Below are positions 1 to 64,000 of a DNA stretch of 64,000 nucleotides, one piece after another. This DNA is from Mesostigma viride. Lineage: Eukaryota; Streptophyta; Mesostigmatophyceae; Mesostigmatales; Mesostigmataceae. Every line of letters begins with the position of its first letter. Within the stretch, counting starts at the first letter, position 1. The stretch covers positions 891,298 through 955,297 of the forward strand of contig RPFO01000090.1 in the NCBI GenBank assembly GCA_009746045.1. The letters run 5' to 3'. A program made the position numbers and the translations under genes. Under the pieces are notes generated by a model. The model ran no database searches. It was not told the origin of the DNA and saw only the letters and a list, made by a program, of their open reading frames with translations.

Positions 1-849
1 CATGTTAGATGTGCAAATGAAAGAAATACACTGGACGAGGAAAGGTTAAAAATCTGAACAAGGATAAGATAAAAATCTGGTAAAGGACAAAATAAAAATC
101 TGACCAAGGCTAAAATAAAATCAGATCAAGGATAAAAGAAAATCAGGTCAAAAAGAAAATAAATTCAGGTCAAATGGGGCATGACCAAAAAAACAAAGGG
201 AAGTGGCATCCACTTTAGCAAGGAAAAAGGAAAGAACAATCTAAAATCTGATCAAGGAGAAAATAAAAAGGAAACAAAGGAAAACACACATGCATTATTG
301 TAGCTTATTGTTACCGAAATGCCGAGGACGCCTGAAACCAGCGCCCGTTGGTAAATAAACATCCGGCTCAAGATTCTGCACGAGGAAGCATATAAGAAAA
401 CACAGCAGCATGCACGGAAAAGAGGTGTAGTCGAAAGAGACGCTAATCGTCCCACTATCCAGCCCTATTGAACCGTCAAGCCTAGCTAACGTAATCAAAC
501 AACATTCCAAGGAAACGCGTGTATACAAAGGAAGAAAAGGAGCTAACCCACTGAACCGGCTAACCCACTAGCTAACGTCAAACAGCACCCAGCAAGGAAA
601 TGCACACACAGAAGGAAAAGGAAAAGAAACTAGCTACGTGAGGAGTTCATCCGCTTTGAGCAGGTCTAACTTCTAGGCAGGGCGTGTCCCGAATCGGGCA
701 GCACTACCCCCCTAGCTTGCAGGCGACCCGCCCATTACCTGTCAAGAGGTTGTCTTCTTCTGTGCCCTGGCCGCGGAAGGTCTCTGGCGTATAAGGTTAC
801 TGTTGCAAGGGAATATCGTCGCGTCCACCTAAACTATCTCCGCTACCAT
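1..849 (-). other. Probable leader region of a minus-strand gypsy element that leaves the window at the left edge
   Basis: No coding sequence is recognisable. Read on the minus strand, the LTR at 850-1421 is followed directly by TGGTAGCGGAG, which resembles the primer-binding sites of elements A and B (TGGATCGGAGG and TGGTTATCGGAGG). This suggests that 850-1421 is a 5' LTR and that 849 down to 1 is the untranslated leader of an element whose body lies outside the window. The assignment is inferred from this one similarity. Confidence 0.4.
40..275. repeat. Purine-rich imperfect tandem repeat, about 24 bp per unit
   Basis: Variants of AAAATCTGATCAAGGATAA recur about every 24 bases, with spacers rich in A and G. 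The units are diverged and there is no open reading frame. It may be a degenerate minisatellite inside the retroelement leader. Confidence 0.5.
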
Positions 850-1421
850 TGTTACGTCCTGGCTCGACTCTATCCCAAACATCTCGCCTAACCTTACCTA
901 AACTAGTGATGAGGCACCTACCGAGGAGTGAGGAGCTATATTGGCTATAAGACCTAGGACGCGACGACGCTGCTTCTCAATGCATTCCCTTATAATACGC
1001 CATATACCGAATAAAACCAGGGTACTACGAAGGAAACAATACTACACTGCCATGACCCTAGCTAATATGTGTTAATTCATAACACACGCCGGGTGCCATT
1101 CACGAAGGACAACTGCTGCATAAATGATCGCCGACAGGCGTGTATGCTCGGGCCGACATCGACCCTCGCCTACAGGACCAACGCACATCCACAAGGTTCA
1201 CACGCAGGATAAAAGGACCACTACTAAAGTACGCAGCGCGGCGCGACTGCACCGAACCACCATACTGTACAAGTGCCACGTCACAAGGCCCGGTACTGAC
1301 CGGCCAAAAGGTCCTAACTACACGTAAGCCTAGGAAAGTCAGCGAACTGTTCCGGAATGGCTGAGGCAACAAAGGACCTAATTTACGTCCGTAACAACAA
1401 CAAAAGTTACGCGACGTAACA
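850..1421 (-). mobile_element. LTR of a gypsy-type element (minus orientation)
   Basis: The 572-bp segment starts TGTTACGTCC and ends CGTAACA, the same inverted termini as the other LTRs here. It aligns along its length with the LTR at 61932-62498, including the stretches around CTTATAATACGCCATA and TATGTGTTAATTCAT. It also shares the GCAGTCGCGCCGCGCTGCG core with the LTRs of element B. The 5-bp flanks (ACCAT and ACACC) do not match, so it is not a clean solo LTR. It more likely belongs to an element extending to the left. Confidence 0.75.
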
Positions 1422-1644
1422 ACACCGTTCCTTTCATACTTCCACCCGTATTTATCGACGCGTACCGTAGCCTAGCGTCACCCGTCACCGGGTGTTGCCA
1501 ACACCGGGTGTGATTTCCAAAAACCCTTATATCAGTCTATCTTTACAGCATCAGACTGGCAGTGCCGCTACATCTGATTGGATCTCCGTTGGATTATTAG
1601 ATGATGCCTTAAAGGAGGCATCTAGGTGAATAATATAGACCTTG

Positions 1645-1672
1645 TTGTGATAGTCACCTGTGACTATCACAA
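1645..1672. other. Perfect hairpin with 13-bp arms
   Basis: TTGTGATAGTCAC is followed after two bases (CT) by its exact reverse complement. It could form a stem-loop or be a dyad protein-binding site. No flanking gene allows a functional assignment. Confidence 0.6.
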
Positions 1673-2202
1673 GAAAGCTGAACTTCTGAATAAGGAAGAA
1701 AGACATCACAAGGTGATTCCCTGGTGTACATCAACCGTCGATGTATAGATGGATACTTCAAACATTCTGGGCTGAGCCTTGAACAGCAGCTAGGGCATGC
1801 GCATCCACAAGAGCAGGGTAACCTACATGATCACAAAAGCAACGAGATGACAAAGAAGGGGTATATACTGACTTACCTACAAGCCTGTAACACTGGAATC
1901 CATGTGATGACCGATTGCATGTGATGCAATAGAGCTTGCTGGTTACACACGGCGAGATTGTAACCCTGCATGAGGAGTCTGAGTGCGGCAAGCAACTTCA
2001 CGCTCTCTGTAATGGTAAAAGCGAGAACAGCAACTTGATAGCATACAATGCCAGGGCATTCAGACTGGTCACCGTGCCCTACTGCGCCCTGGGGGGTTCG
2101 TACGTTCGGCTGGGTTCGAACAAACAGCACGACAATAGAGGTGCAAATGATGCACTGGCCAGTGGAACCAGGCAGGAGAACATCAGGTAGGAAATCGGCT
2201 GA

Positions 2203-2224
2203 CAATGGCCCTCGAGGGCCATTG
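2203..2224. other. Perfect 22-bp palindrome
   Basis: The 11-base half site CAATGGCCCTC is followed with no spacer by its reverse complement, centred on an XhoI-like CTCGAG. The function is unknown. It is probably a relic of a repeat or a dyad binding site. Confidence 0.5.
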
Positions 2225-2836
2225 ACGGTAGGTCGATCGGGTCATCACACCATAATTTGTGAGAATCGTGTGGCAAGAAAGACAAGAACATGATCAGCAG
2301 TGACAAAGTCCAATGGCAATCAGTACTATTTAAAATAAGATACATCTCTGACAATATAAAGCCCCAATCAGTTGTGACTCGAGACTTGGTCATCAGTTAA
2401 GGTAGCTGCCTAAGAAGTCCTACGGTAATAGGCCTGCAGACGTCCTGGATGGCATCTACCACACAGACTGTACACACTGGTCACGCAGGCACGCACGCTC
2501 CCGTCCAGGCCTACCATTAATTAATACCCCTAAACCGTCCTCGTGCCGATTTTCGACTGCGAGTTTTTCTCATGCCTCACATTCGGCATGAGTTTGTGCG
2601 CCCTGTAGGGATTTGGCGGGAAGGTTTTGGCGGGAACCAACTAGACCACCGAAAAGATCTAGATTCACTCTATCTGTAGGACACTTGTCTGACCGTATTT
2701 GACCACCGTATCAGGGTGGAAACCCTGGTCAAAGTCAACAGGGTACCCTGGTGCATGCAGGTTTGGGCGGTAAAAAAAATTGACAAAAACGTACGAAAAC
2801 GAAGGATGCGAAAAAAGGGGGAGCGCGGACGTAGAC

Positions 2837-4100
2837 ATGTCGGACGAAATGCAGGCAGATATACGGACTTTCAAGGTAAAGAAGGGCATTTTCATGGCAG
2901 TGCCTGTGGAAAAATTCGGACTAGACTGGGCGATAGAGCAGTATGGGGAAAAACACAGCGAGGTACGTTTGCCGGGCAAGGTAGTGACAGTGAACAGGTC
3001 CGGAGATGGTGCACGGTGCTATTTCCCGGACGACAAGCTCACGTACCCATTCACCCGTGAGCAGATTTTCATATATTCGTGCAGCTCAGATGAGTACGAA
3101 GCTCTAGTGAAAGAATGCGCAGCCAGGAAGGTCCCAACGGCAGGTAGCAGTGACGATGATAGCGAGCAGGGCCAGGATAGCGATTCTGACGCCGGTGAGG
3201 ACGACGACGACAAATCCGAGGATATCGAGCTGCCCACACCGGTCAAGCGACGCGAGCCGGGGAAGCGCGCTGTCGGCAACCCGAAGAAGAACCCAGCCAT
3301 CAGCCACGCCCCGAAAAGGCGCCGTCAGACCAAGGCGGCGGCCAGCGAGAGCGTTGTCTCGGACGCTTCCGATGACGACTTTGTTTACCAGAAGGGTGCG
3401 GAGGGTCCGGTGCCGAGCGGTGAGGCTGAGCTCGATGATTCGTTTTTTCCTAACGACACTCCTGCCACTGAGGAGCCAGCCGAGACTGTCTGGAGATCTG
3501 GTTTCGGCAAGCCAGGTGTGTTTCCTTTTCCCGATACTCCGGTGCTGTCGCCGATGACGGGTACCGCCTGCTATCAAAACCTTTCCCCTGCCCAGCTCAA
3601 GTTTGGGCCCCTCGGGCTTGTCTCCCTTTTCTGGTCCCAATGTGATGTCGTGGCCAAGATTGTCAAGGAGACCAACGACTATGCTGAGCTCAAGGGGGCG
3701 GGCAAGCCAGGTGAGCGTGAATGGCACCCCTTAACAATGCATGAGATGGGCAAATTTCTGGGTGGAGCAAGTGCTGTGCCAACTGTGCTGCGCGCAAGGC
3801 AGGAAGCACAAGACCTCGGTCATGTGCGAGCACTGTGACATGGCGTTCTGCAGCAACAGCGAGCGGAACTGCTTCGGCCTCTTCCACTCCGGGCAGGTGG
3901 AGGGGCTGGAATTCAACGTGACGAAGCAGCGGGTATGGCAGCGCCTCTCCCAGCGTGGCGAATGCGCCAAGAATTTCAAGGGCGCCACTACCACGAGGGG
4001 GGCAGCAGCCACCACCCGGAAGCTCAAGGGGGTGGCGCGGCGCCGCCATCTCAGGGCGGAGCATGTCCGCCTGGGATATAGTCCTACGGAGGCTGACTAA
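2837..4100 (+). pseudogene. piggyBac transposase with the catalytic core deleted
   Basis: The start is set at the ATG at 2837 because the second copy begins at the equivalent codon. The protein has an acidic, Ser/Asp-rich and then a basic low-complexity N-terminal region. Next comes the entry of the PGBD fold, with IVKETNDYAEL and then W-x-PLT-x-x-E-M around 3655-3755, as in piggyBac transposases. The reading frame then breaks near 3760. In another frame comes a Cys-rich tail (CQLC, CEHC, then NCFGLFHS, about 3778-3885), the cross-brace zinc finger that binds terminal repeats in this family. The roughly 300 residues carrying the three catalytic aspartates are absent, so no transposase activity is expected. 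The retained DNA-binding tail could still recognise ends. Confidence 0.8.
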
Positions 4101-5362
4101 GAATGCTAGCATTTGTTGCCTACGTGGCATGGCATTTGGCCTTTCCTGCCCGCGCTCATGCGCGCCGTGTATCACCATGGGCCGGCATGGTTTGAAGTGT
4201 GTGTTATTGTTTCATGGACCCACCTGTGCATGTGTTATTTGGTTTCATGTTGTTAGCCTGCATGGTTTATTGTTTCATGGTCATGTCTTATTAGCTTTCA
4301 TGTTTATTCATAACTTGTGCAGTTTGAAAATCTGCTCCGTGATGGTCACAGTGCCACCTATTTCTAGTTGGCAATTTTCAGTGTTACTGCATGCATGGTC
4401 CCTTGGTCACTAATTTATCTAGGAGTGCTGGGATGTTTTGACTTTGTGTGCAAGGTCCATCATGCATGTAAAAATAAGGACCACAGTATGAGCGGGTCTG
4501 CAAGCATTTACGCTTATTGTGGCATATATTTGTGCCACATAGGCTGGAATAAACATAATCATGCATGATCAGAATAATCATGCATGTTTCATGCTTACCT
4601 ATCATTTCCATGTTCAAAACTGCACTAGGATGTTTATTCTAGCCCCCCCCAAACTGGTGACTCAAAATAGTCACCAGATATTTTTAGCATTATCTTGTGG
4701 GTCCCTGGGTGAAACAAGACATGTAAGTGTTTGGATGTAGTGCTTGGGTACAGTTGCAGTCCCCCCTGAAATACTAGGGTGAAATCCAAGGTATACGTGC
4801 TCCATCATGCATGATAAGGTTGTGAACCCCGTACTCGCGGCCCGCGCGTAGTCGTCTCCAATCAAATCCGGCAGGGACCTGCAGTGGTTATGGCAGATAT
4901 TGGTGGCACACAGGTTGGAATAAGTGTTAGCATGCATGTTTGCCCATACTCCATGCTTACCTATCGTTTCCATGTTCAAAACTGCACTAGGATGCCTATT
5001 TTAGCCCCAAAAAAACTCGCGACTCAAAATAGTCACCAGTTATTTTTAGCACCAGCTGATGGGTCCCTGGGGGAGTTACAATTTTTAGTGTTTGTATCCC
5101 ATCCTAACTAAAAAATCTATCTACAAAACCAACCCCAGGGTCAACTCATGGAGGAAAGGGGTCTATCATCCATTATAAGGGTGTCACCGCGCACACTCAC
5201 CGTACCCCCCTGAGGGGGGGGCTATTTATAGAGCAGGGGGGGCTAGCACTGGGACCACCCACTATACCCCCAGGTGGGCCCTAATATGGTTATGCTTGGT
5301 TCCTAGTATGGTCTAGAAAAAATAATTAGGCTGAATGGGGGCACCTGTGGCATACTGTGCAA
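4101..5362. other. Non-coding 3' part of piggyBac copy 1
   Basis: No long frame is supported. The stretch is repeated, inverted and nearly identical, within 36004-37260. It carries several 'gtgactatttt/aaaatagtcacc' type short inverted motifs that may be internal binding sites. Otherwise nothing is recognised. Confidence 0.5.
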
Positions 5363-5613
5363 CTCGTGACTCATTTTAGTCACGAGTCAAAGACGGTTGA
5401 GGGGTTAAGCACGTGACTAACAGGCCTACCGTACCCCCCGCCAAGCCTGCCTCAGTCCAGAAGAATAGGCAACAATCAGTTACCCTTAAAAGCCATATGC
5501 CTAACGACTCACCACAAGCTTGCCTGTGCTGACTGCCACGCATTGCTGCAGATTAAAAAGGGTGCCAGACTCGGGCATGGAGGCATGCCAAAGTGGTTAC
5601 AAGTCCACATACG

Positions 5614-6287
5614 TGTTACGGCCCAGACCTTTGTATGGGCGTAACAATGCCTTCAATAAATAAGTCGAAAGTCATTTGTTATTCGTTAATTGGGACTTTC
5701 AATAGCTCGCTTTCATAGTCCGCCGGACTATAGGACTCAGTTCGGGACTTATTTGGGAATTTGTCCTAAGTTCGGGACTTTGTGTGTTTATTTGGTACTT
5801 TGTGTGTTCCGGACCAGTTATTTTGGGCCTAGCCAGAAGTACGAGATCTTCTAGGGGCCGGGCCGGCCCTAGACGTCATACAGAACCTATTGGGGCTTGA
5901 CGGCAGTATCTGGAAGATCGGCGCGCATGTCGGCGCGCCTGCACACCAACTTGCCATGCAGCTTGGTAGCGCAGCTAGGTGAAATTGGTCTGTGGACGAT
6001 GGACTCTCTCTCTTTGGTTTGATGATTAATGAAACGAGTGTTGACGACTCTCTCAGACCAAGGGGCACTAATCCGGATGTCATTTGCCTCATGACATGCC
6101 GTGTTGTATAGCTAGATTAATTAATCATGCTATAAGGCCTAGCTGAGGATAAACCGCTGCTCAGTTAGTCAATTTACTGCGATCTTTGCTTGCTATCGCG
6201 GTACGCGGATGCGCGGCTATGCCGGCTTATTAAACTGCATCTTATACTAGATTAGATCTTTCGCACCGTCCGGCTCGGGACGTAACA
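5614..6287 (+). repeat. 5' LTR of element A
   Basis: The 674-bp repeat starts TGTTACGGCC and ends GACGTAACA. It matches 15485-16155 almost base for base. It is expected to hold the promoter and polyadenylation signals of the element. Confidence 0.93.
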
Positions 6288-6288
6288 C

Positions 6289-6299
6289 TGGATCGGAGG
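6289..6299 (+). promoter_or_regulatory. Primer-binding site of element A
   Basis: TGGATCGGAGG lies one base after the 5' LTR. Element B has TGGTTATCGGAGG at the same place. Both look like variants of the TGGTATC-type site complementary to the 3' end of initiator tRNA-Met that many gypsy elements use. Element A seems to have lost bases, so priming may be weakened. Confidence 0.6.
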
Positions 6300-7610
6300 T
6301 AGTTCTAGAGTTTTTCCACAGGTGCTCGCGAAGAGCCCTTGTGTTTAAGCCGCTAGGTGCATTCTTAATAGCGCAGGGCCTGCGCAGGACCGGCCCAATA
6401 TTTAGTGAGATAGAAAGCCGAGTTCGACCCGCCAGCCTGGGAAGCTGGCTGTGGTGAACGGCGGCATCGTCTAGCTGAAAGGGCGGTCATAGGATAGGGC
6501 TTAGAAGCATCTCCTGTCGACTGGGCACCGACGGGGAGCTCGGCTCTGCACCACTACAAGGAATCGGCGCCACAAGCCAGGGAGGAAAGTCGGAGCCCTG
6601 CGCAACGCCAAGGTACGTTTTGTCATGCAGTATGTGGTAGTCGCTTGCAGCCAACCGCCTTGCTCCGTCTCTCTTACCTGCACGCGTAGGAGGTGAGGTG
6701 ATGTGCGCCCCTCCTTGTTGTTTTGTTTGTGAATTGTCGTTTCCTGTGACGTATTGTGACTAGCGTCCTGGCTGCGAAAGCTGTGGGCGCTGGTAGGGTG
6801 GTTTCCGTGGCTTCGTCCTTGCGAAAAGGCGGGCAGTTATCACGGAGGCTACCCTCTTGTATGGAATTAGGGGCGCGAAGCTCCTGATTTCTGTGATAGT
6901 GATTAGATTAGAGCCAGTTGGCATCCCCCCCCCCTGTGACAGGTCACACACTAGAGGTGAAAAGGTTCCTTTCTCTTTTCTATCTCTGTCTGCTGGCAAT
7001 AGACAACGTGTGTGATGCATGGCTAATAGTAATAATAGAAATAATAATAGATAAACTAATGGACTTGGGGGTTGGGATAGTGATGTATCTAGGCAACTTT
7101 ACTATGCTGTGGCACCTGATGGAGGCACAGGGAAAGTAGGTATTTTCCGTATAGCTGGGTAGACTGCAAGAACTATATAGTGGATAGGCATAGGGCTATC
7201 TTTAAGGGATTCAAGACAACTGTCATGGGAAGCAGATAGGTTTATCCATGAATACATGACACGTCCAGTAGGCTTGCACGTAGAGGCACCACCTCAGGAG
7301 ATTAGGACTCGCCCAATGCCTACATAGGGGCCGTAGCTGTGCACCCAATAGTGCAACAGTAGAGAGCAGGACGGGGGACACACAGGCTGTCACAGTCACG
7401 TTCAGCCAACTCACTGTCAGCACCCCACCTAGGCAGCCACCTAGTTTCTAGAGGAGAAGAGTACTAATTATAGCTTACTATATAATAGCTACATTAGCAG
7501 AATAACGTAGGGCAGTTGCTTGGTTGATTGTTTGTGGGCATGTGCATGGCATTTTCCTCCTTCTTCCTCTCTCCTTCCTTCCTTCTCTTGTGGATGTGGT
7601 ACTGGTAAAC
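6300..7610 (+). other. Untranslated leader of element A
   Basis: About 1.3 kb between the PBS and the gag start with no supported gene. The last 70 bases before gag are a pyrimidine-rich CCTTC tract. Element B has a similar CTCTC-rich tract in the same position. Confidence 0.6.
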
Positions 7611-9610
7611 ATGCCGCGGGGTAACAAGAAGGTACGCGGCACGACTAGGAGTCATTCCGAGGAGGGAGGTGCAGATTTGGATAGGCAGGGCAGCCCAGAG
7701 TACCAAGTACAGGAGGTATCACAACAGGGCTCGTCCTACCAGCAAGGCAGTCCTGTAGGTCACCCAGGTGAGCTGGCTAGTACCTCCCGTGAGCCGCGAA
7801 GGCCACGAGGAGCGGATAGGATGGATAATAGGGAGGAATACCAGCCGCAGCGAATGCAGGCTGAGTATAACCAGCTGATGGAACGGGCAGGTGATGAGAC
7901 CCGGCCCAGATCGAATCCCAAGGGTGCAGCCCAGCACCAGTCAGTGCAGCCGCAGCAACGCCCGCCCGGGCAGCCGCAGCAGCACCCAGTGCAGTCCCCA
8001 CCGCAGCATTCGGAACAGCAACAGCCGTTGCCGCAGCAGTGGCAGCAGCAGCCAGTACAGCAGCAGCAGCCAGTACAGCAGCAGCAGCCACCGCCGCCGC
8101 AGCAGCAACAGTGGCAGCAGCCGCAGCAGCTTCCGCCGTTGCAGCAGCAGCAGCAGCCGCTAAGCCAGCCGACCGGGTCGCAGATGTTTGGTCCGCTTAG
8201 TCAGAACGCGGCCTATTATCACGCGCAACGTGCCCAACGATTACAACATCCCTGGGCGAGCGGTCGACGGGTTTCTTTTAGCGGTGACCTGCAGTCCAAT
8301 GCGACATCGCTGTGGACCCAGGACGAGGCTAGGGTTCCACCGCCGGTATACGATGAGGCTGGGCCCGCGTCGTCCCATCCGGCGCGCAATGTCCCAGCAG
8401 CCGGACCTGCGCGGCCGAGCGTGTCGCATGGCAATAACCTCAACTTGAGTCGCATGGCACCCAGTGATCCTGGCTACGCGCATCCCTCGTCTGTCTGGCT
8501 ACAACGCAGCGCGACTAGGTCAGCGCCTGCATCGGCAGATGACTCGTTGTCGATCTTTAATGTTCCGCCGTATCGCGCAGTGGGCGGACCTCGGGCCGAC
8601 GCGTTTAAGGCGCCGCCCATGCCTGACTTTAAACCAGTGCCCAAGCTGCGCGCGACTATGAACCCTCGCGAGATCGACGAATGGACGCGTATGTGGGTAC
8701 AGATCTACTGGGCGTGGTGCAACCACAATGAATGGGAGCTAGCTACCGAGGTTCTTATCTCCTACGTCGTCACCAACTGCATGGATCCCTCAGTCAGTGG
8801 TCGGCATACTCAACTGTGAGAGTGTCGCGTCGCGCTTGTACCCTCGCACAGTAGAGGAGCTACTAGAGCGCATTGAGCGCAAGCTGGTGCCCCCTGACTG
8901 GAAGCTCCACGAGCGTCTGGCTTTTTCCAAGCTACGCCAAGGCACCACACCGTTCCGCGAGTTTCTGACAGAGTTTGAAGCATTCTCGGCTCGCCTTGAG
9001 GACTTGACCTGGACAGAATACAGGGCGCGGTTCATTGAGGCGCTGAGTCCGGAACTCCTAGATGAGGTGCTAAAGCGTGGACCAAGATGGGTCCTCTGAG
9101 GACATTATCGACCACGAGCAGGAGGACGGCGACTATGAAGCGTCCCAGGTCAATGCAATCGATGCGTCCAAGGCGCGATGCTTCCGGTGCGGCGAGGTCG
9201 GTCATCTCAAGAAGGACTGCACGCGACCACCACGGGATCGCGATCGTGGCGACGAGCAGACGTCACCCCGTTTCTCCGGGCCTGCCTTCAGTAAGCGCCC
9301 GGAACAAGCACGGCGCCCAGACCGGCCTCGCAACGCGGGCGAGCGCGCAGCCAAGTTGCAGGACGCCCGGCAGCTTCCCACGCAGCACCAGACGCCCCGC
9401 GCTACGGGTCCTTCGTTCCAGCGGGTGAACCGCGAGTTGAATGAGTTGTTCTCACAGCAACAGGACTCGGGTAATGGCGCCTCGGGGGTTATGGATGGCA
9501 AGGCGGTCGCCGGCTATGGGCATGGCGACGAGGAGGATGAGGTAGAGGGGGAAGAGTGGACCGGGCGGTCGAACGAGGCGGTCTCCCGGCCCTCCGTTCC
9601 TCGTGCGTAG
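7611..9610 (+). pseudogene. Gag polyprotein of element A (frameshifted)
   Basis: Translation starts at MPRGNKK, matching MPRKRR at the start of the element B gag. Residues from about 7930 to 8165 are a Gln/Pro-rich tract encoded by CAG/CAA repeats. The capsid-like part (about 8580-9090) contains FKAPPMPDFKPVPKLRA and EERLAF-type helices shared with element B. The zinc knuckle CFRCGEVGHLKKDC (C-x2-C-x4-H-x4-C) is at 9179-9220. Frame changes occur near 8795 and 9075. Compared with element B about 45 codons are missing between the capsid and the knuckle. Gag would coat the genomic RNA in a cytoplasmic particle. Confidence 0.85.
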
Positions 9611-10275
9611 TGTCCCTGCCTACACGGATAGAGGTAGATGTAGGACAGGTAGATAAGATAGCGCAAGTCAATAACGTCGGGCAGATAGACAGCTTAGATA
9701 AGGACACCCCGTTGGTAGCGAATACCAGCGTGGGCGCAGAATCAGTCGTTACAGTAGATAGTCGCACCCCGCTTGTAGCGAATACAAGGGCGGATGCATC
9801 CTTGGGCGAGAACTCTGCCCCAAGCACGCAGCCGGCCACGGGTAGCGCAGCGAGCTCCGACCAGCCTACGCGCGCAACTCCGGCTGGTACCCGCAACTTG
9901 CTCCTGTTTAGGGGAGGTCTGGCTGTACCGGGATCAGCATTAGACCCCTACCTCAAGGACAAGACCGTCATGGACGTGCAGTTCATGGTGGACACGGGTG
10001 CGTCTACGTCGTTCATCAACGAGGCATTGGCGCGTCGCGCAGGATACGACATCCGGCCACATGCGACAGTGGTGAATGTGACCTATTCAGATGGTCGCAA
10101 GAGCCCCTCGCCTGGTCGGGTTGATATCAAGGCTGTGATTCAAGGCATCCCTGTGGAGCTCACAGCCACGGTCGCACCGCTGGGAGCTGCCGACATCATC
10201 ATCGGCATCGACTGGCTGGACGCGCAGGATGTGGACATTAGCATTCGGCGTCGCGTCACTGGTGTGGTTCCCTAA
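9556..10275 (+). CDS. Retroviral-type aspartic protease domain of element A
   Basis: The catalytic loop DTGAST is at 9991-10008, followed by the second conserved block IIIGIDWLDA (about 10200), as in gypsy proteases. The first part of the frame overlaps the end of gag in a -1 frame, so a programmed -1 shift between gag and pol is possible. The start is uncertain because the protein would be made as a fusion. The enzyme would cleave the Gag-Pol polyprotein. A frameshift near 10265 separates it from the RT region. Confidence 0.85.
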   Translation: MDRAVERGGLPALRSSCVVSLPTRIEVDVGQVDKIAQVNNVGQIDSLDKDTPLVANTSVGAESVVTVDSRTPLVANTRADASLGENSAPSTQPATGSAASSDQPTRATPAGTRNLLLFRGGLAVPGSALDPYLKDKTVMDVQFMVDTGASTSFINEALARRAGYDIRPHATVVNVTYSDGRKSPSPGRVDIKAVIQGIPVELTATVAPLGAADIIIGIDWLDAQDVDISIRRRVTGVVP

Positions 10276-12257
10276 CGGTTCCTTTTGGAGCCCTGTCAGC
10301 GAGTACCAAGTGCAGGGCCCCGACGTGCATAACATCACGCACGAGCGGGAGGTCACCCAGCCCCGCAACGCCTCGCAGATCCTCATGAGCCTCAAGTCAC
10401 TGGAGAGTAAGCTGCGTCGAGGCAAGGAGTACTACATGTACCGTCTTGACCTCTCCAACATAGAGGTTCTCCTTAATGAGATCGGCGTGGGGTTTACACC
10501 CGAGGAGACGGAGCGTTATAACGCGGTTCTAGCGCGACGGGAGAAGCTCTTTGACGAAAGCAAGCAGGAGTTTCCCCCGCACCGCTCAGTGCTCCACCGC
10601 ATCCAGGTGAAGGAGGGCTATGGTCCCACGTCCTCCCCCATGTACCGCATGGGTCCAGTTGCATGAGCTGGTGGAGCTGAAGAAGATCTTGATGGCGCTC
10701 TTGGAGCGGGGTCTCATCGAGCCTAGCAATAGCCCCTTCTCGGCTGGTGTGCTACTGGTCCCTAAGCCTGGGGGCAAGTGGCGGCTCGTCACGGACTACC
10801 GGAAGCTCAATGCTATCACGGTAAAGTCCAAGTACCCCCTTCCGCGCATCGACGATATCTTCAACCGCGTCCAAGGAGCCACGTGCTTTACAGTCCTAGA
10901 CTGCGCGGATGGCTTCTGGCAGCTTCGCATCGCCCCGGAGGATTGTCACAAGACGGCGTTCAACACGCCCTTTGGGCATTACCAGTTTCGGGTGGCCACG
11001 ATGGGTTTGTGCAATTCCCCCGCGAGCTTCCAGATGCTCATGAACGACATCCTCCGCCCTGTCATGGGAACCGCGCATCTTCCGCAGGTTTCCCGTGACC
11101 TCAAGGACCCCAACAGGGGCGTGAAGCCCCCGTGGTCCTACAAGCGCACATGCGCTCTCGCGTACCTGGACGACATCCTCGTGTACTCCAAGACTTTCGA
11201 GGATCACTTAGAGGACGTCGACACAGTGTTGCGCATTATGGAAGAGGAGCATCTTTCGGTCCGCAAGGCCAAGGTCCGCGCTGGACGCAGCGTGCCCTTT
11301 TTGGGTCACACCCTCTCTGCCGCTGGCGTCGCGACGGACCCCGCAAAGATTGCTTCCATCCAACAGTGGCCGACCCCGACCGTCGTCAAGGGTGTGCGCA
11401 GCTTTTTGGGTATCGCGTCATACTACCGACGCTTTATCCCCCGCTTCGCGACAATAGCTGCCCCCATCAACGCCCTCCTCAAGAAGGGTGTTCCCTTTGT
11501 CTGGTCGGAATCGTGCCAGCAGGCCTTCGAGGCCCTCAAGCACAGCTTGACCACAGCACCCGTGCTCGCTATCCCGGATCCGTCAAGGCCCTTTGTGGTG
11601 GCCACGGACGCGAGCAAGGTTGCGATTGGCGGCGTCCTCCTGCAGGACCAGGGTCAGGGGTTACAGCCGGTTGAGTATATCTCCCGCACCATGATCCCCG
11701 CCGAGCGTAACTACCCGGTGCATCAGCAGGAGCTTCTTGCTGTGGTCTACTGCTGTCACACTTGGCGCCATCATCTTCTCGGGGCTCAGTTTGACGTTGC
11801 GATTAGCGAACAGGGGGACCTTGATCCCCACCGGCTGATCATCCACACGGACCATCGGCCCCTCACGCATCTGCTCGCCCAACCTAACTTGACGCCCCGT
11901 CAGGCGCGGTGGATGGAGTACTTGTCTCAGTTTGCCCCTTTCAAAATTCAGTACGTGAAGGGTGCAGAGATCTAGAATGTGGTCCCGGACGCCCTTTCTC
12001 GGCGGGCGGACTACGAAGATTTTTATGAGACTATGGACGTACTTCACACCACATGTGGCTCCGCGCAGGAGCCTGGCGCGCCCTTGGGGAAAGGGAGGGG
12101 TCCCGGTCACGAGTGCCACTCAGCCACGTGGTACCGGCTCAGGGAATTTTTCACCTGCAGCGCATCGGGCCCCCCACCATTTTTTCGGAGTACGTGCACC
12201 AAACCCTTGAGGAGGAGGCGGACACGTACACGATCACTTCTGTCCTGGAGACGTTGA
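10229..12257 (+). pseudogene. Reverse transcriptase and RNase H of element A (frameshifted, one in-frame stop)
   Basis: The RT entry (PPHRSVLHRIQV, about 10575) is in one frame and the rest in another after a shift near 10660. Conserved gypsy RT blocks follow: LVPKPGGKWRLVTDYRKLN, the TVLDCADGFWQ block, NSPASFQMLMND, and the catalytic YLDD at 11163-11174. The RNase H region has VVATDASKVAIGGVL (about 11600) and HTDHRPLTHLL. A TAG at 11973-11975 interrupts just before NVVPDALSRR, the usual link to integrase. Together these would copy the element RNA into DNA and degrade the RNA template. Confidence 0.88.
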
Positions 12258-12430
12258 TTAGTCGGTTCACTGTCACGGAGCCCGCGGCCTTATTAGAGGC
12301 AATCAGGTCGCACCCCAAGCAGATGGGCAAGCTCCCGTCGGCAAGTTCCAGGACGGGCGACTCTATGTCATGGTGAGGCCAGACTGCTGGCGCCTGTACG
12401 TCCCGGAGTTATGCCGAGCGGCTCTGCTCC

Positions 12431-13765
12431 ATGAGCTCCATGACTCTCTCGCCGGACGGTGGCCACCAAGGGATCCACCGCTTGCTGCCACGGGCCAGAA
12501 AGAACTTCTATTGGCCAGGCATGCGAGAGTACATTGAGACGTACGTGCGCGAGTGTCCATCATGTCAGATCATGAAGTCCCGCAATACGGGCTCACAGGC
12601 GGTCCCCCAGACCCTACCAGACCCGATGGGCCCTTGGGATTCCCTGATGATGGATTTTGTTGGCCCCTTCCGGAAGACCAAGAATGGCAACAGCATGATT
12701 CTGGTTTTCCTGGACCGTTTGACGCGCATGTGTCACCTGGCACCATGTCCGGCCGAACTCACGGCCGAGGCTTGCGCTAAGCTATACCTTCACCATGTGT
12801 TCAGGTACCACGGACTCAGCCGGCAATTCATATCGGACCGTGACAAGCTGTTCACGGCCCGCTTCTGGCAGGAGTTCTTTGAATGCCTGGGCACCAAGGT
12901 GTCGCTGGGGACAGCATATCACAGCTCGTCCTCCCACCTGGTGGAGAGGCTGAACCGCACAGTGCAAGAGACCATGCGCCACTACACCGACGCGGTGGGA
13001 AGCAACTGGGAAGAGTTCTTGGGTTTGGTGGAGTTCTCCCTGAATAACGCCCCCCAGGCAGCTCATGGCTTCACACCATTCTTCCTCAACACGGGCAGGC
13101 ATCCGCTCACGCCGACTGACCTTCTCACAAGCCCAGCCTTAGCTGAAAAGTCGGTCCGGCGAGACACCCTCGAAGGGGTGGAGAGGCTGCTGGTCCAGAT
13201 GCGCCAGGCCCATGACAGTGCGGTCAAGGGCTACCGGGCCGCCGCTGAGCGCTATATGGCGAGGACTGCTGGCCGCCTAGATGCGCAAACGCCGGCCATC
13301 GAGGTGGGCGACTGGGTACTGGTGGAAGGCCCCCGCCTAGGACGTTTCTCTCAGAAGGTAGAGGGTGAGCTCAAGACAAAGCTCCGTCCTATGTTCCTGG
13401 GGCCACACAAGGTTCTGGAGAAGCTTGGAGATGTGATGTTCAAGGTGGACATCCCGAGCTCCTGGAACACTTCCTCCAACTTCCATCGAGACCAGCTCAA
13501 GTTATACCACCAGAACTCCATCCAAGGTCGGCTCAACCCGCCGGCCCCTGTCGAGTACAACCCCGAGACTGGAGAACAGGAAGACGAGGTGGCCGAGATC
13601 GTGGACCACCGGGACATCAAGCGTGGGAGAGGTAGACAGCGACAGTATCGCGTACGGTGGCGTTTTGCTCAGCATGATTACGAGGATTCGTGGCGAACCG
13701 AGAATGAGCTAGAAGGGTGTGAACGTCTGCTTCGCGAGTATAAGGCCAAGCATGCCCTCCACTAG
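12431..13765 (+). CDS. Integrase with C-terminal chromodomain of element A
   Basis: An HHCC zinc-binding module is visible (GGHQGIHRLL, then C-P-S-C at about 12555). The catalytic core follows, with its first Asp in MDFVGPF (12653-12655), the second in FISDRDK and the Glu in SSSSHLVERLNRT. After a GPY/F-like region (LRPMFLGPHKVLEKLGD) the C-terminus EIVDHRDIKRG...YRVRWR...DSW is a chromodomain (about 13585-13745). This identifies the element as a chromovirus, a group in which the domain can direct insertion to marked chromatin. The N-terminus is joined to RNase H through a region with at least one frameshift (12050-12430). Confidence 0.9.
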   Translation: MSSMTLSPDGGHQGIHRLLPRARKNFYWPGMREYIETYVRECPSCQIMKSRNTGSQAVPQTLPDPMGPWDSLMMDFVGPFRKTKNGNSMILVFLDRLTRMCHLAPCPAELTAEACAKLYLHHVFRYHGLSRQFISDRDKLFTARFWQEFFECLGTKVSLGTAYHSSSSHLVERLNRTVQETMRHYTDAVGSNWEEFLGLVEFSLNNAPQAAHGFTPFFLNTGRHPLTPTDLLTSPALAEKSVRRDTLEGVERLLVQMRQAHDSAVKGYRAAAERYMARTAGRLDAQTPAIEVGDWVLVEGPRLGRFSQKVEGELKTKLRPMFLGPHKVLEKLGDVMFKVDIPSSWNTSSNFHRDQLKLYHQNSIQGRLNPPAPVEYNPETGEQEDEVAEIVDHRDIKRGRGRQRQYRVRWRFAQHDYEDSWRTENELEGCERLLREYKAKHALH

Positions 13766-13955
13766 GCTACCGCGAAGGTAGTAGTGGTGGGGGCGCTATG
13801 ACAACGGGCTTGATCACGTGTAGCCAGGATGCCGCGAAGGCACTTGTGTTATTCACGTCGATGTGTACGCAGCCAGTGGCGGAGCCTAAGACTCCTGACC
13901 AACGCCAGGTGCAAACAGGGCCGACTCGGCGAACGGGGGTTCTGTCACACCTGCG

Positions 13956-15120
13956 GTGACACCGATCCAACAACGGGACGGTGATGCCGTGCGAACCATT
14001 CGGACCCAGGGAACGGGGGGGATGACGGTTCTTGTCGGGACGGGACCGACCCGGCGAACGGGCGGCTCGACCGACCTGACCAAGCTCGGTTCCGAGGTTA
14101 TTGAGCGCAACCAGAAACGGCCCCAAGTGGAACCGGATGCCCAGCGAGAAGTTAGACGTCGCGCATGTACGAACGAGGTGTCGGCGGGCAGCGTCTCCGC
14201 GGATTCCCAGAGTCCGCGCCGAGAAGCTCGAACTTACTCCGAGCGGGTGGCCCGCGTGGAGACGTCCCGCGCCCATCTACCAGAGAGGCGTGGCCCGATA
14301 CCAGCGGTGGGCTTTATATCTCCCGCGCTGGGGTCTTTGATCGTACAGGCGGTGGCTCGACCGGCGCCATGGACGGTGGGCGCTTACGTCAGCGCGTTTC
14401 CCGGCCCACAACGAGTACGCCCCTTACGCGAGTTTCGGGGTGTTCCCGTCTACATTGAACTCCCACCACCGCCGTTCGTGGCCGTCGACAGCGCGGACTA
14501 TCATCGACCGCAACCGCTGCACTTTGAGGCAGGAACTCATGCGTATGTGGAGCGAGGCTCCATGCGCGAGCTAGTCTGCTTCGACTTGCACCCAGGGAGG
14601 GCGGCCCCGCGACCCCAGGACTGCCTAGAATCGACGCCAGAGGGTTCTGGTACGCGTTACGGCCCCAAGCGGGAGCTGCCAAAATACATGGTAGATGGTA
14701 CATAAACCTCGAAAGGTTGACTGTCCCAAGTATGCTCCGTGCGAGGGAGAGGCATTCCTCGACTGGGTTGTGCCCAACTTTGTGAGGGCTCCGGGCTTTC
14801 GCTTAATTCAACGCTCTCCAGGTGCGCGTCGTAGTGTTGACCATGGCGGGAGGTTTCTTTGCGGAGCATGGATGTGGGGTTATTGATTGGAACGCAGGCA
14901 CAATCATGTTCACGCACCCGCAATACCTGGCCGCATTCATGTCGTGCTGGCCCACCGGGACGTGGGTAGACCTCGCTCAAACGCGCACCAACGTGAACGA
15001 ATACCAGCTCGCATACAATGCGGATCACCTCGCTAACCCCGGGAAGATCCTCGAGGAAATTGGTGAGCAGGGTCGCCAGGTACTCCACGAGTATCGTCAA
15101 CGGAAGGCGCGGTCGGGAGG
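13956..15120 (+). CDS. Extra 3' ORF of element A, of unknown function
   Basis: This lies between integrase and the 3' LTR, where env or accessory genes sit in some gypsy elements. A first frame (13956-14705) is Arg/Pro-rich and then carries RGVPVYIELPPPPF. A second (14695-14886) and a third (from about 14822) continue with CGVIDWNAGTIMFTHPQY and GTWVDLAQTRTNVNEYQLAY. The same spaced residues (CG-x-x-DW, T-x-x-x-Y, G-x-W-x-D, Y-Q, LA-x-x-G) occur in the 3' ORF of element C (62871-64000), so this is a conserved coding unit and not chance. I see no signal peptide or membrane segment, so I do not call it an envelope gene. The start codon is not determined and at least one frameshift is present. 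Confidence 0.6.
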
Positions 15121-15470
15121 GGTGGGCCGCAGCATTGGATCGAGGAATGTGAGGGTCGCGACCTCCTCATGGATGGATTGCAACGGGATGGCGACAGCAT
15201 CCCATCGGCTATCAAGGAATTGTCCTTGTGTGGCAACGCCGGGGAGAATTGGCTTTACTAACCCGCTGGCGAACAGGGGTTGGGACATAGTATCCCCATG
15301 GCCGATTTTGTACCATTGTTCTCTATAGCTGACTGCCCAGCCTGGGCAATTGTCGCTTTTGTGTGTTGCTTGTTTTGCTTGCAAGAGCTTCTCTTTTTCT
15401 TGTTTGTTTGTTTGTGTTAATTGTCTTGTTGCGTGCGCCCCAAGCCTGGACGATATAGTTATCGTCCCCT
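15121..15470. other. 3' untranslated region of element A
   Basis: No gene. A TG-rich run with TTTGTTTGTTTG lies near 15395-15420. A segment around 15262-15300 (GGGTTGGGACATAGTA) is shared with element B at 60297-60312, showing that the two elements have related 3' ends. Confidence 0.5.
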
Positions 15471-15484
15471 AGGGAAGGGAGGAG
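15471..15484 (+). promoter_or_regulatory. Polypurine tract of element A
   Basis: AGGGAAGGGAGGAG directly precedes the 3' LTR. It is the expected plus-strand primer site. Elements B and C have equivalent G-rich tracts. Confidence 0.85.
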
Positions 15485-16155
15485 TGTTACGGCCCAGACC
15501 TTTGTATGGGCGTAACAATGCCTTCAATAAATAAGTCGAAAGTCATTTGTTATTCGTTTGGGACTTTCAATAGCTCGCTTTCATAGTCCGCCGGACTATA
15601 GGACTCAATTCGGGACTTGTTTGGGAATTTGTCCTAAGTTCGGGACTTTGTGTGTTTATTTGGTACTTTGTGTGTTCCGGACCAGTTATTTTGGGCCTAG
15701 CCAGAAGTACGAGATCTTCTAGGGGCCGGGCCGGCCCTAGACTTCATACAGAACCTATTGGGGCTTGACGGCAGTATCTGGAAGATCGGCGCGCATGTCG
15801 GCGCGCCTGCACACCAACTTGCCAGCTTGGTAGCGCAGCTAGGTGAAATTGGTCTGTGCATGGACGATGGACTCTCTCTCTTTGGTTTGATGATTAATGA
15901 AACGAGTGTTGACGACTCTCTCAGACCAAGGGGCACTAATCCGGATGCCATTTGCCTCATGACATGCCGTGTTGTATAGCTAGATTAATTAATCATGCTA
16001 TAAGGCCTAGCTGAGGATAAACCGCTGCTCAGTTAGTCAATTTACTGCGATCTTTGCTTGCTATCGCGGTACGCGGATGCGCGGCTATGCCGGCTTATTA
16101 AACTGCACCTTATACTAGATTAGATCTTTCGCACCGTCCGGCTCGGGACGTAACA
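15485..16155 (+). repeat. 3' LTR of element A
   Basis: The 671-bp copy of 5614-6287 ends CGTAACA and is followed by the target duplication ATACG. Confidence 0.93.
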
Positions 16156-16300
16156 ATACGTGGGTTCACGGGCGCATGTCAAAGGCTCAAGGGCTCAACT
16201 ACTAGGCTGCATTCCTGGCAAGTGGCCTTGGACTTGGGAGGAGTTGGCACTATATCAAGTAACGTGCGTGTCTGCAACTTGCCCGTTGAATCTCTACGGC

Positions 16301-17191
16301 GGAGCCAATTTTCGGAAGAACCTCACCCTTATGCTTGCAAATTCGGGACAAATTCGGTGGATGGATGGATGGATGGATGGATGGATGGATGGATGGATGG
16401 ATGGATGGATGGATGGATGGATGGATGGATGGATGGATGGATGGATGGATGGATGGATGGATGGATGGATGGATGGATGGATGGATGGATGGATGGATGG
16501 ATGGATGGATGGATGGATGGATGGATGGATGGATGGATGGATGGATGGATGGATGGATGGATGGATGGATGGATGGATGGATGGATGGATGGATGGATGG
16601 ATGGATGGATGGATGGATGGATGGATGGATGGATGGATGGATGGATGGATGGATGGATGGATGGATGGATGGATGGATGGATGGATGGATGGATGGATGG
16701 ATGGATGGATGGATGGATGGATGGATGGATGGATGGATGGATGGATGGATGGATGGATGGATGGATGGATGGATGGATGGATGGATGGATGGATGGATGG
16801 ATGGATGGATGGATGGATGGATGGATGGATGGATGGATGGATGGATGGATGGATGGATGGATGGATGGATGGATGGATGGATGGATGGATGGATGGATGG
16901 ATGGATGGATGGATGGATGGATGGATGGATGGATGGATGGATGGATGGATGGATGGATGGATGGATGGATGGATGGATGGATGGATGGATGGATGGATGG
17001 ATGGATGGATGGATGGATGGATGGATGGATGGATGGATGGATGGATGGATGGATGGATGGATGGATGGATGGATGGATGGATGGATGGATTGACGGATTT
17101 TCATCCCCTATTCCTATGTTTTCTCACGTGTACGGCCTTATAAGCTTCACCAATTCTGGCGAACCTAACGGTTCTTCCGAAAATTGGCTCC
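16301..17191. repeat. Perfect 22-bp inverted repeat enclosing a microsatellite
   Basis: The left arm at 16301-16322 (starting GGAGCCAATTTTCGG) and the right arm at 17170-17191 are exact reverse complements. The sequence between them is the GGAT array plus about 35 bp on the left and 80 bp on the right. The arms do not extend outwards or inwards. This is the layout of a small foldback element or MITE that acquired and expanded a tetranucleotide repeat. Confidence 0.75.
16358..17090. repeat. (GGAT)n microsatellite, about 183 units
   Basis: An apparently uninterrupted 733-bp tetranucleotide tract. All six frames are open, reading as MDGW on one strand and SIHP on the other, so the long open frames here are artefacts. 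The true allele length is uncertain because such tracts are hard to assemble. Confidence 0.97.
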
Positions 17192-17572
17192 ACCAGATCA
17201 TTCGAACAATCTGTGCCTTGTTGGCATTGTGTATGGGGTTGTCTGTGGAATCGCTGATGCAATGTTCATTGATTGCACGCAATGTCCAGACCAATTGATG
17301 TGCACCCTGAGTGCCAGCCAGATCAAGTAAGAGCCTGTAATTAACCCTCTGCATATTGCATCGCACGCATGCTGCATGACCTGATGGCGATTATGTGCAG
17401 TCACCAAGCATGCATGATCGAGTTTTCCGTGTCCTGCCACAGCCTCTCCATGCATGTCATAGAATAGAGCCAGCTGGCACATATTCCACCATATTCCACC
17501 AACTGGTGGTGGGATTGAAGATGCAGATTGCCCAACGCGTATCTAGTGCTACGGATATTCTATGCTGTAATA
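17192..17572. other. Unassigned sequence left of the virus
   Basis: No gene is seen. The 31 bp at 17521-17551 recur with two mismatches at 44684-44714, upstream of the RLE retrotransposon, so part of this is dispersed repeat. Confidence 0.45.
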
Positions 17573-17674
17573 TATCTATATAGCCCATCATTGAGTGATG
17601 GAGCCGTGTGGGGTACCGGGGAGCCATTCTTGAGTGATGATGGTTGAGTGATAAATTGAGTGATAAAATATTGG
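17573..17674 (+). repeat. Outer terminal inverted repeat, left
   Basis: About 102 bp, reverse-complementary to 35876-35977 with only a few mismatches. It contains four direct copies of TTGAGTGAT (17591, 17630, 17644, 17656). Such iterated motifs near a terminus are typical of recombinase or replication-protein binding sites. Confidence 0.85.
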
Positions 17675-17816
17675 GGTTTTTGGTTTGCTACTGACATCTG
17701 TCACAGTGCAGCCACGCCTTCCCGACCCCTGCCAACCCTGGCTCAGGGGTCGCGGGGCTCTAGGATGCCCTAGAAATGCTGGCATTCGTCACCGGTCACA
17801 CAAAAACCACACCGCG

Positions 17817-17953
17817 TCAACGTGTGTGTGTGTGTGATAGGCAAATTTGCTCAGAGATTTTAAAGGTAGTTCTATACTTATCTGAGCAATTTTGCCTATT
17901 CTGACAGAACCATCAACCACCAACCCAACCACGCCACACACCAAACCACACAC
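17817..17953 (+). repeat. Inner terminal inverted repeat, left
   Basis: Begins TCAACGTGTGTG and is reverse-complementary to 34722-34860, with small differences in a TG-repeat portion. Within it, 17837-17855 and 17881-17900 are themselves inverted (ATAGGCAAA..TTGCTCAGA against TCTGAGCAATTTTGCCTAT), so each terminus can fold into a hairpin with arms of about 19-20 bp and a loop of about 25 nt. Confidence 0.88.
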
Positions 17954-18009
17954 CTGCTTGCCTGCGCGTTCCTGCGGATTCCTGCGCCGTCGCGGGAGAG
18001 GAGCGGGTG

Positions 18010-18387
18010 TCAATCGCTTCTCAGGAGCTGCAGTCGTTCTTTCACTTGGTCAAACGTCAAAGAGGAAATGGATTGTCTGCCGGTGACGCAGCCGGCCATT
18101 ATGGATAAAACGACCAAGTCCTCGCACGCCTTGATAATTTCGTCCAGAGTCGCGTCGTCTTCCAAGGCGCACACAGCAGCCGACGAGAAGATGCGTGGAT
18201 CTTCTATGTGGTCTAATTCGAGATTGTAATTATCCTCGTATGGATCGGGCTTTCCGGCGACGGTGCAAGAAACTCGCGCGACTTCTGCGGCGTTGACGGA
18301 CCTCCGCGTGCCGCTCTGAATGTACCCGCCACTGCCCGGTTTGCAGGCCTCGATGCAATTGAGAATGTCATTCATGGTAACGAACAT
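18010..18387 (-). CDS. Hypothetical viral protein, 125 aa
   Basis: Unrecognised, mainly acidic protein with Cys residues and a helical C-terminal half (TFDQVKERLQLL). The ATG at 18387 is preceded 28 nt upstream by an AGATAA/TTATCT motif shared with other genes of the virus. A second Met four codons later is possible. It is the last gene of the leftward arm and lies next to the terminal repeat. It has no transmembrane segment or recognised domain. Confidence 0.65.
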   Translation of the reverse strand: MFVTMNDILNCIEACKPGSGGYIQSGTRRSVNAAEVARVSCTVAGKPDPYEDNYNLELDHIEDPRIFSSAAVCALEDDATLDEIIKACEDLVVLSIMAGCVTGRQSISSLTFDQVKERLQLLRSD

Positions 18388-18483
18388 GCTGGAAACGTTT
18401 TATAGATTCATGTAAGATAATTTATTAATCGAAATACGATAACATGCACCATTTACACTGAGTCATTACGCGTTAAATCCTGT

Positions 18484-18981
18484 CTACTTGTGATGGCATT
18501 TACACGAATCGAATCCGCGGACCTTCTCGAAGCGCAAGACGACAAGAAAGCTGTCTGCGGAATTAGGTGACACATAGTCAGCGTCGCCGTCGCCGCGGTC
18601 CAGATGAACCATCCGCACCGTCAAACGCCCTCCGTTTCGGAACAGGAATGGGTTCTCGAGATTGAAATAGCTGTGGTCATTTATCATGTTGTAGGATGTC
18701 GCCTCGGTCCCGTAGCATTCGTCAGATACTAACGCCACCTCGTCGTTTAAGTTGTGCGACCCGCCCGTGAAATCCGGCGAGACTAGTCCGATAGTCTTGT
18801 AATTGCCAGCGCCTTCGACATTTGCCATATAAGCAGCATGTGCTCCTCCACGCCAGGTGTCGTCGATTACAGGAGCCCTAGCGTCTGGCTTTACGACAAA
18901 CACGGCCCGCATGGTCGTTTCATCGAACTCTTGTGCCTTCCCAGAGTCTAAGATGACTTGGTAGAAATACGGATAGTCCAT
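18484..18981 (-). CDS. Hypothetical viral protein, about 165 aa
   Basis: Unrecognised protein with alternating hydrophobic and polar residues, suggesting a beta-rich fold; it ends in a Cys/His-rich tail (CKCHHK). An upstream ATG at 18996 is in frame. I prefer 18981 (MDYPYF) because the conserved TTATCT motif (19004-19009) then lies 23 nt upstream, as for neighbouring genes. It stops with TAG. Its position among capsid and adhesin genes suggests a virion component, but this is inference only. Confidence 0.65.
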   Translation of the reverse strand: MDYPYFYQVILDSGKAQEFDETTMRAVFVVKPDARAPVIDDTWRGGAHAAYMANVEGAGNYKTIGLVSPDFTGGSHNLNDEVALVSDECYGTEATSYNMINDHSYFNLENPFLFRNGGRLTVRMVHLDRGDGDADYVSPNSADSFLVVLRFEKVRGFDSCKCHHK

Positions 18982-19025
18982 GGCTTTGTTATACATTTAC
19001 GGGAGATAATAGTTCAACCGGCTAT

Positions 19026-19503
19026 CTACGTTGGTATGGCGGCAGGCGTGCCCCATTTGTGCACTAGATAACCTCGGATCTGTTCGAGCTCGGCCGCGGT
19101 CTTGGCGGTGCTGTAGATCAGGATCTCGCCGGTCCACCCGTCCCAGTTACGAGTGCTCCAATCTATATCCGCGCCAACACAAATCCTTCCTGGATTCTGT
19201 ACCGCCGTACCGGTGTACGCCCCACCATCTCTACCATCAAATCTGGATGGACGTTTTTGGCGTGCTTCCTAGGTCACACGACACTGCCATCACGTGCGCC
19301 CGGCCGTCGTAAAACTCTGCATTCGTGCAGATCGGTTGAGTGGCTCCGTCCGTACCCAAAAGCGCATAAAACTTGTAATCGTCGCAGTTGTTGCAGATGC
19401 CCAGTCCGTAATTACTTTGAGCACCGACAACAAGACCTTTCACGCTACTACCTGACCCGCGAGGGTAAACACTCGGGGTGTTTGATTTTGCGACGACGAT
19501 CAT
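19026..19503 (-). pseudogene. LamG/concanavalin-like lectin domain protein, frameshifted
   Basis: A first frame (19503 to about 19240) reads MIVVAKSNTPSVYP...FYALLGTDG...FYDGRAHVMAV. After a one-base shift near 19240 another frame continues with DGGAYTGTA, WDGWTGEILIYSTA and EQIRGYLVHKWGTPAA, stopping at 19026-19028. The ending GYL-x-HKWG is a hallmark of LamG-like domains in viruses of protists. Open sequence in a third frame upstream of 19503 (LRNGLQSDGFFGVVRK) suggests that the N-terminus is also displaced by an indel. The likely role is binding glycans on the host surface. In this copy the protein would be truncated. Confidence 0.65.
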
Positions 19504-19704
19504 AGTGTTTTGCGGACGACCCCAAAAAAACCGTCGCTCTGGAGCCCGTTACGCAAACTGTAACTGAATTGAAGAGACCGCTTAGAGTTTAAGCTTGTTG
19601 TCGATGGTCGGCGCATTGGTGGTGAAGCACAGTAAGTGCTGGGTCCCCTTCTTGTCCTTCATACCCCGTACCGAAGTCGTGGCGAGGTGGTAAAATTGGT
19701 GTTG

Positions 19705-20697
19705 CTATAGAGCGTCGAAGAGTCCGTTGGGTCGTACCACGCATACAGGGCCGTCGGTGGCGGGGTTGTATGGGGTAAACGTGAACGATAGCGAGTTCGA
19801 AGCTGAGTTGCCGGTCCCGAACACTGTGTCTGTCGCGGCCCCTGCGCCGATGCTGAAGGACGTGGCGGAATTGGCCGTTGTCGCCGTCACGTTGAACGTG
19901 TACGACGCCCCGCTGCCTACCAAATTGGAAGCTGTCCCGTTTATCACCGTGATGTCGCCCAATGCAAAACCGGTCACTGCTCGACTGAAAGTCGCCGTCG
20001 CGGATATGAAACTCCAGGCGGAAGTGGACCCCGCGGATGTCGACAGCGTGACGGTGGGCTGAGGGGAATACGTGAATGACAGTGTGTTGGAAGCCGCGTT
20101 GGCGGTTCCCATCGAAGCGTCCGCGACAACTCCAGCGCCCACATTGACACTCGTGGCGGTGTAAGCGGTCGTCGGCGTCACCTGGAAGGCGTACGACGTC
20201 CCGCTGCCGGTCAGGTTGGCGGCTGTCCCGTTTGTCACCGTGATATCGCCCAACGCGAACCCCGTGACGGACCTGCTGAACGTGGCGGTCACGTCCACGG
20301 GTGTCGAGGATGGCGTCGAGCCCGCGGTCGTCGCGAGGGTCGCCGTTGGAGGGGGTGAGTACGTGAAGACCAATGGAGTCGAGGCTTTGTTCCGTGCACC
20401 CTTCAAGTTAACCACCGCCCCCGCTCCGACGCCTACTGTAGTCGGCGAATATGCGGTCGTTGGCGTCACTTGGAATGTGTACGACGCCCCGCTGCCGTTC
20501 AGGCTGGCAATGGCCCCGTTGACTACGACGATATCGTCTAAGGCGAACCCCGTGACCGGCTGGCTGAACGTCGCTGTAACTGTAATTGGAGACGCGCTAG
20601 GATATGTTCCGGTTGTGGTCGTTAATGTTATGGAAGGCGCAACAACGCGCTTCTTTTTATTAATCAAAGCAGGACATACACCGTAATCGAAAGACAT
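19705..20697 (-). CDS. Secreted or virion adhesin with three bacterial-type Ig-like repeats, 330 aa
   Basis: Three tandem repeats of about 95 residues share the pattern VTATFS-x-x-VTGFAL-x-DI, NGTA-x-NL-x-GSG-x-SYTF-x-VT and the closing SN-x-LSFTYSP. This is a bacterial Ig-like (Big-type) domain. A short basic N-terminus (INKKKR) precedes them; there is no clear signal peptide. After the TAG at 19705 the same frame stays open for about 40 codons to 19582, ending in a Lys-rich tail (MKDKKG...NKLKL). The original protein may therefore have been longer, with a point mutation or compensating indels here. It sits next to a LamG-like gene and is most likely a fibre or attachment protein. Confidence 0.75.
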   Translation of the reverse strand: MSFDYGVCPALINKKKRVVAPSITLTTTTGTYPSASPITVTATFSQPVTGFALDDIVVVNGAIASLNGSGASYTFQVTPTTAYSPTTVGVGAGAVVNLKGARNKASTPLVFTYSPPPTATLATTAGSTPSSTPVDVTATFSRSVTGFALGDITVTNGTAANLTGSGTSYAFQVTPTTAYTATSVNVGAGVVADASMGTANAASNTLSFTYSPQPTVTLSTSAGSTSAWSFISATATFSRAVTGFALGDITVINGTASNLVGSGASYTFNVTATTANSATSFSIGAGAATDTVFGTGNSASNSLSFTFTPYNPATDGPVCVVRPNGLFDAL

Positions 20698-20722
20698 GCT
20701 GCTGATATACTACAAACTGACA

Positions 20723-20893
20723 CTATTTTTTTGAGGTTGGTAACGGATACTGAAATCTCGGCTCCATCAACGGGCCTTTCCTAACCGGCAATCCAGTCGC
20801 CAGACCTTTATCGACCATCGCAGGGGTATCGAAGATCAAGGTGACTCTACTAAACGGATTCGCTACGTATCTCGGATCCTTAAGGTACTCCAT
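20723..20893 (-). CDS. Small hypothetical protein, 56 aa
   Basis: ATG at 20893, stop TAG at 20723-20725. The product is basic and proline-rich (begins MEYLKDPRYVANPF, ends PLPTSKK). An AGATTT motif (20918-20923) lies 25 nt upstream of the start, the same spacing as in other genes of this virus, which supports it being real. It occupies the otherwise empty gap between the capsid gene and the Ig-repeat gene. The role is unknown; a small capsid cement or core protein is possible. Confidence 0.55.
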   Translation of the reverse strand: MEYLKDPRYVANPFSRVTLIFDTPAMVDKGLATGLPVRKGPLMEPRFQYPLPTSKK

Positions 20894-20924
20894 CGTGCGC
20901 TATATGGTAACGACCAGAGATTTT

Positions 20925-22211
20925 TTACAGGTACACGGCCGCCTGCCGCCCGGCGCCGACGTCCATCTTGGCCTCGAGCTCGCAAAACAAGTACGAGGTA
21001 CACGCCGCGCCAGTTCCGTCCACGCGAAGGGTGACGACAGCCGCGGTCCCGCGAAGGTCGAGACCGCTCTGGTACTCGGACCCGGCTCCTGGCATGTTCA
21101 GGTGACAGGCCATGACGAAAAACTTGTCTCGCCATGTGTCGGGTGTAATTCCGTCCTTGGCGCACGACAGCGAGTTTCCTTGGTCGTTGAATGCGCTCAT
21201 AAGATTAGTCCATGCCTCTGTAACTCCCATGCGATACGCGGGGGACTGGTGAGACCCGTTAATATCGAACTGGAACTGCGTGTTTGCGGTCATAGCGGAA
21301 TGGTCGAACATGATATCACCGGCTCCGTTCGCCACGTCCTTGGCAGGGTCGACCTGGATGGCAAGGATTTTACTCGCGGATGCAGAAGAGAGGGTCGCCT
21401 TAATGCTATACGGAGCGGCACTGGTCGTCTGCTTCGTAGACTGCCACGTCTTCCAGCGGAAAGGCAGCGTCCCGCCCTCCGCCAGCCTGGACGCAAAGAC
21501 CTGCGAGACAACGTCCTCCTGGAACCTGTACGTATCGATCGAGAAGTGAATATCATCCAGTTGGAACCCGGGGCCGGTGCAGGCTGGGACGGCAGCGGCG
21601 GGCGCCGCAGCCGCCACTGCCTCTCCGGGGATCATGACACTCCCTTCCATCAACGTAATCCTGATCTCGATCGGAGGGAAAAGGCTGAGATCGATCACAC
21701 GAGGGTCGCCAGAGAGGAACCCGAGCCAGTTGTCAATCACTCCAGGAATGTTCGTATGCTTGGCCTTAGCCGCGTCATCCCTGTCTGTCAGCGCGACGTC
21801 GGTGGTATTGTCCGCGGACCATCCAGACGGTGCTTGAGCGTTGTCGTGACCGACTCCGCCGTGAACAGTAAGCAGGGTCCGATACAGCTGGTGATAGTCG
21901 TTGATGGAGTCCACGCTCTGGCCACCAACCAACACCTCCAGACGCCTGATCAACGACGAAGTGTATCTCGGAAACCTACAGAATCCAGTCGTAGCCGCCT
22001 CGGACGCCTTGAAGTACATGGCAAAACTATGGAGATCGGCAAATCCGCTCGTCGGAAGGCGGACAGCCACAACCGAACCCTGCTTAATACCCGTGTTCGC
22101 GGACAGAGTAGACAACTGCACACGGGACGTCGAGTGCTGGCCGAGAGCCTTTACGATGTATTGCATCGTTTTGGGAATAGCGCGGTTGTACCAAGAACCG
22201 TCAGATGCCAT
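20925..22211 (-). CDS. Major capsid protein (double jelly-roll), 428 aa
   Basis: The 428-residue length is about right for PLV major capsid proteins. Characteristic blocks include CRFPRYTSSLIRRLEVLVGG (residues about 76-95), DYHQLYRTLL, NWLGFLSG-x-PRVIDLSLFPP-x-EIRI, and a C-terminal SGLDLRG with a long beta-rich tail ending in AAVYL. Proteins of this kind form pseudo-hexameric trimers that tile an icosahedral shell. The frame is intact. An AGATAA motif (22238-22243) lies 27 nt upstream of the ATG. It is followed on the same strand by the 56-aa gene and preceded by the 94-aa gene and the minor capsid gene, a normal virion module. The family call rests on these patterns; a structure-based search would settle it. 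Confidence 0.85.
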   Translation of the reverse strand: MASDGSWYNRAIPKTMQYIVKALGQHSTSRVQLSTLSANTGIKQGSVVAVRLPTSGFADLHSFAMYFKASEAATTGFCRFPRYTSSLIRRLEVLVGGQSVDSINDYHQLYRTLLTVHGGVGHDNAQAPSGWSADNTTDVALTDRDDAAKAKHTNIPGVIDNWLGFLSGDPRVIDLSLFPPIEIRITLMEGSVMIPGEAVAAAAPAAAVPACTGPGFQLDDIHFSIDTYRFQEDVVSQVFASRLAEGGTLPFRWKTWQSTKQTTSAAPYSIKATLSSASASKILAIQVDPAKDVANGAGDIMFDHSAMTANTQFQFDINGSHQSPAYRMGVTEAWTNLMSAFNDQGNSLSCAKDGITPDTWRDKFFVMACHLNMPGAGSEYQSGLDLRGTAAVVTLRVDGTGAACTSYLFCELEAKMDVGAGRQAAVYL

Positions 22212-22237
22212 GAGAGAGCGTTGTATACCAGCTACTT

Positions 22238-22243
22238 AGATAA
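22238..22243 (-). promoter_or_regulatory. Candidate late-promoter motif of the capsid gene
   Basis: Minus strand TTATCT within ATATTATCTAAG, 27 nt upstream of the capsid ATG. The same core appears before most genes of this virus (see findings). Confidence 0.5.
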
Positions 22244-22251
22244 TATTCTGG

Positions 22252-22536
22252 CTAGTGGAGGAACTGGCCCAGAAGCGGATTCGCGGCCTTGTGCGCGTCG
22301 ACCTTACGTTCGAGGGTAGACAGCGCGTCCAGTCCGGTTTTCGCGACACGGTACGCCGTCCCGAGGACCGGGGACGCCTCGATCAACTTGCTCGGGACAT
22401 GCCCGAGAGCCGAATCGGCAGCACCCGCGGCCGCCTTCACGAGTCGCGCGCCATGTCCCACTTTCCGGATAGCGTCGCCCGCCACATGTCCGATCTTTCG
22501 CACGGTGTTGACAACCTTTCCAAAATCGAGCCTCAT
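22252..22536 (-). CDS. Small amphipathic-helix protein, 94 aa
   Basis: The start MRLDFGKVV at 22536 is chosen because upstream codons in this frame overlap the minor capsid gene and look non-coding. Two similar helical stretches (VRKIGHVAGD and IRKVGHGARL) are basic and amphipathic. A hydrophobic Ala/Gly segment follows. An AGATAT motif lies 33 nt upstream. Small basic amphipathic proteins encoded next to capsid genes often link the capsid interior to DNA or disrupt membranes during entry. That role is inferred from position and composition only. Confidence 0.6.
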   Translation of the reverse strand: MRLDFGKVVNTVRKIGHVAGDAIRKVGHGARLVKAAAGAADSALGHVPSKLIEASPVLGTAYRVAKTGLDALSTLERKVDAHKAANPLLGQFLH

Positions 22537-22552
22537 TCGTCCTCGTCGTCGT

Positions 22553-23385
22553 TTATAACAGAACGCTGAGATATCTTTCTGGCAGGCAGGACTTCCCGCC
22601 CAGCGCCATGTACCGCAGGACGCTCGCGATCTTCCGCGACTCCACGCCCATCGCTTTTTGTGGCGATATCCGGAAACTGAGCTGAACAACCCAGTCACTA
22701 TACAATTGGACCGGCACGTCGTCCTCGTCCAGCAGGCGGAGACTGATACCGCGCGGGGAATCGCGCATGTGCTGCCAGCGGAGTCTGCGCCTGCCATACG
22801 ATCGGTTCTAGGAACTTGCTAAGGTTCGGGCAACACGCCAACAAACCCCCGTAGACAGCCCCGTGAGTCGCGGACACTACATTACCCCGCACGATGTCGG
22901 CGTACACGTAGACGGCCCTCAGGCGTCCGTTCGTAGCCGGTCGATTGCTCACTATTACGTGTTGGTCGTTGGACGCGTGAACGCCCGGACAAGTCCCAGG
23001 ACACGCCCGACGGACTCGCCGACCGTAGCTGGAACGGCGAACTGGCCGCAAAAGTGTACAGACTGTTCGCGCGGTCGTACGTGACCACGAACGAACTGTC
23101 GATGGTCTGCAAGACCGCCTCGATATTGTGTCTGTTCTCGATCGTCGTCCACGATCCCAGTGGTAGCGAGACAGTGTGGGCGGACTGCATCACCACCTCG
23201 AACGAGCGGTTGGTCTGGTTGATGTGTGTCTGTTCGAATGGGATCGTAAGAAGGGTCAGCCCGACGTCGTGGTAATCCTCGAGCAACCCGGCCGGGATAT
23301 CCCATGTAGGATCATGAAGACTGCCCCTTGTCCTGTTCTCGGTCCTTAGGGTCAGCGTCCGGCACTCCTGTACGTGATCCCTCAT
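22553..23385 (-). pseudogene. Minor capsid (penton-like) protein, broken by two frameshifts
   Basis: The protein is spread over three frames. The N-terminal part runs from 23385 (MRDHVQEC, then DPTWDIPAGLLEDYHDVGLT) to about 22980. The middle part (HVIVSNRPATNGRLRAVYVY ... LSKFLEPIVW) lies in a second frame to about 22790. The C-terminal part (ISLRLLDEDDVPVQLYSDWV-VQLSF) is in a third frame and stops at 22553. The last block, LLDED-x-x-P-V-x-LYSDW with a following hydrophobic strand, resembles the C-terminal end of penton-type minor capsid proteins of virophages and PLVs. This protein would occupy the vertices. The true start may differ, since the first codons overlap the upstream gene by 74 nt. 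Confidence 0.65.
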
Positions 23386-23611
23386 TCTCTGTTATAAGCT
23401 CCGATTTAATCTCGTTGCTGCCGTGGACCACAACCTTTCCCTCGCCACCAGCGAGACCTCGCGCGCTACGTTTAAGCTGTCGCCTTTCCTTCCCAGTCAG
23501 CGGCTTATTCCTGCAATAGAACATCGCCGATTCCAGGAACTCGCGAGGGACGTCGGGGTATAAGATCATCCACTGGGCGATCTGCAGCATCTCAGCATCT
23601 GACAGCTCCAT
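23312..23611 (-). CDS. Hypothetical protein, 99 aa
   Basis: Start at the ATG 23611 (MELSDAEML). The product begins with a helical segment (LQIAQWMILYPDVPREFLESAMFY) and has a basic stretch (KERRQLKRSARG) and a charged tail. No family is recognised. It overlaps the first codons of the penton-like gene, and the two may be co-transcribed. An AGAAAA sequence lies 30 nt upstream, a weak version of the shared motif. Confidence 0.6.
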   Translation of the reverse strand: MELSDAEMLQIAQWMILYPDVPREFLESAMFYCRNKPLTGKERRQLKRSARGLAGGEGKVVVHGSNEIKSELITENEGSRTGVPDADPKDREQDKGQSS

Positions 23612-23627
23612 TCGCACCGAAATCGTT

Positions 23628-24200
23628 TTATGATCTGTTTAGAAAATTTATCCGCGAGCTCGAACCGGTCCCTTTATCGCCCACGGGGACACCTTCAGTC
23701 ACGTGATGTTTATCTCGTAGGTGAGTATCCAACCGCCGACTATCGACAAACGTATTTTTGCAGCCCGGGACCGTGCAGCTGACTCTATCGTTCACATTGG
23801 CGACTCGCACTCTGGGACGAGGCGGCGTCCTCGCAACGGGCTCTCTAGCAGCTGGCGGAGGCGCGGATCCCACGATCTCTACGCGGAGAGGTTCGTCAGA
23901 CCCTGCGCCGAGGACGGCGGCCGGTTCTGGAGCCGGAACGGAGGCCGGTTGGTCGTAGGCGGACAATGGTGGGTAGACTACAGGGCGAGAGTTTGCAGCG
24001 AGAGCCGCCAACAACATCGCGTCCTTAAACCCACGGACTTCGGCGACCTTTCCCCTTTTCGCGGGACGGGTAACGTGGGGCGAGTGGATGACAATCGAGT
24101 TCGTCAGCGCGGTCGTCGCGGCCTTCTTCGGAGGCGCTCGGGGCTTGCGCGGGGCTTTGGACGGTTTCTTAGCTGATCGTTTCGATGTCTTTCGCGGCAT
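23628..24200 (-). CDS. Basic C2H2 zinc-finger protein, 190 aa
   Basis: The N-terminus is very rich in Lys, Arg, Pro and Ala (MPRKTSKRSAKKPSKAPRK), resembling a nuclear localisation or DNA-condensing tail. A Pro/Ala linker follows, and then one C2H2 finger: CTVPGCKNTF followed by DTHLRDKHH (C-x4-C-x12-H-x4-H, about residues 142-166). The likely role is binding viral DNA, either as a core protein or a transcription factor. An AGATTT motif is 24 nt upstream. The frame is intact. Confidence 0.7.
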   Translation of the reverse strand: MPRKTSKRSAKKPSKAPRKPRAPPKKAATTALTNSIVIHSPHVTRPAKRGKVAEVRGFKDAMLLAALAANSRPVVYPPLSAYDQPASVPAPEPAAVLGAGSDEPLRVEIVGSAPPPAAREPVARTPPRPRVRVANVNDRVSCTVPGCKNTFVDSRRLDTHLRDKHHVTEGVPVGDKGTGSSSRINFLNRS

Positions 24201-24228
24201 GGTGTGTTCTTGACATATCTCAAAGATT

Positions 24229-27200
24229 TTAAACGAGCCATGTCACCGCCGCGAAGATCTCTCCGCTCGCCGCTACCCCTGATCTCGAGCGACAGTGCTC
24301 TACTTGCGGCTTGATGTACGCGACTGCTCCGCCGGACCCGAGCGTCTTGTCGACGTGCAGTAGTATTTCGTAGACTCCGTCGGACTCGTCGAATCCGGGT
24401 GCGACACGCCACGAAGGACCCACGACGAGTCTGCACGAGCTCCCGGGCTGATACACGAAGTCGAGAGCACTTGCGAGAAATCTGTACGGGTGCCCGATCT
24501 CCAGCAAGGGCGGCGCTCCGTGCGTGAACTGCACGCGGCAGTAGAACTTGTCTAGCGTCGTCGCGGGAGGGACGAGATTCCCATCGTCGTCGCGGAAACT
24601 CATGATGCCCTGAGGACCAAGTTCCCAGAGCTCGGGCTGCATGTAATCGTACGCAATGGTCCGCAGTCCACGGATAGAAAACGAAACTCGTCTCGCCTCT
24701 CGTGCATCCGTATACGCGCACTCGTCTAGCGCCGTGATCAGCCCAATTTCTGTCGGCCCCTCTCCGAAGAAACGAGCCATCGACAGATCCATGAAAATCC
24801 CGTCAGGACCGCCGACAAGCGACAGAGATCGAACTTCAAACGTCGCCGTGAACAGATGGCCGAATTCGTAGCGGAACGGAGTCGGCATCAGCACAGAGAA
24901 TTGGACATACGGAATATCACCCACGAACCCGTGACCGATCGTCGAGACCCCATTCTCCCAGTCCGGGCCTTTAGACAACTGGATAGGTCGCTCGTTGATG
25001 CGGTATAGTAAGGCGTCATCGTATAGTAGACGGACCTCGAACCGGTTTATCATGGGGCGATCCGGAAGCACGCCATACACCTTTACCGAATAACTGGTGA
25101 GCGGTGTCGCGTGGTTGTATGACGGGAATTCACAAACGGCGTGGATGACGTTGTCTTTTGACGCCGTGAGTTGCGCGCGGTAGAGATTCGTTTCGCCTGG
25201 GACGAGCGACGACGTCATGTAATTGCCTAATATGCTACATTCACGCGGCGACGTGCCCCTGTGAGTGAGAGTTATCGTATCGCCTGATGAAAGGTAGAGA
25301 CCGGTCGGGTTCGTAGTAGTCAAGGAAACGAATTCGGCGTCTGTCGTATCATCAGCCAATTCGCATGCGTTGAAAATCGCCTGGTTGACACTGTCCAAAT
25401 GAAAAACAAGCCTCACCTGACCAGGTGTGTACGGGGCTACGATCCCAGTCGGCGAGGTTGTAAAGATGCCTGACACGGAATTCGCTAGCTTAGTCATACT
25501 GCTCAGACGGTCAGGAGGAAAATACGAGATGTATCGCTCGACGATTCCGTCAGACCGTCGCCGGAACGCAACCCAAAAACGCGTACTGCTTGACCACGTC
25601 GCGTTCAACGTATAATGTGTCGCCGCTTTCCGGTTCTGATACAGACTGATCGTTCCGTTTGTCTTGTCTATACTCACGCCACACGCCGACCACCAATTGT
25701 CGGTTGTTCCTTGGTTTCGCCAGCAATTATGACCGTCTGTGAAAGAGGGGTGGTACTTCCCGGTTATGTCGTTATGGTCCGAGAGCGAGACGAATGCGCT
25801 GCCTGACGGTACAACGAGCTCGAAGCATATTAGGAACGGGCCGTCGACCTCTTCGTCGGTAAACACGACGCATTTGTCAGGTGGCGTGACATTATCCACA
25901 GACAGCGCGTGGAAACTCGACGAAACGGGCGTGTATCTGTATTGGTGATGTGACGGCTGTAGAGTTGTCGCAGTGTCCCGAGAAAACCGCTCGAGGCTGT
26001 TGAACGTGACAACCGCACCAGTGACAGTCACACTCTCTCCGGTGATGTTTGGAGAATCTCTCGGGCACACAAACCGCGGGACGACCTGAACCTCTCGCAT
26101 CGTAGAGTCACCAAGAAGACAGCTCACCATTCCAGCTCCCGTGACACTACCTTTACTGACCCAGTCCACAAAGACCTCGTAATCTGCCGGGGTCTGTGTG
26201 CTATCCCCCCACCCCATGGCATGATCCGCGTACATCTGCACACCTATACGAGCCGGCGCGGACGTCGAGAAGAAACGGCTCGGTGCCCGTATTGCCGGGA
26301 CGAGCGGATCGGTCTTCACCACGCCCACGACGGCCATTTTTCGCTGAGTGGCAGACGTAGTCATCGTCGCGTCGTTGTAGATCGTCACATCGGCCGACAC
26401 GAGCTTCCCATGATCCGCCGGCGTCAATGTGCACGTGACCGCGTCCTCTCCGCGTAGTCCCCCGTCCACGTCAAGCCGAAAACTACCCGCCGCGTCGGTT
26501 AACGCGACATTGTCGACTTTCCACGAGATAGGCAGCTTCCGTTGGTAAGCCCACGGCGTCGTGTTTTTGATTCCTAGCGTGAGAGGAGGCGCGCCACCGT
26601 CGCCAACGACGACCCATGTCTGGTAAGGCGCAGTCGTTTTCCAGTAACTCTCAGTCGGCTGGTCGATCCGCCCGACGTCCCAGGCCGTTAACGGGGAGTA
26701 CGTGCGCGTGATGTGAATACTGTAGGGCATCCGCTGTATTCTGTTCAAGTCTCTCGTAGTCGCGAACCCGATTTGCTCGTAGCTCATCAGTTTGCCGAAG
26801 TAGGCATGGCTCATGCTTCCGAAATGGATGTCATCGATGTATGGACCGTCTACCGTTTGACTCATAACGACGGGGTCGAGCGCGCCGAGGACCTGGACGC
26901 TGTAGACGTTTTTTCCGCTGCTACTGCCTCCGGTGACCGTGTAGGGAAGCCGAATACGGATGTCTTGATTGTTCGAGACTGTGAACGTGGTTCCTGGCGC
27001 GGACAGTGTTCCGTCTTCATACTCTAACACAAACGTCGCTGTCGGATCAGGAAGGGCCGTATACCCGACGCCGTGTTGATCAAATAGCCAGTCGATCTGG
27101 TCGCGCGTCAGAATACGATCCGCGACGATCTGGGACATGCGCGAATATTGGTCCATCAGCCATAGAGACGAGATCCGGATCCAGCCAGCGACGATTCCGC

Positions 27201-27462
27201 CGTCGACCTCAAGCATGCCACTCGACTCGCCATTGCTGGTCACTGTCCAGTCGGAATGATTATCGCCGAGTCGGAGCCTTGTCGGTGCTCCGGGGTACAT
27301 GTATCGTACCCCGTTGATCGTGATGTGCCTGTCGAACGGGTGAACCGCGAGCTGGAGAGCTTGCACATCGCTCTCGACGTCCGCGATTCGTTCATCTACC
27401 CCGTCTTCCACTAGTCCTGTTGCGATATTGAAGCCGGACGAATTTGAGCTTATAACGACCAT
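24229..27462 (-). CDS. Very large beta-rich protein, 1077 aa, probably a virion fibre or surface protein
   Basis: The largest gene in the virus and fully open. I start it at 27462 (MVVISSNSSG) because codons further upstream run into the divergent gene at 27503, and because AGATTA lies 21 nt upstream. A short coiled-coil-like segment (DERIADVESDVQALQLAV) comes first. A long series of Thr/Ser/Gly-rich beta-strand-like stretches follows, with Trp/Cys-rich patches such as NWWSACGVSIDKTNG that look like lectin or Ig-type sandwiches. I recognise no enzyme motif. The N-terminal coil with distal beta domains is the plan of trimeric fibres. The assignment is by architecture only. Confidence 0.65.
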   Translation of the reverse strand: MVVISSNSSGFNIATGLVEDGVDERIADVESDVQALQLAVHPFDRHITINGVRYMYPGAPTRLRLGDNHSDWTVTSNGESSGMLEVDGGIVAGWIRISSLWLMDQYSRMSQIVADRILTRDQIDWLFDQHGVGYTALPDPTATFVLEYEDGTLSAPGTTFTVSNNQDIRIRLPYTVTGGSSSGKNVYSVQVLGALDPVVMSQTVDGPYIDDIHFGSMSHAYFGKLMSYEQIGFATTRDLNRIQRMPYSIHITRTYSPLTAWDVGRIDQPTESYWKTTAPYQTWVVVGDGGAPPLTLGIKNTTPWAYQRKLPISWKVDNVALTDAAGSFRLDVDGGLRGEDAVTCTLTPADHGKLVSADVTIYNDATMTTSATQRKMAVVGVVKTDPLVPAIRAPSRFFSTSAPARIGVQMYADHAMGWGDSTQTPADYEVFVDWVSKGSVTGAGMVSCLLGDSTMREVQVVPRFVCPRDSPNITGESVTVTGAVVTFNSLERFSRDTATTLQPSHHQYRYTPVSSSFHALSVDNVTPPDKCVVFTDEEVDGPFLICFELVVPSGSAFVSLSDHNDITGKYHPSFTDGHNCWRNQGTTDNWWSACGVSIDKTNGTISLYQNRKAATHYTLNATWSSSTRFWVAFRRRSDGIVERYISYFPPDRLSSMTKLANSVSGIFTTSPTGIVAPYTPGQVRLVFHLDSVNQAIFNACELADDTTDAEFVSLTTTNPTGLYLSSGDTITLTHRGTSPRECSILGNYMTSSLVPGETNLYRAQLTASKDNVIHAVCEFPSYNHATPLTSYSVKVYGVLPDRPMINRFEVRLLYDDALLYRINERPIQLSKGPDWENGVSTIGHGFVGDIPYVQFSVLMPTPFRYEFGHLFTATFEVRSLSLVGGPDGIFMDLSMARFFGEGPTEIGLITALDECAYTDAREARRVSFSIRGLRTIAYDYMQPELWELGPQGIMSFRDDDGNLVPPATTLDKFYCRVQFTHGAPPLLEIGHPYRFLASALDFVYQPGSSCRLVVGPSWRVAPGFDESDGVYEILLHVDKTLGSGGAVAYIKPQVEHCRSRSGVAASGEIFAAVTWLV

Positions 27463-27502
27463 GGTGTCATGAATTTTATCTAAGATTAAAAGTATAGCAC
27501 CC
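27463..27502. promoter_or_regulatory. Divergent promoter between the two arms of the virus
   Basis: Only 40 bp separate the two start codons. The sequence TTATCTAAGATTAA (27476-27489) contains the shared motif in both directions: TTATCT 22 nt before the plus-strand ATG and AGATTA 21 nt before the minus-strand ATG. It probably drives both arms. Confidence 0.55.
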
Positions 27503-28045
27503 ATGGACCAGGTTCCCGAAGCTCCGGATTCGCCCAAGACCTCTGTCGACGTCGAGGAAGATCCCGCGCCACAGCAGGAAACCCCCAATACAGTGTACAT
27601 CCCGCCTCACCCGCCGAAAGGCCCGAGAGGCAAGCGATTGACGGAAGAGCAGCGTGCGGCACTCCGCGAGAAGATGCGGCCGTACATGCAGAAACGGAAC
27701 GAAGAGCGGGCGAAGAAGCGACAGGAGGAGCGAGAAGCGGAGATTACCAAGCGAAAGGTGCTTGAGAAGGAACTCGAAATCCAGAGGCAGCGTCTGGTGG
27801 AGCTCGAACTCGAGGAAAAGAAGAACAAATACCGAATCGAACGCCTGTTGGCCGCCGAAGAGGTCGCGGCAACTCCCTCGGAGACGCCTCGCCCACGTCG
27901 CGGGAGAAAGCCGAAGGCCGAGGTCGAGGAAGAGGAGCGTCAACGGGCCGCGAATCCACTGCCGGACGTGCGGACAACTACGCCATATGAGCAGAAGATG
28001 CTGGCAATCCGCGCGCAATTACTAGCCAGCTTAAACGACGATTAA
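27503..28045 (+). CDS. Coiled-coil basic protein, 180 aa
   Basis: The centre (about residues 45-115) is a continuous charged helix (LTEEQRAALREKMRPYMQKR, then repeated E/K/R-rich heptads), flanked by proline-rich ends; a basic RRGRKPK patch near residue 135 resembles an AT-hook or nuclear signal. No family is recognised. The frame is intact, with a TTATCT motif 22 nt upstream. It is first in the rightward arm, just before the packaging ATPase (20-bp gap), so it may be a packaging or scaffolding partner. That is inference. Confidence 0.65.
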   Translation: MDQVPEAPDSPKTSVDVEEDPAPQQETPNTVYIPPHPPKGPRGKRLTEEQRAALREKMRPYMQKRNEERAKKRQEEREAEITKRKVLEKELEIQRQRLVELELEEKKNKYRIERLLAAEEVAATPSETPRPRRGRKPKAEVEEEERQRAANPLPDVRTTTPYEQKMLAIRAQLLASLNDD

Positions 28046-28065
28046 TTATCTATTCATTGTAATAA

Positions 28066-28950
28066 ATGACGGTCATTGAGAGCATTCATATCGATACTCC
28101 ACTAGCGAACAAGGATCTGAAAGTCAAATATGCAAAAGCTCGCCAGGTTCCAGCCAACGCGCCACGGCTTCATTTTATCGCCTCGTTCGTGGGTATGCGC
28201 GGGACCGGGAAGACCACTTCAGCTATTAACATGCTGAAGGCGTATTTCGATTTCCATAGCTTTGATAAACTATACCTCATCTCTGGGTCCGCGACAACAG
28301 AGCCAAAGTATAAGCTCCTGCCAACACCCGCCATGTCCATGGAAACGTACACAGACAGCGACTTTAATCAGATGGTAGCGGACATCAAGAAGGACCTCAC
28401 AGAATACGAAGAGTACCAACGCGACATGGCTGTATGGGAGAAATTCAAGAAGGACTTCTTGGATGGCGACAAGAGCGAGGACGACATGGATCTCAACATG
28501 TACCTAACCCTCGACAGGCTACAGTTCAAAGAGCCCCAGACTCGGTTCCGGTACGGTCCTCCCTCGTCCGTCATTTTGATAGATGACATGGCTGGGTCAA
28601 AACTGTATCGTTCGGATTCTAAGGGACCCGTTTCGTCCTTCGCGTTCAAACATCGACACCTCTTGACGTCAATGGTATTCGTCAATCAGAGCTTCACGAG
28701 CGCCGGCGTGCCCCGGTCAGTGCGCGCGAACGTGTCTTTTCTCGTCCTGTTTCGTACGAAGGATCGGCGTGCCGCGCGGCAGATTTCTGAGGAAAGCGCG
28801 GGCCATACGAGCCCCGAGGACTTTCTCGAGCTTTGGGAATTCGCGACGAAAGATTCGCCTCATGATTTCCTTGCCGTCGATAACGACGAACCCAACGACG
28901 CTAAACGGTACAGGAAAAACTTCGACCATTTCCTTGTGATCAAAAAATAA
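28066..28950 (+). CDS. Genome-packaging ATPase (FtsK/HerA type), 294 aa
   Basis: Walker A is GMRGTGKT at residues 43-50; Walker B is ILIDD at 170-174, followed by a NQSF motif near residue 205 that fits the sensor position. The length and layout match the A32-like packaging ATPases of PLVs, virophages and Polintons, which pump genomic DNA into preformed capsids. The frame is intact and the ATG is preceded by TTATCT (28046-28051). It is downstream of the coiled-coil gene and upstream of the AT-hook gene on the same strand. Confidence 0.87.
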   Translation: MTVIESIHIDTPLANKDLKVKYAKARQVPANAPRLHFIASFVGMRGTGKTTSAINMLKAYFDFHSFDKLYLISGSATTEPKYKLLPTPAMSMETYTDSDFNQMVADIKKDLTEYEEYQRDMAVWEKFKKDFLDGDKSEDDMDLNMYLTLDRLQFKEPQTRFRYGPPSSVILIDDMAGSKLYRSDSKGPVSSFAFKHRHLLTSMVFVNQSFTSAGVPRSVRANVSFLVLFRTKDRRAARQISEESAGHTSPEDFLELWEFATKDSPHDFLAVDNDEPNDAKRYRKNFDHFLVIKK

Positions 28951-28975
28951 TCTGTGCTCTATTATATACACGCGA

Positions 28976-29473
28976 ATGGATCTGAAGCAGGCTTACCCCA
29001 ATGCTTTCCACGAGTCTTCGCCAGCTCTCCCATCCATCCGGATCGAGGAGAAAGCGCCCCCGAAGAGTTCGTACCAGCACAGGCTTGATAGGCGAGAGCT
29101 CGTTCTCAATGTATCTACACTCGTTCGGTACTTGACCGGGGCCAGGATCTCCACGAAGACGCACGAGAGGTTGGCGGCGTTCGTGCGAGGGTGTGGATAT
29201 GACGGCGAGCTTCCGCCGACACACACCGGCATCGGGCACGGGTGTCGACAGAAATTAATGTCCATCATTGCCACGAAACGAAAGCCTCGTAACCCTCCTC
29301 CTCCGCCCCGCTCTCCCCGACCACCGAAAATTAAAAAGGAAAAGATTCCTCACACCCCTAAGAAACGCGGGAGACCGGCTGGGTCGAAAGACACGAAGCC
29401 GCGGACTCATAACATCGACCCCGCGACAGGACGACCACGACCATGGGGACGGCCGAAGAAATCGAAGCTGTAA
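28976..29473 (+). CDS. AT-hook DNA-binding protein, 165 aa
   Basis: The C-terminal third is strongly basic and proline-rich, with two AT-hook-like cores: KKRGRPAGSKD (about residue 130) and a closing GRPRPWGRPKKSKL. The N-terminal part has a conserved-looking helical segment (TLVRYLTGARISTKTHERLA). AT-hooks bind the minor groove of A/T-rich DNA, so it may organise the genome or help the recombinase encoded next door. TAATCT lies 23 nt upstream. The function is inferred from motifs. Confidence 0.65.
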   Translation: MDLKQAYPNAFHESSPALPSIRIEEKAPPKSSYQHRLDRRELVLNVSTLVRYLTGARISTKTHERLAAFVRGCGYDGELPPTHTGIGHGCRQKLMSIIATKRKPRNPPPPPRSPRPPKIKKEKIPHTPKKRGRPAGSKDTKPRTHNIDPATGRPRPWGRPKKSKL

Positions 29474-29723
29474 TAATCGTTTATATGTGGAAATTTCCGT
29501 GGAATTCCGCTCTAGCGGCCGCGGAAGCTATCGAAGTTAACTTAAACAGGGTCGTGTCCCACCGACCGAAGGTCGGTTCCTCTGAAGCGAAGACGCGGCT
29601 TCGAATCCCGGTGGAAGCAACTTAAATCGTATTTTTGCAATAAAAACGACGAATTACCATTTTTTGCATTAAACGCTCGTTCACATCCAAATTAATTTCT
29701 TTGCATAGGATATACTGAGTCTC
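29474..29723. other. Intergenic region before the recombinase, with hairpins
   Basis: Contains a hairpin with 7-bp arms (ACCGACC/GGTCGGT, 29561-29577) and a second GAAGC/GCTTC stem shortly after. A TTCGAATCC string resembles a tRNA T-loop, but a full tRNA does not fold. An attachment site or a terminator is possible. Confidence 0.35.
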
Positions 29724-30989
29724 ATGGTCTCAAGGACAGCGGACGAGCTCCGAATGCGACGAGAAGCGCAGGCTAGATACCGGCAGAAACACCCGGACCG
29801 TGCAGCCTTACAAGTGATGCGCTCGATGGCCAAGAAAGACGCGTGGATGCCTACCGAGAAATGGCTCCAGAAGCACGGGACAGACTGCGACGAGGTAAAG
29901 TTGATCCGGCAGAACGCGGACCTCCCCGAGCGGGATTGTAAGTCAGCGGACACTCGCCCGGTCTCGCGAGCACCCACGAGCAAACTGTGGAGCCTCGCCG
30001 AGGTCATGGAGACCGCCCAGCAAGTCAGGCCGGAGAACCAGCCCGTGGCTACCGTGCAAGGAGACAGGGTCGTGAAGACGGCTAAGGGGGCGACAGTGGC
30101 GACGATTAAGCAGTACGTCGGACGCGTTGGACAGATCCTTAACGCTCTTGGATGCAGCCGGACAGAGCCCGTTACGTGTCTCCTGGACGTCGATAAAGTC
30201 ATCGCGACAATCCAGAACATGAAGAGGGGAGACGCGACAGGAGCGAGAACGGCCCGCGCTAATCTTGCGGCGGCTATTAACGGAATCAACGAAATTTTCC
30301 CATCGTCTCGCCAACTCCCGGCAACTGTCGTCGAATCGTACAAGACTCAACAGGCCATCGAGCAGGAAGGGCGACTAACCATCGACGCTTACGTCAGCGA
30401 GAACGTGCCGCCGGCTTACAATTTCAAGACGCTCCAATCGATCCACAAGTCCATCGCAGACCCAAACAGCGACGAGAAATTGATGGGGTACCTTTACCTC
30501 AGCGGAAAGAATCTCCCGCCAACTCGGTACAACTATCACGATGTCAAATTCGTGAACGATGAGAGCGAGATAGGACCACACGAGAACGCGTTCATCGTCC
30601 CCGAGAACCGGTTCATCATTCGACACCACAAGACGGCGAAAGACCTCGGGGCCATCGATTTCGTCGTCCCGCCGTCGATGAAAGCGTTCCGGGAAATCCT
30701 CAAAGCCCGCTCGACGAACGGGAAATGGCTGTTCCCGGCCGGTAGAGGACGGGGTCATATCAGCAAATCCGCGTTTGGCGAGCGATACCGCGCGACTTAT
30801 CACGGAATCCTCAACACTCGGCGGGCGTTCGTCACGGCGTTCGTGAAAAGAGCGACGTCCGCAGAACGGATCAAGCTCGCAAAAGGAATGGCACATTCCC
30901 CGGCGATGGCGATCCGGTACGAGCGGAACGATCAATTGGATCCCGCGATGTTGGAGAAAGCAAAAGGAATTGAAGATGAAGACGTTTGA
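29724..30989 (+). CDS. Tyrosine recombinase (integrase), 421 aa
   Basis: The N-terminal ~210 residues are basic and helical, as expected for an arm/core-binding domain. The catalytic domain shows the expected set: Arg268 in NLPPTRYNY, Lys303 in the HHKTAKDLG hairpin, Arg366/367 in NTRRAFVTAF, His391 in KGMAHSPA and the nucleophile Tyr399 in IRYERN. These residues cut and rejoin DNA through a phosphotyrosine, so this enzyme is the likely agent that placed the virus in the chromosome. The frame is intact. The motif ATTTCT, a weak form of the shared element, is 24 nt upstream. Several PLVs carry such recombinases instead of an RVE integrase. Confidence 0.85.
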   Translation: MVSRTADELRMRREAQARYRQKHPDRAALQVMRSMAKKDAWMPTEKWLQKHGTDCDEVKLIRQNADLPERDCKSADTRPVSRAPTSKLWSLAEVMETAQQVRPENQPVATVQGDRVVKTAKGATVATIKQYVGRVGQILNALGCSRTEPVTCLLDVDKVIATIQNMKRGDATGARTARANLAAAINGINEIFPSSRQLPATVVESYKTQQAIEQEGRLTIDAYVSENVPPAYNFKTLQSIHKSIADPNSDEKLMGYLYLSGKNLPPTRYNYHDVKFVNDESEIGPHENAFIVPENRFIIRHHKTAKDLGAIDFVVPPSMKAFREILKARSTNGKWLFPAGRGRGHISKSAFGERYRATYHGILNTRRAFVTAFVKRATSAERIKLAKGMAHSPAMAIRYERNDQLDPAMLEKAKGIEDEDV

Positions 30990-31018
30990 TCTGTCGCTAT
31001 CTGAAATAGAATTGTCGC

Positions 31019-31041
31019 CTTTTAATACGTAGTATTAAAAG
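31019..31041. other. Near-perfect palindrome downstream of the recombinase
   Basis: Arms CTTTTAATAC and GTATTAAAAG (10 bp each) surround a 3-nt loop. It lies 30 bp after the recombinase stop. It could be a recombination core site, a replication origin or a transcript terminator. Confidence 0.6.
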
Positions 31042-31178
31042 ACTCGAGTTTTTCGGCTATTGAGAAAGTCGAATTGTATTATTGATTAATAAAATCCATT
31101 CCTTCCAATCAGAAAAAAAACCAGTCTCGTTTCGACCAGAAAAAAAAAATCTAAGCCTACAGGTATACAACTTTGATC

Positions 31179-34100
31179 ATGACCGCGTCCGTCTACACTG
31201 GAGCAAAATTGACCAGAACCGTCCACGGTCGAACGTGGTTTGGTGGGTCGAGGGTCGACGACAAGGGGCCGAAGGACCGCTGCATCGAGGCCGCGAACGA
31301 GGCCGGGCATTCCTACATTGCTGCCCGGGATATCGGGCGCGGACCGAAAGAGTACACGCATTACCGAGACGCTGAAGAATTCGCGGCGATTCGCGAGGAA
31401 TGCATGCGGAATGTCCGGACTCGGACACTGAACGAGATCATTCGCCCAGACCAGCCGCCGTGGGTATACGTCGATCTCGACGACCGCGTGGGAACGGACC
31501 GCGAGCGTATCGACTATCCGCGCCATTTCAAGCGACTGCACGACGCGTTCGTGTTCGATGTTCTAGGGATCGAGCCAGAACGGTTCCAATACAACGTCTC
31601 GACAGCGACACGCGAGAAGGATGGCTTCATCAAGATTTCGTATCATATCGTTGTCCGCGGGCTGGTACTGTCTGACATCGACACGAGACAGTATTGGTGC
31701 CAGACCTTTACTCGATACATCCGCGAGCATCTGCTGGACCCCGACTCGTCTCTCTACACTGACGCCAACATGCTCCTAAGCACCGAGCACGCTTCGGCGT
31801 ACATGGAGCAGAACATTGAAGAGATGCTGGCTAACCCCGGCGATTTTTATGACGACAAGGAGTCCAGTTAATGGTCGATGATCACATCTATGGTAAGGAC
31901 TGGTGCTTCAGGCCGTTGGCATGCACAAATACGGGGACACGACCTCTGCGAGTCTCAGGATATGCGAGGGGTCTGACGACGTTCGCGAACACTCGGTCAT
32001 CGTCTACCCCACGAACAATCTCGACGACGCCGAGATAGTAAGCGCTCCGGCTTCGTGGTACGCCCAGAAAGGCTCGGAACGCAAAAAGGCGTCCCAGTAC
32101 AGTCCTCGCGGGCACGGGGCGGGCAGCGAGCAAATCGCGAGGTCGATCGAGGCAATGGCGAAGGTTTCGCCGGGTAGTCGGATCATCAATGTCGAGGAGC
32201 ACGCCGGGGAGGACGGCCGGACATACTACATGTCCCGCTGGACCGTCGACCCAGAAGTGCCGTGTATCGTGTGCAAGAAGGATCGCCCCCATAAGAGCGC
32301 TGGTCACGGCCCGAGGGTGTGCGAGTACTCGGACGGAAGGGTCACCTACTCGTGTTGGAAGAAGGGCCCCAAGCACGCGGAGTGTATCATGGACAGGCGC
32401 GAGTTCGTCGCGGAGAGTGTCCCGTTTGGCGAGACGTACTGCACAGAGAAGATCAAGCCTTTTGACGTCGACGGTCTGGTCGAGGTTATCAGAGGCCGCG
32501 ACAAGGGTCACAAAGTCACCCACTTTGTCCAGTCGAACTGTGGGACTGGAAAATCAGAACGTGTCCGAGAGATGGTGAACGAGCTTGTCCGCAGGATCCC
32601 TGATGTTCGCATACTGTGCATCGTCGCCAACATCAGTCTCTCGAAGGAAGAGGACCGTAATTATAAGGCACTCGGCGAGGTGGGGAAGTGTATCGTCTGG
32701 GAGGATTCCGCGTTCCGGATCCTCTCCCAAGACCCGCGGTTCCGCCACTATCTGGACAATCGCGGAGGGTATATCAAGGACGACCGCGTGCTCATCGTTC
32801 TGAACTCCATCCTTCGTCTCGCCAGCTCGAGTTTTGACGTCGTGATCATGGACGAGATTTACAACACGTTGACAGCGCTATCGGGTCTCCATCTCAAGAA
32901 CAAGCGAGAGGTCATTGTGCGTCTTATCGAGATCTTGGAGCGCGCCAAGGTGCTTATAGCGCTTGACGCGACCATTACAGCGAAGGTCTACAATTACATC
33001 GCGCACTACCGACCAGTTGACGGGATCAGGGCATCTATGAACACGTTTAAGCGCCCTACTAATCGCGTGTTGAAGTGGGTCGACATCGATTCTAAGAAGT
33101 GTTGGAAAGCGGTCTTTGTTGCGGAGATTGTTGCTGAGTGCAAGAGGCGGTTGCATGCCGGGGAGAAGCTGTTCTGTCCAATGTCCGCGGCGTGGGCTGT
33201 TCCGGCCGTATGCGAGGGCTTGAAGGACATTTTGTCCACAAAGAAGTGGAAATCGTACACCAAGGACACGCCAAAAAAGGATCTAGAAAGCGGCGCTAAT
33301 TCGGCATGGGCTGATCTCGACTTTCTCATTATTTCGCCGACCATCACCGTCGGAGTCTCGTATACTATGCACACTTTCGACAGCATGGTGGCTGGTTTTA
33401 TCAACGCCCCAGGATACGCCGAATACACGACCATGCTGCAACAGATGTTCCGTGTCCGTCACCTGTGCAAGGGGGAGATGACAATCATCTATCGAGACTC
33501 TACTACCCTCTGTCGAGGCTGACACCAACTTTGACCAGATAAAAAAGACGACGGTCGACACAGAGGCCAAGTTTCTGAACCTGATGGCGAAGGACAACGC
33601 CGATGTGATTGCTTCGTGGGGTGAAGATGGTAAGAGGAAATTCGACCCAAGCTCGCCACTACTCAACCTCTTCTGTCGCAACCTGCAGGACGTTGCAGTT
33701 TCTCGCAGCCACTTCAAGCCGAATCTGATCAGGATGCTAGCAGAGGATTATGACGTAAAGATGGAAAGGGCGGACGAGAAGGTGGATCACACAGACGCCC
33801 CACCACTACCAAAGCGAGAGGACGCGGACGAGGGGCGTGCCGTTTATATCATGGAGCACGAAGAATACGTCGCACTGAAGGATCGATGTGACGCAGGCGA
33901 GATTCTTACAGCATTCGAGAAGAGGCTGAAGAACGTCTACGAGCTCGTGGAATTCAGTTACCAGATCCCGCGAGAACGTAGAGATGAGGAACTTGCCGGG
34001 CTCCTCGAGAAGGATAAATGCCGGACGGTTTACCGAGCTGTCCGGCAGCACTCGCGAGCGACAGAACTGGGCAAGGATGGGTACCTTGCGAACGTCCTTG

Positions 34101-34612
34101 AGGCAATGAGGAAGACTAATTCGCTCTTTGACCTCAGTGAATACAAAACAGGCCGTGACGCGAAGACTCTCGCGGTTGCTCTACATCTATTAAAGGGCAG
34201 TGGGATAGAGGAGTTCGTCCTAGATCGCGAGAGTGCCAGGACCATGACGATCCCTCGCGACAAGGCGATCGAGATTGGGAATAGGATCGATCGCGAGATC
34301 ATGGGGAGTCAAACATTCATGCGCGCGGTGTTTGGGTATCAGAGGAGGGCAAAGGGGGCTGGCGGGACGCTGAGTTTTGCTCAGTGTTCGAGCCTTATTA
34401 ACACCCTACTCGCTAGCACACTCAACATTTCAGCAGGCGGCACGCGGATGTACCATATGAAGGAGCAGGACCTAGAAATATCAAAGGCTGGTGTCCTCGA
34501 CTTCTGCGAGAGGTACCAGCCTGGCTGGTGGGGCAACGAGGCCGAACTAGCATCACTCCGCCACCAGGACGAGACGCATGGAAGCATGGACGAGGGCTAT
34601 CATTTCAGATAG
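31179..34612 (+). pseudogene. Primase fused to an origin-binding-type superfamily 2 helicase, frameshifted
   Basis: A single gene of about 1,140 codons now lies in several frames. The first part (31179-31871) has archaeo-eukaryotic primase features: VYVDLDD and KISYHIVV (S-x-H). Near 31862-31930 the frame shifts twice; DHIYGKDWCFRPL in one frame and KYGDTTSASLR in the next look like the third primase motif. The second part (to 33522) has Walker A GTGKS (32542-32556) and the box VVIMDEIYN, resembling herpes-type origin-binding helicases. After another shift near 33522 the C-terminal part (33584-34612) is helical and unrecognised. It would start and unwind viral DNA replication. AAATCT lies 27 nt before the ATG. 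Confidence 0.72.
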
Positions 34613-34721
34613 ATAGACCCATCACGCCGCGTCTCGTGGTATAGTATTAGATATTTTGTGTTGCTGTGACACCAAAAGCCATCCCGCTCCTCTCATGCGA
34701 CGGTGCAGGGTTTTTTAGAGG

Positions 34722-34860
34722 CGTGTGTTTGTTGTGTGGCGTGGTTGTGGTGATGGTTGATGGTTCTGTCAGAATAGGCAAAATTGCTCAGATAAGTATA
34801 GAACTACCTTTAAAATCTCTGAGCAATTTTGCCTATTCACACACACACACCTCGCACGTT
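34722..34860 (-). repeat. Inner terminal inverted repeat, right
   Basis: Reverse complement of 17817-17953. It contains its own hairpin: arms AATAGGCAAAATTGCTCAGA (34774-34793) and its reverse complement at 34818-34837. Confidence 0.88.
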
Positions 34861-35089
34861 GAAGAGACCTTGTGTTTTTCGCTGCCAGCCAAGCGCCGCG
34901 CCGGTACCGGGGATACAAGCCAAGTTTACCACCGCCCTTATACCGCCATCAGCCACTGACAAAACGCATGACACTCACGCAGCACTGGTCGATGCAAGCA
35001 GACGTAACGTGACCTTGCTAAAATTTTGATATGATGGCCGGAATGCATTATGAACCAACCTGCAGTCTAGTGAATGCTAACAGATAGCC

Positions 35090-35656
35090 ATGGCGTCACG
35101 AAATGCTGGGCCGTGTGAGAAAGCGCTTGCGTTTATAGGGAAAACACTTGACGAAATTTGTGACAAGCAAACGGCAATTGAAAACAAGCTTTCTCGCCTG
35201 TCTGAACAACTAGAAGGCATTGTCGCACCATCTGGCGAGGCCGGTGATTACTCGCCGACCTGCGAGGTGCTAAAAGTCCACGATGCTGCTTACGATGCCG
35301 TTGACAGGAAAACTCCAAAGGTCCTTGTCGAATGGGTCTACGAAAAGGGGTCATCCAAGCCGAGGAAGCTCGAAGAACGGTGCGAATGGAAACGCCTTGA
35401 CGAATGCGCCGATTGCGTAGACAAGGTCGAGGATTTCATGAAATCTTTCCAGAAGTCGAAGCACCAGCCCGGAATATCCGCTTTCTCCCTCATCAACGCG
35501 TGGTCAGATGCCAGGAGAGGGTTTGCAGCATACAAGAGCGGGTCAAACGACAAGAAACGGGAGCTCGACGAGAATGAGAACGAGGACGATTTCGCCAACA
35601 AGAGGCAGAACCTCGCACTTGGGTCGCAGCAATCAGGCTACACAGCTAACATTTGA
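35090..35656 (+). CDS. Hypothetical protein, 188 aa, between inner and outer repeats
   Basis: Starts at an ATG in good context (GCCATGG). The N-terminal half has a short coiled coil (DKQTAIENKLSRLSEQLE). The middle contains KVLVEWVYEKGSSKPRKLEE and several Cys residues. The tail is Lys/Asp/Glu-rich with a possible nuclear signal (KKRELDEN...NKRQN). No family is recognised. It lies outside the inner repeat but inside the outer one. It is therefore either cargo of the virus or the gene of a separate small transposon into which the virus inserted. Confidence 0.55.
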   Translation: MASRNAGPCEKALAFIGKTLDEICDKQTAIENKLSRLSEQLEGIVAPSGEAGDYSPTCEVLKVHDAAYDAVDRKTPKVLVEWVYEKGSSKPRKLEERCEWKRLDECADCVDKVEDFMKSFQKSKHQPGISAFSLINAWSDARRGFAAYKSGSNDKKRELDENENEDDFANKRQNLALGSQQSGYTANI

Positions 35657-35875
35657 GCACGCCCCTTTCATGGGTTGCCTGATCTGATACGAACTTGTTT
35701 GGTTGTATTACGACATTGTTAGCAACTTCGGTATCAATCAAACCCTGGCCTAGCTTTCCAAGGGCCGTGGCAACTCCAAGCCTGACAATGAAATTAGCCA
35801 CGTTGCCATCTGAGTCAATACTGGCAAGGGTCTGGAATCACAACTGACACATGCTTCAGTAAATAATTACGAAAT
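35657..35875. other. Non-coding stretch before the outer right repeat
   Basis: No gene or motif is recognised. Confidence 0.4.
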
Positions 35876-35977
35876 CCAATATTTTATCACTCAATTTATC
35901 ACTCAACCATCATCACTCAAGAATGGCTCCCCGGTACCCAACACGGCCCCATCACTCAATGAGGGGCTATATATATA
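35876..35977 (-). repeat. Outer terminal inverted repeat, right
   Basis: Reverse complement of 17573-17674 with few mismatches, including the four TTGAGTGAT motifs. It is followed within a few bases by the TTAA at which piggyBac copy 2 inserted. Confidence 0.85.
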
Positions 35978-35981
35978 TTAA

Positions 35982-38837
35982 CCCCTCAACCGTCTTTGAC
36001 TCGTGACTAAAATGAGTCACGAGTTGCACAGTATGCCACAGGTGCCCCCATTCAGCCTAATTATTTTTTCTAGACCATACTAGGAACCAAGCATAACCAT
36101 ATTAGGGCCCACCTGGGGGTATAGTGGGTGGTCCCAGTGCTAGCCCCCCCTGCTCTATAAATAGCCCCCCCTCAGGGGGTACGGTGAGTGTGCGCGGTGA
36201 CACCCTTATAATGGATGATAGACCCCTTTCCTCAATGAGTTGACCCTGGGGTTGGTTTTGTAGATAGATTTTTTAGTTAGGATGGGATACAAACACTAAA
36301 AATTGTAACTCCCCCAGGGACCCATCAGCTGGTGCTAAAAATAACTGGTGACTATTTCGAGTCGCGAGTTTTTGGGGGCTAAAATAGGCATCCTAGTGCA
36401 GTTTTGAACATGGAAACGATATGCAAGCATGGAGTATGGGCAAACATGCATGCTAACACTTATTCCAACCTGTGTGCCACCAATACCTGCCATAACCACT
36501 ACAGGTCCCTGCCGGATATGATTGGAGACGACTACGCGCGGGCCGCGAGTACGGGGTTCACAACCTTATCCTACATGATGGAGCACGTATACCTTGGATT
36601 TCACCCTAGTATTTCAGGGGGGACTGCAACTGTACCCAAGCACTACATCCAAACACTTACATGTCTTGTTTCACCCAGGGACCCACAAGATAATGCTAAA
36701 AATAGCTGGTGACTATTCTGAGTGACCAGTTTGGGGGGGCTAGAATAAACATCCTAGTGCAGTTTTGAACATGGAAATGATAGGTAAGCATGAAACATGC
36801 ATGATTATGTTTATTCCAGCTCCTATGTGGCACAAATATATGCCACAATAAGCGTAAATGCTTGCAGACCCGCTGATACTGTGGTACTTATTTTTACATG
36901 CATGATGGACCTTGCACACAAAGTCAAAACATCCCAGCACTCCTAGATAAATTAGTGACCAAGGGACCATGCATGCAGTAACACTGAAAATTGCCAACTA
37001 GAAATAGGTGGCACTGTGACCATCACGGAGCAGATTTTCAAACTGCACAAGTTATGCATAAACATGAAAGCTAATAAGACATGACCATGAAACAATAACC
37101 CATGCAGGCTAACAACATGAAACCAAATAACACATGCACAGGTGGGTCCATGAAACAATAACACACACTTCAAACCATGCCGGCCCATGGTGATACACGG
37201 CGCGCATGAGCGCGGGCAGGAAAGGCCAAACGCCATGCCACGTAGGCAACAAATGCTAGCATTCTTAGTCAGCCTCCGTAGGACTATATCCCAGGCGGAC
37301 ATGCTCCGCCCTGAGATGGCGGCGCCGCGCCACCCCCTTGAGCTTCCGGGTGGTGGCTGCTGACCCCTCGTGGTAGTGGCGCCCTTGAAATTCTTGGCGC
37401 ATTCGCCACGCTGGGAGAGGCGCTGCCATACCCGCTGCTTCGTCACGTTGAAGTCCAGCCCCTCCACCTGCCCGGAGTGGAAGAGGCCGAAGCAGTTCCG
37501 CTCGCTGTTGCTGCAGAACGCCATGTCACAGTGCTCGCACATGACCGAGGTCTTGTGCTTCCTGCCTTGCGCGCAGCACAGTTGGCACAGCACCTGCTCC
37601 ACCCAGAAATTTGCCCATCTCATGCATTGTTAAGGGGTGCCACTCACGCTCACCTGGCTTGCCCGCCCCCTTGAGCTCAGCATAGTCGTTGGTCTCCTTG
37701 ACAATCTTGGCCACGACATCACGTTGGGACCAGAAAAGGGAGAACAGCCCGAGGGGCCCAAACTCGAGCTGGGCAGGGGAAAGGTTTTGATAGCAGGCGG
37801 TACCCGTCATCGGCGACAGCACCGGAGTATCGGGAAAAGGAAACACACCTGGCTTGCCGAAACCAGATTTCCAGACAGTCTCGGCTGGCTCCTCAGTGGC
37901 AGGAGTGTCGTTAGGAAAAACGAATCATCGAGCTCAGCCTCACCGCTCGGCACCGGACCCTCCGCACCCTTCTGGTAAACAAAGTCGTCATCGGAAGCGT
38001 CCGAGACAACGCTCTCGCTGGCCGCCGCCTTGGTCTGACGGCGCCTTTTCGGGGCGTGGCTGATGGCTGGGTTCTTCTTCGGGTTGCCGACAGCGCGCTT
38101 CCCCGGCTCGCGTCGCTTGACCGGTGTGGGCAGCTCGATATCCTCGGATTTGTCGTCGTCGTCCTCGCCGGCGTCAGAATCGCTATCCTGGCCCTGCTCG
38201 CTATCATCGTCACTGCTACCTGCCGTTGGGACCTTCCTGGCGGCGCATTCTTTCACTAGAGCTTCGTACTCATCTGAGCTGCACGAATATATGAAAATCT
38301 GCTCACGGGTGAATGGGTACGTGAGCTTGTCGTCCGGGAAATAGCACCGTGCACCATCTCCGGACCTGTTCACTGTCACTACCTTGCCCGGCAAACGTAC
38401 CTCGCTTTGTTTTTCCCCATACTGCTCTATCGCCCAGTCTCGTCCGAATTTTTCCACAGGCACTGCCATGAAAATGCCCTTCTTTACCTTGAAAGTCCGT
38501 ATATCTGCCTGCATTTCGTCCGCCATGTCTACGTCCGCGCTCCCCCCTTTTTTCGCATCCTTCGTTTTCGTACGTTTTTGTCAATTTTTTTTACCGCCCA
38601 AACCTGCATGCACCAGGGTACCCTGTTGACTTTGACCAGGGTTTCCACCCTGATACGGTGGTCAAATACGGTCAGACAAGTGTCCTACGGATAGAGTGAA
38701 TCTAGATCTTTTCGGTGGTCTAGTTGGTTCCCGCCAAAACCCTCCCGCCAAATCCCTACAGGGCGCACAAACTCATGCCGAATGTGAGGCATGAGAAAAA
38801 CTCGCAGTCGAAAATCGGCACGAGGACGGTTTAGGGG
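35982..38837 (-). mobile_element. piggyBac-type DNA transposon, internally deleted, copy 2 (inverted)
   Basis: Bounded exactly by TTAA on both sides (35978-35981 and 38838-38841), a perfect piggyBac target duplication. The ends are CCCCTCAACCGTC and the reverse complement of CCCCTAAACCGTCC. The sequence is nearly identical to 2527-5404 in the opposite orientation, so both descend from the same deleted source copy. This means that the deletion derivative itself has been mobile. Confidence 0.9.
37265..38526 (-). pseudogene. piggyBac transposase with the catalytic core deleted, copy 2
   Basis: Starts MADEMQADIRTF at 38526 and follows copy 1 closely: acidic/basic N-terminus, IVKETNDYAEL and PLTMHEMGKFLG, the same core deletion, then the Cys-rich tail CQLC...CEHC...NCFGLFHS in another frame. 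One T is missing from a homopolymer near 37915 relative to copy 1, which adds a frameshift. The tail frame also differs slightly after the GATTTRG stretch. The catalytic aspartates are absent, so it is non-functional as a transposase. Confidence 0.8.
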
Positions 38838-38971
38838 TTAAAAATATAATTACTTACAGCAGAGTGAAATCACTCAAACCAAAGCAAACGCCCAGCTATA
38901 AACCTATATACAGAGCCATGTCAAAGCTCTATACTACGATAAGACCAATGGAAACGCCTAACGGGAGGAAC

Positions 38972-41960
38972 CTAATAGCCCTGCTGCACCGCAAAATCAG
39001 CCCGCGTACGGCGGAGCATGATGTCAGCCATGGCCCGAGTCAGCGCCACCGACAAGCGCTGACGCCAATATGACGTCCAGGTCCGCGCCGACCATGGGGC
39101 CCGCTGGCCCTCTAGGTCCAGCCGGTCCTCCCGGAGCCGGCAACACTCCTTGAAGAAGGCGGAGGTCAGGGGCCCCATGGCCCCAAACTCCTCCAGGACA
39201 AAGGGCACCACACGATGGTGCCCGACGTCGCCGTAGGCCAGGAGCTTGGCCCGCTCCGCCCGGTCCGCCGTGTAACCTGCCGTGAGGGAGGCCCCAGCCA
39301 CGTGGCTAAGAGCCAAGGGCCGCGCCACCGAAACGTCAATAAGCAGATGCCGGCCACCCCCCTCAAAGTCCAGCACCACGATGTCAGGCCGGTGGTTGGG
39401 GGAATAGAAGGCAGCGCCATCCGCATCCTCGGACCGGATGTTCGCGTGGGGGAAAACCGACCGAATCATGGCGAGCACCACCGTCAGGAGGACAGTGTGC
39501 AAATACAAATACCAATTCTGATTCTGTTGGCCCCCCATGCAGGCAAGGTAGTGAGTCCCCGTGGGATCCAGCGGCTGCCCACAGCTACCACAAGGCCGCC
39601 CGGCCGGAACAAGAGGCTGCGGGGCAAATAGCTGGTGCCGGAGCGCCACCGAGTAGTGGCTGGGAGCCAAGGCGAATGGGGGGGCCATGGGAAGAGCACG
39701 AAGGTACGCCGAGCCCACACTCCGCAAGGAAAGCGAGAACAGCCACGCACGTCCCTGGGCGTTGAGGTCCGCGAAAAGAGCAATCCAATCAGCCGTGTGC
39801 AGAATACCCGCGTAGGTTTTCTGGTGTTTATCGATGACGCGAGCAGGGAATGCGGCGGGAGATTGAACGGAGGCGACCGAGGGAGTGCCGCGAGGGAGGT
39901 GGCGCTGTACCGCCTGAGCGGCACGGACGGGAGAACAGGCCTGCTGGATCTCAGCATAGGCCTCCTGGATGGCGGTGACGAAGGGCAAAGGGCTGCTGGG
40001 GTCCAGGAGGTCAGGCGCTGCCGTTGCCAAAAGGGGCAGGAGCCGGCAGCTTTCCGCCCACGACTGAGCGACGGAGCCCAAAAATGCTGCTGGGGCCAGC
40101 CGGGCGGCACGAGTCAGACCGCAGCCACCCATCCGTGCAGGCAGGGAGGCAATGCGAATAGCATGTGGCGGGAGGTCGGGGCCCGGGACCAGCTGCGCCA
40201 AGGCCGACTGGATGCGTTCGTCGTGGCCCTCGGCGGCCAGCCGGACCTGAGCCGGAAGAGCGCCCCGGAGCCAGTGAACGACGCGAGGGTGAGCGCAAAA
40301 CCACAGAAGCAGACCCTTGGTCTGCGAATCATGAAGGCGCGCAATCAAGGGCAGTACCTCAGTGCGTGCCTCGAGGGCGGCCCGCAGAGCATCGATGACA
40401 AACGCGGGGTCGCCAACCGGAACGCCGAGGACATCCAACCCATGGAGGCGCTCGTCCCGGCCCAAGAGCTGGGGCGGAAAGCCGGAGCAATCACCTTGGG
40501 GCGAGTACACCGCGCACTTGGCCAGGGTCAACTGGAGGTTGATGTCGGCCACCGCGGTCTGCAGTGCCAGCAGAGCCGCGGTGGTGTCCGGCACAGGGCC
40601 CAGAAGGTAGATATCATCCAAGTAGGCCTGAATAGCGACCGCCGGGTGGGCAGCATGGACCGCTTGGAGGCAACCCTGGAGGGGGGCGGCAAAGTACAGG
40701 GGTCCCAGGGGGTCCCCTTGCTGGGTGCCCGACCGCGACAGCAGGCCGCCGCGAGTGCCGTCCTCCATGATGTGAACCAGTTGGCCGGGCTGGCCGTAGC
40801 ACACGGCTGTCCAAGCGTACAAGTCCTCGAAGGACTCCATGACGGCCGCAAACATGCTGGCGCGGGACAGACTGTTGAACGCGTTGTGGCAGTCGACCTT
40901 GACGACAGCGTGGGTGGGGTGGGCCTCGAGGTAGGCCTGCACCGAATGGATGAGGATATCCGCCCCGCCTGGAGTCGTCACCCCCAGCTGGGCCGCCACC
41001 GAGGTCTCACCCGCTGCGAGGGGCGGGCAGAAAAAGGCACGGAGCTCGGGCGCCTTTTGGCGGCAGATCACTTTGCCCACGAGCTTGCGGAGCACCTCAC
41101 CGCAGGCGATCGGGCGCACCTTGCCCTCGGGGGGGGCAAGACACCCTTGAGCAGAGCGAGGAGGCGAGCGCCCGCTAACCACTCGCGCGCAGCGGGAGGA
41201 ACGCGACCAGCCGCCAGGTCAATGAGGGTGTCAAAGAGAATGTCCTCGCCCCCATGCCCCACCAGGACCTCCAAGTGCTCGTAGCGCCAGCCCGACGGCC
41301 CGGTAGAGGAAGCCCGCGGGACCGCACGCATCACCTCCAGGAAGCAGTCGCGGTCCAGCCGGAGGGGGGCCGGCAGGGGGTCCGGCACGGGCAGCTGGAA
41401 TCCGGGCTCCGCAGGGTGAAGAGCCTCCAAGGCCGCCAGGGTAGCCGCATTGGCGGGGGCCAGCTTGGCCATTTCCAAGCGGGTCATGGCCCGGCTGAGC
41501 TGCCCCTCGCGGACGAGGCGGATGACGTCGGCGGCCACCCGCTCGAAGTTGACCTCCCCCGACAGCCGGGCCGTGCGCGGGGGCGGCACGCCAAACAGCC
41601 CCTCCCAGTCCCCCTGCAGAAAGCGTCGGCAACGGGCAATAACCGCACCCTGGAGGCCGCGCACACCACGCCCGAGAGGGGTGAGGAGCAGGCGGGGGGT
41701 CACCATGTGCAGTTTAAAGCCCAGCGGGTCGTCCGGAGCGGCGTGCATGCGCCGGAGAGAAACGATTGCACATTGCGCGAAAAGGCTACGCGCGCGGTGG
41801 GGGAGGTCGGTCAGGGTAGACGTCGGGTTGATGGCGCATGCATCCCAGGGAACCGTGTCAAGCCAACGCCAACTGGCCGAGTAGTCGGGCGGCGGGGGCT
41901 GGGAGCCGGTGGGAGCCGAGGCGGGAGGGGGGAGGGGGCCGGGACTGCTGGCCGGTTGAG
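38972..41960 (-). pseudogene. RT and restriction-like endonuclease part of the non-LTR element
   Basis: RT begins in one frame (RASSTGPSGWRYEHLEVL, about 41290) and continues in another after a shift near 41110. Conserved blocks are KVRPIACGEVLRKLVGKV, KVDCHNAFNSLSR, GTQQGDPLGPLYF and the catalytic YLDD (40613-40624). Downstream, C-G-S-C...THYLAC (about 39540-39600) is the Cys/His motif that precedes RLE domains. RPDIVVLDFEGG and LLIDVSVARP (about 39330-39385) form the PD...D nuclease core. Such proteins nick the chromosome at a chosen site and prime reverse transcription on the nick. The stop is at 38972. Confidence 0.82.
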
Positions 41961-43309
41961 GGGCCGTTGAGCAACACAGGCGCGCGCGTGCTGAGCGCGC
42001 CCGTGAATGGAGTACACCCGCTGGCAGTGAGCTTCCGGGCACCGGTAACAGCTCATGGCCTGCAGATCCGCCGCGCCGAGATCGGGGTGCACAGCGCGAA
42101 GGTGCTGGCAGAGGAGGTTACGGTTGTGGAACACACCAGCACACGGGGACCCCGTGGGAAGCAGCACGGCACACCGGTGAAGGCCGTCGGCGGGCGCTGA
42201 GTGGCGGGGAGCGGCGCCAGCAAAGGCAGGACGTGGGGCCTGCGGCGTCTCCCCAGCCGGGCCGGCAGGCGCGCGCACCACGACCCGACCAGCGCCCGGC
42301 ATGCCCGCCGGGGCCACGGAGGAGGCAGTGCCCACCGGGGAGACCCCCAGCGGAGGGGGATCGAGAACGCCGGCGCCCCTCCCAGGGGGACTCGCCAGCG
42401 CGCCCGCGACCACCCCAGGCCCCGGCAACGAGGCCGGGGGCGGCGGCCGAGGGGTCGGGGAGGCAGCTGGCCCCGGGGCCCGGTGGGGACCCGGCAGGGG
42501 ACCCAGCGAGACCGGGGGCGGGCCGAGAGGAAGCGCAGTCCCAGGGGGCGGCACAACAGCCCGGCACAACGGGCAGCGCGGCACGGAGTGGAGCAAGCTG
42601 CGCGCGATGCACGCTTGATGGAATGTGTGGCCGCACGCGGGCAGGCGACACAAGCCATCCCCCGGCCGGAAGGGCTCAAGGCAGATGGCACAGGAGCCCG
42701 ACTCGGGGTCGTCCCCCTCCAGAAGGGACCGGACATGAGGGGGGGCGGGTCCCAGCCGGCCTCCCAGCAACCCGGGAGAGCAGCAATCTGGGCGCGCGAG
42801 AGGATGCCGACCGGTTGGTCAGCCGCGGGGTGCCATTCGTGCGGGATGCCTGCCAACTCCAGGATGTCGTGGAGGAAGGCAGAAACAGGCGTCCCCGCGG
42901 TTAGGGGCTGGGCGCGCCCGGCCGAGTCCACCAAGATGGCCTGGCCGCCCTGAACCGCGATGGGGGCCCCGAACTCCACACGCAGCATGGCGGCCTGCGC
43001 CAGGCTGAGGGAGGTGATGAGAAAGCCCCCACTGGCAACCGGGCCGGGAGGCGGGGCCTGGGCGTCCAAGAAGAGGCGAAGCTGCCGCGGGGACATGAGG
43101 CCCAGGTCGGCGCCGCCCGCGAGGTAGGCCGCCCGCACCGAGACCTGTGCGTCTCGAGCCACCGCCGTGACGAACTCGACCACCTCCTGACCCACCCGCT
43201 CGTCCAGGGAAAGCAGCTCTTCCTGCCGGGCGGCCGGGAGATGCCACGGCAGCCGGCAGCCGGCGTGATATCCTTCCAAGACATACCCCCAAAGAGTCGA
43301 GGCCGTCAC
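41811..43309 (-). pseudogene. RING-H2 and C2H2 finger region of the non-LTR element
   Basis: From 43309 a long alpha/beta-looking region (starts ASTLWGYVLEGYHAGCR; includes a possible ubiquitin-like segment AILVDSAGRAQPLTAGTPVS) leads in a second frame to a textbook RING-H2: CAICLEPF...CRLPACGHTFHQACI...CPLC (about 42560-42690). After a proline-rich spacer come two finger-like segments: CAVLLPTGSPC...HLRAVH and CYRCPEAHCQRVYSIHGRAQH (about 42010-42190). RING-H2 domains are usually E3 ubiquitin ligases; C2H2 fingers could choose the target DNA, as in R2-like elements. The function here is inferred. Confidence 0.72.
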
Positions 43310-43396
43310 CGGGGGGCGGCGGAAAGAAATGTCGCCCGCACCTGCGCAACTAGGGCCAGGAAGGCCGGGGGCCTAGGGAGCGAGGGGAAGGCGGCC

Positions 43397-44131
43397 TCAA
43401 CCCGACCGCGTCCAGCAACAAAGGGCAGTACGCCCAAGAAAAGGTGGCGCGGCCCACCACGCCGACAATGTGCGAGGGCGGCCACGAGGTGAACGCGTGG
43501 GCCCGGGGGCCGCCGTCCCACGCGGCAAGGACGGGGGTGGCGGCTGGGTGGCCAACCGCGGCCGGGGGAAGGGAGGCCAGAGCGTCGGGGAGCGAGGGGC
43601 CGGGGGCGGGCGCCGGGGTCGCCAGGCCCGCCGGGGGTCGGCCGGGCCCAGCCCAGGCGACAGCGCCGCGCCCCCGTCGGCGGGGCCAGGCGACGGGTGG
43701 GGCCCCGGGGCCGAGGGCGCCAGGGCCCGAGCAACGGCGGCCCCATCGGGCAGGCCACGGCCCGCCCCGAGGGCCTCGGCAGGGGGGCACACGGGGCAGG
43801 GGGCCGGAGCACCCAGCGGGGAGGGCAGCCCGGGGGCCCGCCGGGGGGGACAGCGCGGGCACGTCCAGGAGCCCGGCGGGACCCGGTAGAGCCGGGGAGT
43901 AAGACACTGCAAGTGCCACCCGGAATTGCAAGCATCACAAACTAACATGTGGTGCCCGCGGTGCCCGCTCCGGCAGACCTCGCAGACCAAGGAGGGGGAG
44001 ACCGGGGCGCCCGAGCCCCCCGCAGCCGGGTCGCCCACCTCCGCAAGAAGGGCCGCAAGCCGAGAGGACCGCCGAGGCGCCAACCGGGGAGCGGGGGAGC
44101 CGTTGGGCGAAGGGGGTCGTGGGTCGTCCAT
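43397..44131 (-). pseudogene. PHD-finger N-terminus of the non-LTR element
   Basis: The ATG at 44131 (MDDPRPPSP) opens a protein with a clear PHD finger: CEVC-x-SGHRG-HHMLVCDAC-NSGWHLQC-(x)-SWTCPRC, about 43860-44010. PHD fingers read histone H3 tails, so the element may aim at particular chromatin. A very proline/glycine-rich, extremely G+C-rich stretch follows, where open frames exist on both strands. A frameshift near 43310-43400 separates this part from the rest. Confidence 0.72.
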
Positions 44132-44245
44132 GAACAATCAGGGCAGGCGTGGCAGCCACCGAGGGGGGGGGCGGGGGGTGTGGGGGGCGGAGCCCCCCAC
44201 GCGGGGGGTTTGGGGGGCGGCAGCCCCCCAACGCGCTGCGGTCGC

Positions 44246-44649
44246 GGTACCGCCTGCCGTCCGGCACTTTGAAGCCCGCCGGTGCTATAATTCCTATCGT
44301 CCACGCATGTTTTCCCCTGCCTCAAACCGCACGTTGCATTTAAATCTGGAGCCCAAAATTCACTGAAAACGTGTGCCAGCCGGTAGCAAACTGGGCCAAG
44401 CTGCCACGGAATGGTGGTACCGCCTGCCGTCCGGCACTTTGAAGCCCGCCGGTGCTATAATTCCTATCGTCCACGCATGTTTTCCCCTGCCTCAAACCGC
44501 ACGTTGCATTTAAATCTGGAGCCCAAAATTCACTGAAAACGTGTGCCAGCCGGTAGCAAACTGGGCCAAGCTGCCACGGAGTGGTGGTACCGCCTGCCGT
44601 CCGGCACTTTGAAGCCCGCCGGTGCTATAATTCCTATCGTCCACGCATG
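44246..44649 (-). repeat. 170-bp tandem repeat, about 2.4 copies, upstream of the non-LTR element
   Basis: Copies begin at 44246, 44416 and 44586 (GGTACCGCCTGCCGTCCGG); the third is cut after about 64 bp. Copies are almost identical. Tandem monomers in front of a non-LTR ORF often act as 5' UTR promoters. A short satellite array is the alternative. Confidence 0.85.
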
Positions 44650-45934
44650 CCCTATGCTATATATATATACTCCCTGGTATATAATGCAGGTTGCCTAACG
44701 CGTATCTAGTGCTAAGCGGCTGCAGACATCACAAGTACAAAATGGAATCATTGGGCAGGCTGCACAGAAGCAGACATGAAGCACATCTAGGTCAGGTGGC
44801 CATGGGAACAGCAATTAAGCCCATTCCAATCTGCCATACCTGAGCATAAGGCAAGTGCAATTACCAAACCTTGGCATGAAAGCGGGACGGATCTCACCAG
44901 GAAAAGCTTCGATGGCCAAAGATCCGAACTTCTGTAGTACCAGCAGGCCTCCTTCGAGCGCACTAGGACCGTTGGATGGGTTAAGCAAGGGAGAAGAAGC
45001 ACGGCCCCAGCGCGAGTATCGGTGGCGTACGTGGCGGACGAACCGGCGCCCGTGGCCGTGAGGGCGATTCAGCCGGTCTTCGATGCCGCCGGAAGTGAAA
45101 AGAATGCGAAAGTCGCATGCGATCGATCGGTCGACAAGGGCGGTCAAGATGAATGTTCGGCACCACTGAGGCTGCATGCTATACGCCGGAGCGGAAGCGG
45201 ACAGAAACAGGTGCCAGCCTGCAGCCAGGAACACTATTGCGCAGGGACAGGTATGCGCTGGGATGTCTATAGGGTGCGCTCCACGAATGGGCAGGGCCAT
45301 AACGAGTGGCCACGTCGAATGCGCAAACGCGCGTAGATCTATGTAACACTGGGGGTTTAATTTCCATGCATATACGTACAGCACATGCAACGAGAGAGCA
45401 GCTGTCTTTGTAAGCTGGCCAGCATGCACTGTCCGAGGCAGGCGATTGACCCATGCAAGTTTGCACACTTGCATTTCGATCATACTTCCTATTTGGTCGG
45501 TAAAACCAGCTGCAAACTGCGGTTTTATCGTGAGAGTTACCGCGAAGCTGCAGTTGCTGCCAGCTGTCCTGCAGGAAGCCTGAAAACACTTCAAGATTTG
45601 CACATGCCGAAGTCCCCGAAAAGTTGCTGCAAAACGCTAGCGTTACACAGTGTCTGTGATCTGGCATGGTCGCCCTTTGATACCCGTGAACCACCCTAAT
45701 TAAGCCAAGCTAGCTGACAATATTGACGCTTTGCCCTAACGGCAATTTGGCACGAGACCAGCTGCGAAAGTATAATGTTGCAGGGAATGAAGTCTTGCAT
45801 AATGATTCGAGATCGATCGAAGTCGTTCGTCCAAGGGCATCCAATTTTCTGATGTGATTGATTATATCGTGCTGGAAGGCCGCCTAGTTTTTATTACAGT
45901 ACAGGCTCACAGTCACTACAGTAGTCACCATGCA
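44650..45934. other. Unassigned sequence
   Basis: A 262-codon open frame exists on the minus strand (45603-44815), but its product resembles no protein I know and its composition does not look protein-like, so I do not call it a gene with confidence. The 31 bp at 44684-44714 match 17521-17551 beside the virus. Nothing else is recognised. Confidence 0.4.
44815..45603 (-). CDS. Doubtful open reading frame, 262 codons
   Basis: A long uninterrupted frame starting MQILKCFQASC. The product is rich in Cys, His and Arg, with no domain, signal or repeat that I recognise, and no homologous copy occurs elsewhere in the window. It might be an exon of a host gene or a fragment of an unknown transposon, but chance is equally likely. 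Confidence 0.2.
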   Translation of the reverse strand: MQILKCFQASCRTAGSNCSFAVTLTIKPQFAAGFTDQIGSMIEMQVCKLAWVNRLPRTVHAGQLTKTAALSLHVLYVYAWKLNPQCYIDLRAFAHSTWPLVMALPIRGAHPIDIPAHTCPCAIVFLAAGWHLFLSASAPAYSMQPQWCRTFILTALVDRSIACDFRILFTSGGIEDRLNRPHGHGRRFVRHVRHRYSRWGRASSPLLNPSNGPSALEGGLLVLQKFGSLAIEAFPGEIRPAFMPRFGNCTCLMLRYGRLEWA

Positions 45935-46136
45935 CTATACACCGTCCGCATTAGTAGTTTGTTATTAGGGGTCAATTTTTGCCGTATTTGCATTATGAAT
46001 AACCCTGGATTGTTTGTTTAGAGTCCCGGGTTCTATCCTATATATTTTTTTCCAGGTAAATAGGTGTACGTTTATTCCAAATATAACCAGTAGTTAATCC
46101 CTGCTAAGCCTAGGGTATCAAGATGTCAGTGCATGG

Positions 46137-47495
46137 CTAAAACGGAGCCTTACTAGACCACGGAAGCCACTGGACTTCTAATGGGTTGTCATTGGGCATG
46201 TGGGTTAAGATCCTGTTTTTGCCCATGAGGTCATGAAAGATCTCAAGTGGGCTGGGCTTATCCTGGTCCGCGCCAGGGTCCCAGATTTTGTTTTGTTCAT
46301 TTGCAACCATCCAGTAGCGTCGCATGCCGGAGTTCCATAGGTAAATGAAGCGTGAGAGAACCCTAGCTTTGTCGAACGTTGTGCGCCTATTGAACACCAC
46401 ATCATTTCGCACCGTCCAGATTGTATATAACATGCATGTGCGGAGCCATATCCACGCTTGTTGTGCAAAGGTGAGCTCAAGGCCAGGGGTGCCAGTGATG
46501 CCAAAGATAATTAAGCGGGTAGACACCGGTATGATAGGCTCAGACGTCCAGGCTGCCCATAAACCAATCAACCAGGTCCAAACTCCCTGGAGGTTACACC
46601 ATATGAATCGGTGTTCCACCGTTTCATTGGGGTTGGTACATAAACATGTGGCAGGGTGTTGAAATCGCCGGTGGAGGATCTCCCCGACCCCGATGGATCG
46701 GTGCATCAAGAGGTGTTGTACGTCGGTCGCGCGGCGATCGATCAGCGGGTGGTCAGCGGCGAGGGTGATGTTGCGGACCCAGGTGTGGCCAGGCCACTCA
46801 GTAGCCCCCCAGCGTGTCCGTCCGGGGTGGAATTGATGGTTTTTATGCAAGAGCATTGTGTAGCCCCACTCTGCCGTGTACTCGTAAAGGCCTTTTACAA
46901 TTCTGCTGTCACCCTGATTTAGCACCCAGCCAAATTCCACTGGATCCAATGACAACATATCAAGGCGGGTTGATCCCACATGTAGCCAAATAATAGCAGC
47001 GTCGGGAAGGTTGGGGTTGGGTTGGTATACACATGATTGTTCAAGGGACCAAGGTACAACCCGAATCCGGTGGCATAGCTGGGTGGGGAGGAACACAACT
47101 GCAGTTGTAAGTTGAGCCAGACAGCCGTTATGGCCGCTCAGCGCGGCGCCAGTAGTTGAACGTGCAGGGTTCCAGGGGGGAGTTCTGCGGTCACCTTCCC
47201 CGAGCATGTTGCGGTCGTGCTGTATGGACAAAAGCAGCACCATTCACCAGCTTTATAGGGGGCACGGGGAGAAGTCATGAGTGTGTGCCAACGGGGGGGT
47301 ATGGCTTGTACTAGCGCGGCCCAGGCAGCATAAGTAGGCATATTGGGGACCCAGGCAGCCAATTCGTTATATGTTAAGAGGCGGTAGCAGTCACCGTGGA
47401 GAATATACAGGTGGAGAATAGTGGTTACAGGGTGGGGGAATGTTATGAAGCCTTCATAGGGGTTAGGGCCACTTAAGCATCCAAAGGGGCGATGA
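46137..47495 (-). pseudogene. LINE ORF2 C-terminal fragment with RT-associated zinc finger
   Basis: A 5'-truncated copy. The upstream part (YEGFITFPHP...GDCYRLLTYNELAAWV, about 47495-47240) is in a different frame from the rest (to the stop at 46137). Near the middle CLCTNPNETVEHRFIWCN is the zf-RVT signature found after the reverse transcriptase in L1-like plant and algal LINEs. The C-terminus ends ...EVQWLPWSSKAPF. The same ending occurs in the fragment at 48620-48985. The RT itself is missing, so the copy is dead. Confidence 0.75.
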
Positions 47496-47599
47496 GGTTC
47501 TATCCTATATATTAATTTAGCAATGTCACAGTATCCCGCACTATTCAGGGCATTCCGGAGTACCCCGCCAATCCAAAAGAACCGGAATGACTGACCGCC

Positions 47600-48055
47600 A
47601 ATCCGCGCGAAGCGCCCAGCGAGCGAGCGAAGCGAGCGAGCACCGTACGGCGAGCGAGCGAAGCGAGCACCGTACTATTCCAGCGGGCAGCGGGCAGCGT
47701 ACTGCGCACCAATCCGCGAGCGAAGCGAGCACCGTACTATTCTGGCAGCGGGCAGCGGGCAGCGTACTGCGCACCAATCCGCGAGCGAAGCGAGCACCGT
47801 ACTATTCCAGCGGGCAGCGGGCAGCGGACAGCGGGCAGCGGGCAGCGGGCAGCGGGCAGCGGGCAGCGGGCAGCGGGCAGCGGGCAGGCTGCGGGCAGCG
47901 GGCAGCGGGCAGCGGGCAGCGGACAGCGGGCAGCGGGCAGCGGGCAGCGGGCAGCGGCCGGGCAGCGGGCAGCGGGCAGCGGGCAGCGGGCAGTGGGCAG
48001 CGGGCTGCGGGCTGCGGGCTGCGGGCAGCGCCGCAGCGGGCAGCGCCGGGGGCGA
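47600..48055. repeat. GC-rich minisatellite
   Basis: The main unit is GCGGGCA (7 bp) repeated dozens of times between about 47815 and 48035. To its left lies a longer unit of about 60-65 bp (AATCCGCGAGCGAAGCGAGCACCGTACTATTC plus GCGGGCA runs) present two to three times. Open frames here are simple-sequence artefacts. Confidence 0.85.
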
Positions 48056-48619
48056 AGTACTGCCAAAAAAAGGGACCCTGTTTTGGGCTGGGCGGAGCCA
48101 GCGGGTGACACTAGTATTATTTAATCAAAACCTAGTTTGTTTGTTTGTTTGTCCTGCAGCCGTTCAAGGCACATGGGTACTTATTTAATAAATAAATTTC
48201 TTTTGTTTGTTTGGTAGATATCGTACACACGCCGTCCCCAATTCGGCCGGCAATCCGGCCCGGCGGCCCCCCTTCGCCGGCTAGAGTCAGTGGAGGTCAG
48301 TGATACCCAGAGCCCACATGAGTTAATTAATTTAATTTTGTTTGTTTGTTTGTTTGTTTAGTCCAATCCTCAGCCCCCGGAGTTAATTAATTAATTTTCT
48401 TTTGTTTGTTTCCTGGTTTTCAGCCAGAACATTTTACAGAAGCTAATTATTTATATAAAACTACTAATGCGGACGGTGTATAGCCACTAAATAGTTTTCG
48501 GGGAAATGGGTATATTTTTTATTAGCCAATTATGGACCAAAGAGGTGAGAGGGGAAATGAGTATCAGCGAATCCTAAATGAGATGGTCACACACGGGTGT
48601 GAAGGTGACAGGTGAAGGG

Positions 48620-48985
48620 CTAATAGGGCGCGTTATGTGACCAGGGAAGCCAGTGGATCTGATTCATGTCGCCGTGGGGCATAATGGTGAATACCTGGTT
48701 ACGGCCTAGTAGATCATGAAAAAGCTGGAGCGGGCTGGGTTAGTTATTGGGCCCTGGGTCCCACACCCTGTGTTGTTCCTGAGCCAACAACCAGTATCGG
48801 CGCATAGCCGCATTCAGTCCATAGGTATATAACTGAAAGCGCCGGACTACGCCGCCGCGGGTATACTCCTCGCGGACCGGAAGACTGTCTGTCTGTCTCG
48901 TTGCGTATGGTCCAGATCGCGTATAACATAGTAGAGCGCAACCATATCCATTCTTATTCCAAAGCAAAATGGGGTTTGGAAAAGG
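48620..48985 (-). pseudogene. LINE ORF2 3' fragment
   Basis: Reads ...MRRYWLLAQEQHRVWDPG...PSPLQLFHDLLGRNQVF...IHWLPWSHNAPY and stops at 48620. It aligns with the end of the ORF2 fragment at 46137-47495, so it is a second, diverged member of the same LINE family. It is truncated at about 48985, where a LINE ORF1 in the opposite orientation starts. Confidence 0.7.
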
Positions 48986-49024
48986 AGCTTACCGGCTCCC
49001 AGCCCAACCCTCTCGCCATCGTTC

Positions 49025-50313
49025 TTGCCCAGCCGCCTGGGCTCGCCAACTCACCGCCAGCGGACCCATCGCCAAGCGCCTCGCCTGAGCCCAAGAAACC
49101 CTGCCACGATCGCCACAACTGAATGGAGCAAATTCTTGCCCGGCGACCAAATGTTCACCCTCCTCGAGTGGCAGAAGCTGTCGCCGCAGGAAGTCGTCGA
49201 AGTTCTCCAGTTCCTCACACAGGAGCGGAAGCTCTTTGTGGCCTGGAGAGGGCCGGGGGACGGCTATATCGACTACCGCGACACGTCCTGGCTCTACACC
49301 TGTGACGAATCCCGCCAACGCACGGTTATCTTGACCAGCTACTACCAGAGCAGCTTCGGCGACATCACCAGAGCACTTTGGAACGCACTCAACGCCCCAG
49401 CCCCCGCACAGCCGGCAGCCCCTTCGGCTCCCTCCCTCTGCAAGGATGACATCCGCGCAGTGTTGGAGGAGCACGTGACCTGGCCGCTGGCCGAAAAGAT
49501 GACCTCGCTGAACACCACGCTCAACACGGTCGAGGCCCGGGTCTCCAACGTGGAAACCAAGGTCGTCCACAAGCTACAACCACAGTTTACGGCGCTACAC
49601 ACCGCGGCGCAGGCTTCGGAAACGCATGCTGCACTTGTCTCTCGATCGCCTTAACCAGGTGGAGGGCAAGTGCGGCGTGCTCATGAAGAAGCTTGAGGCC
49701 ATCACCGCCCACACCGAGGCCCTGGCCACACAGGTCTCAAAGCTAGCGGAGCAGACGGCCACCATTGCCTCCCAGCCACCCCGGCAGGATGCTGGTGACC
49801 TCCCGCTCTCCTATGCGGACCTTCTGCGGTCAGCGACCGCCTCCACCACCGACGCCATCGCCACGAAGCTCCAGGAGCTGGAGGACCACCGCCAGGCCCA
49901 GCAACGGGAGGTCACCGATCGCGCTCGCCGCGAGTGCCGAGTGGTGCTACGTCGCTTCCCCCAGAAGCCAGGTGAGACGTCAACCTCCCTTGCTGACGAG
50001 CTCAAGAATCAGCTTCTTACCCTCATGGGCCTGGTAGGTGAGGTAGAACTGCGTGGGTACGTGCCACCGCCTTCCCCACTCACGGGACAAGGCGGCCACC
50101 CCACCAGTCCTGCTCACCTTTCTCTCCCCTGAGGATAAGCAGCGGTTCCTCTCTCGTCGCAAGCGGTTGCACGACCTCACCTGGACGCTGGATGACGACC
50201 TAACCCCCGCTCAGCAACAGCAGCGACGCGACCTGTGGCCGGAATACCTCCGCCATAAGCAGGACCCCCAGAAGCCCAAGGTGTACTGGAGGGGCGGGGA
50301 CCGGATGATCTGA
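49025..50313 (+). pseudogene. LINE ORF1 (RNA-binding gag-like protein), frameshifted
   Basis: The first segment contains EWSKFLPGDQMFTLLEWQKLS and a coiled coil (VEARVSNVETKVVHKLQPQF). After a shift near 49630 the coiled coil continues (LEAITAHTEALATQVSKLAEQ), followed by an RRM-like core (CRVVLRRFPQ ... VLLTFLSPEDKQRFLSRRK). After a second shift near 50080 the C-terminal domain WTLDDDLTPAQQQQR...YLRHKQDPQKPKVYWR follows. Coiled coil, RRM and CTD is the ORF1 layout of L1-like LINEs, which trimerise and coat the element RNA. The first clear ATG is at 49151. No ORF2 follows here. Confidence 0.72.
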
Positions 50314-50769
50314 ACCACAAGATGTGGACGCCCCCAGCGGGCTAGAATAGCAATAGCCCTAGCTTGTAACCATTGGAGTCACTGCCGCTACGGCAGCCAT
50401 GCCTAGAATGTTTGCCTAGCTGTGCCAACACACCTAGTCACGTGCCGCCAACGCACGGTACACAACCAGCCATAGCCTTAGCCTAGTCCTAGTACAGCCA
50501 TGCTACGCCCTGGCTATGTTCATGTCAGATTACTTGCCCACGCTATACTTGTTATGCTACGCTTACATGGGTCTTATTGCACCCACAGTTTGCCGGATCG
50601 TTAGCGTGTCCGTTTAGCTAGCGCGCCTGATTGCGGCTGTGGCATGCCTTTGGCATGAAGGAGACTGGGGGTCTCTGCCCTTTCTCCTGTAGTGCACACA
50701 CAGGGATTAAAAGCACTCCGGTCCTCCGTGACTCCCCAACGGGAGCACGAGTTTAATGAGTTAATTAAT
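50314..50769. other. Non-coding stretch after LINE ORF1
   Basis: No gene. It may be residual LINE inter-ORF or 3' sequence. It ends with a TTAATTAATTA run at 50759-50770, like the one at 61360-61398. Confidence 0.4.
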
Positions 50770-50960
50770 TACTATCCATTCTGCTTGGGAATCTGAAAGC
50801 TCGGCCCCTAGTGTGCCAGCAATACCGAAAATGATGGTACACACGCTAATTGGGAGATTGCCGGGTGGCGATGCCGTCCATGCGGCCCAGATGTTAATGA
50901 GCCACTTCCAAACCCCTGGGAGATTACAGAAAAGGAACCGGTGCTCTATGGTTTCGCTAG
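50770..50960 (-). pseudogene. LINE ORF2 fragment, left part, split by element B
   Basis: Encodes ETIEHRFLFCNLPGVWKWLI, the zf-RVT region, closely related to 46137-47495. It is cut exactly at the element B insertion and continues beyond it at 61065-61362. Confidence 0.75.
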
Positions 50961-51628
50961 TGTTACGTCCCGGCCCTTTTGGACGGACGTAACAATGGAA
51001 TAAATTATGTAGTTTGACTTGTTGTCATAGTCCGTAGGACTTTGGGACTCGTTTCGGTACTTAATTTGGGAATTGTCCCTTGGTCAGGACTTTTGTATGG
51101 AACTATGACAGTTTGTGTGCTTCGGACCAGTTATTTTGGGCCTAGGTTGTTGTATGCGTGTATCTTCTAGGGGCCGGTGCAGTCGCGCCGCGCTGCGTAC
51201 TTCATAGCTAGTTGAGATATTGTACTCATGCGTGGATTCTGTAGGCGAGGGTCGATGTCGACCCGAGGATCTTGTGTGGACTGCATGCTTTGGAAGGTCG
51301 GCGCCATGTCGGCGCCCCTTGCCAGCGTAGTGGCAGACCTAGGTGAAATTGGTCCGAGGACGAGAGTCTCGTCCTCTTGGTTTGATGAATGATAAGTGCG
51401 AATACGCCTACACATTAAACCTGGGGCAACTATCCATTTGTAATTGGTATTGCTAGCCATTATAAGTGTGTATTAATTAGCTTGGCATCAAGTCGCGGTG
51501 CCAGATATCTCACGACCCCAGTCGTGAAGCGCAATCTGCATTAGGCCACCTTGAATCTTCCTAATTCCGGCATGGTAGATCTTTCGCTACGTAGCTCAGG
51601 CTAGAGGTGTCTGGGCTGGGACGTAACA
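50961..51628 (+). repeat. 5' LTR of element B
   Basis: Starts TGTTACGTCC and ends ACGTAACA. It is nearly identical to 60397-61064 and shares a core with the LTR at 850-1421. Confidence 0.93.
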
Positions 51629-51629
51629 C

Positions 51630-51642
51630 TGGTTATCGGAGG
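51630..51642 (+). promoter_or_regulatory. Primer-binding site of element B
   Basis: TGGTTATCGGAGG, one base after the LTR. It resembles initiator tRNA-Met-type sites with one inserted T. Confidence 0.6.
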
Positions 51643-52719
51643 AAATGTGCTGGAGAGGTCAGCTAACTCTCGCGGAGAGGGTTAGGGAAGCCAATTAGGA
51701 AACCAGGGCGGTGCTTGGCGTAGATAGAGGTTCCGGAATTCAACGATTGCTGACAGGTCGGCGGCCAGCCCGTAAAGGGATTCAACGACGACCTAGGCAG
51801 CAAGCGGCCAGTCCGGGATACTCGGCGGGGCTAGCAATAGTCCTGTGGTGAGGTGCTGTCAACGAAAGCGTTCAGCTCTCCTGTTTTCAACGACACCAAG
51901 TGGCGGCCAGGGCTTGCCTTCAACGACACCGGGTGGCGGCCAGCTCAGGAGGGATGAACGTCATCGAAGATGGTACGTCCCCTAGTTTAGATTTATCCTT
52001 CTAGACGCTTGCTTTCTCTCCGGGACCGCACGCGTAGGGGGTTCTTGTTATACGTTGTGCTTCTATAGGTTCGTTGTGAATGTCGTTGGTGCCAATGGAA
52101 GTCGCGGATGACGACCATTCGTTGTTTGACCTGTCGTGGGGGTGGATACCGTCTGGCTGTTGCCGACTGTGTTGACGGTGTCTACCTCCGTGTGCTTATT
52201 GTATAGCCCTTTGCCGCGGAAGGCTGGGGCGTGTGCTGTGTTAGATTCCGTCTTCTTCCTCGTTGCGTTATGTGGTAACTGCACTGCACTTAGAGGTATT
52301 CCTGGGATTCCCCTTTTCCTTCTTGCAAGCTTCTGCTAGCCTATATGCATTACGTCCCTACAGGGCATGGGAGGAATACATTAAGGATAAGGGCTCTATT
52401 GCCAGGTGGAAGGGGTTTGATAACATTACAGATGCAGATAGGTTTGTTAGGGAACACATGCCCTTGCCTGAGGGGATGCACACCACTCGTGAATGCTCCA
52501 AGCCACCCACGATCAGCAGTCAGGGGGAGGGGACAGCAGTTACAGTTACCTTCTCTCAGTTGACCATTGGCCCTAGCAGACAGTAGAGGAGATTATTACT
52601 AGGGAATAGTACTAGGTCCTACATATATAAGATCTATAGCACGTGGTTGCCCTCTCTCCCTCTCTCTCTTTCTTTCTGGGGAGGTGTTGCCTGCAGTGTA
52701 AGGTATCGGTACGAGCACC
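51643..52719 (+). other. Untranslated leader of element B
   Basis: About 1.1 kb without a supported gene. It contains short direct repeats (CAACGACACC.AGTGGCGGCCAG twice near 51890-51945) and ends in a CTCTC-rich tract before gag. Confidence 0.5.
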
Positions 52720-52977
52720 ATGCCACGGAAACGGAGAGGACCTGTCAACAGAGAGATAGAACAGGCAGACAACCACGAGCAAGGTATAGAGGTGGTAGAG
52801 GTACCACCGCACGTCCAAGTAGGGACAGGTACAGGTGAGGTCATGGAGAGACCTGCGGAAGGCTCCCCACGATCCAGAGACCAGGGCCGCAGAGATTCAT
52901 CAGATGATGACAGTCCAGACTCCAGGTTGGAACAAGGGGGGGACGGGCGCAGCCAGGAGATGCTCCAGCAGGGTTTC

Positions 52978-53015
<38 letters not shown>

Positions 53016-53057
53016 GCAGCGACAGCAGCAACAGCAGCAGCAACAGCAGCGACAGCA

Positions 53058-53092
<35 letters not shown>

Positions 53093-54760
53093 CGTCACCG
53101 CAGCAGCAACGGCAACAACAGCAGCCCCGACCGCGGCAACAACAACCTCAGACGAGACTACAGTGGCTACCCCATGAGCCTGAGCAGCAGGGAGACGAGA
53201 ATGAAGATACCCTGCCCTACCGTTATCAGCAGCCAGCTACAGGGCGGCCATCGCATCCTTGGGCGGGGCGGGGGCGTCCCCAGGGACCTCCGCCGGGCCC
53301 CACCCACCGGGGCAGACGCAGAGTGTCCTTCGGCAGCACCTCCCTGTTACCCACGGCGCTATGGAATTCGGATGAGGATGGGGAGATTCCAGGGGCAGAT
53401 GGCGAGTTCGACGATCTGGAGGGGACTGGCGAGGTTGACGAGGAACCAGTTACGCAGGGCCCACCTGTTGGTACTCATAGACCACGGGCCAGGCCAGGGG
53501 ATGACAGAAGCAGTGTCACTGCCCGAGGCGAGGAGACTCATTCGCCCGTCCAGCGTCCGGTACCTCAACCGCAGCGTCCACGGGTGTTTGACAGCAGCGT
53601 GGTCCCATCGCCTGCGCCTGTCGGCAACCTTAATTTCAGCAGGGTGGCCTTGGATGACCCGGGGTACGAACATCCCTCATCAGTACAGGTGCGGCGGACT
53701 CATGGTACGCCGTCCAGGTCCGGATCTCTCCCCCGGTCGCAGCCCCCCGCCTTCGGCTCCATCTCCTACGTAGACGTCGGTGGGCCCATCACCAACGCGG
53801 TAAAGGCCCCACCGATGCCCAATTTCAAGAATGTACCCAAGCTGCACGCAGACATGAAACCGCGCGAGGTAGACGAATGGGGACGCATGTGGCAACAGCA
53901 GTACACCATCTGGCGCAATCACCACAGCTGGCAGCTGGCCACTTGTGATCTGATCCCGCATGTGGTTAACACCTGCATGGACCCCTCGGTGGTGAGCATC
54001 CTGAATTGTGAGAGCATCGCATCCCAGTCGTACCCGCAAACCGTAGAGGAGCTGATGGATCGGGTGCGCCGCAAGCTGGTGCCCCCAGATGCTGTTATCC
54101 ACGAGCGACTCGCATTCGGCAAGCTGCGCCAGGGAACCACCCCGTACCGCGAGTTTCTCTCCAAGTTTGAGTCCAGCGCCGCCTACCTGACAGACATGAC
54201 CTGGCTGGTATGAGTACAAGATCCGGTTCATTGAGGCACTCAGTCCCGAGCTGCAGGACGAGGTACTAAAGCACTACGCTGAGGTTCCTTGGAAGGAGTG
54301 GGACATCTTGAATATCCAGAGGTATCTTCTGCAGGTGGCTGACGTCGTGGCTCGCGGGCGCGCACCATCGGTGCGTCGGTTCTACCGATCAGGTCCCCCG
54401 CACGACGGCGAGGAGAACGATGACTCCCCCGATGACCTGGAGGACGGGAACGCTGACCATGGCCTCAACGCCATCGACGCGAGTAAAGCCCGTTGCTTCA
54501 TGTGCTTTGAGGTGGGTCACCTCAGGCGCGACTGCCCCAAACTCCGTAGCAGGCACGCTGGACGTGGCACGGGGGAGACCGAGCCCAGGTTTTCAGGCCC
54601 GGCGTTGGGCAGTCGCCCGGACTCCTCCGGCCCAAGGGACAAGCCCCGCAACGCGGAGGAGCGGGCGCCAGCAGGCCCGGCAGTTCACGACTCAGCACCA
54701 GCAGCCGCGGCCGCCAGCGATGAGTTCTACCAAGGGCGTGCTGCGCGCGGTCAATGAGAT
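52720..54760 (+). pseudogene. Gag polyprotein of element B (frameshifted)
   Basis: Starts MPRKRRGPVN. A very long Gln tract encoded mainly by CAG lies at about 52975-53150. The capsid-like region matches element A (NAVKAPPMPNFKNVPKLHA, HERLAFGKLRQGTTPYREFL). After a shift near 54210 it continues RFIEALSPELQDEVLKHYAE and the knuckle CFMCFEVGHLRRDC (C-x2-C-x4-H-x4-C, about 54494-54535). The 45 codons absent from element A gag are present here. A functional Gag would allow packaging, but this frame is broken. Confidence 0.82.
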
Positions 54761-54779
54761 CGAGGCTCACGACTAGCCT

Positions 54780-55320
54780 CCGGACAGCGTGCGACCTTTG
54801 AGTCACCAGCAGTGGCCGGTTACGAGTTTGCCGCTGGGAAGTATACTATAATATATATTACTATATTAGTATATTTAACTAATAATTATATTTTTATAAT
54901 ATGTTCATTCCGGTGCGCTTTTCCAGTCCTAGTGGCTGGCCACCTTAGCCATTCTGAGAATGCCCACCTGTGTAGGGCAACTGGGCAAGGGGGGGGGTGT
55001 CTGTTTTGCCCCACATCTGTACCAAATACCAAGGGTGCATTGGTCCTGCACAGTAGCAGGTCACCCTGTTATCATGATGTCAGTAGTACGAAGGGTGCAT
55101 TGGTCCTGCACAGTAGCAGGTCACCCTGTTATCATGCTATCAGCAGTGAGGGGGGTGTTTGGAATCATGATACACTGACCCCATGCATGGACGCCGTTGG
55201 CGGTAATGGGAAATTACTATTAGGCGTCTAGAACTAGTGGTTTTATATAGGGTACCGTTGGCGGTAATGGGATATTTTGTATATGAGAATGTAATAATAT
55301 ATTCAGACACGGCCAACCAA
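54780..55320. other. Unassigned insert within element B
   Basis: AT-rich stretch with two adjacent copies of a roughly 60-bp unit (AAGGGTGCATTGGTCCTGCACAGTAGC.., starting at 55029 and 55089). No gene. Confidence 0.5.
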
Positions 55321-55325
55321 CCGTC

Positions 55326-55705
55326 ATGGATGTCAAGTTTTTGGTCGTCACAGGCGATTCCACGTCCTTCATCAACGCGGCACTGGTGCGCCGGCTGGGC
55401 CTGACGCCCAGCCCCCACACCGGACGGCCGTGCATCTGACCCACTCGGATGGTCGCCAACACCAATCGCCGGTCTGGCAAATATCAAAGGTGTGCTGCAA
55501 GGCACCCCGTTCGACCTGGCTGCGACCATCGCACCGCTGGGCGCAGCGGACATCATCATTGGGCTCGACTTTGGACGCGCTGGATGTGGACATTCGCGTG
55601 CGCCGGCGAGTAGTTTGTTTTCCCGATGGTTCCTTTTGGTGCCCTGACGGCGAGTATAGGGCATATCGCATTACACACGAGCGCCCGGCGGTCCAGCATC
55701 CTTGA
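55326..55705 (+). pseudogene. Degenerate aspartic protease of element B
   Basis: Fragments match the element A protease region: STSFINAALVRRLGL, LTHSDGR, APLGAADIIIG (split by shifts), and PDGSFWCPDGEYRA. The catalytic DTG is replaced by GDS, so it is not an active protease. No RT follows it. Confidence 0.65.
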
Positions 55706-55743
55706 CTCCTTGGCATGCAGTAATTGGACGATCGCGTGGACGC

Positions 55744-57916
55744 GTCGTCCCCGGGGGAAGGGGAGGGGTCGCAGAGCGTATGAAACCAGATGGCTACTAA
55801 TAATACCATATACTTCTTTACTATACCTACCTTTTATATACTAAGTACTTGTACTGGTCCACTACACTTCTTTATGATACCATACTCTTCTTAATTATAT
55901 CTAGCTCCTGTATGATCGGCACGGTTCGGCTTTGGATCGAGCCGGTCATCTATGTAGGAATCCACCGCAGCCGCGCGTGGATCCGACGACCCTTCTACTG
56001 CCATGCCAGGGATCGATGCGCCAGTGTGCGGATATTATATATTTTCGATATTCTCTATTTTCTATATAATATATTTTCTCCATGCTATATTCTCTATGGG
56101 ATAATCCGCAAGTGGTGGTGGGCTTGAACGGGTCGTCCCGAAGAGGACCACGTCAGGCACTCAGCACCGCATGTGCACATGGTCCTAGCCTTTTTGGACA
56201 TGGGCTCACCGGATGCTTGATGATTCTACTACTAAGGCGTCCGTACCGAGGCATCTCCGCGTGGGATGCCGGATTCGGCAGCGAGTGCCAGCGACCCCAG
56301 ACTACGGCCTGACTGCACGTCGCGTCCCGCGTGACCAACGGACGCGGAGTCCCATGGCACGCGGCCAAGTATTATTATAGGGAGCCTTCCGACGGGCGGC
56401 TATGAGTCACGGCTCCCTGACTTCCTAGCGCGTGAGGGACGTGCTTGGCTTCTCGTGCAGCTGCACGTGATTAATTTCACTAGTGCGGCACGGTGCATGG
56501 AGACGGCACGGTGCATGGAGGCTGTTGCAACCCCGATGCGGCTGAGCGATCAGGCAGGGCGGAGCCTGTACTGAATCGTGGTCGGCCGGCAAACAGATGT
56601 ACAGCACCTTGTTGAATTGTCGGTAGCCAACCAATTGGCTACCCCGGCATTGAGTCGACGCCTAGCTGGGTCAGGGCACTCGATCCTGGGCTCGAGTAAC
56701 CGTGCATGCAGGGCGCGCCCGCGTCCGCCGCGACCGTCGGGAGTAAGGGCCCCCGGGGCTGCAAGCATATGCGGGCACGGTGCAGTTGCATGGCGACAGC
56801 ACGTACTGCCGGCAGTAGTGGGGGATGACCCAGCCGGTCGTGGTTGCACTGGTTGCGCTGGTGCCGGTCGTGGTTGCATCAGAAGCAGGTGGCGGTGTCC
56901 GGTCATTGTCTCACCGCCTCAAACAGTGCGCGTGCATGGTGCCGATGCCACATGATGTGGCGCTGTCGCCCCGCAGACTGCCGGTGTCCGAGTAACAACC
57001 GGTATCACTGCATAGGGCCGGTACATCCGCTCTGAGCGGACCCGGCGCTGACGCGCGCTGAGCCATGGCAGGGCACTGAGGTACATGGGACGTGCGGGAT
57101 CTGACCGTCGTGGGCGAGTCACGGGGACTGTAGTAACGGCGACCCGAGACTGAGAGGCAGGCAGGATCGAGCTGCTGGAGTCAGAGCACCCAGTCACTGC
57201 CAGCGACCCTGTGCATGGCTACCATCGCGCAGTGTTCGCGTCCCTCCTGTGGGCTGAGCTCGGTAGGGAGTTGTTCCTTGCACCACTGGTGGAGGCCGAT
57301 CGAGCGTGATTTGCAAGTGGCTCGTGTCCGCACGCCTACGAGGTTGCATGGATGAGGGACTCAGAGCAGGGCGTTCCATGTGCATGGCGGGCGGGCTGTG
57401 TGGGCTTCAAAACGTACTCTACCCCATGGCCATGCACTGGTACAGGGGTGACCAGTGAGAGGCCTTCAAGCTTCGAGTGGGGGATGTGGCAATGCGCGGT
57501 GGGGACTGCATACATAGGGGCGTGTTTCTGTTGCGGGAATCGGGATCCTGGGCAAGACAGCCAAGCGGGGTGGACGGGCGGATCGGTCGTGCGCGGGTTT
57601 GACCCCGGCCCACGATCGCTGTATGTGCTTCAGCACCTGTGGGCTGGGCGCGATCGAGCCCGAGGAGCTCTTGTTGGGGACTGCGGGGTTGCTTCGGCCC
57701 TACTTCATGAGCAGCACGGTGTCTCGCAGGGGCAACGTTACTGATACGGCAGTTCCTGCAAGGCGTGTCACTCCCCGACCTGCCCATTGCATTATATAAG
57801 TGCGGGCATTGCGGGCGCTATGCAGTCCACGTCGGCGGCCTCGAGCATGTCACATGCTTATGGGCCTACGCAAACATCTTGACCGTGCTCTTGCTGTGCA
57901 AGTGTCACGGAGGGTG
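55744..57916. other. Non-coding filler replacing pol in element B
   Basis: About 2.2 kb in which I see no gene and no similarity to element A. Short frames occur on both strands. AT-rich at 55790-56100, then GC-rich. Confidence 0.5.
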
Positions 57917-59216
57917 TAGTTATTATAAATAGTGACGGAACCTTTTTGCCACTTGGCAATTAGGTCCGTCACTATTTATAATAACTAAAACGTCGTAGTG
58001 TGGGGGCCGATATCTATCGTACCGCTAATGCCTACTGCAGTACCGAATCTCGCCTTAACGATATTCCAACCGGGCATATTTTCCCTTCTGGCACTTTCGT
58101 TTGGCCTTCTGGTATCAATTCCTTCCGGTATTCGGAAATACCCGTGTCACCACAGGGATTCGAACCCCCGACTTACGAGGTCTTAGTTATTATAAATAGT
58201 GACGGAACCTTTTTGCCACTTGGCAATTAGGTCCGTCACTATTTATCCGGCGAAAACCACTCGCCGGCATCAATTCCGCGCCACGTTCACGTGAACTTAA
58301 CGCGGAATAGATGCCGGCGAGTGGTTTTCGCCGGATAAATAGTGACGGACCTAATTGCCAAGTGGCAAAAAGGTTCCGTCACTATTTATAATAACTAAGA
58401 CCTCGTAAGTCGGGGGTTCGAATCCCTGTGGTGACACGGGTATTTCCGAATACCGGAAGGAATTGATACCAGAAGGCCAAACGAAAGTGCCAGAAGGGAA
58501 AATATGCCCGGTTGGAATATCGTTAAGGCGAGATTCGGTACTGCAGTAGGCATTAGCGGTACGATAGATATCGGCCCCCACACTACGACGTCTTAGTTAT
58601 TATAAATAGTGACGGAACCTTTTTGCCACTTGGCAATTAGGTCCGTCACTATTTATCCGGCGAAAACCACTCGCCGGCATCAATTCCGCGCCACGTTCAC
58701 GTGAACTTAACGCGGAATAGATGCCGGCGAGTGGTTTTCGCCGGATAAATAGTGACGGACCTAATTGCCAAGTGGCAAAAAGGTTCCGTCACTATTTATA
58801 ATAACTAAGACCTCGTAAGTCGGGGGTTCGAATCCCTGTGGTGACACGGGTATTTCCGAATACCGGAAGGAATTGATACCAGAAGGCCAAACGAAAGTGC
58901 AAGAAGGGAAAATATGCCCGGTTGGAATATCGTTAAGGCGAGATTCGGTACTGCAGTAGGCATTAGCGGTACGATAGATATCGGCCCCCACACTACGACG
59001 TTTTAGTTATTATAAATAGTGACGGAACCTTTTTGCCACTTGGCAATTAGGTCCGTCACTATTTATCCGGCGAAAACCACTCGCCGGCATCAATTCCGCG
59101 CCACGTTCACGTGAACTTAACGCGGAATAGATGCCGGCGAGTGGTTTTCGCCGGATAAATAGTGACGGACCTAATTGCCAAGTGGCAAAAAGGTTCCGTC
59201 ACTATTTATAATAACT
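57917..59216. repeat. Cluster of palindromes and tRNA-half units inside element B
   Basis: Three parts alternate. P is a near-perfect hairpin of about 66 bp (TTATTATAAATAGTGACGGA arms). Q is an 88-bp palindrome with CCGGCGAAAACCACTCGCCGG arms, inserted in the middle of P. R is a unit of about 196 bp. Order: P (57917-57986), R reversed (57987-58183), P-Q-P (58184-58397), R (58398-58593), P-Q-P (58594-58807), R (58808-59003), P-Q-P (59004-59216). The first R is inverted relative to the other two, so the left part is one giant palindrome centred near 58290. R copies are almost identical, indicating recent amplification. Confidence 0.88.
58398..58593 (+). other. R unit carrying a tRNA 3' half
   Basis: The first 40 bases look like the 3' half of a tRNA: anticodon arm GAC-CTCGTAA-GTC (anticodon CGT, as in Thr), T-arm GGGGG-TTCGAAT-CCCTG and acceptor strand TGGTGAC. 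The matching 5' half is absent. GGTTCGAATCC is a good B box for RNA polymerase III. Two more copies lie at 57987-58183 (reversed) and 58808-59003. It may be a SINE-like or tRNA-targeting relic. Confidence 0.45.
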
Positions 59217-60380
59217 GGTGTGACTGCGAGCTGAGGAGTTTTCCCCCGCTTGCGGTGGAGTTCTGGCACATTGGCAGTAAGGAATGCGGGGACCGGCGAC
59301 TGCTCCGGTCTATGCACGTCGGCCGGAGTGGTGTTGTGCCTAAACTACTGCAGCTTCGTGTAGGAGTTGGCAGGGCGCACTCCAGTGGACACGCTGGGGC
59401 CCTGCTAGTTTTGGGCCATATTATCCAAGTTTCCGGTGTTGATCGACTTTGCCTGTTTCCTGCGCTGGATAGAGACGGCGGGGCGCACTCTAGTGGACAC
59501 ACTAGGGCCTTGAGGGCACCTGCATGCGTTCGCAGGTGCAGGGGAGGCGCACTCTAGCGGCCACGCTAGGGCTTCCCCCGCTATACAGCCACTCCAGCGG
59601 CGGCCAGGAACGGCCACGTTGCATGGTCGGTTGGCTCACGGCGCGCCTGTATTTGAGAGGACGCGTACAGCTGTCGGTAGTGAGGCGATGGATCAGATTC
59701 TTCTGGTGCACGCCCTCGCTTCTGAGCATGGGACCTGCACTGCATGCTGTGCCTCACCGTCGTCGACGCTAGTAGTACTTCGTCATGTGATTACGCGCAT
59801 CAGTCGCGCTGTAAGGCTGGGTTTCGGCTGGACGGGATACATGACTGGCCACCTCGTCGGCCGGATCATCAAGTTGTATGCAGGAAAAATATTCCCTCTT
59901 GCTGACAGGCCCGATTGGCTATATAAAGAGTTGCCCTTGCTTGGCAAGTCTGGGGGGACCTGGTTTCACTGGCCCGTTGGTGCACAAGGGCTGGGACATA
60001 GTACCCCTATGGTCAACATTTCATCAAGTTTGAGGCTGCTCAGGACCTCAGGACTGGTTGCGCGGGATTACATGGGCTGTGCATTATTATGTGGATGGGA
60101 TAGGGCACGCGGTGGCGCCCCCTAAGATGGCTCCAGTGGATCGGCGCGCCAACAACGGCGGTCGCTGAGATGGTTGTGAGAGTTTTATGACGGATAGCAG
60201 AATTATCTTGTCATCCTGGTTCATGCTACTACGTCAGGGTTGGTCCTGTGTATCAACCTCTAGAGGAATTGGTATTACTAACCCGCGGGTGAACCGGGGT
60301 TGGGACATAATAGTACTCTTATAGTAGCGTAGGTTACTTGTTTCCTTTCTATCTCTTGTACGGTAGGGACTACCGACCCC
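59217..60380. other. 3' region of element B
   Basis: No conserved 3' ORF like those of A and C is clear. Repeated short units (GGGGCGCACTC.AGTGGACAC, 59375-59565) are present. The end (GGGTTGGGACATA, 60297) is shared with element A. Confidence 0.5.
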
Positions 60381-60381
60381 C

Positions 60382-60396
60382 GTGGGGGGGGAGGAG
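60382..60396 (+). promoter_or_regulatory. Polypurine tract of element B
   Basis: GTGGGGGGGGAGGAG directly precedes the 3' LTR. Confidence 0.85.
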
Positions 60397-61064
60397 TGTT
60401 ACGTCCCGGCCCTTTTGGACGGACGTAACAATGGAATAAATTATGTAGTTTGACTTGTTGTCATAGTCCGTAGGACTTTGGGACTCATTTCGGTACTTAA
60501 TTTGGGAATTGTCCCTTGGTCAGGACTTTTGTATGGAACTATGACAGTTTGTGTGCTTCGGACCAGTTATTTTGGGCCTAGGTTGTTGTATGCGTGTATC
60601 TTCTAGGGGCCGGTGCAGTCGCGCCGCGCTGCGTACTTCATAGCTAGTTGAGATATTGTACTCATGCGTGGATTCTGTAGGCGAGGGTCGATGTCGACCC
60701 GAGGATCTTGTGTGGACTGCATGCTTTGGAAGGTCGGCGCCATGTCGGCGCCCCTTGCCAGCGTAGTGGCAGACCTAGGTGAAATTGGTCCGAGGACGAG
60801 AGTCTCGTCCTCTTGGTTTGATGAATGATAAGTGCGAATACGCCTACACATTAAACCTGGGGCAACTATCCATTTGTAATTGGTATTGCTAGCCATTATA
60901 AGTGTGTATTAATTAGCTTGGCATCGAGTCGCGGTGCCAGATATCTCACGACCCCAGTCGTGAAGCGCAATCTGCATTAGGCCACCTTGAATCTTCCTAA
61001 TTCCGGCATGGTAGATCTTTCGCTACGTAGCTCAGGCTAGAGGTGTCTGGGCTGGGACGTAACA
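60397..61064 (+). repeat. 3' LTR of element B
   Basis: Nearly identical to 50961-51628 and followed by the GCTAG target duplication. Confidence 0.93.
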
Positions 61065-61362
61065 GCTAGGGTGCGTGCACAGGCATGATTGATCATGACC
61101 ACTGAAACCGCTCGTGGAGCGTAGCGTAGACCCCTATCGCCCTATGCATCAGAAGATGTTGTACATCAGTGGCCCTGCGGTCCACGAGAGGGTGGTTTAC
61201 CGCCAGGGTAATCAGCTTGACCCAAGTGTAGCCCGGCCATTGTATTCCCCATCGGGCTCGGCCAGGATGGGGTTGATGGTACGTATGCAACAAGATATCA
61301 TAACCCCAATCTGTGGTGTATTCCTTGATACATTTGCTGGTTCTGATGTCCCGCTTGGTTAA
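61065..61362 (-). pseudogene. LINE ORF2 fragment, right part, split by element B
   Basis: Encodes RARWGIQWPGYTWVKLITLA, DRRATDVQHLLMHRAIGV and so on, matching the segment just upstream of zf-RVT in 46137-47495. Removing element B and one GCTAG joins it to 50770-50960. The coding strand is minus. Confidence 0.75.
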
Positions 61363-61398
61363 TTAATTAATTAATTAATTAATTGATTAATTAATTAG
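61360..61398. repeat. (TTAA)n simple repeat
   Basis: TTAATTAATTAA-type run of about 39 bp with one GATT interruption. Similar shorter runs border the other LINE fragments, so it may be an insertion-site or tail feature of this LINE family. Confidence 0.8.
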
Positions 61399-61452
61399 GA
61401 ACATAACTCCGTTGGGAGTATATGTAGCACATAGCCCAGAGACATCACCTTT

Positions 61453-61704
61453 AAGACCCCGGCGGACAAGATTTCTTTTCTCCGACGCCGCAAGCGGCTC
61501 GAGAAGACTCTCTTCACCATTGACGACGACTTGACCCTGGCGCAGCAACAACGGCGACGGGAGCTATGGCCGACCTACCTCCAGCTCCGGCAGACCAAGG
61601 CGGGGCAGCCGGTGTACTGGAAGGGGGCGGCCATCTACGTCGGCCACAAGCCATGGCAGGCGACCCCCGCGGCCCCCGCGACTCCAGACGTCGCCCCAGC
61701 TTAG
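61453..61704 (+). pseudogene. LINE ORF1 C-terminal fragment
   Basis: Encodes KISFLRRRKRLEKTLFTIDD, DLTLAQQQRRRELWPTYLQ and KAGQPVYWKGA, ending in an Ala/Pro tail and TAG at 61702-61704. It is closely related to the C-terminal domain of the ORF1 at 49025-50313, but the N-terminal parts are missing. Confidence 0.7.
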
Positions 61705-61931
61705 GGGAATACAGCAGTAGTAGTGTAGAATAGATAGACCGTGGCCATGTACATGTACGCCTCCTACAGGCACTATACCAGCTGAGCCACGAGCATTATT
61801 TAACCATGTACATGTGTGCCTATGATGTGCCACACTCCAGATGATGCCTAGTAGTTTTATTTAGTTATGCTGTGCCCATGCAGAGAGTTGCTCTCTGCTG
61901 AGATGCCATGCTCTAGTTTTTGTATAGCCAT
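61705..61931. other. Unassigned sequence left of LTR C
   Basis: No gene or motif is recognised. Confidence 0.4.
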
Positions 61932-62498
61932 TGTTACGTCCTAAACTTCTACCTCCACCTCTACCTCTACTGGGCCTGATGCTACCTAAATTGGTCAGGC
62001 CTCCTCTACTCAAACCCCTAGCGAAAGACGAACGAGACGGAGCTGATCTCAATGCATTCACGTATGTGTTGCTATAATACGCCATACAACCATTTACCCG
62101 AACCCGTTTATTCCAGGAATAGAGGAAGGAAACACACTACACTGCCGTGACCCAAGCCTATATGTGTTAATTCATTTAACACACGCCGAGTGCCCACACG
62201 AGGGGTAGAACGTGCATAAATGGTCACCAACGGTCCAACATGCTCGGGCCGACATGGCCCTCGCCTACAGATGCACCGACAGAGGCACAGATGCACGCTG
62301 GTCCACTACATTCTACCAAAGGATAAGGACCACTAATAAAGTACGCGGCGCGGCGCCCAAAAGCACCCAATTATGTACCACAGTACTGTTACGAGGACAT
62401 TAGTGTCCCAGTTGGATCTACACGTAAACCTAGGAACAACCGAGGCAAGGGACCTAATTTACGTCCGTAACTACAACGAATTGTTACGCGACGTAACA
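61932..62498 (-). repeat. 3' LTR of element C (minus strand)
   Basis: The 567-bp segment begins TGTTACGTCC and ends ACGTAACA. It is related to the LTR at 850-1421. On its right lies a C-rich tract that is the polypurine tract on the minus strand, so this is the 3' LTR of an element whose body extends to the right. Confidence 0.85.
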
Positions 62499-62512
62499 CC
62501 TCCCCCCCCACA
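62499..62512 (-). promoter_or_regulatory. Polypurine tract of element C
   Basis: Minus strand reads TTTGTGGGGGGGGAGG directly before the LTR. Confidence 0.75.
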
Positions 62513-62870
62513 AAGGTAGGGAGCCCTCTCCCTACGCACAGGGAGGAAACCAAGGGGTAGGAAACCTAATGCACCCAGCACGCACCAACACAATCGGCAG
62601 GCCATCCAAGATACAAAGCACCAATCATGTTACTCGGTTCCACCACCACGCAGGGTGGTGTAGGGTTAACCAGCACCAAGCCTGGTGGTAGGTTCCCCTA
62701 ACTGCCTGGAACGGAGTCCTTGCCGGGGGGGGACGGCACTGGGCAGGACACACAGAGTAAACAAATCAGTACCAAGGACCAAGAACGACCAGTCATGACT
62801 GGCCAGTATATGAGGGCGACTCTATATACCGGAGGGACAACACCCTCAGGTCGGGCCTAAGGCCCTATAT
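62513..62870. other. 3' untranslated region of element C
   Basis: No gene. It contains short inverted motifs around CCACCACGCAGGGTGGTG (62641-62658). Confidence 0.45.
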
Positions 62871-64000
62871 CTAGTTGCCATCCGTCTGGTAAGTGCCCCG
62901 AGAGGCCAGCAGAACATCCAGGTACGCCTGGTAGTGGGCCACATCATCGACATTGCCATGCCTATCTACAGTGAGGAAAACATCGGCCCACACGCCATCA
63001 GGAAAAAGACCCAGAAAGGCCCAGTAATACCTATGCTGCGTAAGAACGACCTGGCCACGGGCCCAGTCCAGGAAACCACAGGCAAAGAGGCGTAGGAAAG
63101 GCTCTACCGCGATCAAACAGAGAGCCCGCAGGAGTAGGCGATGGTACCGGATCCGAGGGCGCAAACCCGTCGGGAAGAACAGATCGACCAGGGGCTCCAC
63201 ATTTGACGGCCACATCCGGATGTGCCGAACCTCACGGGAGCGCCACCGACGAGCACACTGTCGCGACCCGAACGTCTCGAGGTAGTCGCTAGCCCGAGGA
63301 GGAGGATGGCCACGGGAGTCCAGACCCTGGCCCGGGATGGGCGCTGGACGACGGGCATCCCACTCTAGGATGGGCTGGAGAACCGTGCTGTACGTAGCAC
63401 CCAGCACCGCAGGAAACTCTACCGTAAGGGCATCTGAGGCCATAATGCCCAGAGGCGGAGGGTAAGCCCACTGGAACCCACCATAGGTGTCCAAGTCATT
63501 GTGACGTCTAGCCCAGCGATACAGAACGCGCCGAACCAGGATCTCGCCCTGGAACACAGGATCAGCTAAAATAACCATATCGAAAGGAGGCCGATCAGTC
63601 TCAATGGGTAGGCCACGGTCCCGCGGCGCCCGACACACCTGGGAGAACCCGTAGGACATGGGCGAAATGGCAAGCTCGGCGGAGGCGCGCGGCAGGTCAC
63701 ACTGTCGGCATGCGAGCGCAGACATACCGTACCCAGGAACAGGCTTGTCGCGCGACTCCGGCGTCGCATGCACTACAGAAGGGGCCCGGTCCCGATCGCC
63801 CTCGGACAACTCCCGAAGGGAATCAGCAGCGCGGGTGGCGCGAGGATCGGGGCCGCTGGCCCGAACAACCGCAGCCAAAGACCGCGGGGCCGAAGGGACA
63901 GGGGCCGAAGCAGGGGTAGGAACCGGCACAGACGCAGACGGCGCCGGTACAAAAGGAGGTCGCGTCGGACCCGCTGCCGGAGGGGGTCGCGACGGACCCG
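62871..64000 (-). CDS. 3' ORF of element C, partial at the right edge
   Basis: A long intact minus-strand frame ending at the TAG at 62871-62873. No ATG defines its start and the frame stays open beyond about 63929 into Pro/Ala-rich codons to the window edge. After this linker comes an ACRQCDLP Cys pair and then a globular region. The C-terminal part (FACGFLDWARGQVVLTQHRYY...GVWADVF...NVDDVAHYQAYLDVLLASRG) is homologous to the 3' ORF of element A. No signal peptide or clear transmembrane helix is seen. This is the better-preserved copy of the family-specific gene. Its role is unknown. Confidence 0.7.
   Translation of the reverse strand, partial: GPSRPPPAAGPTRPPFVPAPSASVPVPTPASAPVPSAPRSLAAVVRASGPDPRATRAADSLRELSEGDRDRAPSVVHATPESRDKPVPGYGMSALACRQCDLPRASAELAISPMSYGFSQVCRAPRDRGLPIETDRPPFDMVILADPVFQGEILVRRVLYRWARRHNDLDTYGGFQWAYPPPLGIMASDALTVEFPAVLGATYSTVLQPILEWDARRPAPIPGQGLDSRGHPPPRASDYLETFGSRQCARRWRSREVRHIRMWPSNVEPLVDLFFPTGLRPRIRYHRLLLRALCLIAVEPFLRLFACGFLDWARGQVVLTQHRYYWAFLGLFPDGVWADVFLTVDRHGNVDDVAHYQAYLDVLLASRGTYQTDGN

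Follow-up and report, generated by a model that had tools for sequence, protein, structure and literature searches.

What kind of element occupies the 18.4-kb block at 17568-35980, and how might it have been replicated? The block carries imperfect terminal inverted repeats at both ends. All positions refer to the window, the 64-kb stretch of Mesostigma viride DNA that was analysed. We consider it very probable that the block is an endogenous Polinton-like virus (PLV) in this streptophyte alga.

Extent and architecture of the element

The ends of the element are defined by two pairs of repeat arms. The outer arms (17572-17707 and 35843-35978) are 136 nt long and 86% identical, and the inner arms (17837-17946 and 34727-34836) are 110 nt long and 95% identical. 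Gapped alignment placed the repeats at 17568-17734 / 35822-35980 and 17803-18007 / 34683-34879. The local score of the terminal repeat was 249, compared with a maximum of 37 among 200 first-order resampled controls. The right repeat is longer than the left one, and an ORF lies in the additional segment.

17568..18007, no strand: left terminal inverted repeat (alignment and resampled controls)
34683..35980, no strand: right terminal inverted repeat, whose inner and outer parts are about 0.9 kb apart (alignment)
35090..35656, plus strand: ORF of 188 aa between the inner and outer right repeats (ORF list)

The ORFs form two divergent arms, running leftward over 18010-27600 and rightward over 27503-35656. 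The length of the element and its terminal inverted repeats agree with those of PLVs (15-30 kb). Of the 17 tabulated element ORFs, 13 had a GC3 above GC1 and GC2 alike, two had equal GC3 and GC1, and in two GC3 was lower than GC1. No further copies of the element were found within the 64-kb window, and the window gave no Rfam matches at gathering thresholds.

Capsid protein and the leftward arm

The leftward arm contains the major capsid protein gene and eight other features.

18010..18387, minus strand: ORF of 125 aa (ORF list)
18484..18996, minus strand: ORF of 170 aa (ORF list, profile searches)
19705..20697, minus strand: 330-aa protein with three Ig-like Big_12 repeats, a candidate surface protein (Pfam E 5.5e-32, three stretches)
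20925..22211, minus strand: double jelly-roll major capsid protein, 428 aa (sequence relatives and structural match)
22252..22536, minus strand: 94-aa protein upstream of the capsid gene (match to Mesvir1/20951)
22570..23385, minus strand: candidate minor capsid/penton-like gene, apparently broken (read by eye)
23312..23617, minus strand: ORF of 101 aa (ORF list)
23628..24200, minus strand: ORF of 190 aa with a C2H2-like motif seen by eye (ORF list)
24229..27600, minus strand: ORF of 1123 aa, by guess a candidate fibre or spike, whose true start may be internal (ORF list, profile searches)

The first-pass annotation had made its reading depend on a double jelly-roll match of the 428-aa protein, and a structural match to this fold, which PLV major capsid proteins share, was found. 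The highest Z scores of the structural model were obtained for giant-virus capsids. The capsid protein had no match among phage records, and the profiles of the capsid, ATPase and recombinase retrieved nothing convincing from the PDB sequences. The 94-aa protein shows 52% identity to the N-terminal region of Mesvir1/20951 (E 2.2e-29), a gene model in which this region is joined to a capsid protein.

The penton-like identity of 22570-23385 is putative and based on a sequence pattern. Its likely reading crosses three frames with two frame changes, as judged by eye. The candidate received no database support, and the PDB sequence search gave one match at chance level. The Big_12 repeats in 19705-20697 are also visible as repeats in the DNA, and they would represent a surface protein of bacterial type in a virus gene.

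Packaging ATPase, probable recombinase and putative primase-helicase

The rightward arm carries the presumed genes for genome packaging, integration and replication.

27503..28045, plus strand: ORF of 180 aa, highly charged (ORF list)
28066..28950, plus strand: A32-type genome-packaging ATPase, 294 aa (profile and sequence searches)
28976..29473, plus strand: ORF of 165 aa, basic and proline-rich (ORF list)
29724..30989, plus strand: probable tyrosine recombinase, 421 aa (relatives and five residues)
31173..31871, plus strand: primase-like (AEP) piece, start uncertain (motifs)
31903..33522, plus strand: SF2 helicase piece of the UL9/CyRepA1 type (profile and structure-sequence matches)
33584..34612, plus strand: ORF in another frame, probably the C-terminal part of the primase-helicase (ORF list, by eye)

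The packaging ATPase expected of a PLV is present, with a Pfam match just under Pfam's cut-off. Of 5717 candidates in the search with the 421-aa protein, only two proved to be relatives. Residues R268, K303, R366, H391 and Y399, which we take to be the catalytic motif of tyrosine recombinases, are invariant in all three sequences, but HxxR lacks its first His. The protein is probably a tyrosine recombinase.

The primase-like piece contains VYVDLDDR and SYHIV, presumably primase motifs; it gave no profile match and no PDB sequence match. The helicase piece matched Herpes_ori_bp with E 1.1e-16, above Pfam's cut-off, and the CyRepA1 plasmid replication proteins with E 9.3e-23, below that model's cut-off. 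It also matched four chains of UL9 structures (best E 1.8e-6).

By eye, the primase-helicase gene (31173-34612) contains three or more frame changes, and this gene together with the penton-like candidate five or more. We infer that these changes reflect decay rather than sequence error. The opposite reading, in which they are sequence errors in an intact provirus, is possible but clearly the less probable of the two. It is consistent with the uninterrupted ORFs of the capsid, the ATPase, the recombinase and the 1123-aa protein; against it stand the five or more frame changes in two genes, counted by eye, and the divergence of the outer terminal repeats to 86% identity. Introns were also considered behind the frame changes and were dropped by eye.

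Protein-primed PolB, rve integrase and maturation protease had no Pfam match in the 18 element ORFs. The first-pass annotation had listed these three genes as missing, which is borne out as an absence of profile matches; divergent PolB can escape such profile models, as stated in the available part of one source (PMC12220804). The pattern is usual for PLVs according to the accessible text of the founding study, which describes them as having no maturation protease and, with one exception, no rve integrase (PMC4642659).

Most of the gene assignments in the first-pass annotation stood. The single block bounded by inverted repeats and its divergent arms were recovered, and the capsid, ATPase, recombinase and helicase were supported to differing degrees. 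The penton-like protein and the primase were not confirmed by any search and by any profile, respectively. The phrase "nearly complete gene set" was too strong, as the set is complete in outline only and some of its genes are apparently broken.

Terminal iterons and palindromes

Short repeated words and palindromes were found within the terminal repeats.

17591..17664, plus strand: four TTGAGTGAT iterons at the left terminus, starting at 17591, 17630, 17644 and 17656 (word count)
35886, 35898, 35912 and 35951, minus strand: four mirrored TTGAGTGAT iterons at the right terminus (word count)
17836..17900, no strand: palindrome in the left inner repeat, with two mismatches between its 20-bp arms (sequence comparison)
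34773..34837, no strand: palindrome in the right inner repeat, with perfect 20-bp arms and a 25-nt AT-rich spacer (repeat and folding analysis)

The word TTGAGTGAT occurs nine times in the window, compared with 0.38 expected, and eight of the nine occurrences are in the two termini. Both palindromes surround a 25-nt AT-rich spacer. The fold of the right palindrome has a z of -8.12, and none of 200 shuffles was equally stable. A palindrome with an AT-rich spacer resembles the herpesvirus origins bound by UL9. The iterons and palindromes are candidate recombinase and origin sites, the palindromes being putative replication origins or recombination sites.

These features allow a mechanism to be proposed. 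The primase-helicase would open an origin, perhaps at the terminal-repeat palindromes, and the genome would be copied in trans by a polymerase that the host or a helper virus supplies. The A32-type ATPase would then fill virions built of double jelly-roll capsomers, and the tyrosine recombinase may insert a circular form into the chromosome. In the present copy, two or more genes show frame changes, and the TTAA at its right end holds a piggyBac-like transposon. In a more specific proposal, the element would represent a streptophyte-alga PLV lineage with a herpesvirus-like replication start. The UL9-type helicase, with its own primase, would recognise the palindrome that each terminal repeat carries once. 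A genome would then have two origins and no need of a protein-primed polymerase, and the terminal iterons would serve the recombinase. We regard this proposal as speculative and rather unlikely as a whole. The terminal palindromes offer a concrete candidate site for the start of replication in PLVs that lack PolB.

Comparison with known viruses

The defining feature of PLVs is a PgVV-like capsid protein; they have the capsid, minor capsid and ATPase genes in common, without a protease (PMC4642659). The element most resembles the PLVs with a tyrosine recombinase (PgVV and others, the integrated PLVs of Guillardia theta, and the cryptophyte clusters C1 and C2). As far as the available portions of the sources describe them, these share with it a size of 15-30 kb, terminal inverted repeats, a double jelly-roll capsid, a packaging ATPase, a tyrosine recombinase (probable in the element) and the lack of a protease (PMC4642659, PMC12220804). 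However, the element has a helicase of the UL9/CyRepA1 (SF2) type, whereas the TVpol-S3H and AEP-S3H proteins contain S3H. According to PMC12220804, one MELD virus and 20 PLVs of Rhodomonas lacustris (cluster C2, Prim-S2H) have a primase joined to an SF2 helicase; the likeness to the element is one of gene type, and the host group of the Rhodomonas lacustris PLVs is different. The herpesvirus protein UL9 is matched by the helicase in sequence, and the palindrome with its AT-rich spacer is a possible site for such a protein; however, in the element a primase-like piece precedes the helicase. The rve integrase of Polintons/Mavericks had no match in the 18 ORFs.

A miniature giant-virus relative of the mriyavirus kind that has turned endogenous is a very unlikely alternative. 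The capsid Z scores, highest for giant-virus capsids, point in this direction, but such capsids may lead by default, depending on which PLV capsids are among the solved structures. A small subset of Yaraviridae also combines AEP with an SF2 helicase (PMC11253617). However, the element is 18.4 kb long, whereas mriyavirus genomes are 35-45 kb. VLTF3, HUH endonuclease and RuvC had no Pfam match in the 18 element ORFs, although divergent ones could escape, and terminal inverted repeats with a recombinase are described features of PLVs.

The element may represent the new PLV lineage that the first-pass annotation considered possible. Relatives of its capsid, ATPase and recombinase were found in other assemblies and in Mesvir1 gene models, which we take to be from Mesostigma viride. 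Among models 20951, 14565, 14566 and 15817, capsid relatives were found at 55% and 68%, an ATPase at 95% and a recombinase at 42%; the 94-aa neighbour is common to 20951. These models, compared as predicted proteins alone, are not identical to the element, and therefore they represent other copies or another strain. The consecutive models Mesvir1/14565 and 14566 match the window at 68% (over 56%) for the capsid and 95% (over 85%) for the ATPase. This uneven divergence of the predicted proteins may point to an exchange of modules or to rapid evolution of the capsid.

IMG/VR yielded no confirmed relative with the ATPase alone, the capsid alone, the capsid/ATPase/recombinase alignments or the helicase piece; each scan gave between 3 and 40 pattern matches, and such scans may omit near records. 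No paper joining Mesostigma viride with polinton-like virus, or Mesostigma with virophage, was found in the library searched, although such elements may stand in the supplementary tables of a large PLV survey. The available text of two Mesostigma genome papers (PMC6947507, PMC7027972) mentions no virus, viral or polinton element of this kind, and one of them filtered scaffolds matching virus databases. PLV capsid genes from streptophytes, including the PgVV group, are already known, as reported in the accessible part of PMC10120064. The element adds a new member to an already known kind of virus; what is unusual about it is its type of replicase together with its terminal sites. With it, a PLV whose replicase is of a rare type is linked to the base of the lineage of land plants.

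Right terminus and flanking DNA

The right repeat runs into TTAA at 35978-35981, which is the start of a 2.86-kb piggyBac-like element.

35978..38841, no strand: non-viral, piggyBac-like transposon directly adjoining the right end and bounded by TTAA on either side (ends, repeat copy and profile)

The ends of the transposon read TTAACCCCTMAACCGTC, and its match to DDE_Tnp_1_7 (E 1e-7) is partial, covering about 45 of the 349 profile positions. A second, inverted copy at 2526-5405 is 97.8% identical over 2883 columns and has one end without a directly adjacent TTAA. The short profile match and this end of the second copy speak against a piggyBac assignment. Because the transposon begins in TTAA at the right terminus, the right virus-host junction is hidden. 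No target duplication was found above chance with this later or neighbouring transposon as the right flank; the longest shared word was 7 bases, AT-rich and within the range of 500 shuffles. Target duplications of 5-7 bp are described for three integrated elements in the available part of PMC7805220. They occur among entities with a tyrosine recombinase or rve, and therefore a missing duplication is not diagnostic.

That a virus genome or contaminating contig was misassembled onto algal DNA is very unlikely. The frame changes could be assembly errors, but the right terminus shares its TTAA, base for base, with the end of a transposon that has a second copy in the window. GC3 of the element ORFs (0.59-0.71) is also close to the values of three host retroelement ORFs (0.72-0.76), though lower. 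The junction with the transposon and the capsid fold support the chromosomal PLV provirus proposed in the first-pass annotation.

The ninth TTGAGTGAT is located at 38869, 28 bases past the transposon, and the virus end might continue there. The extension of the repeat past the transposon was not significant (an 8-base match only, equalled in 84 of 2000 shuffles). About 500 bases to the left of the PLV, a long run of an 8-bp tandem repeat (16335-17093) reads WMDG or HPSI in several frames. A Gypsy-type retrotransposon (RT, RNaseH, integrase and chromodomain) extends over several ORFs at 7524-13765. A LINE-type reverse transcriptase is located at 38972-44137, close to a RING finger ORF; the GC content of this DNA reaches 75%.
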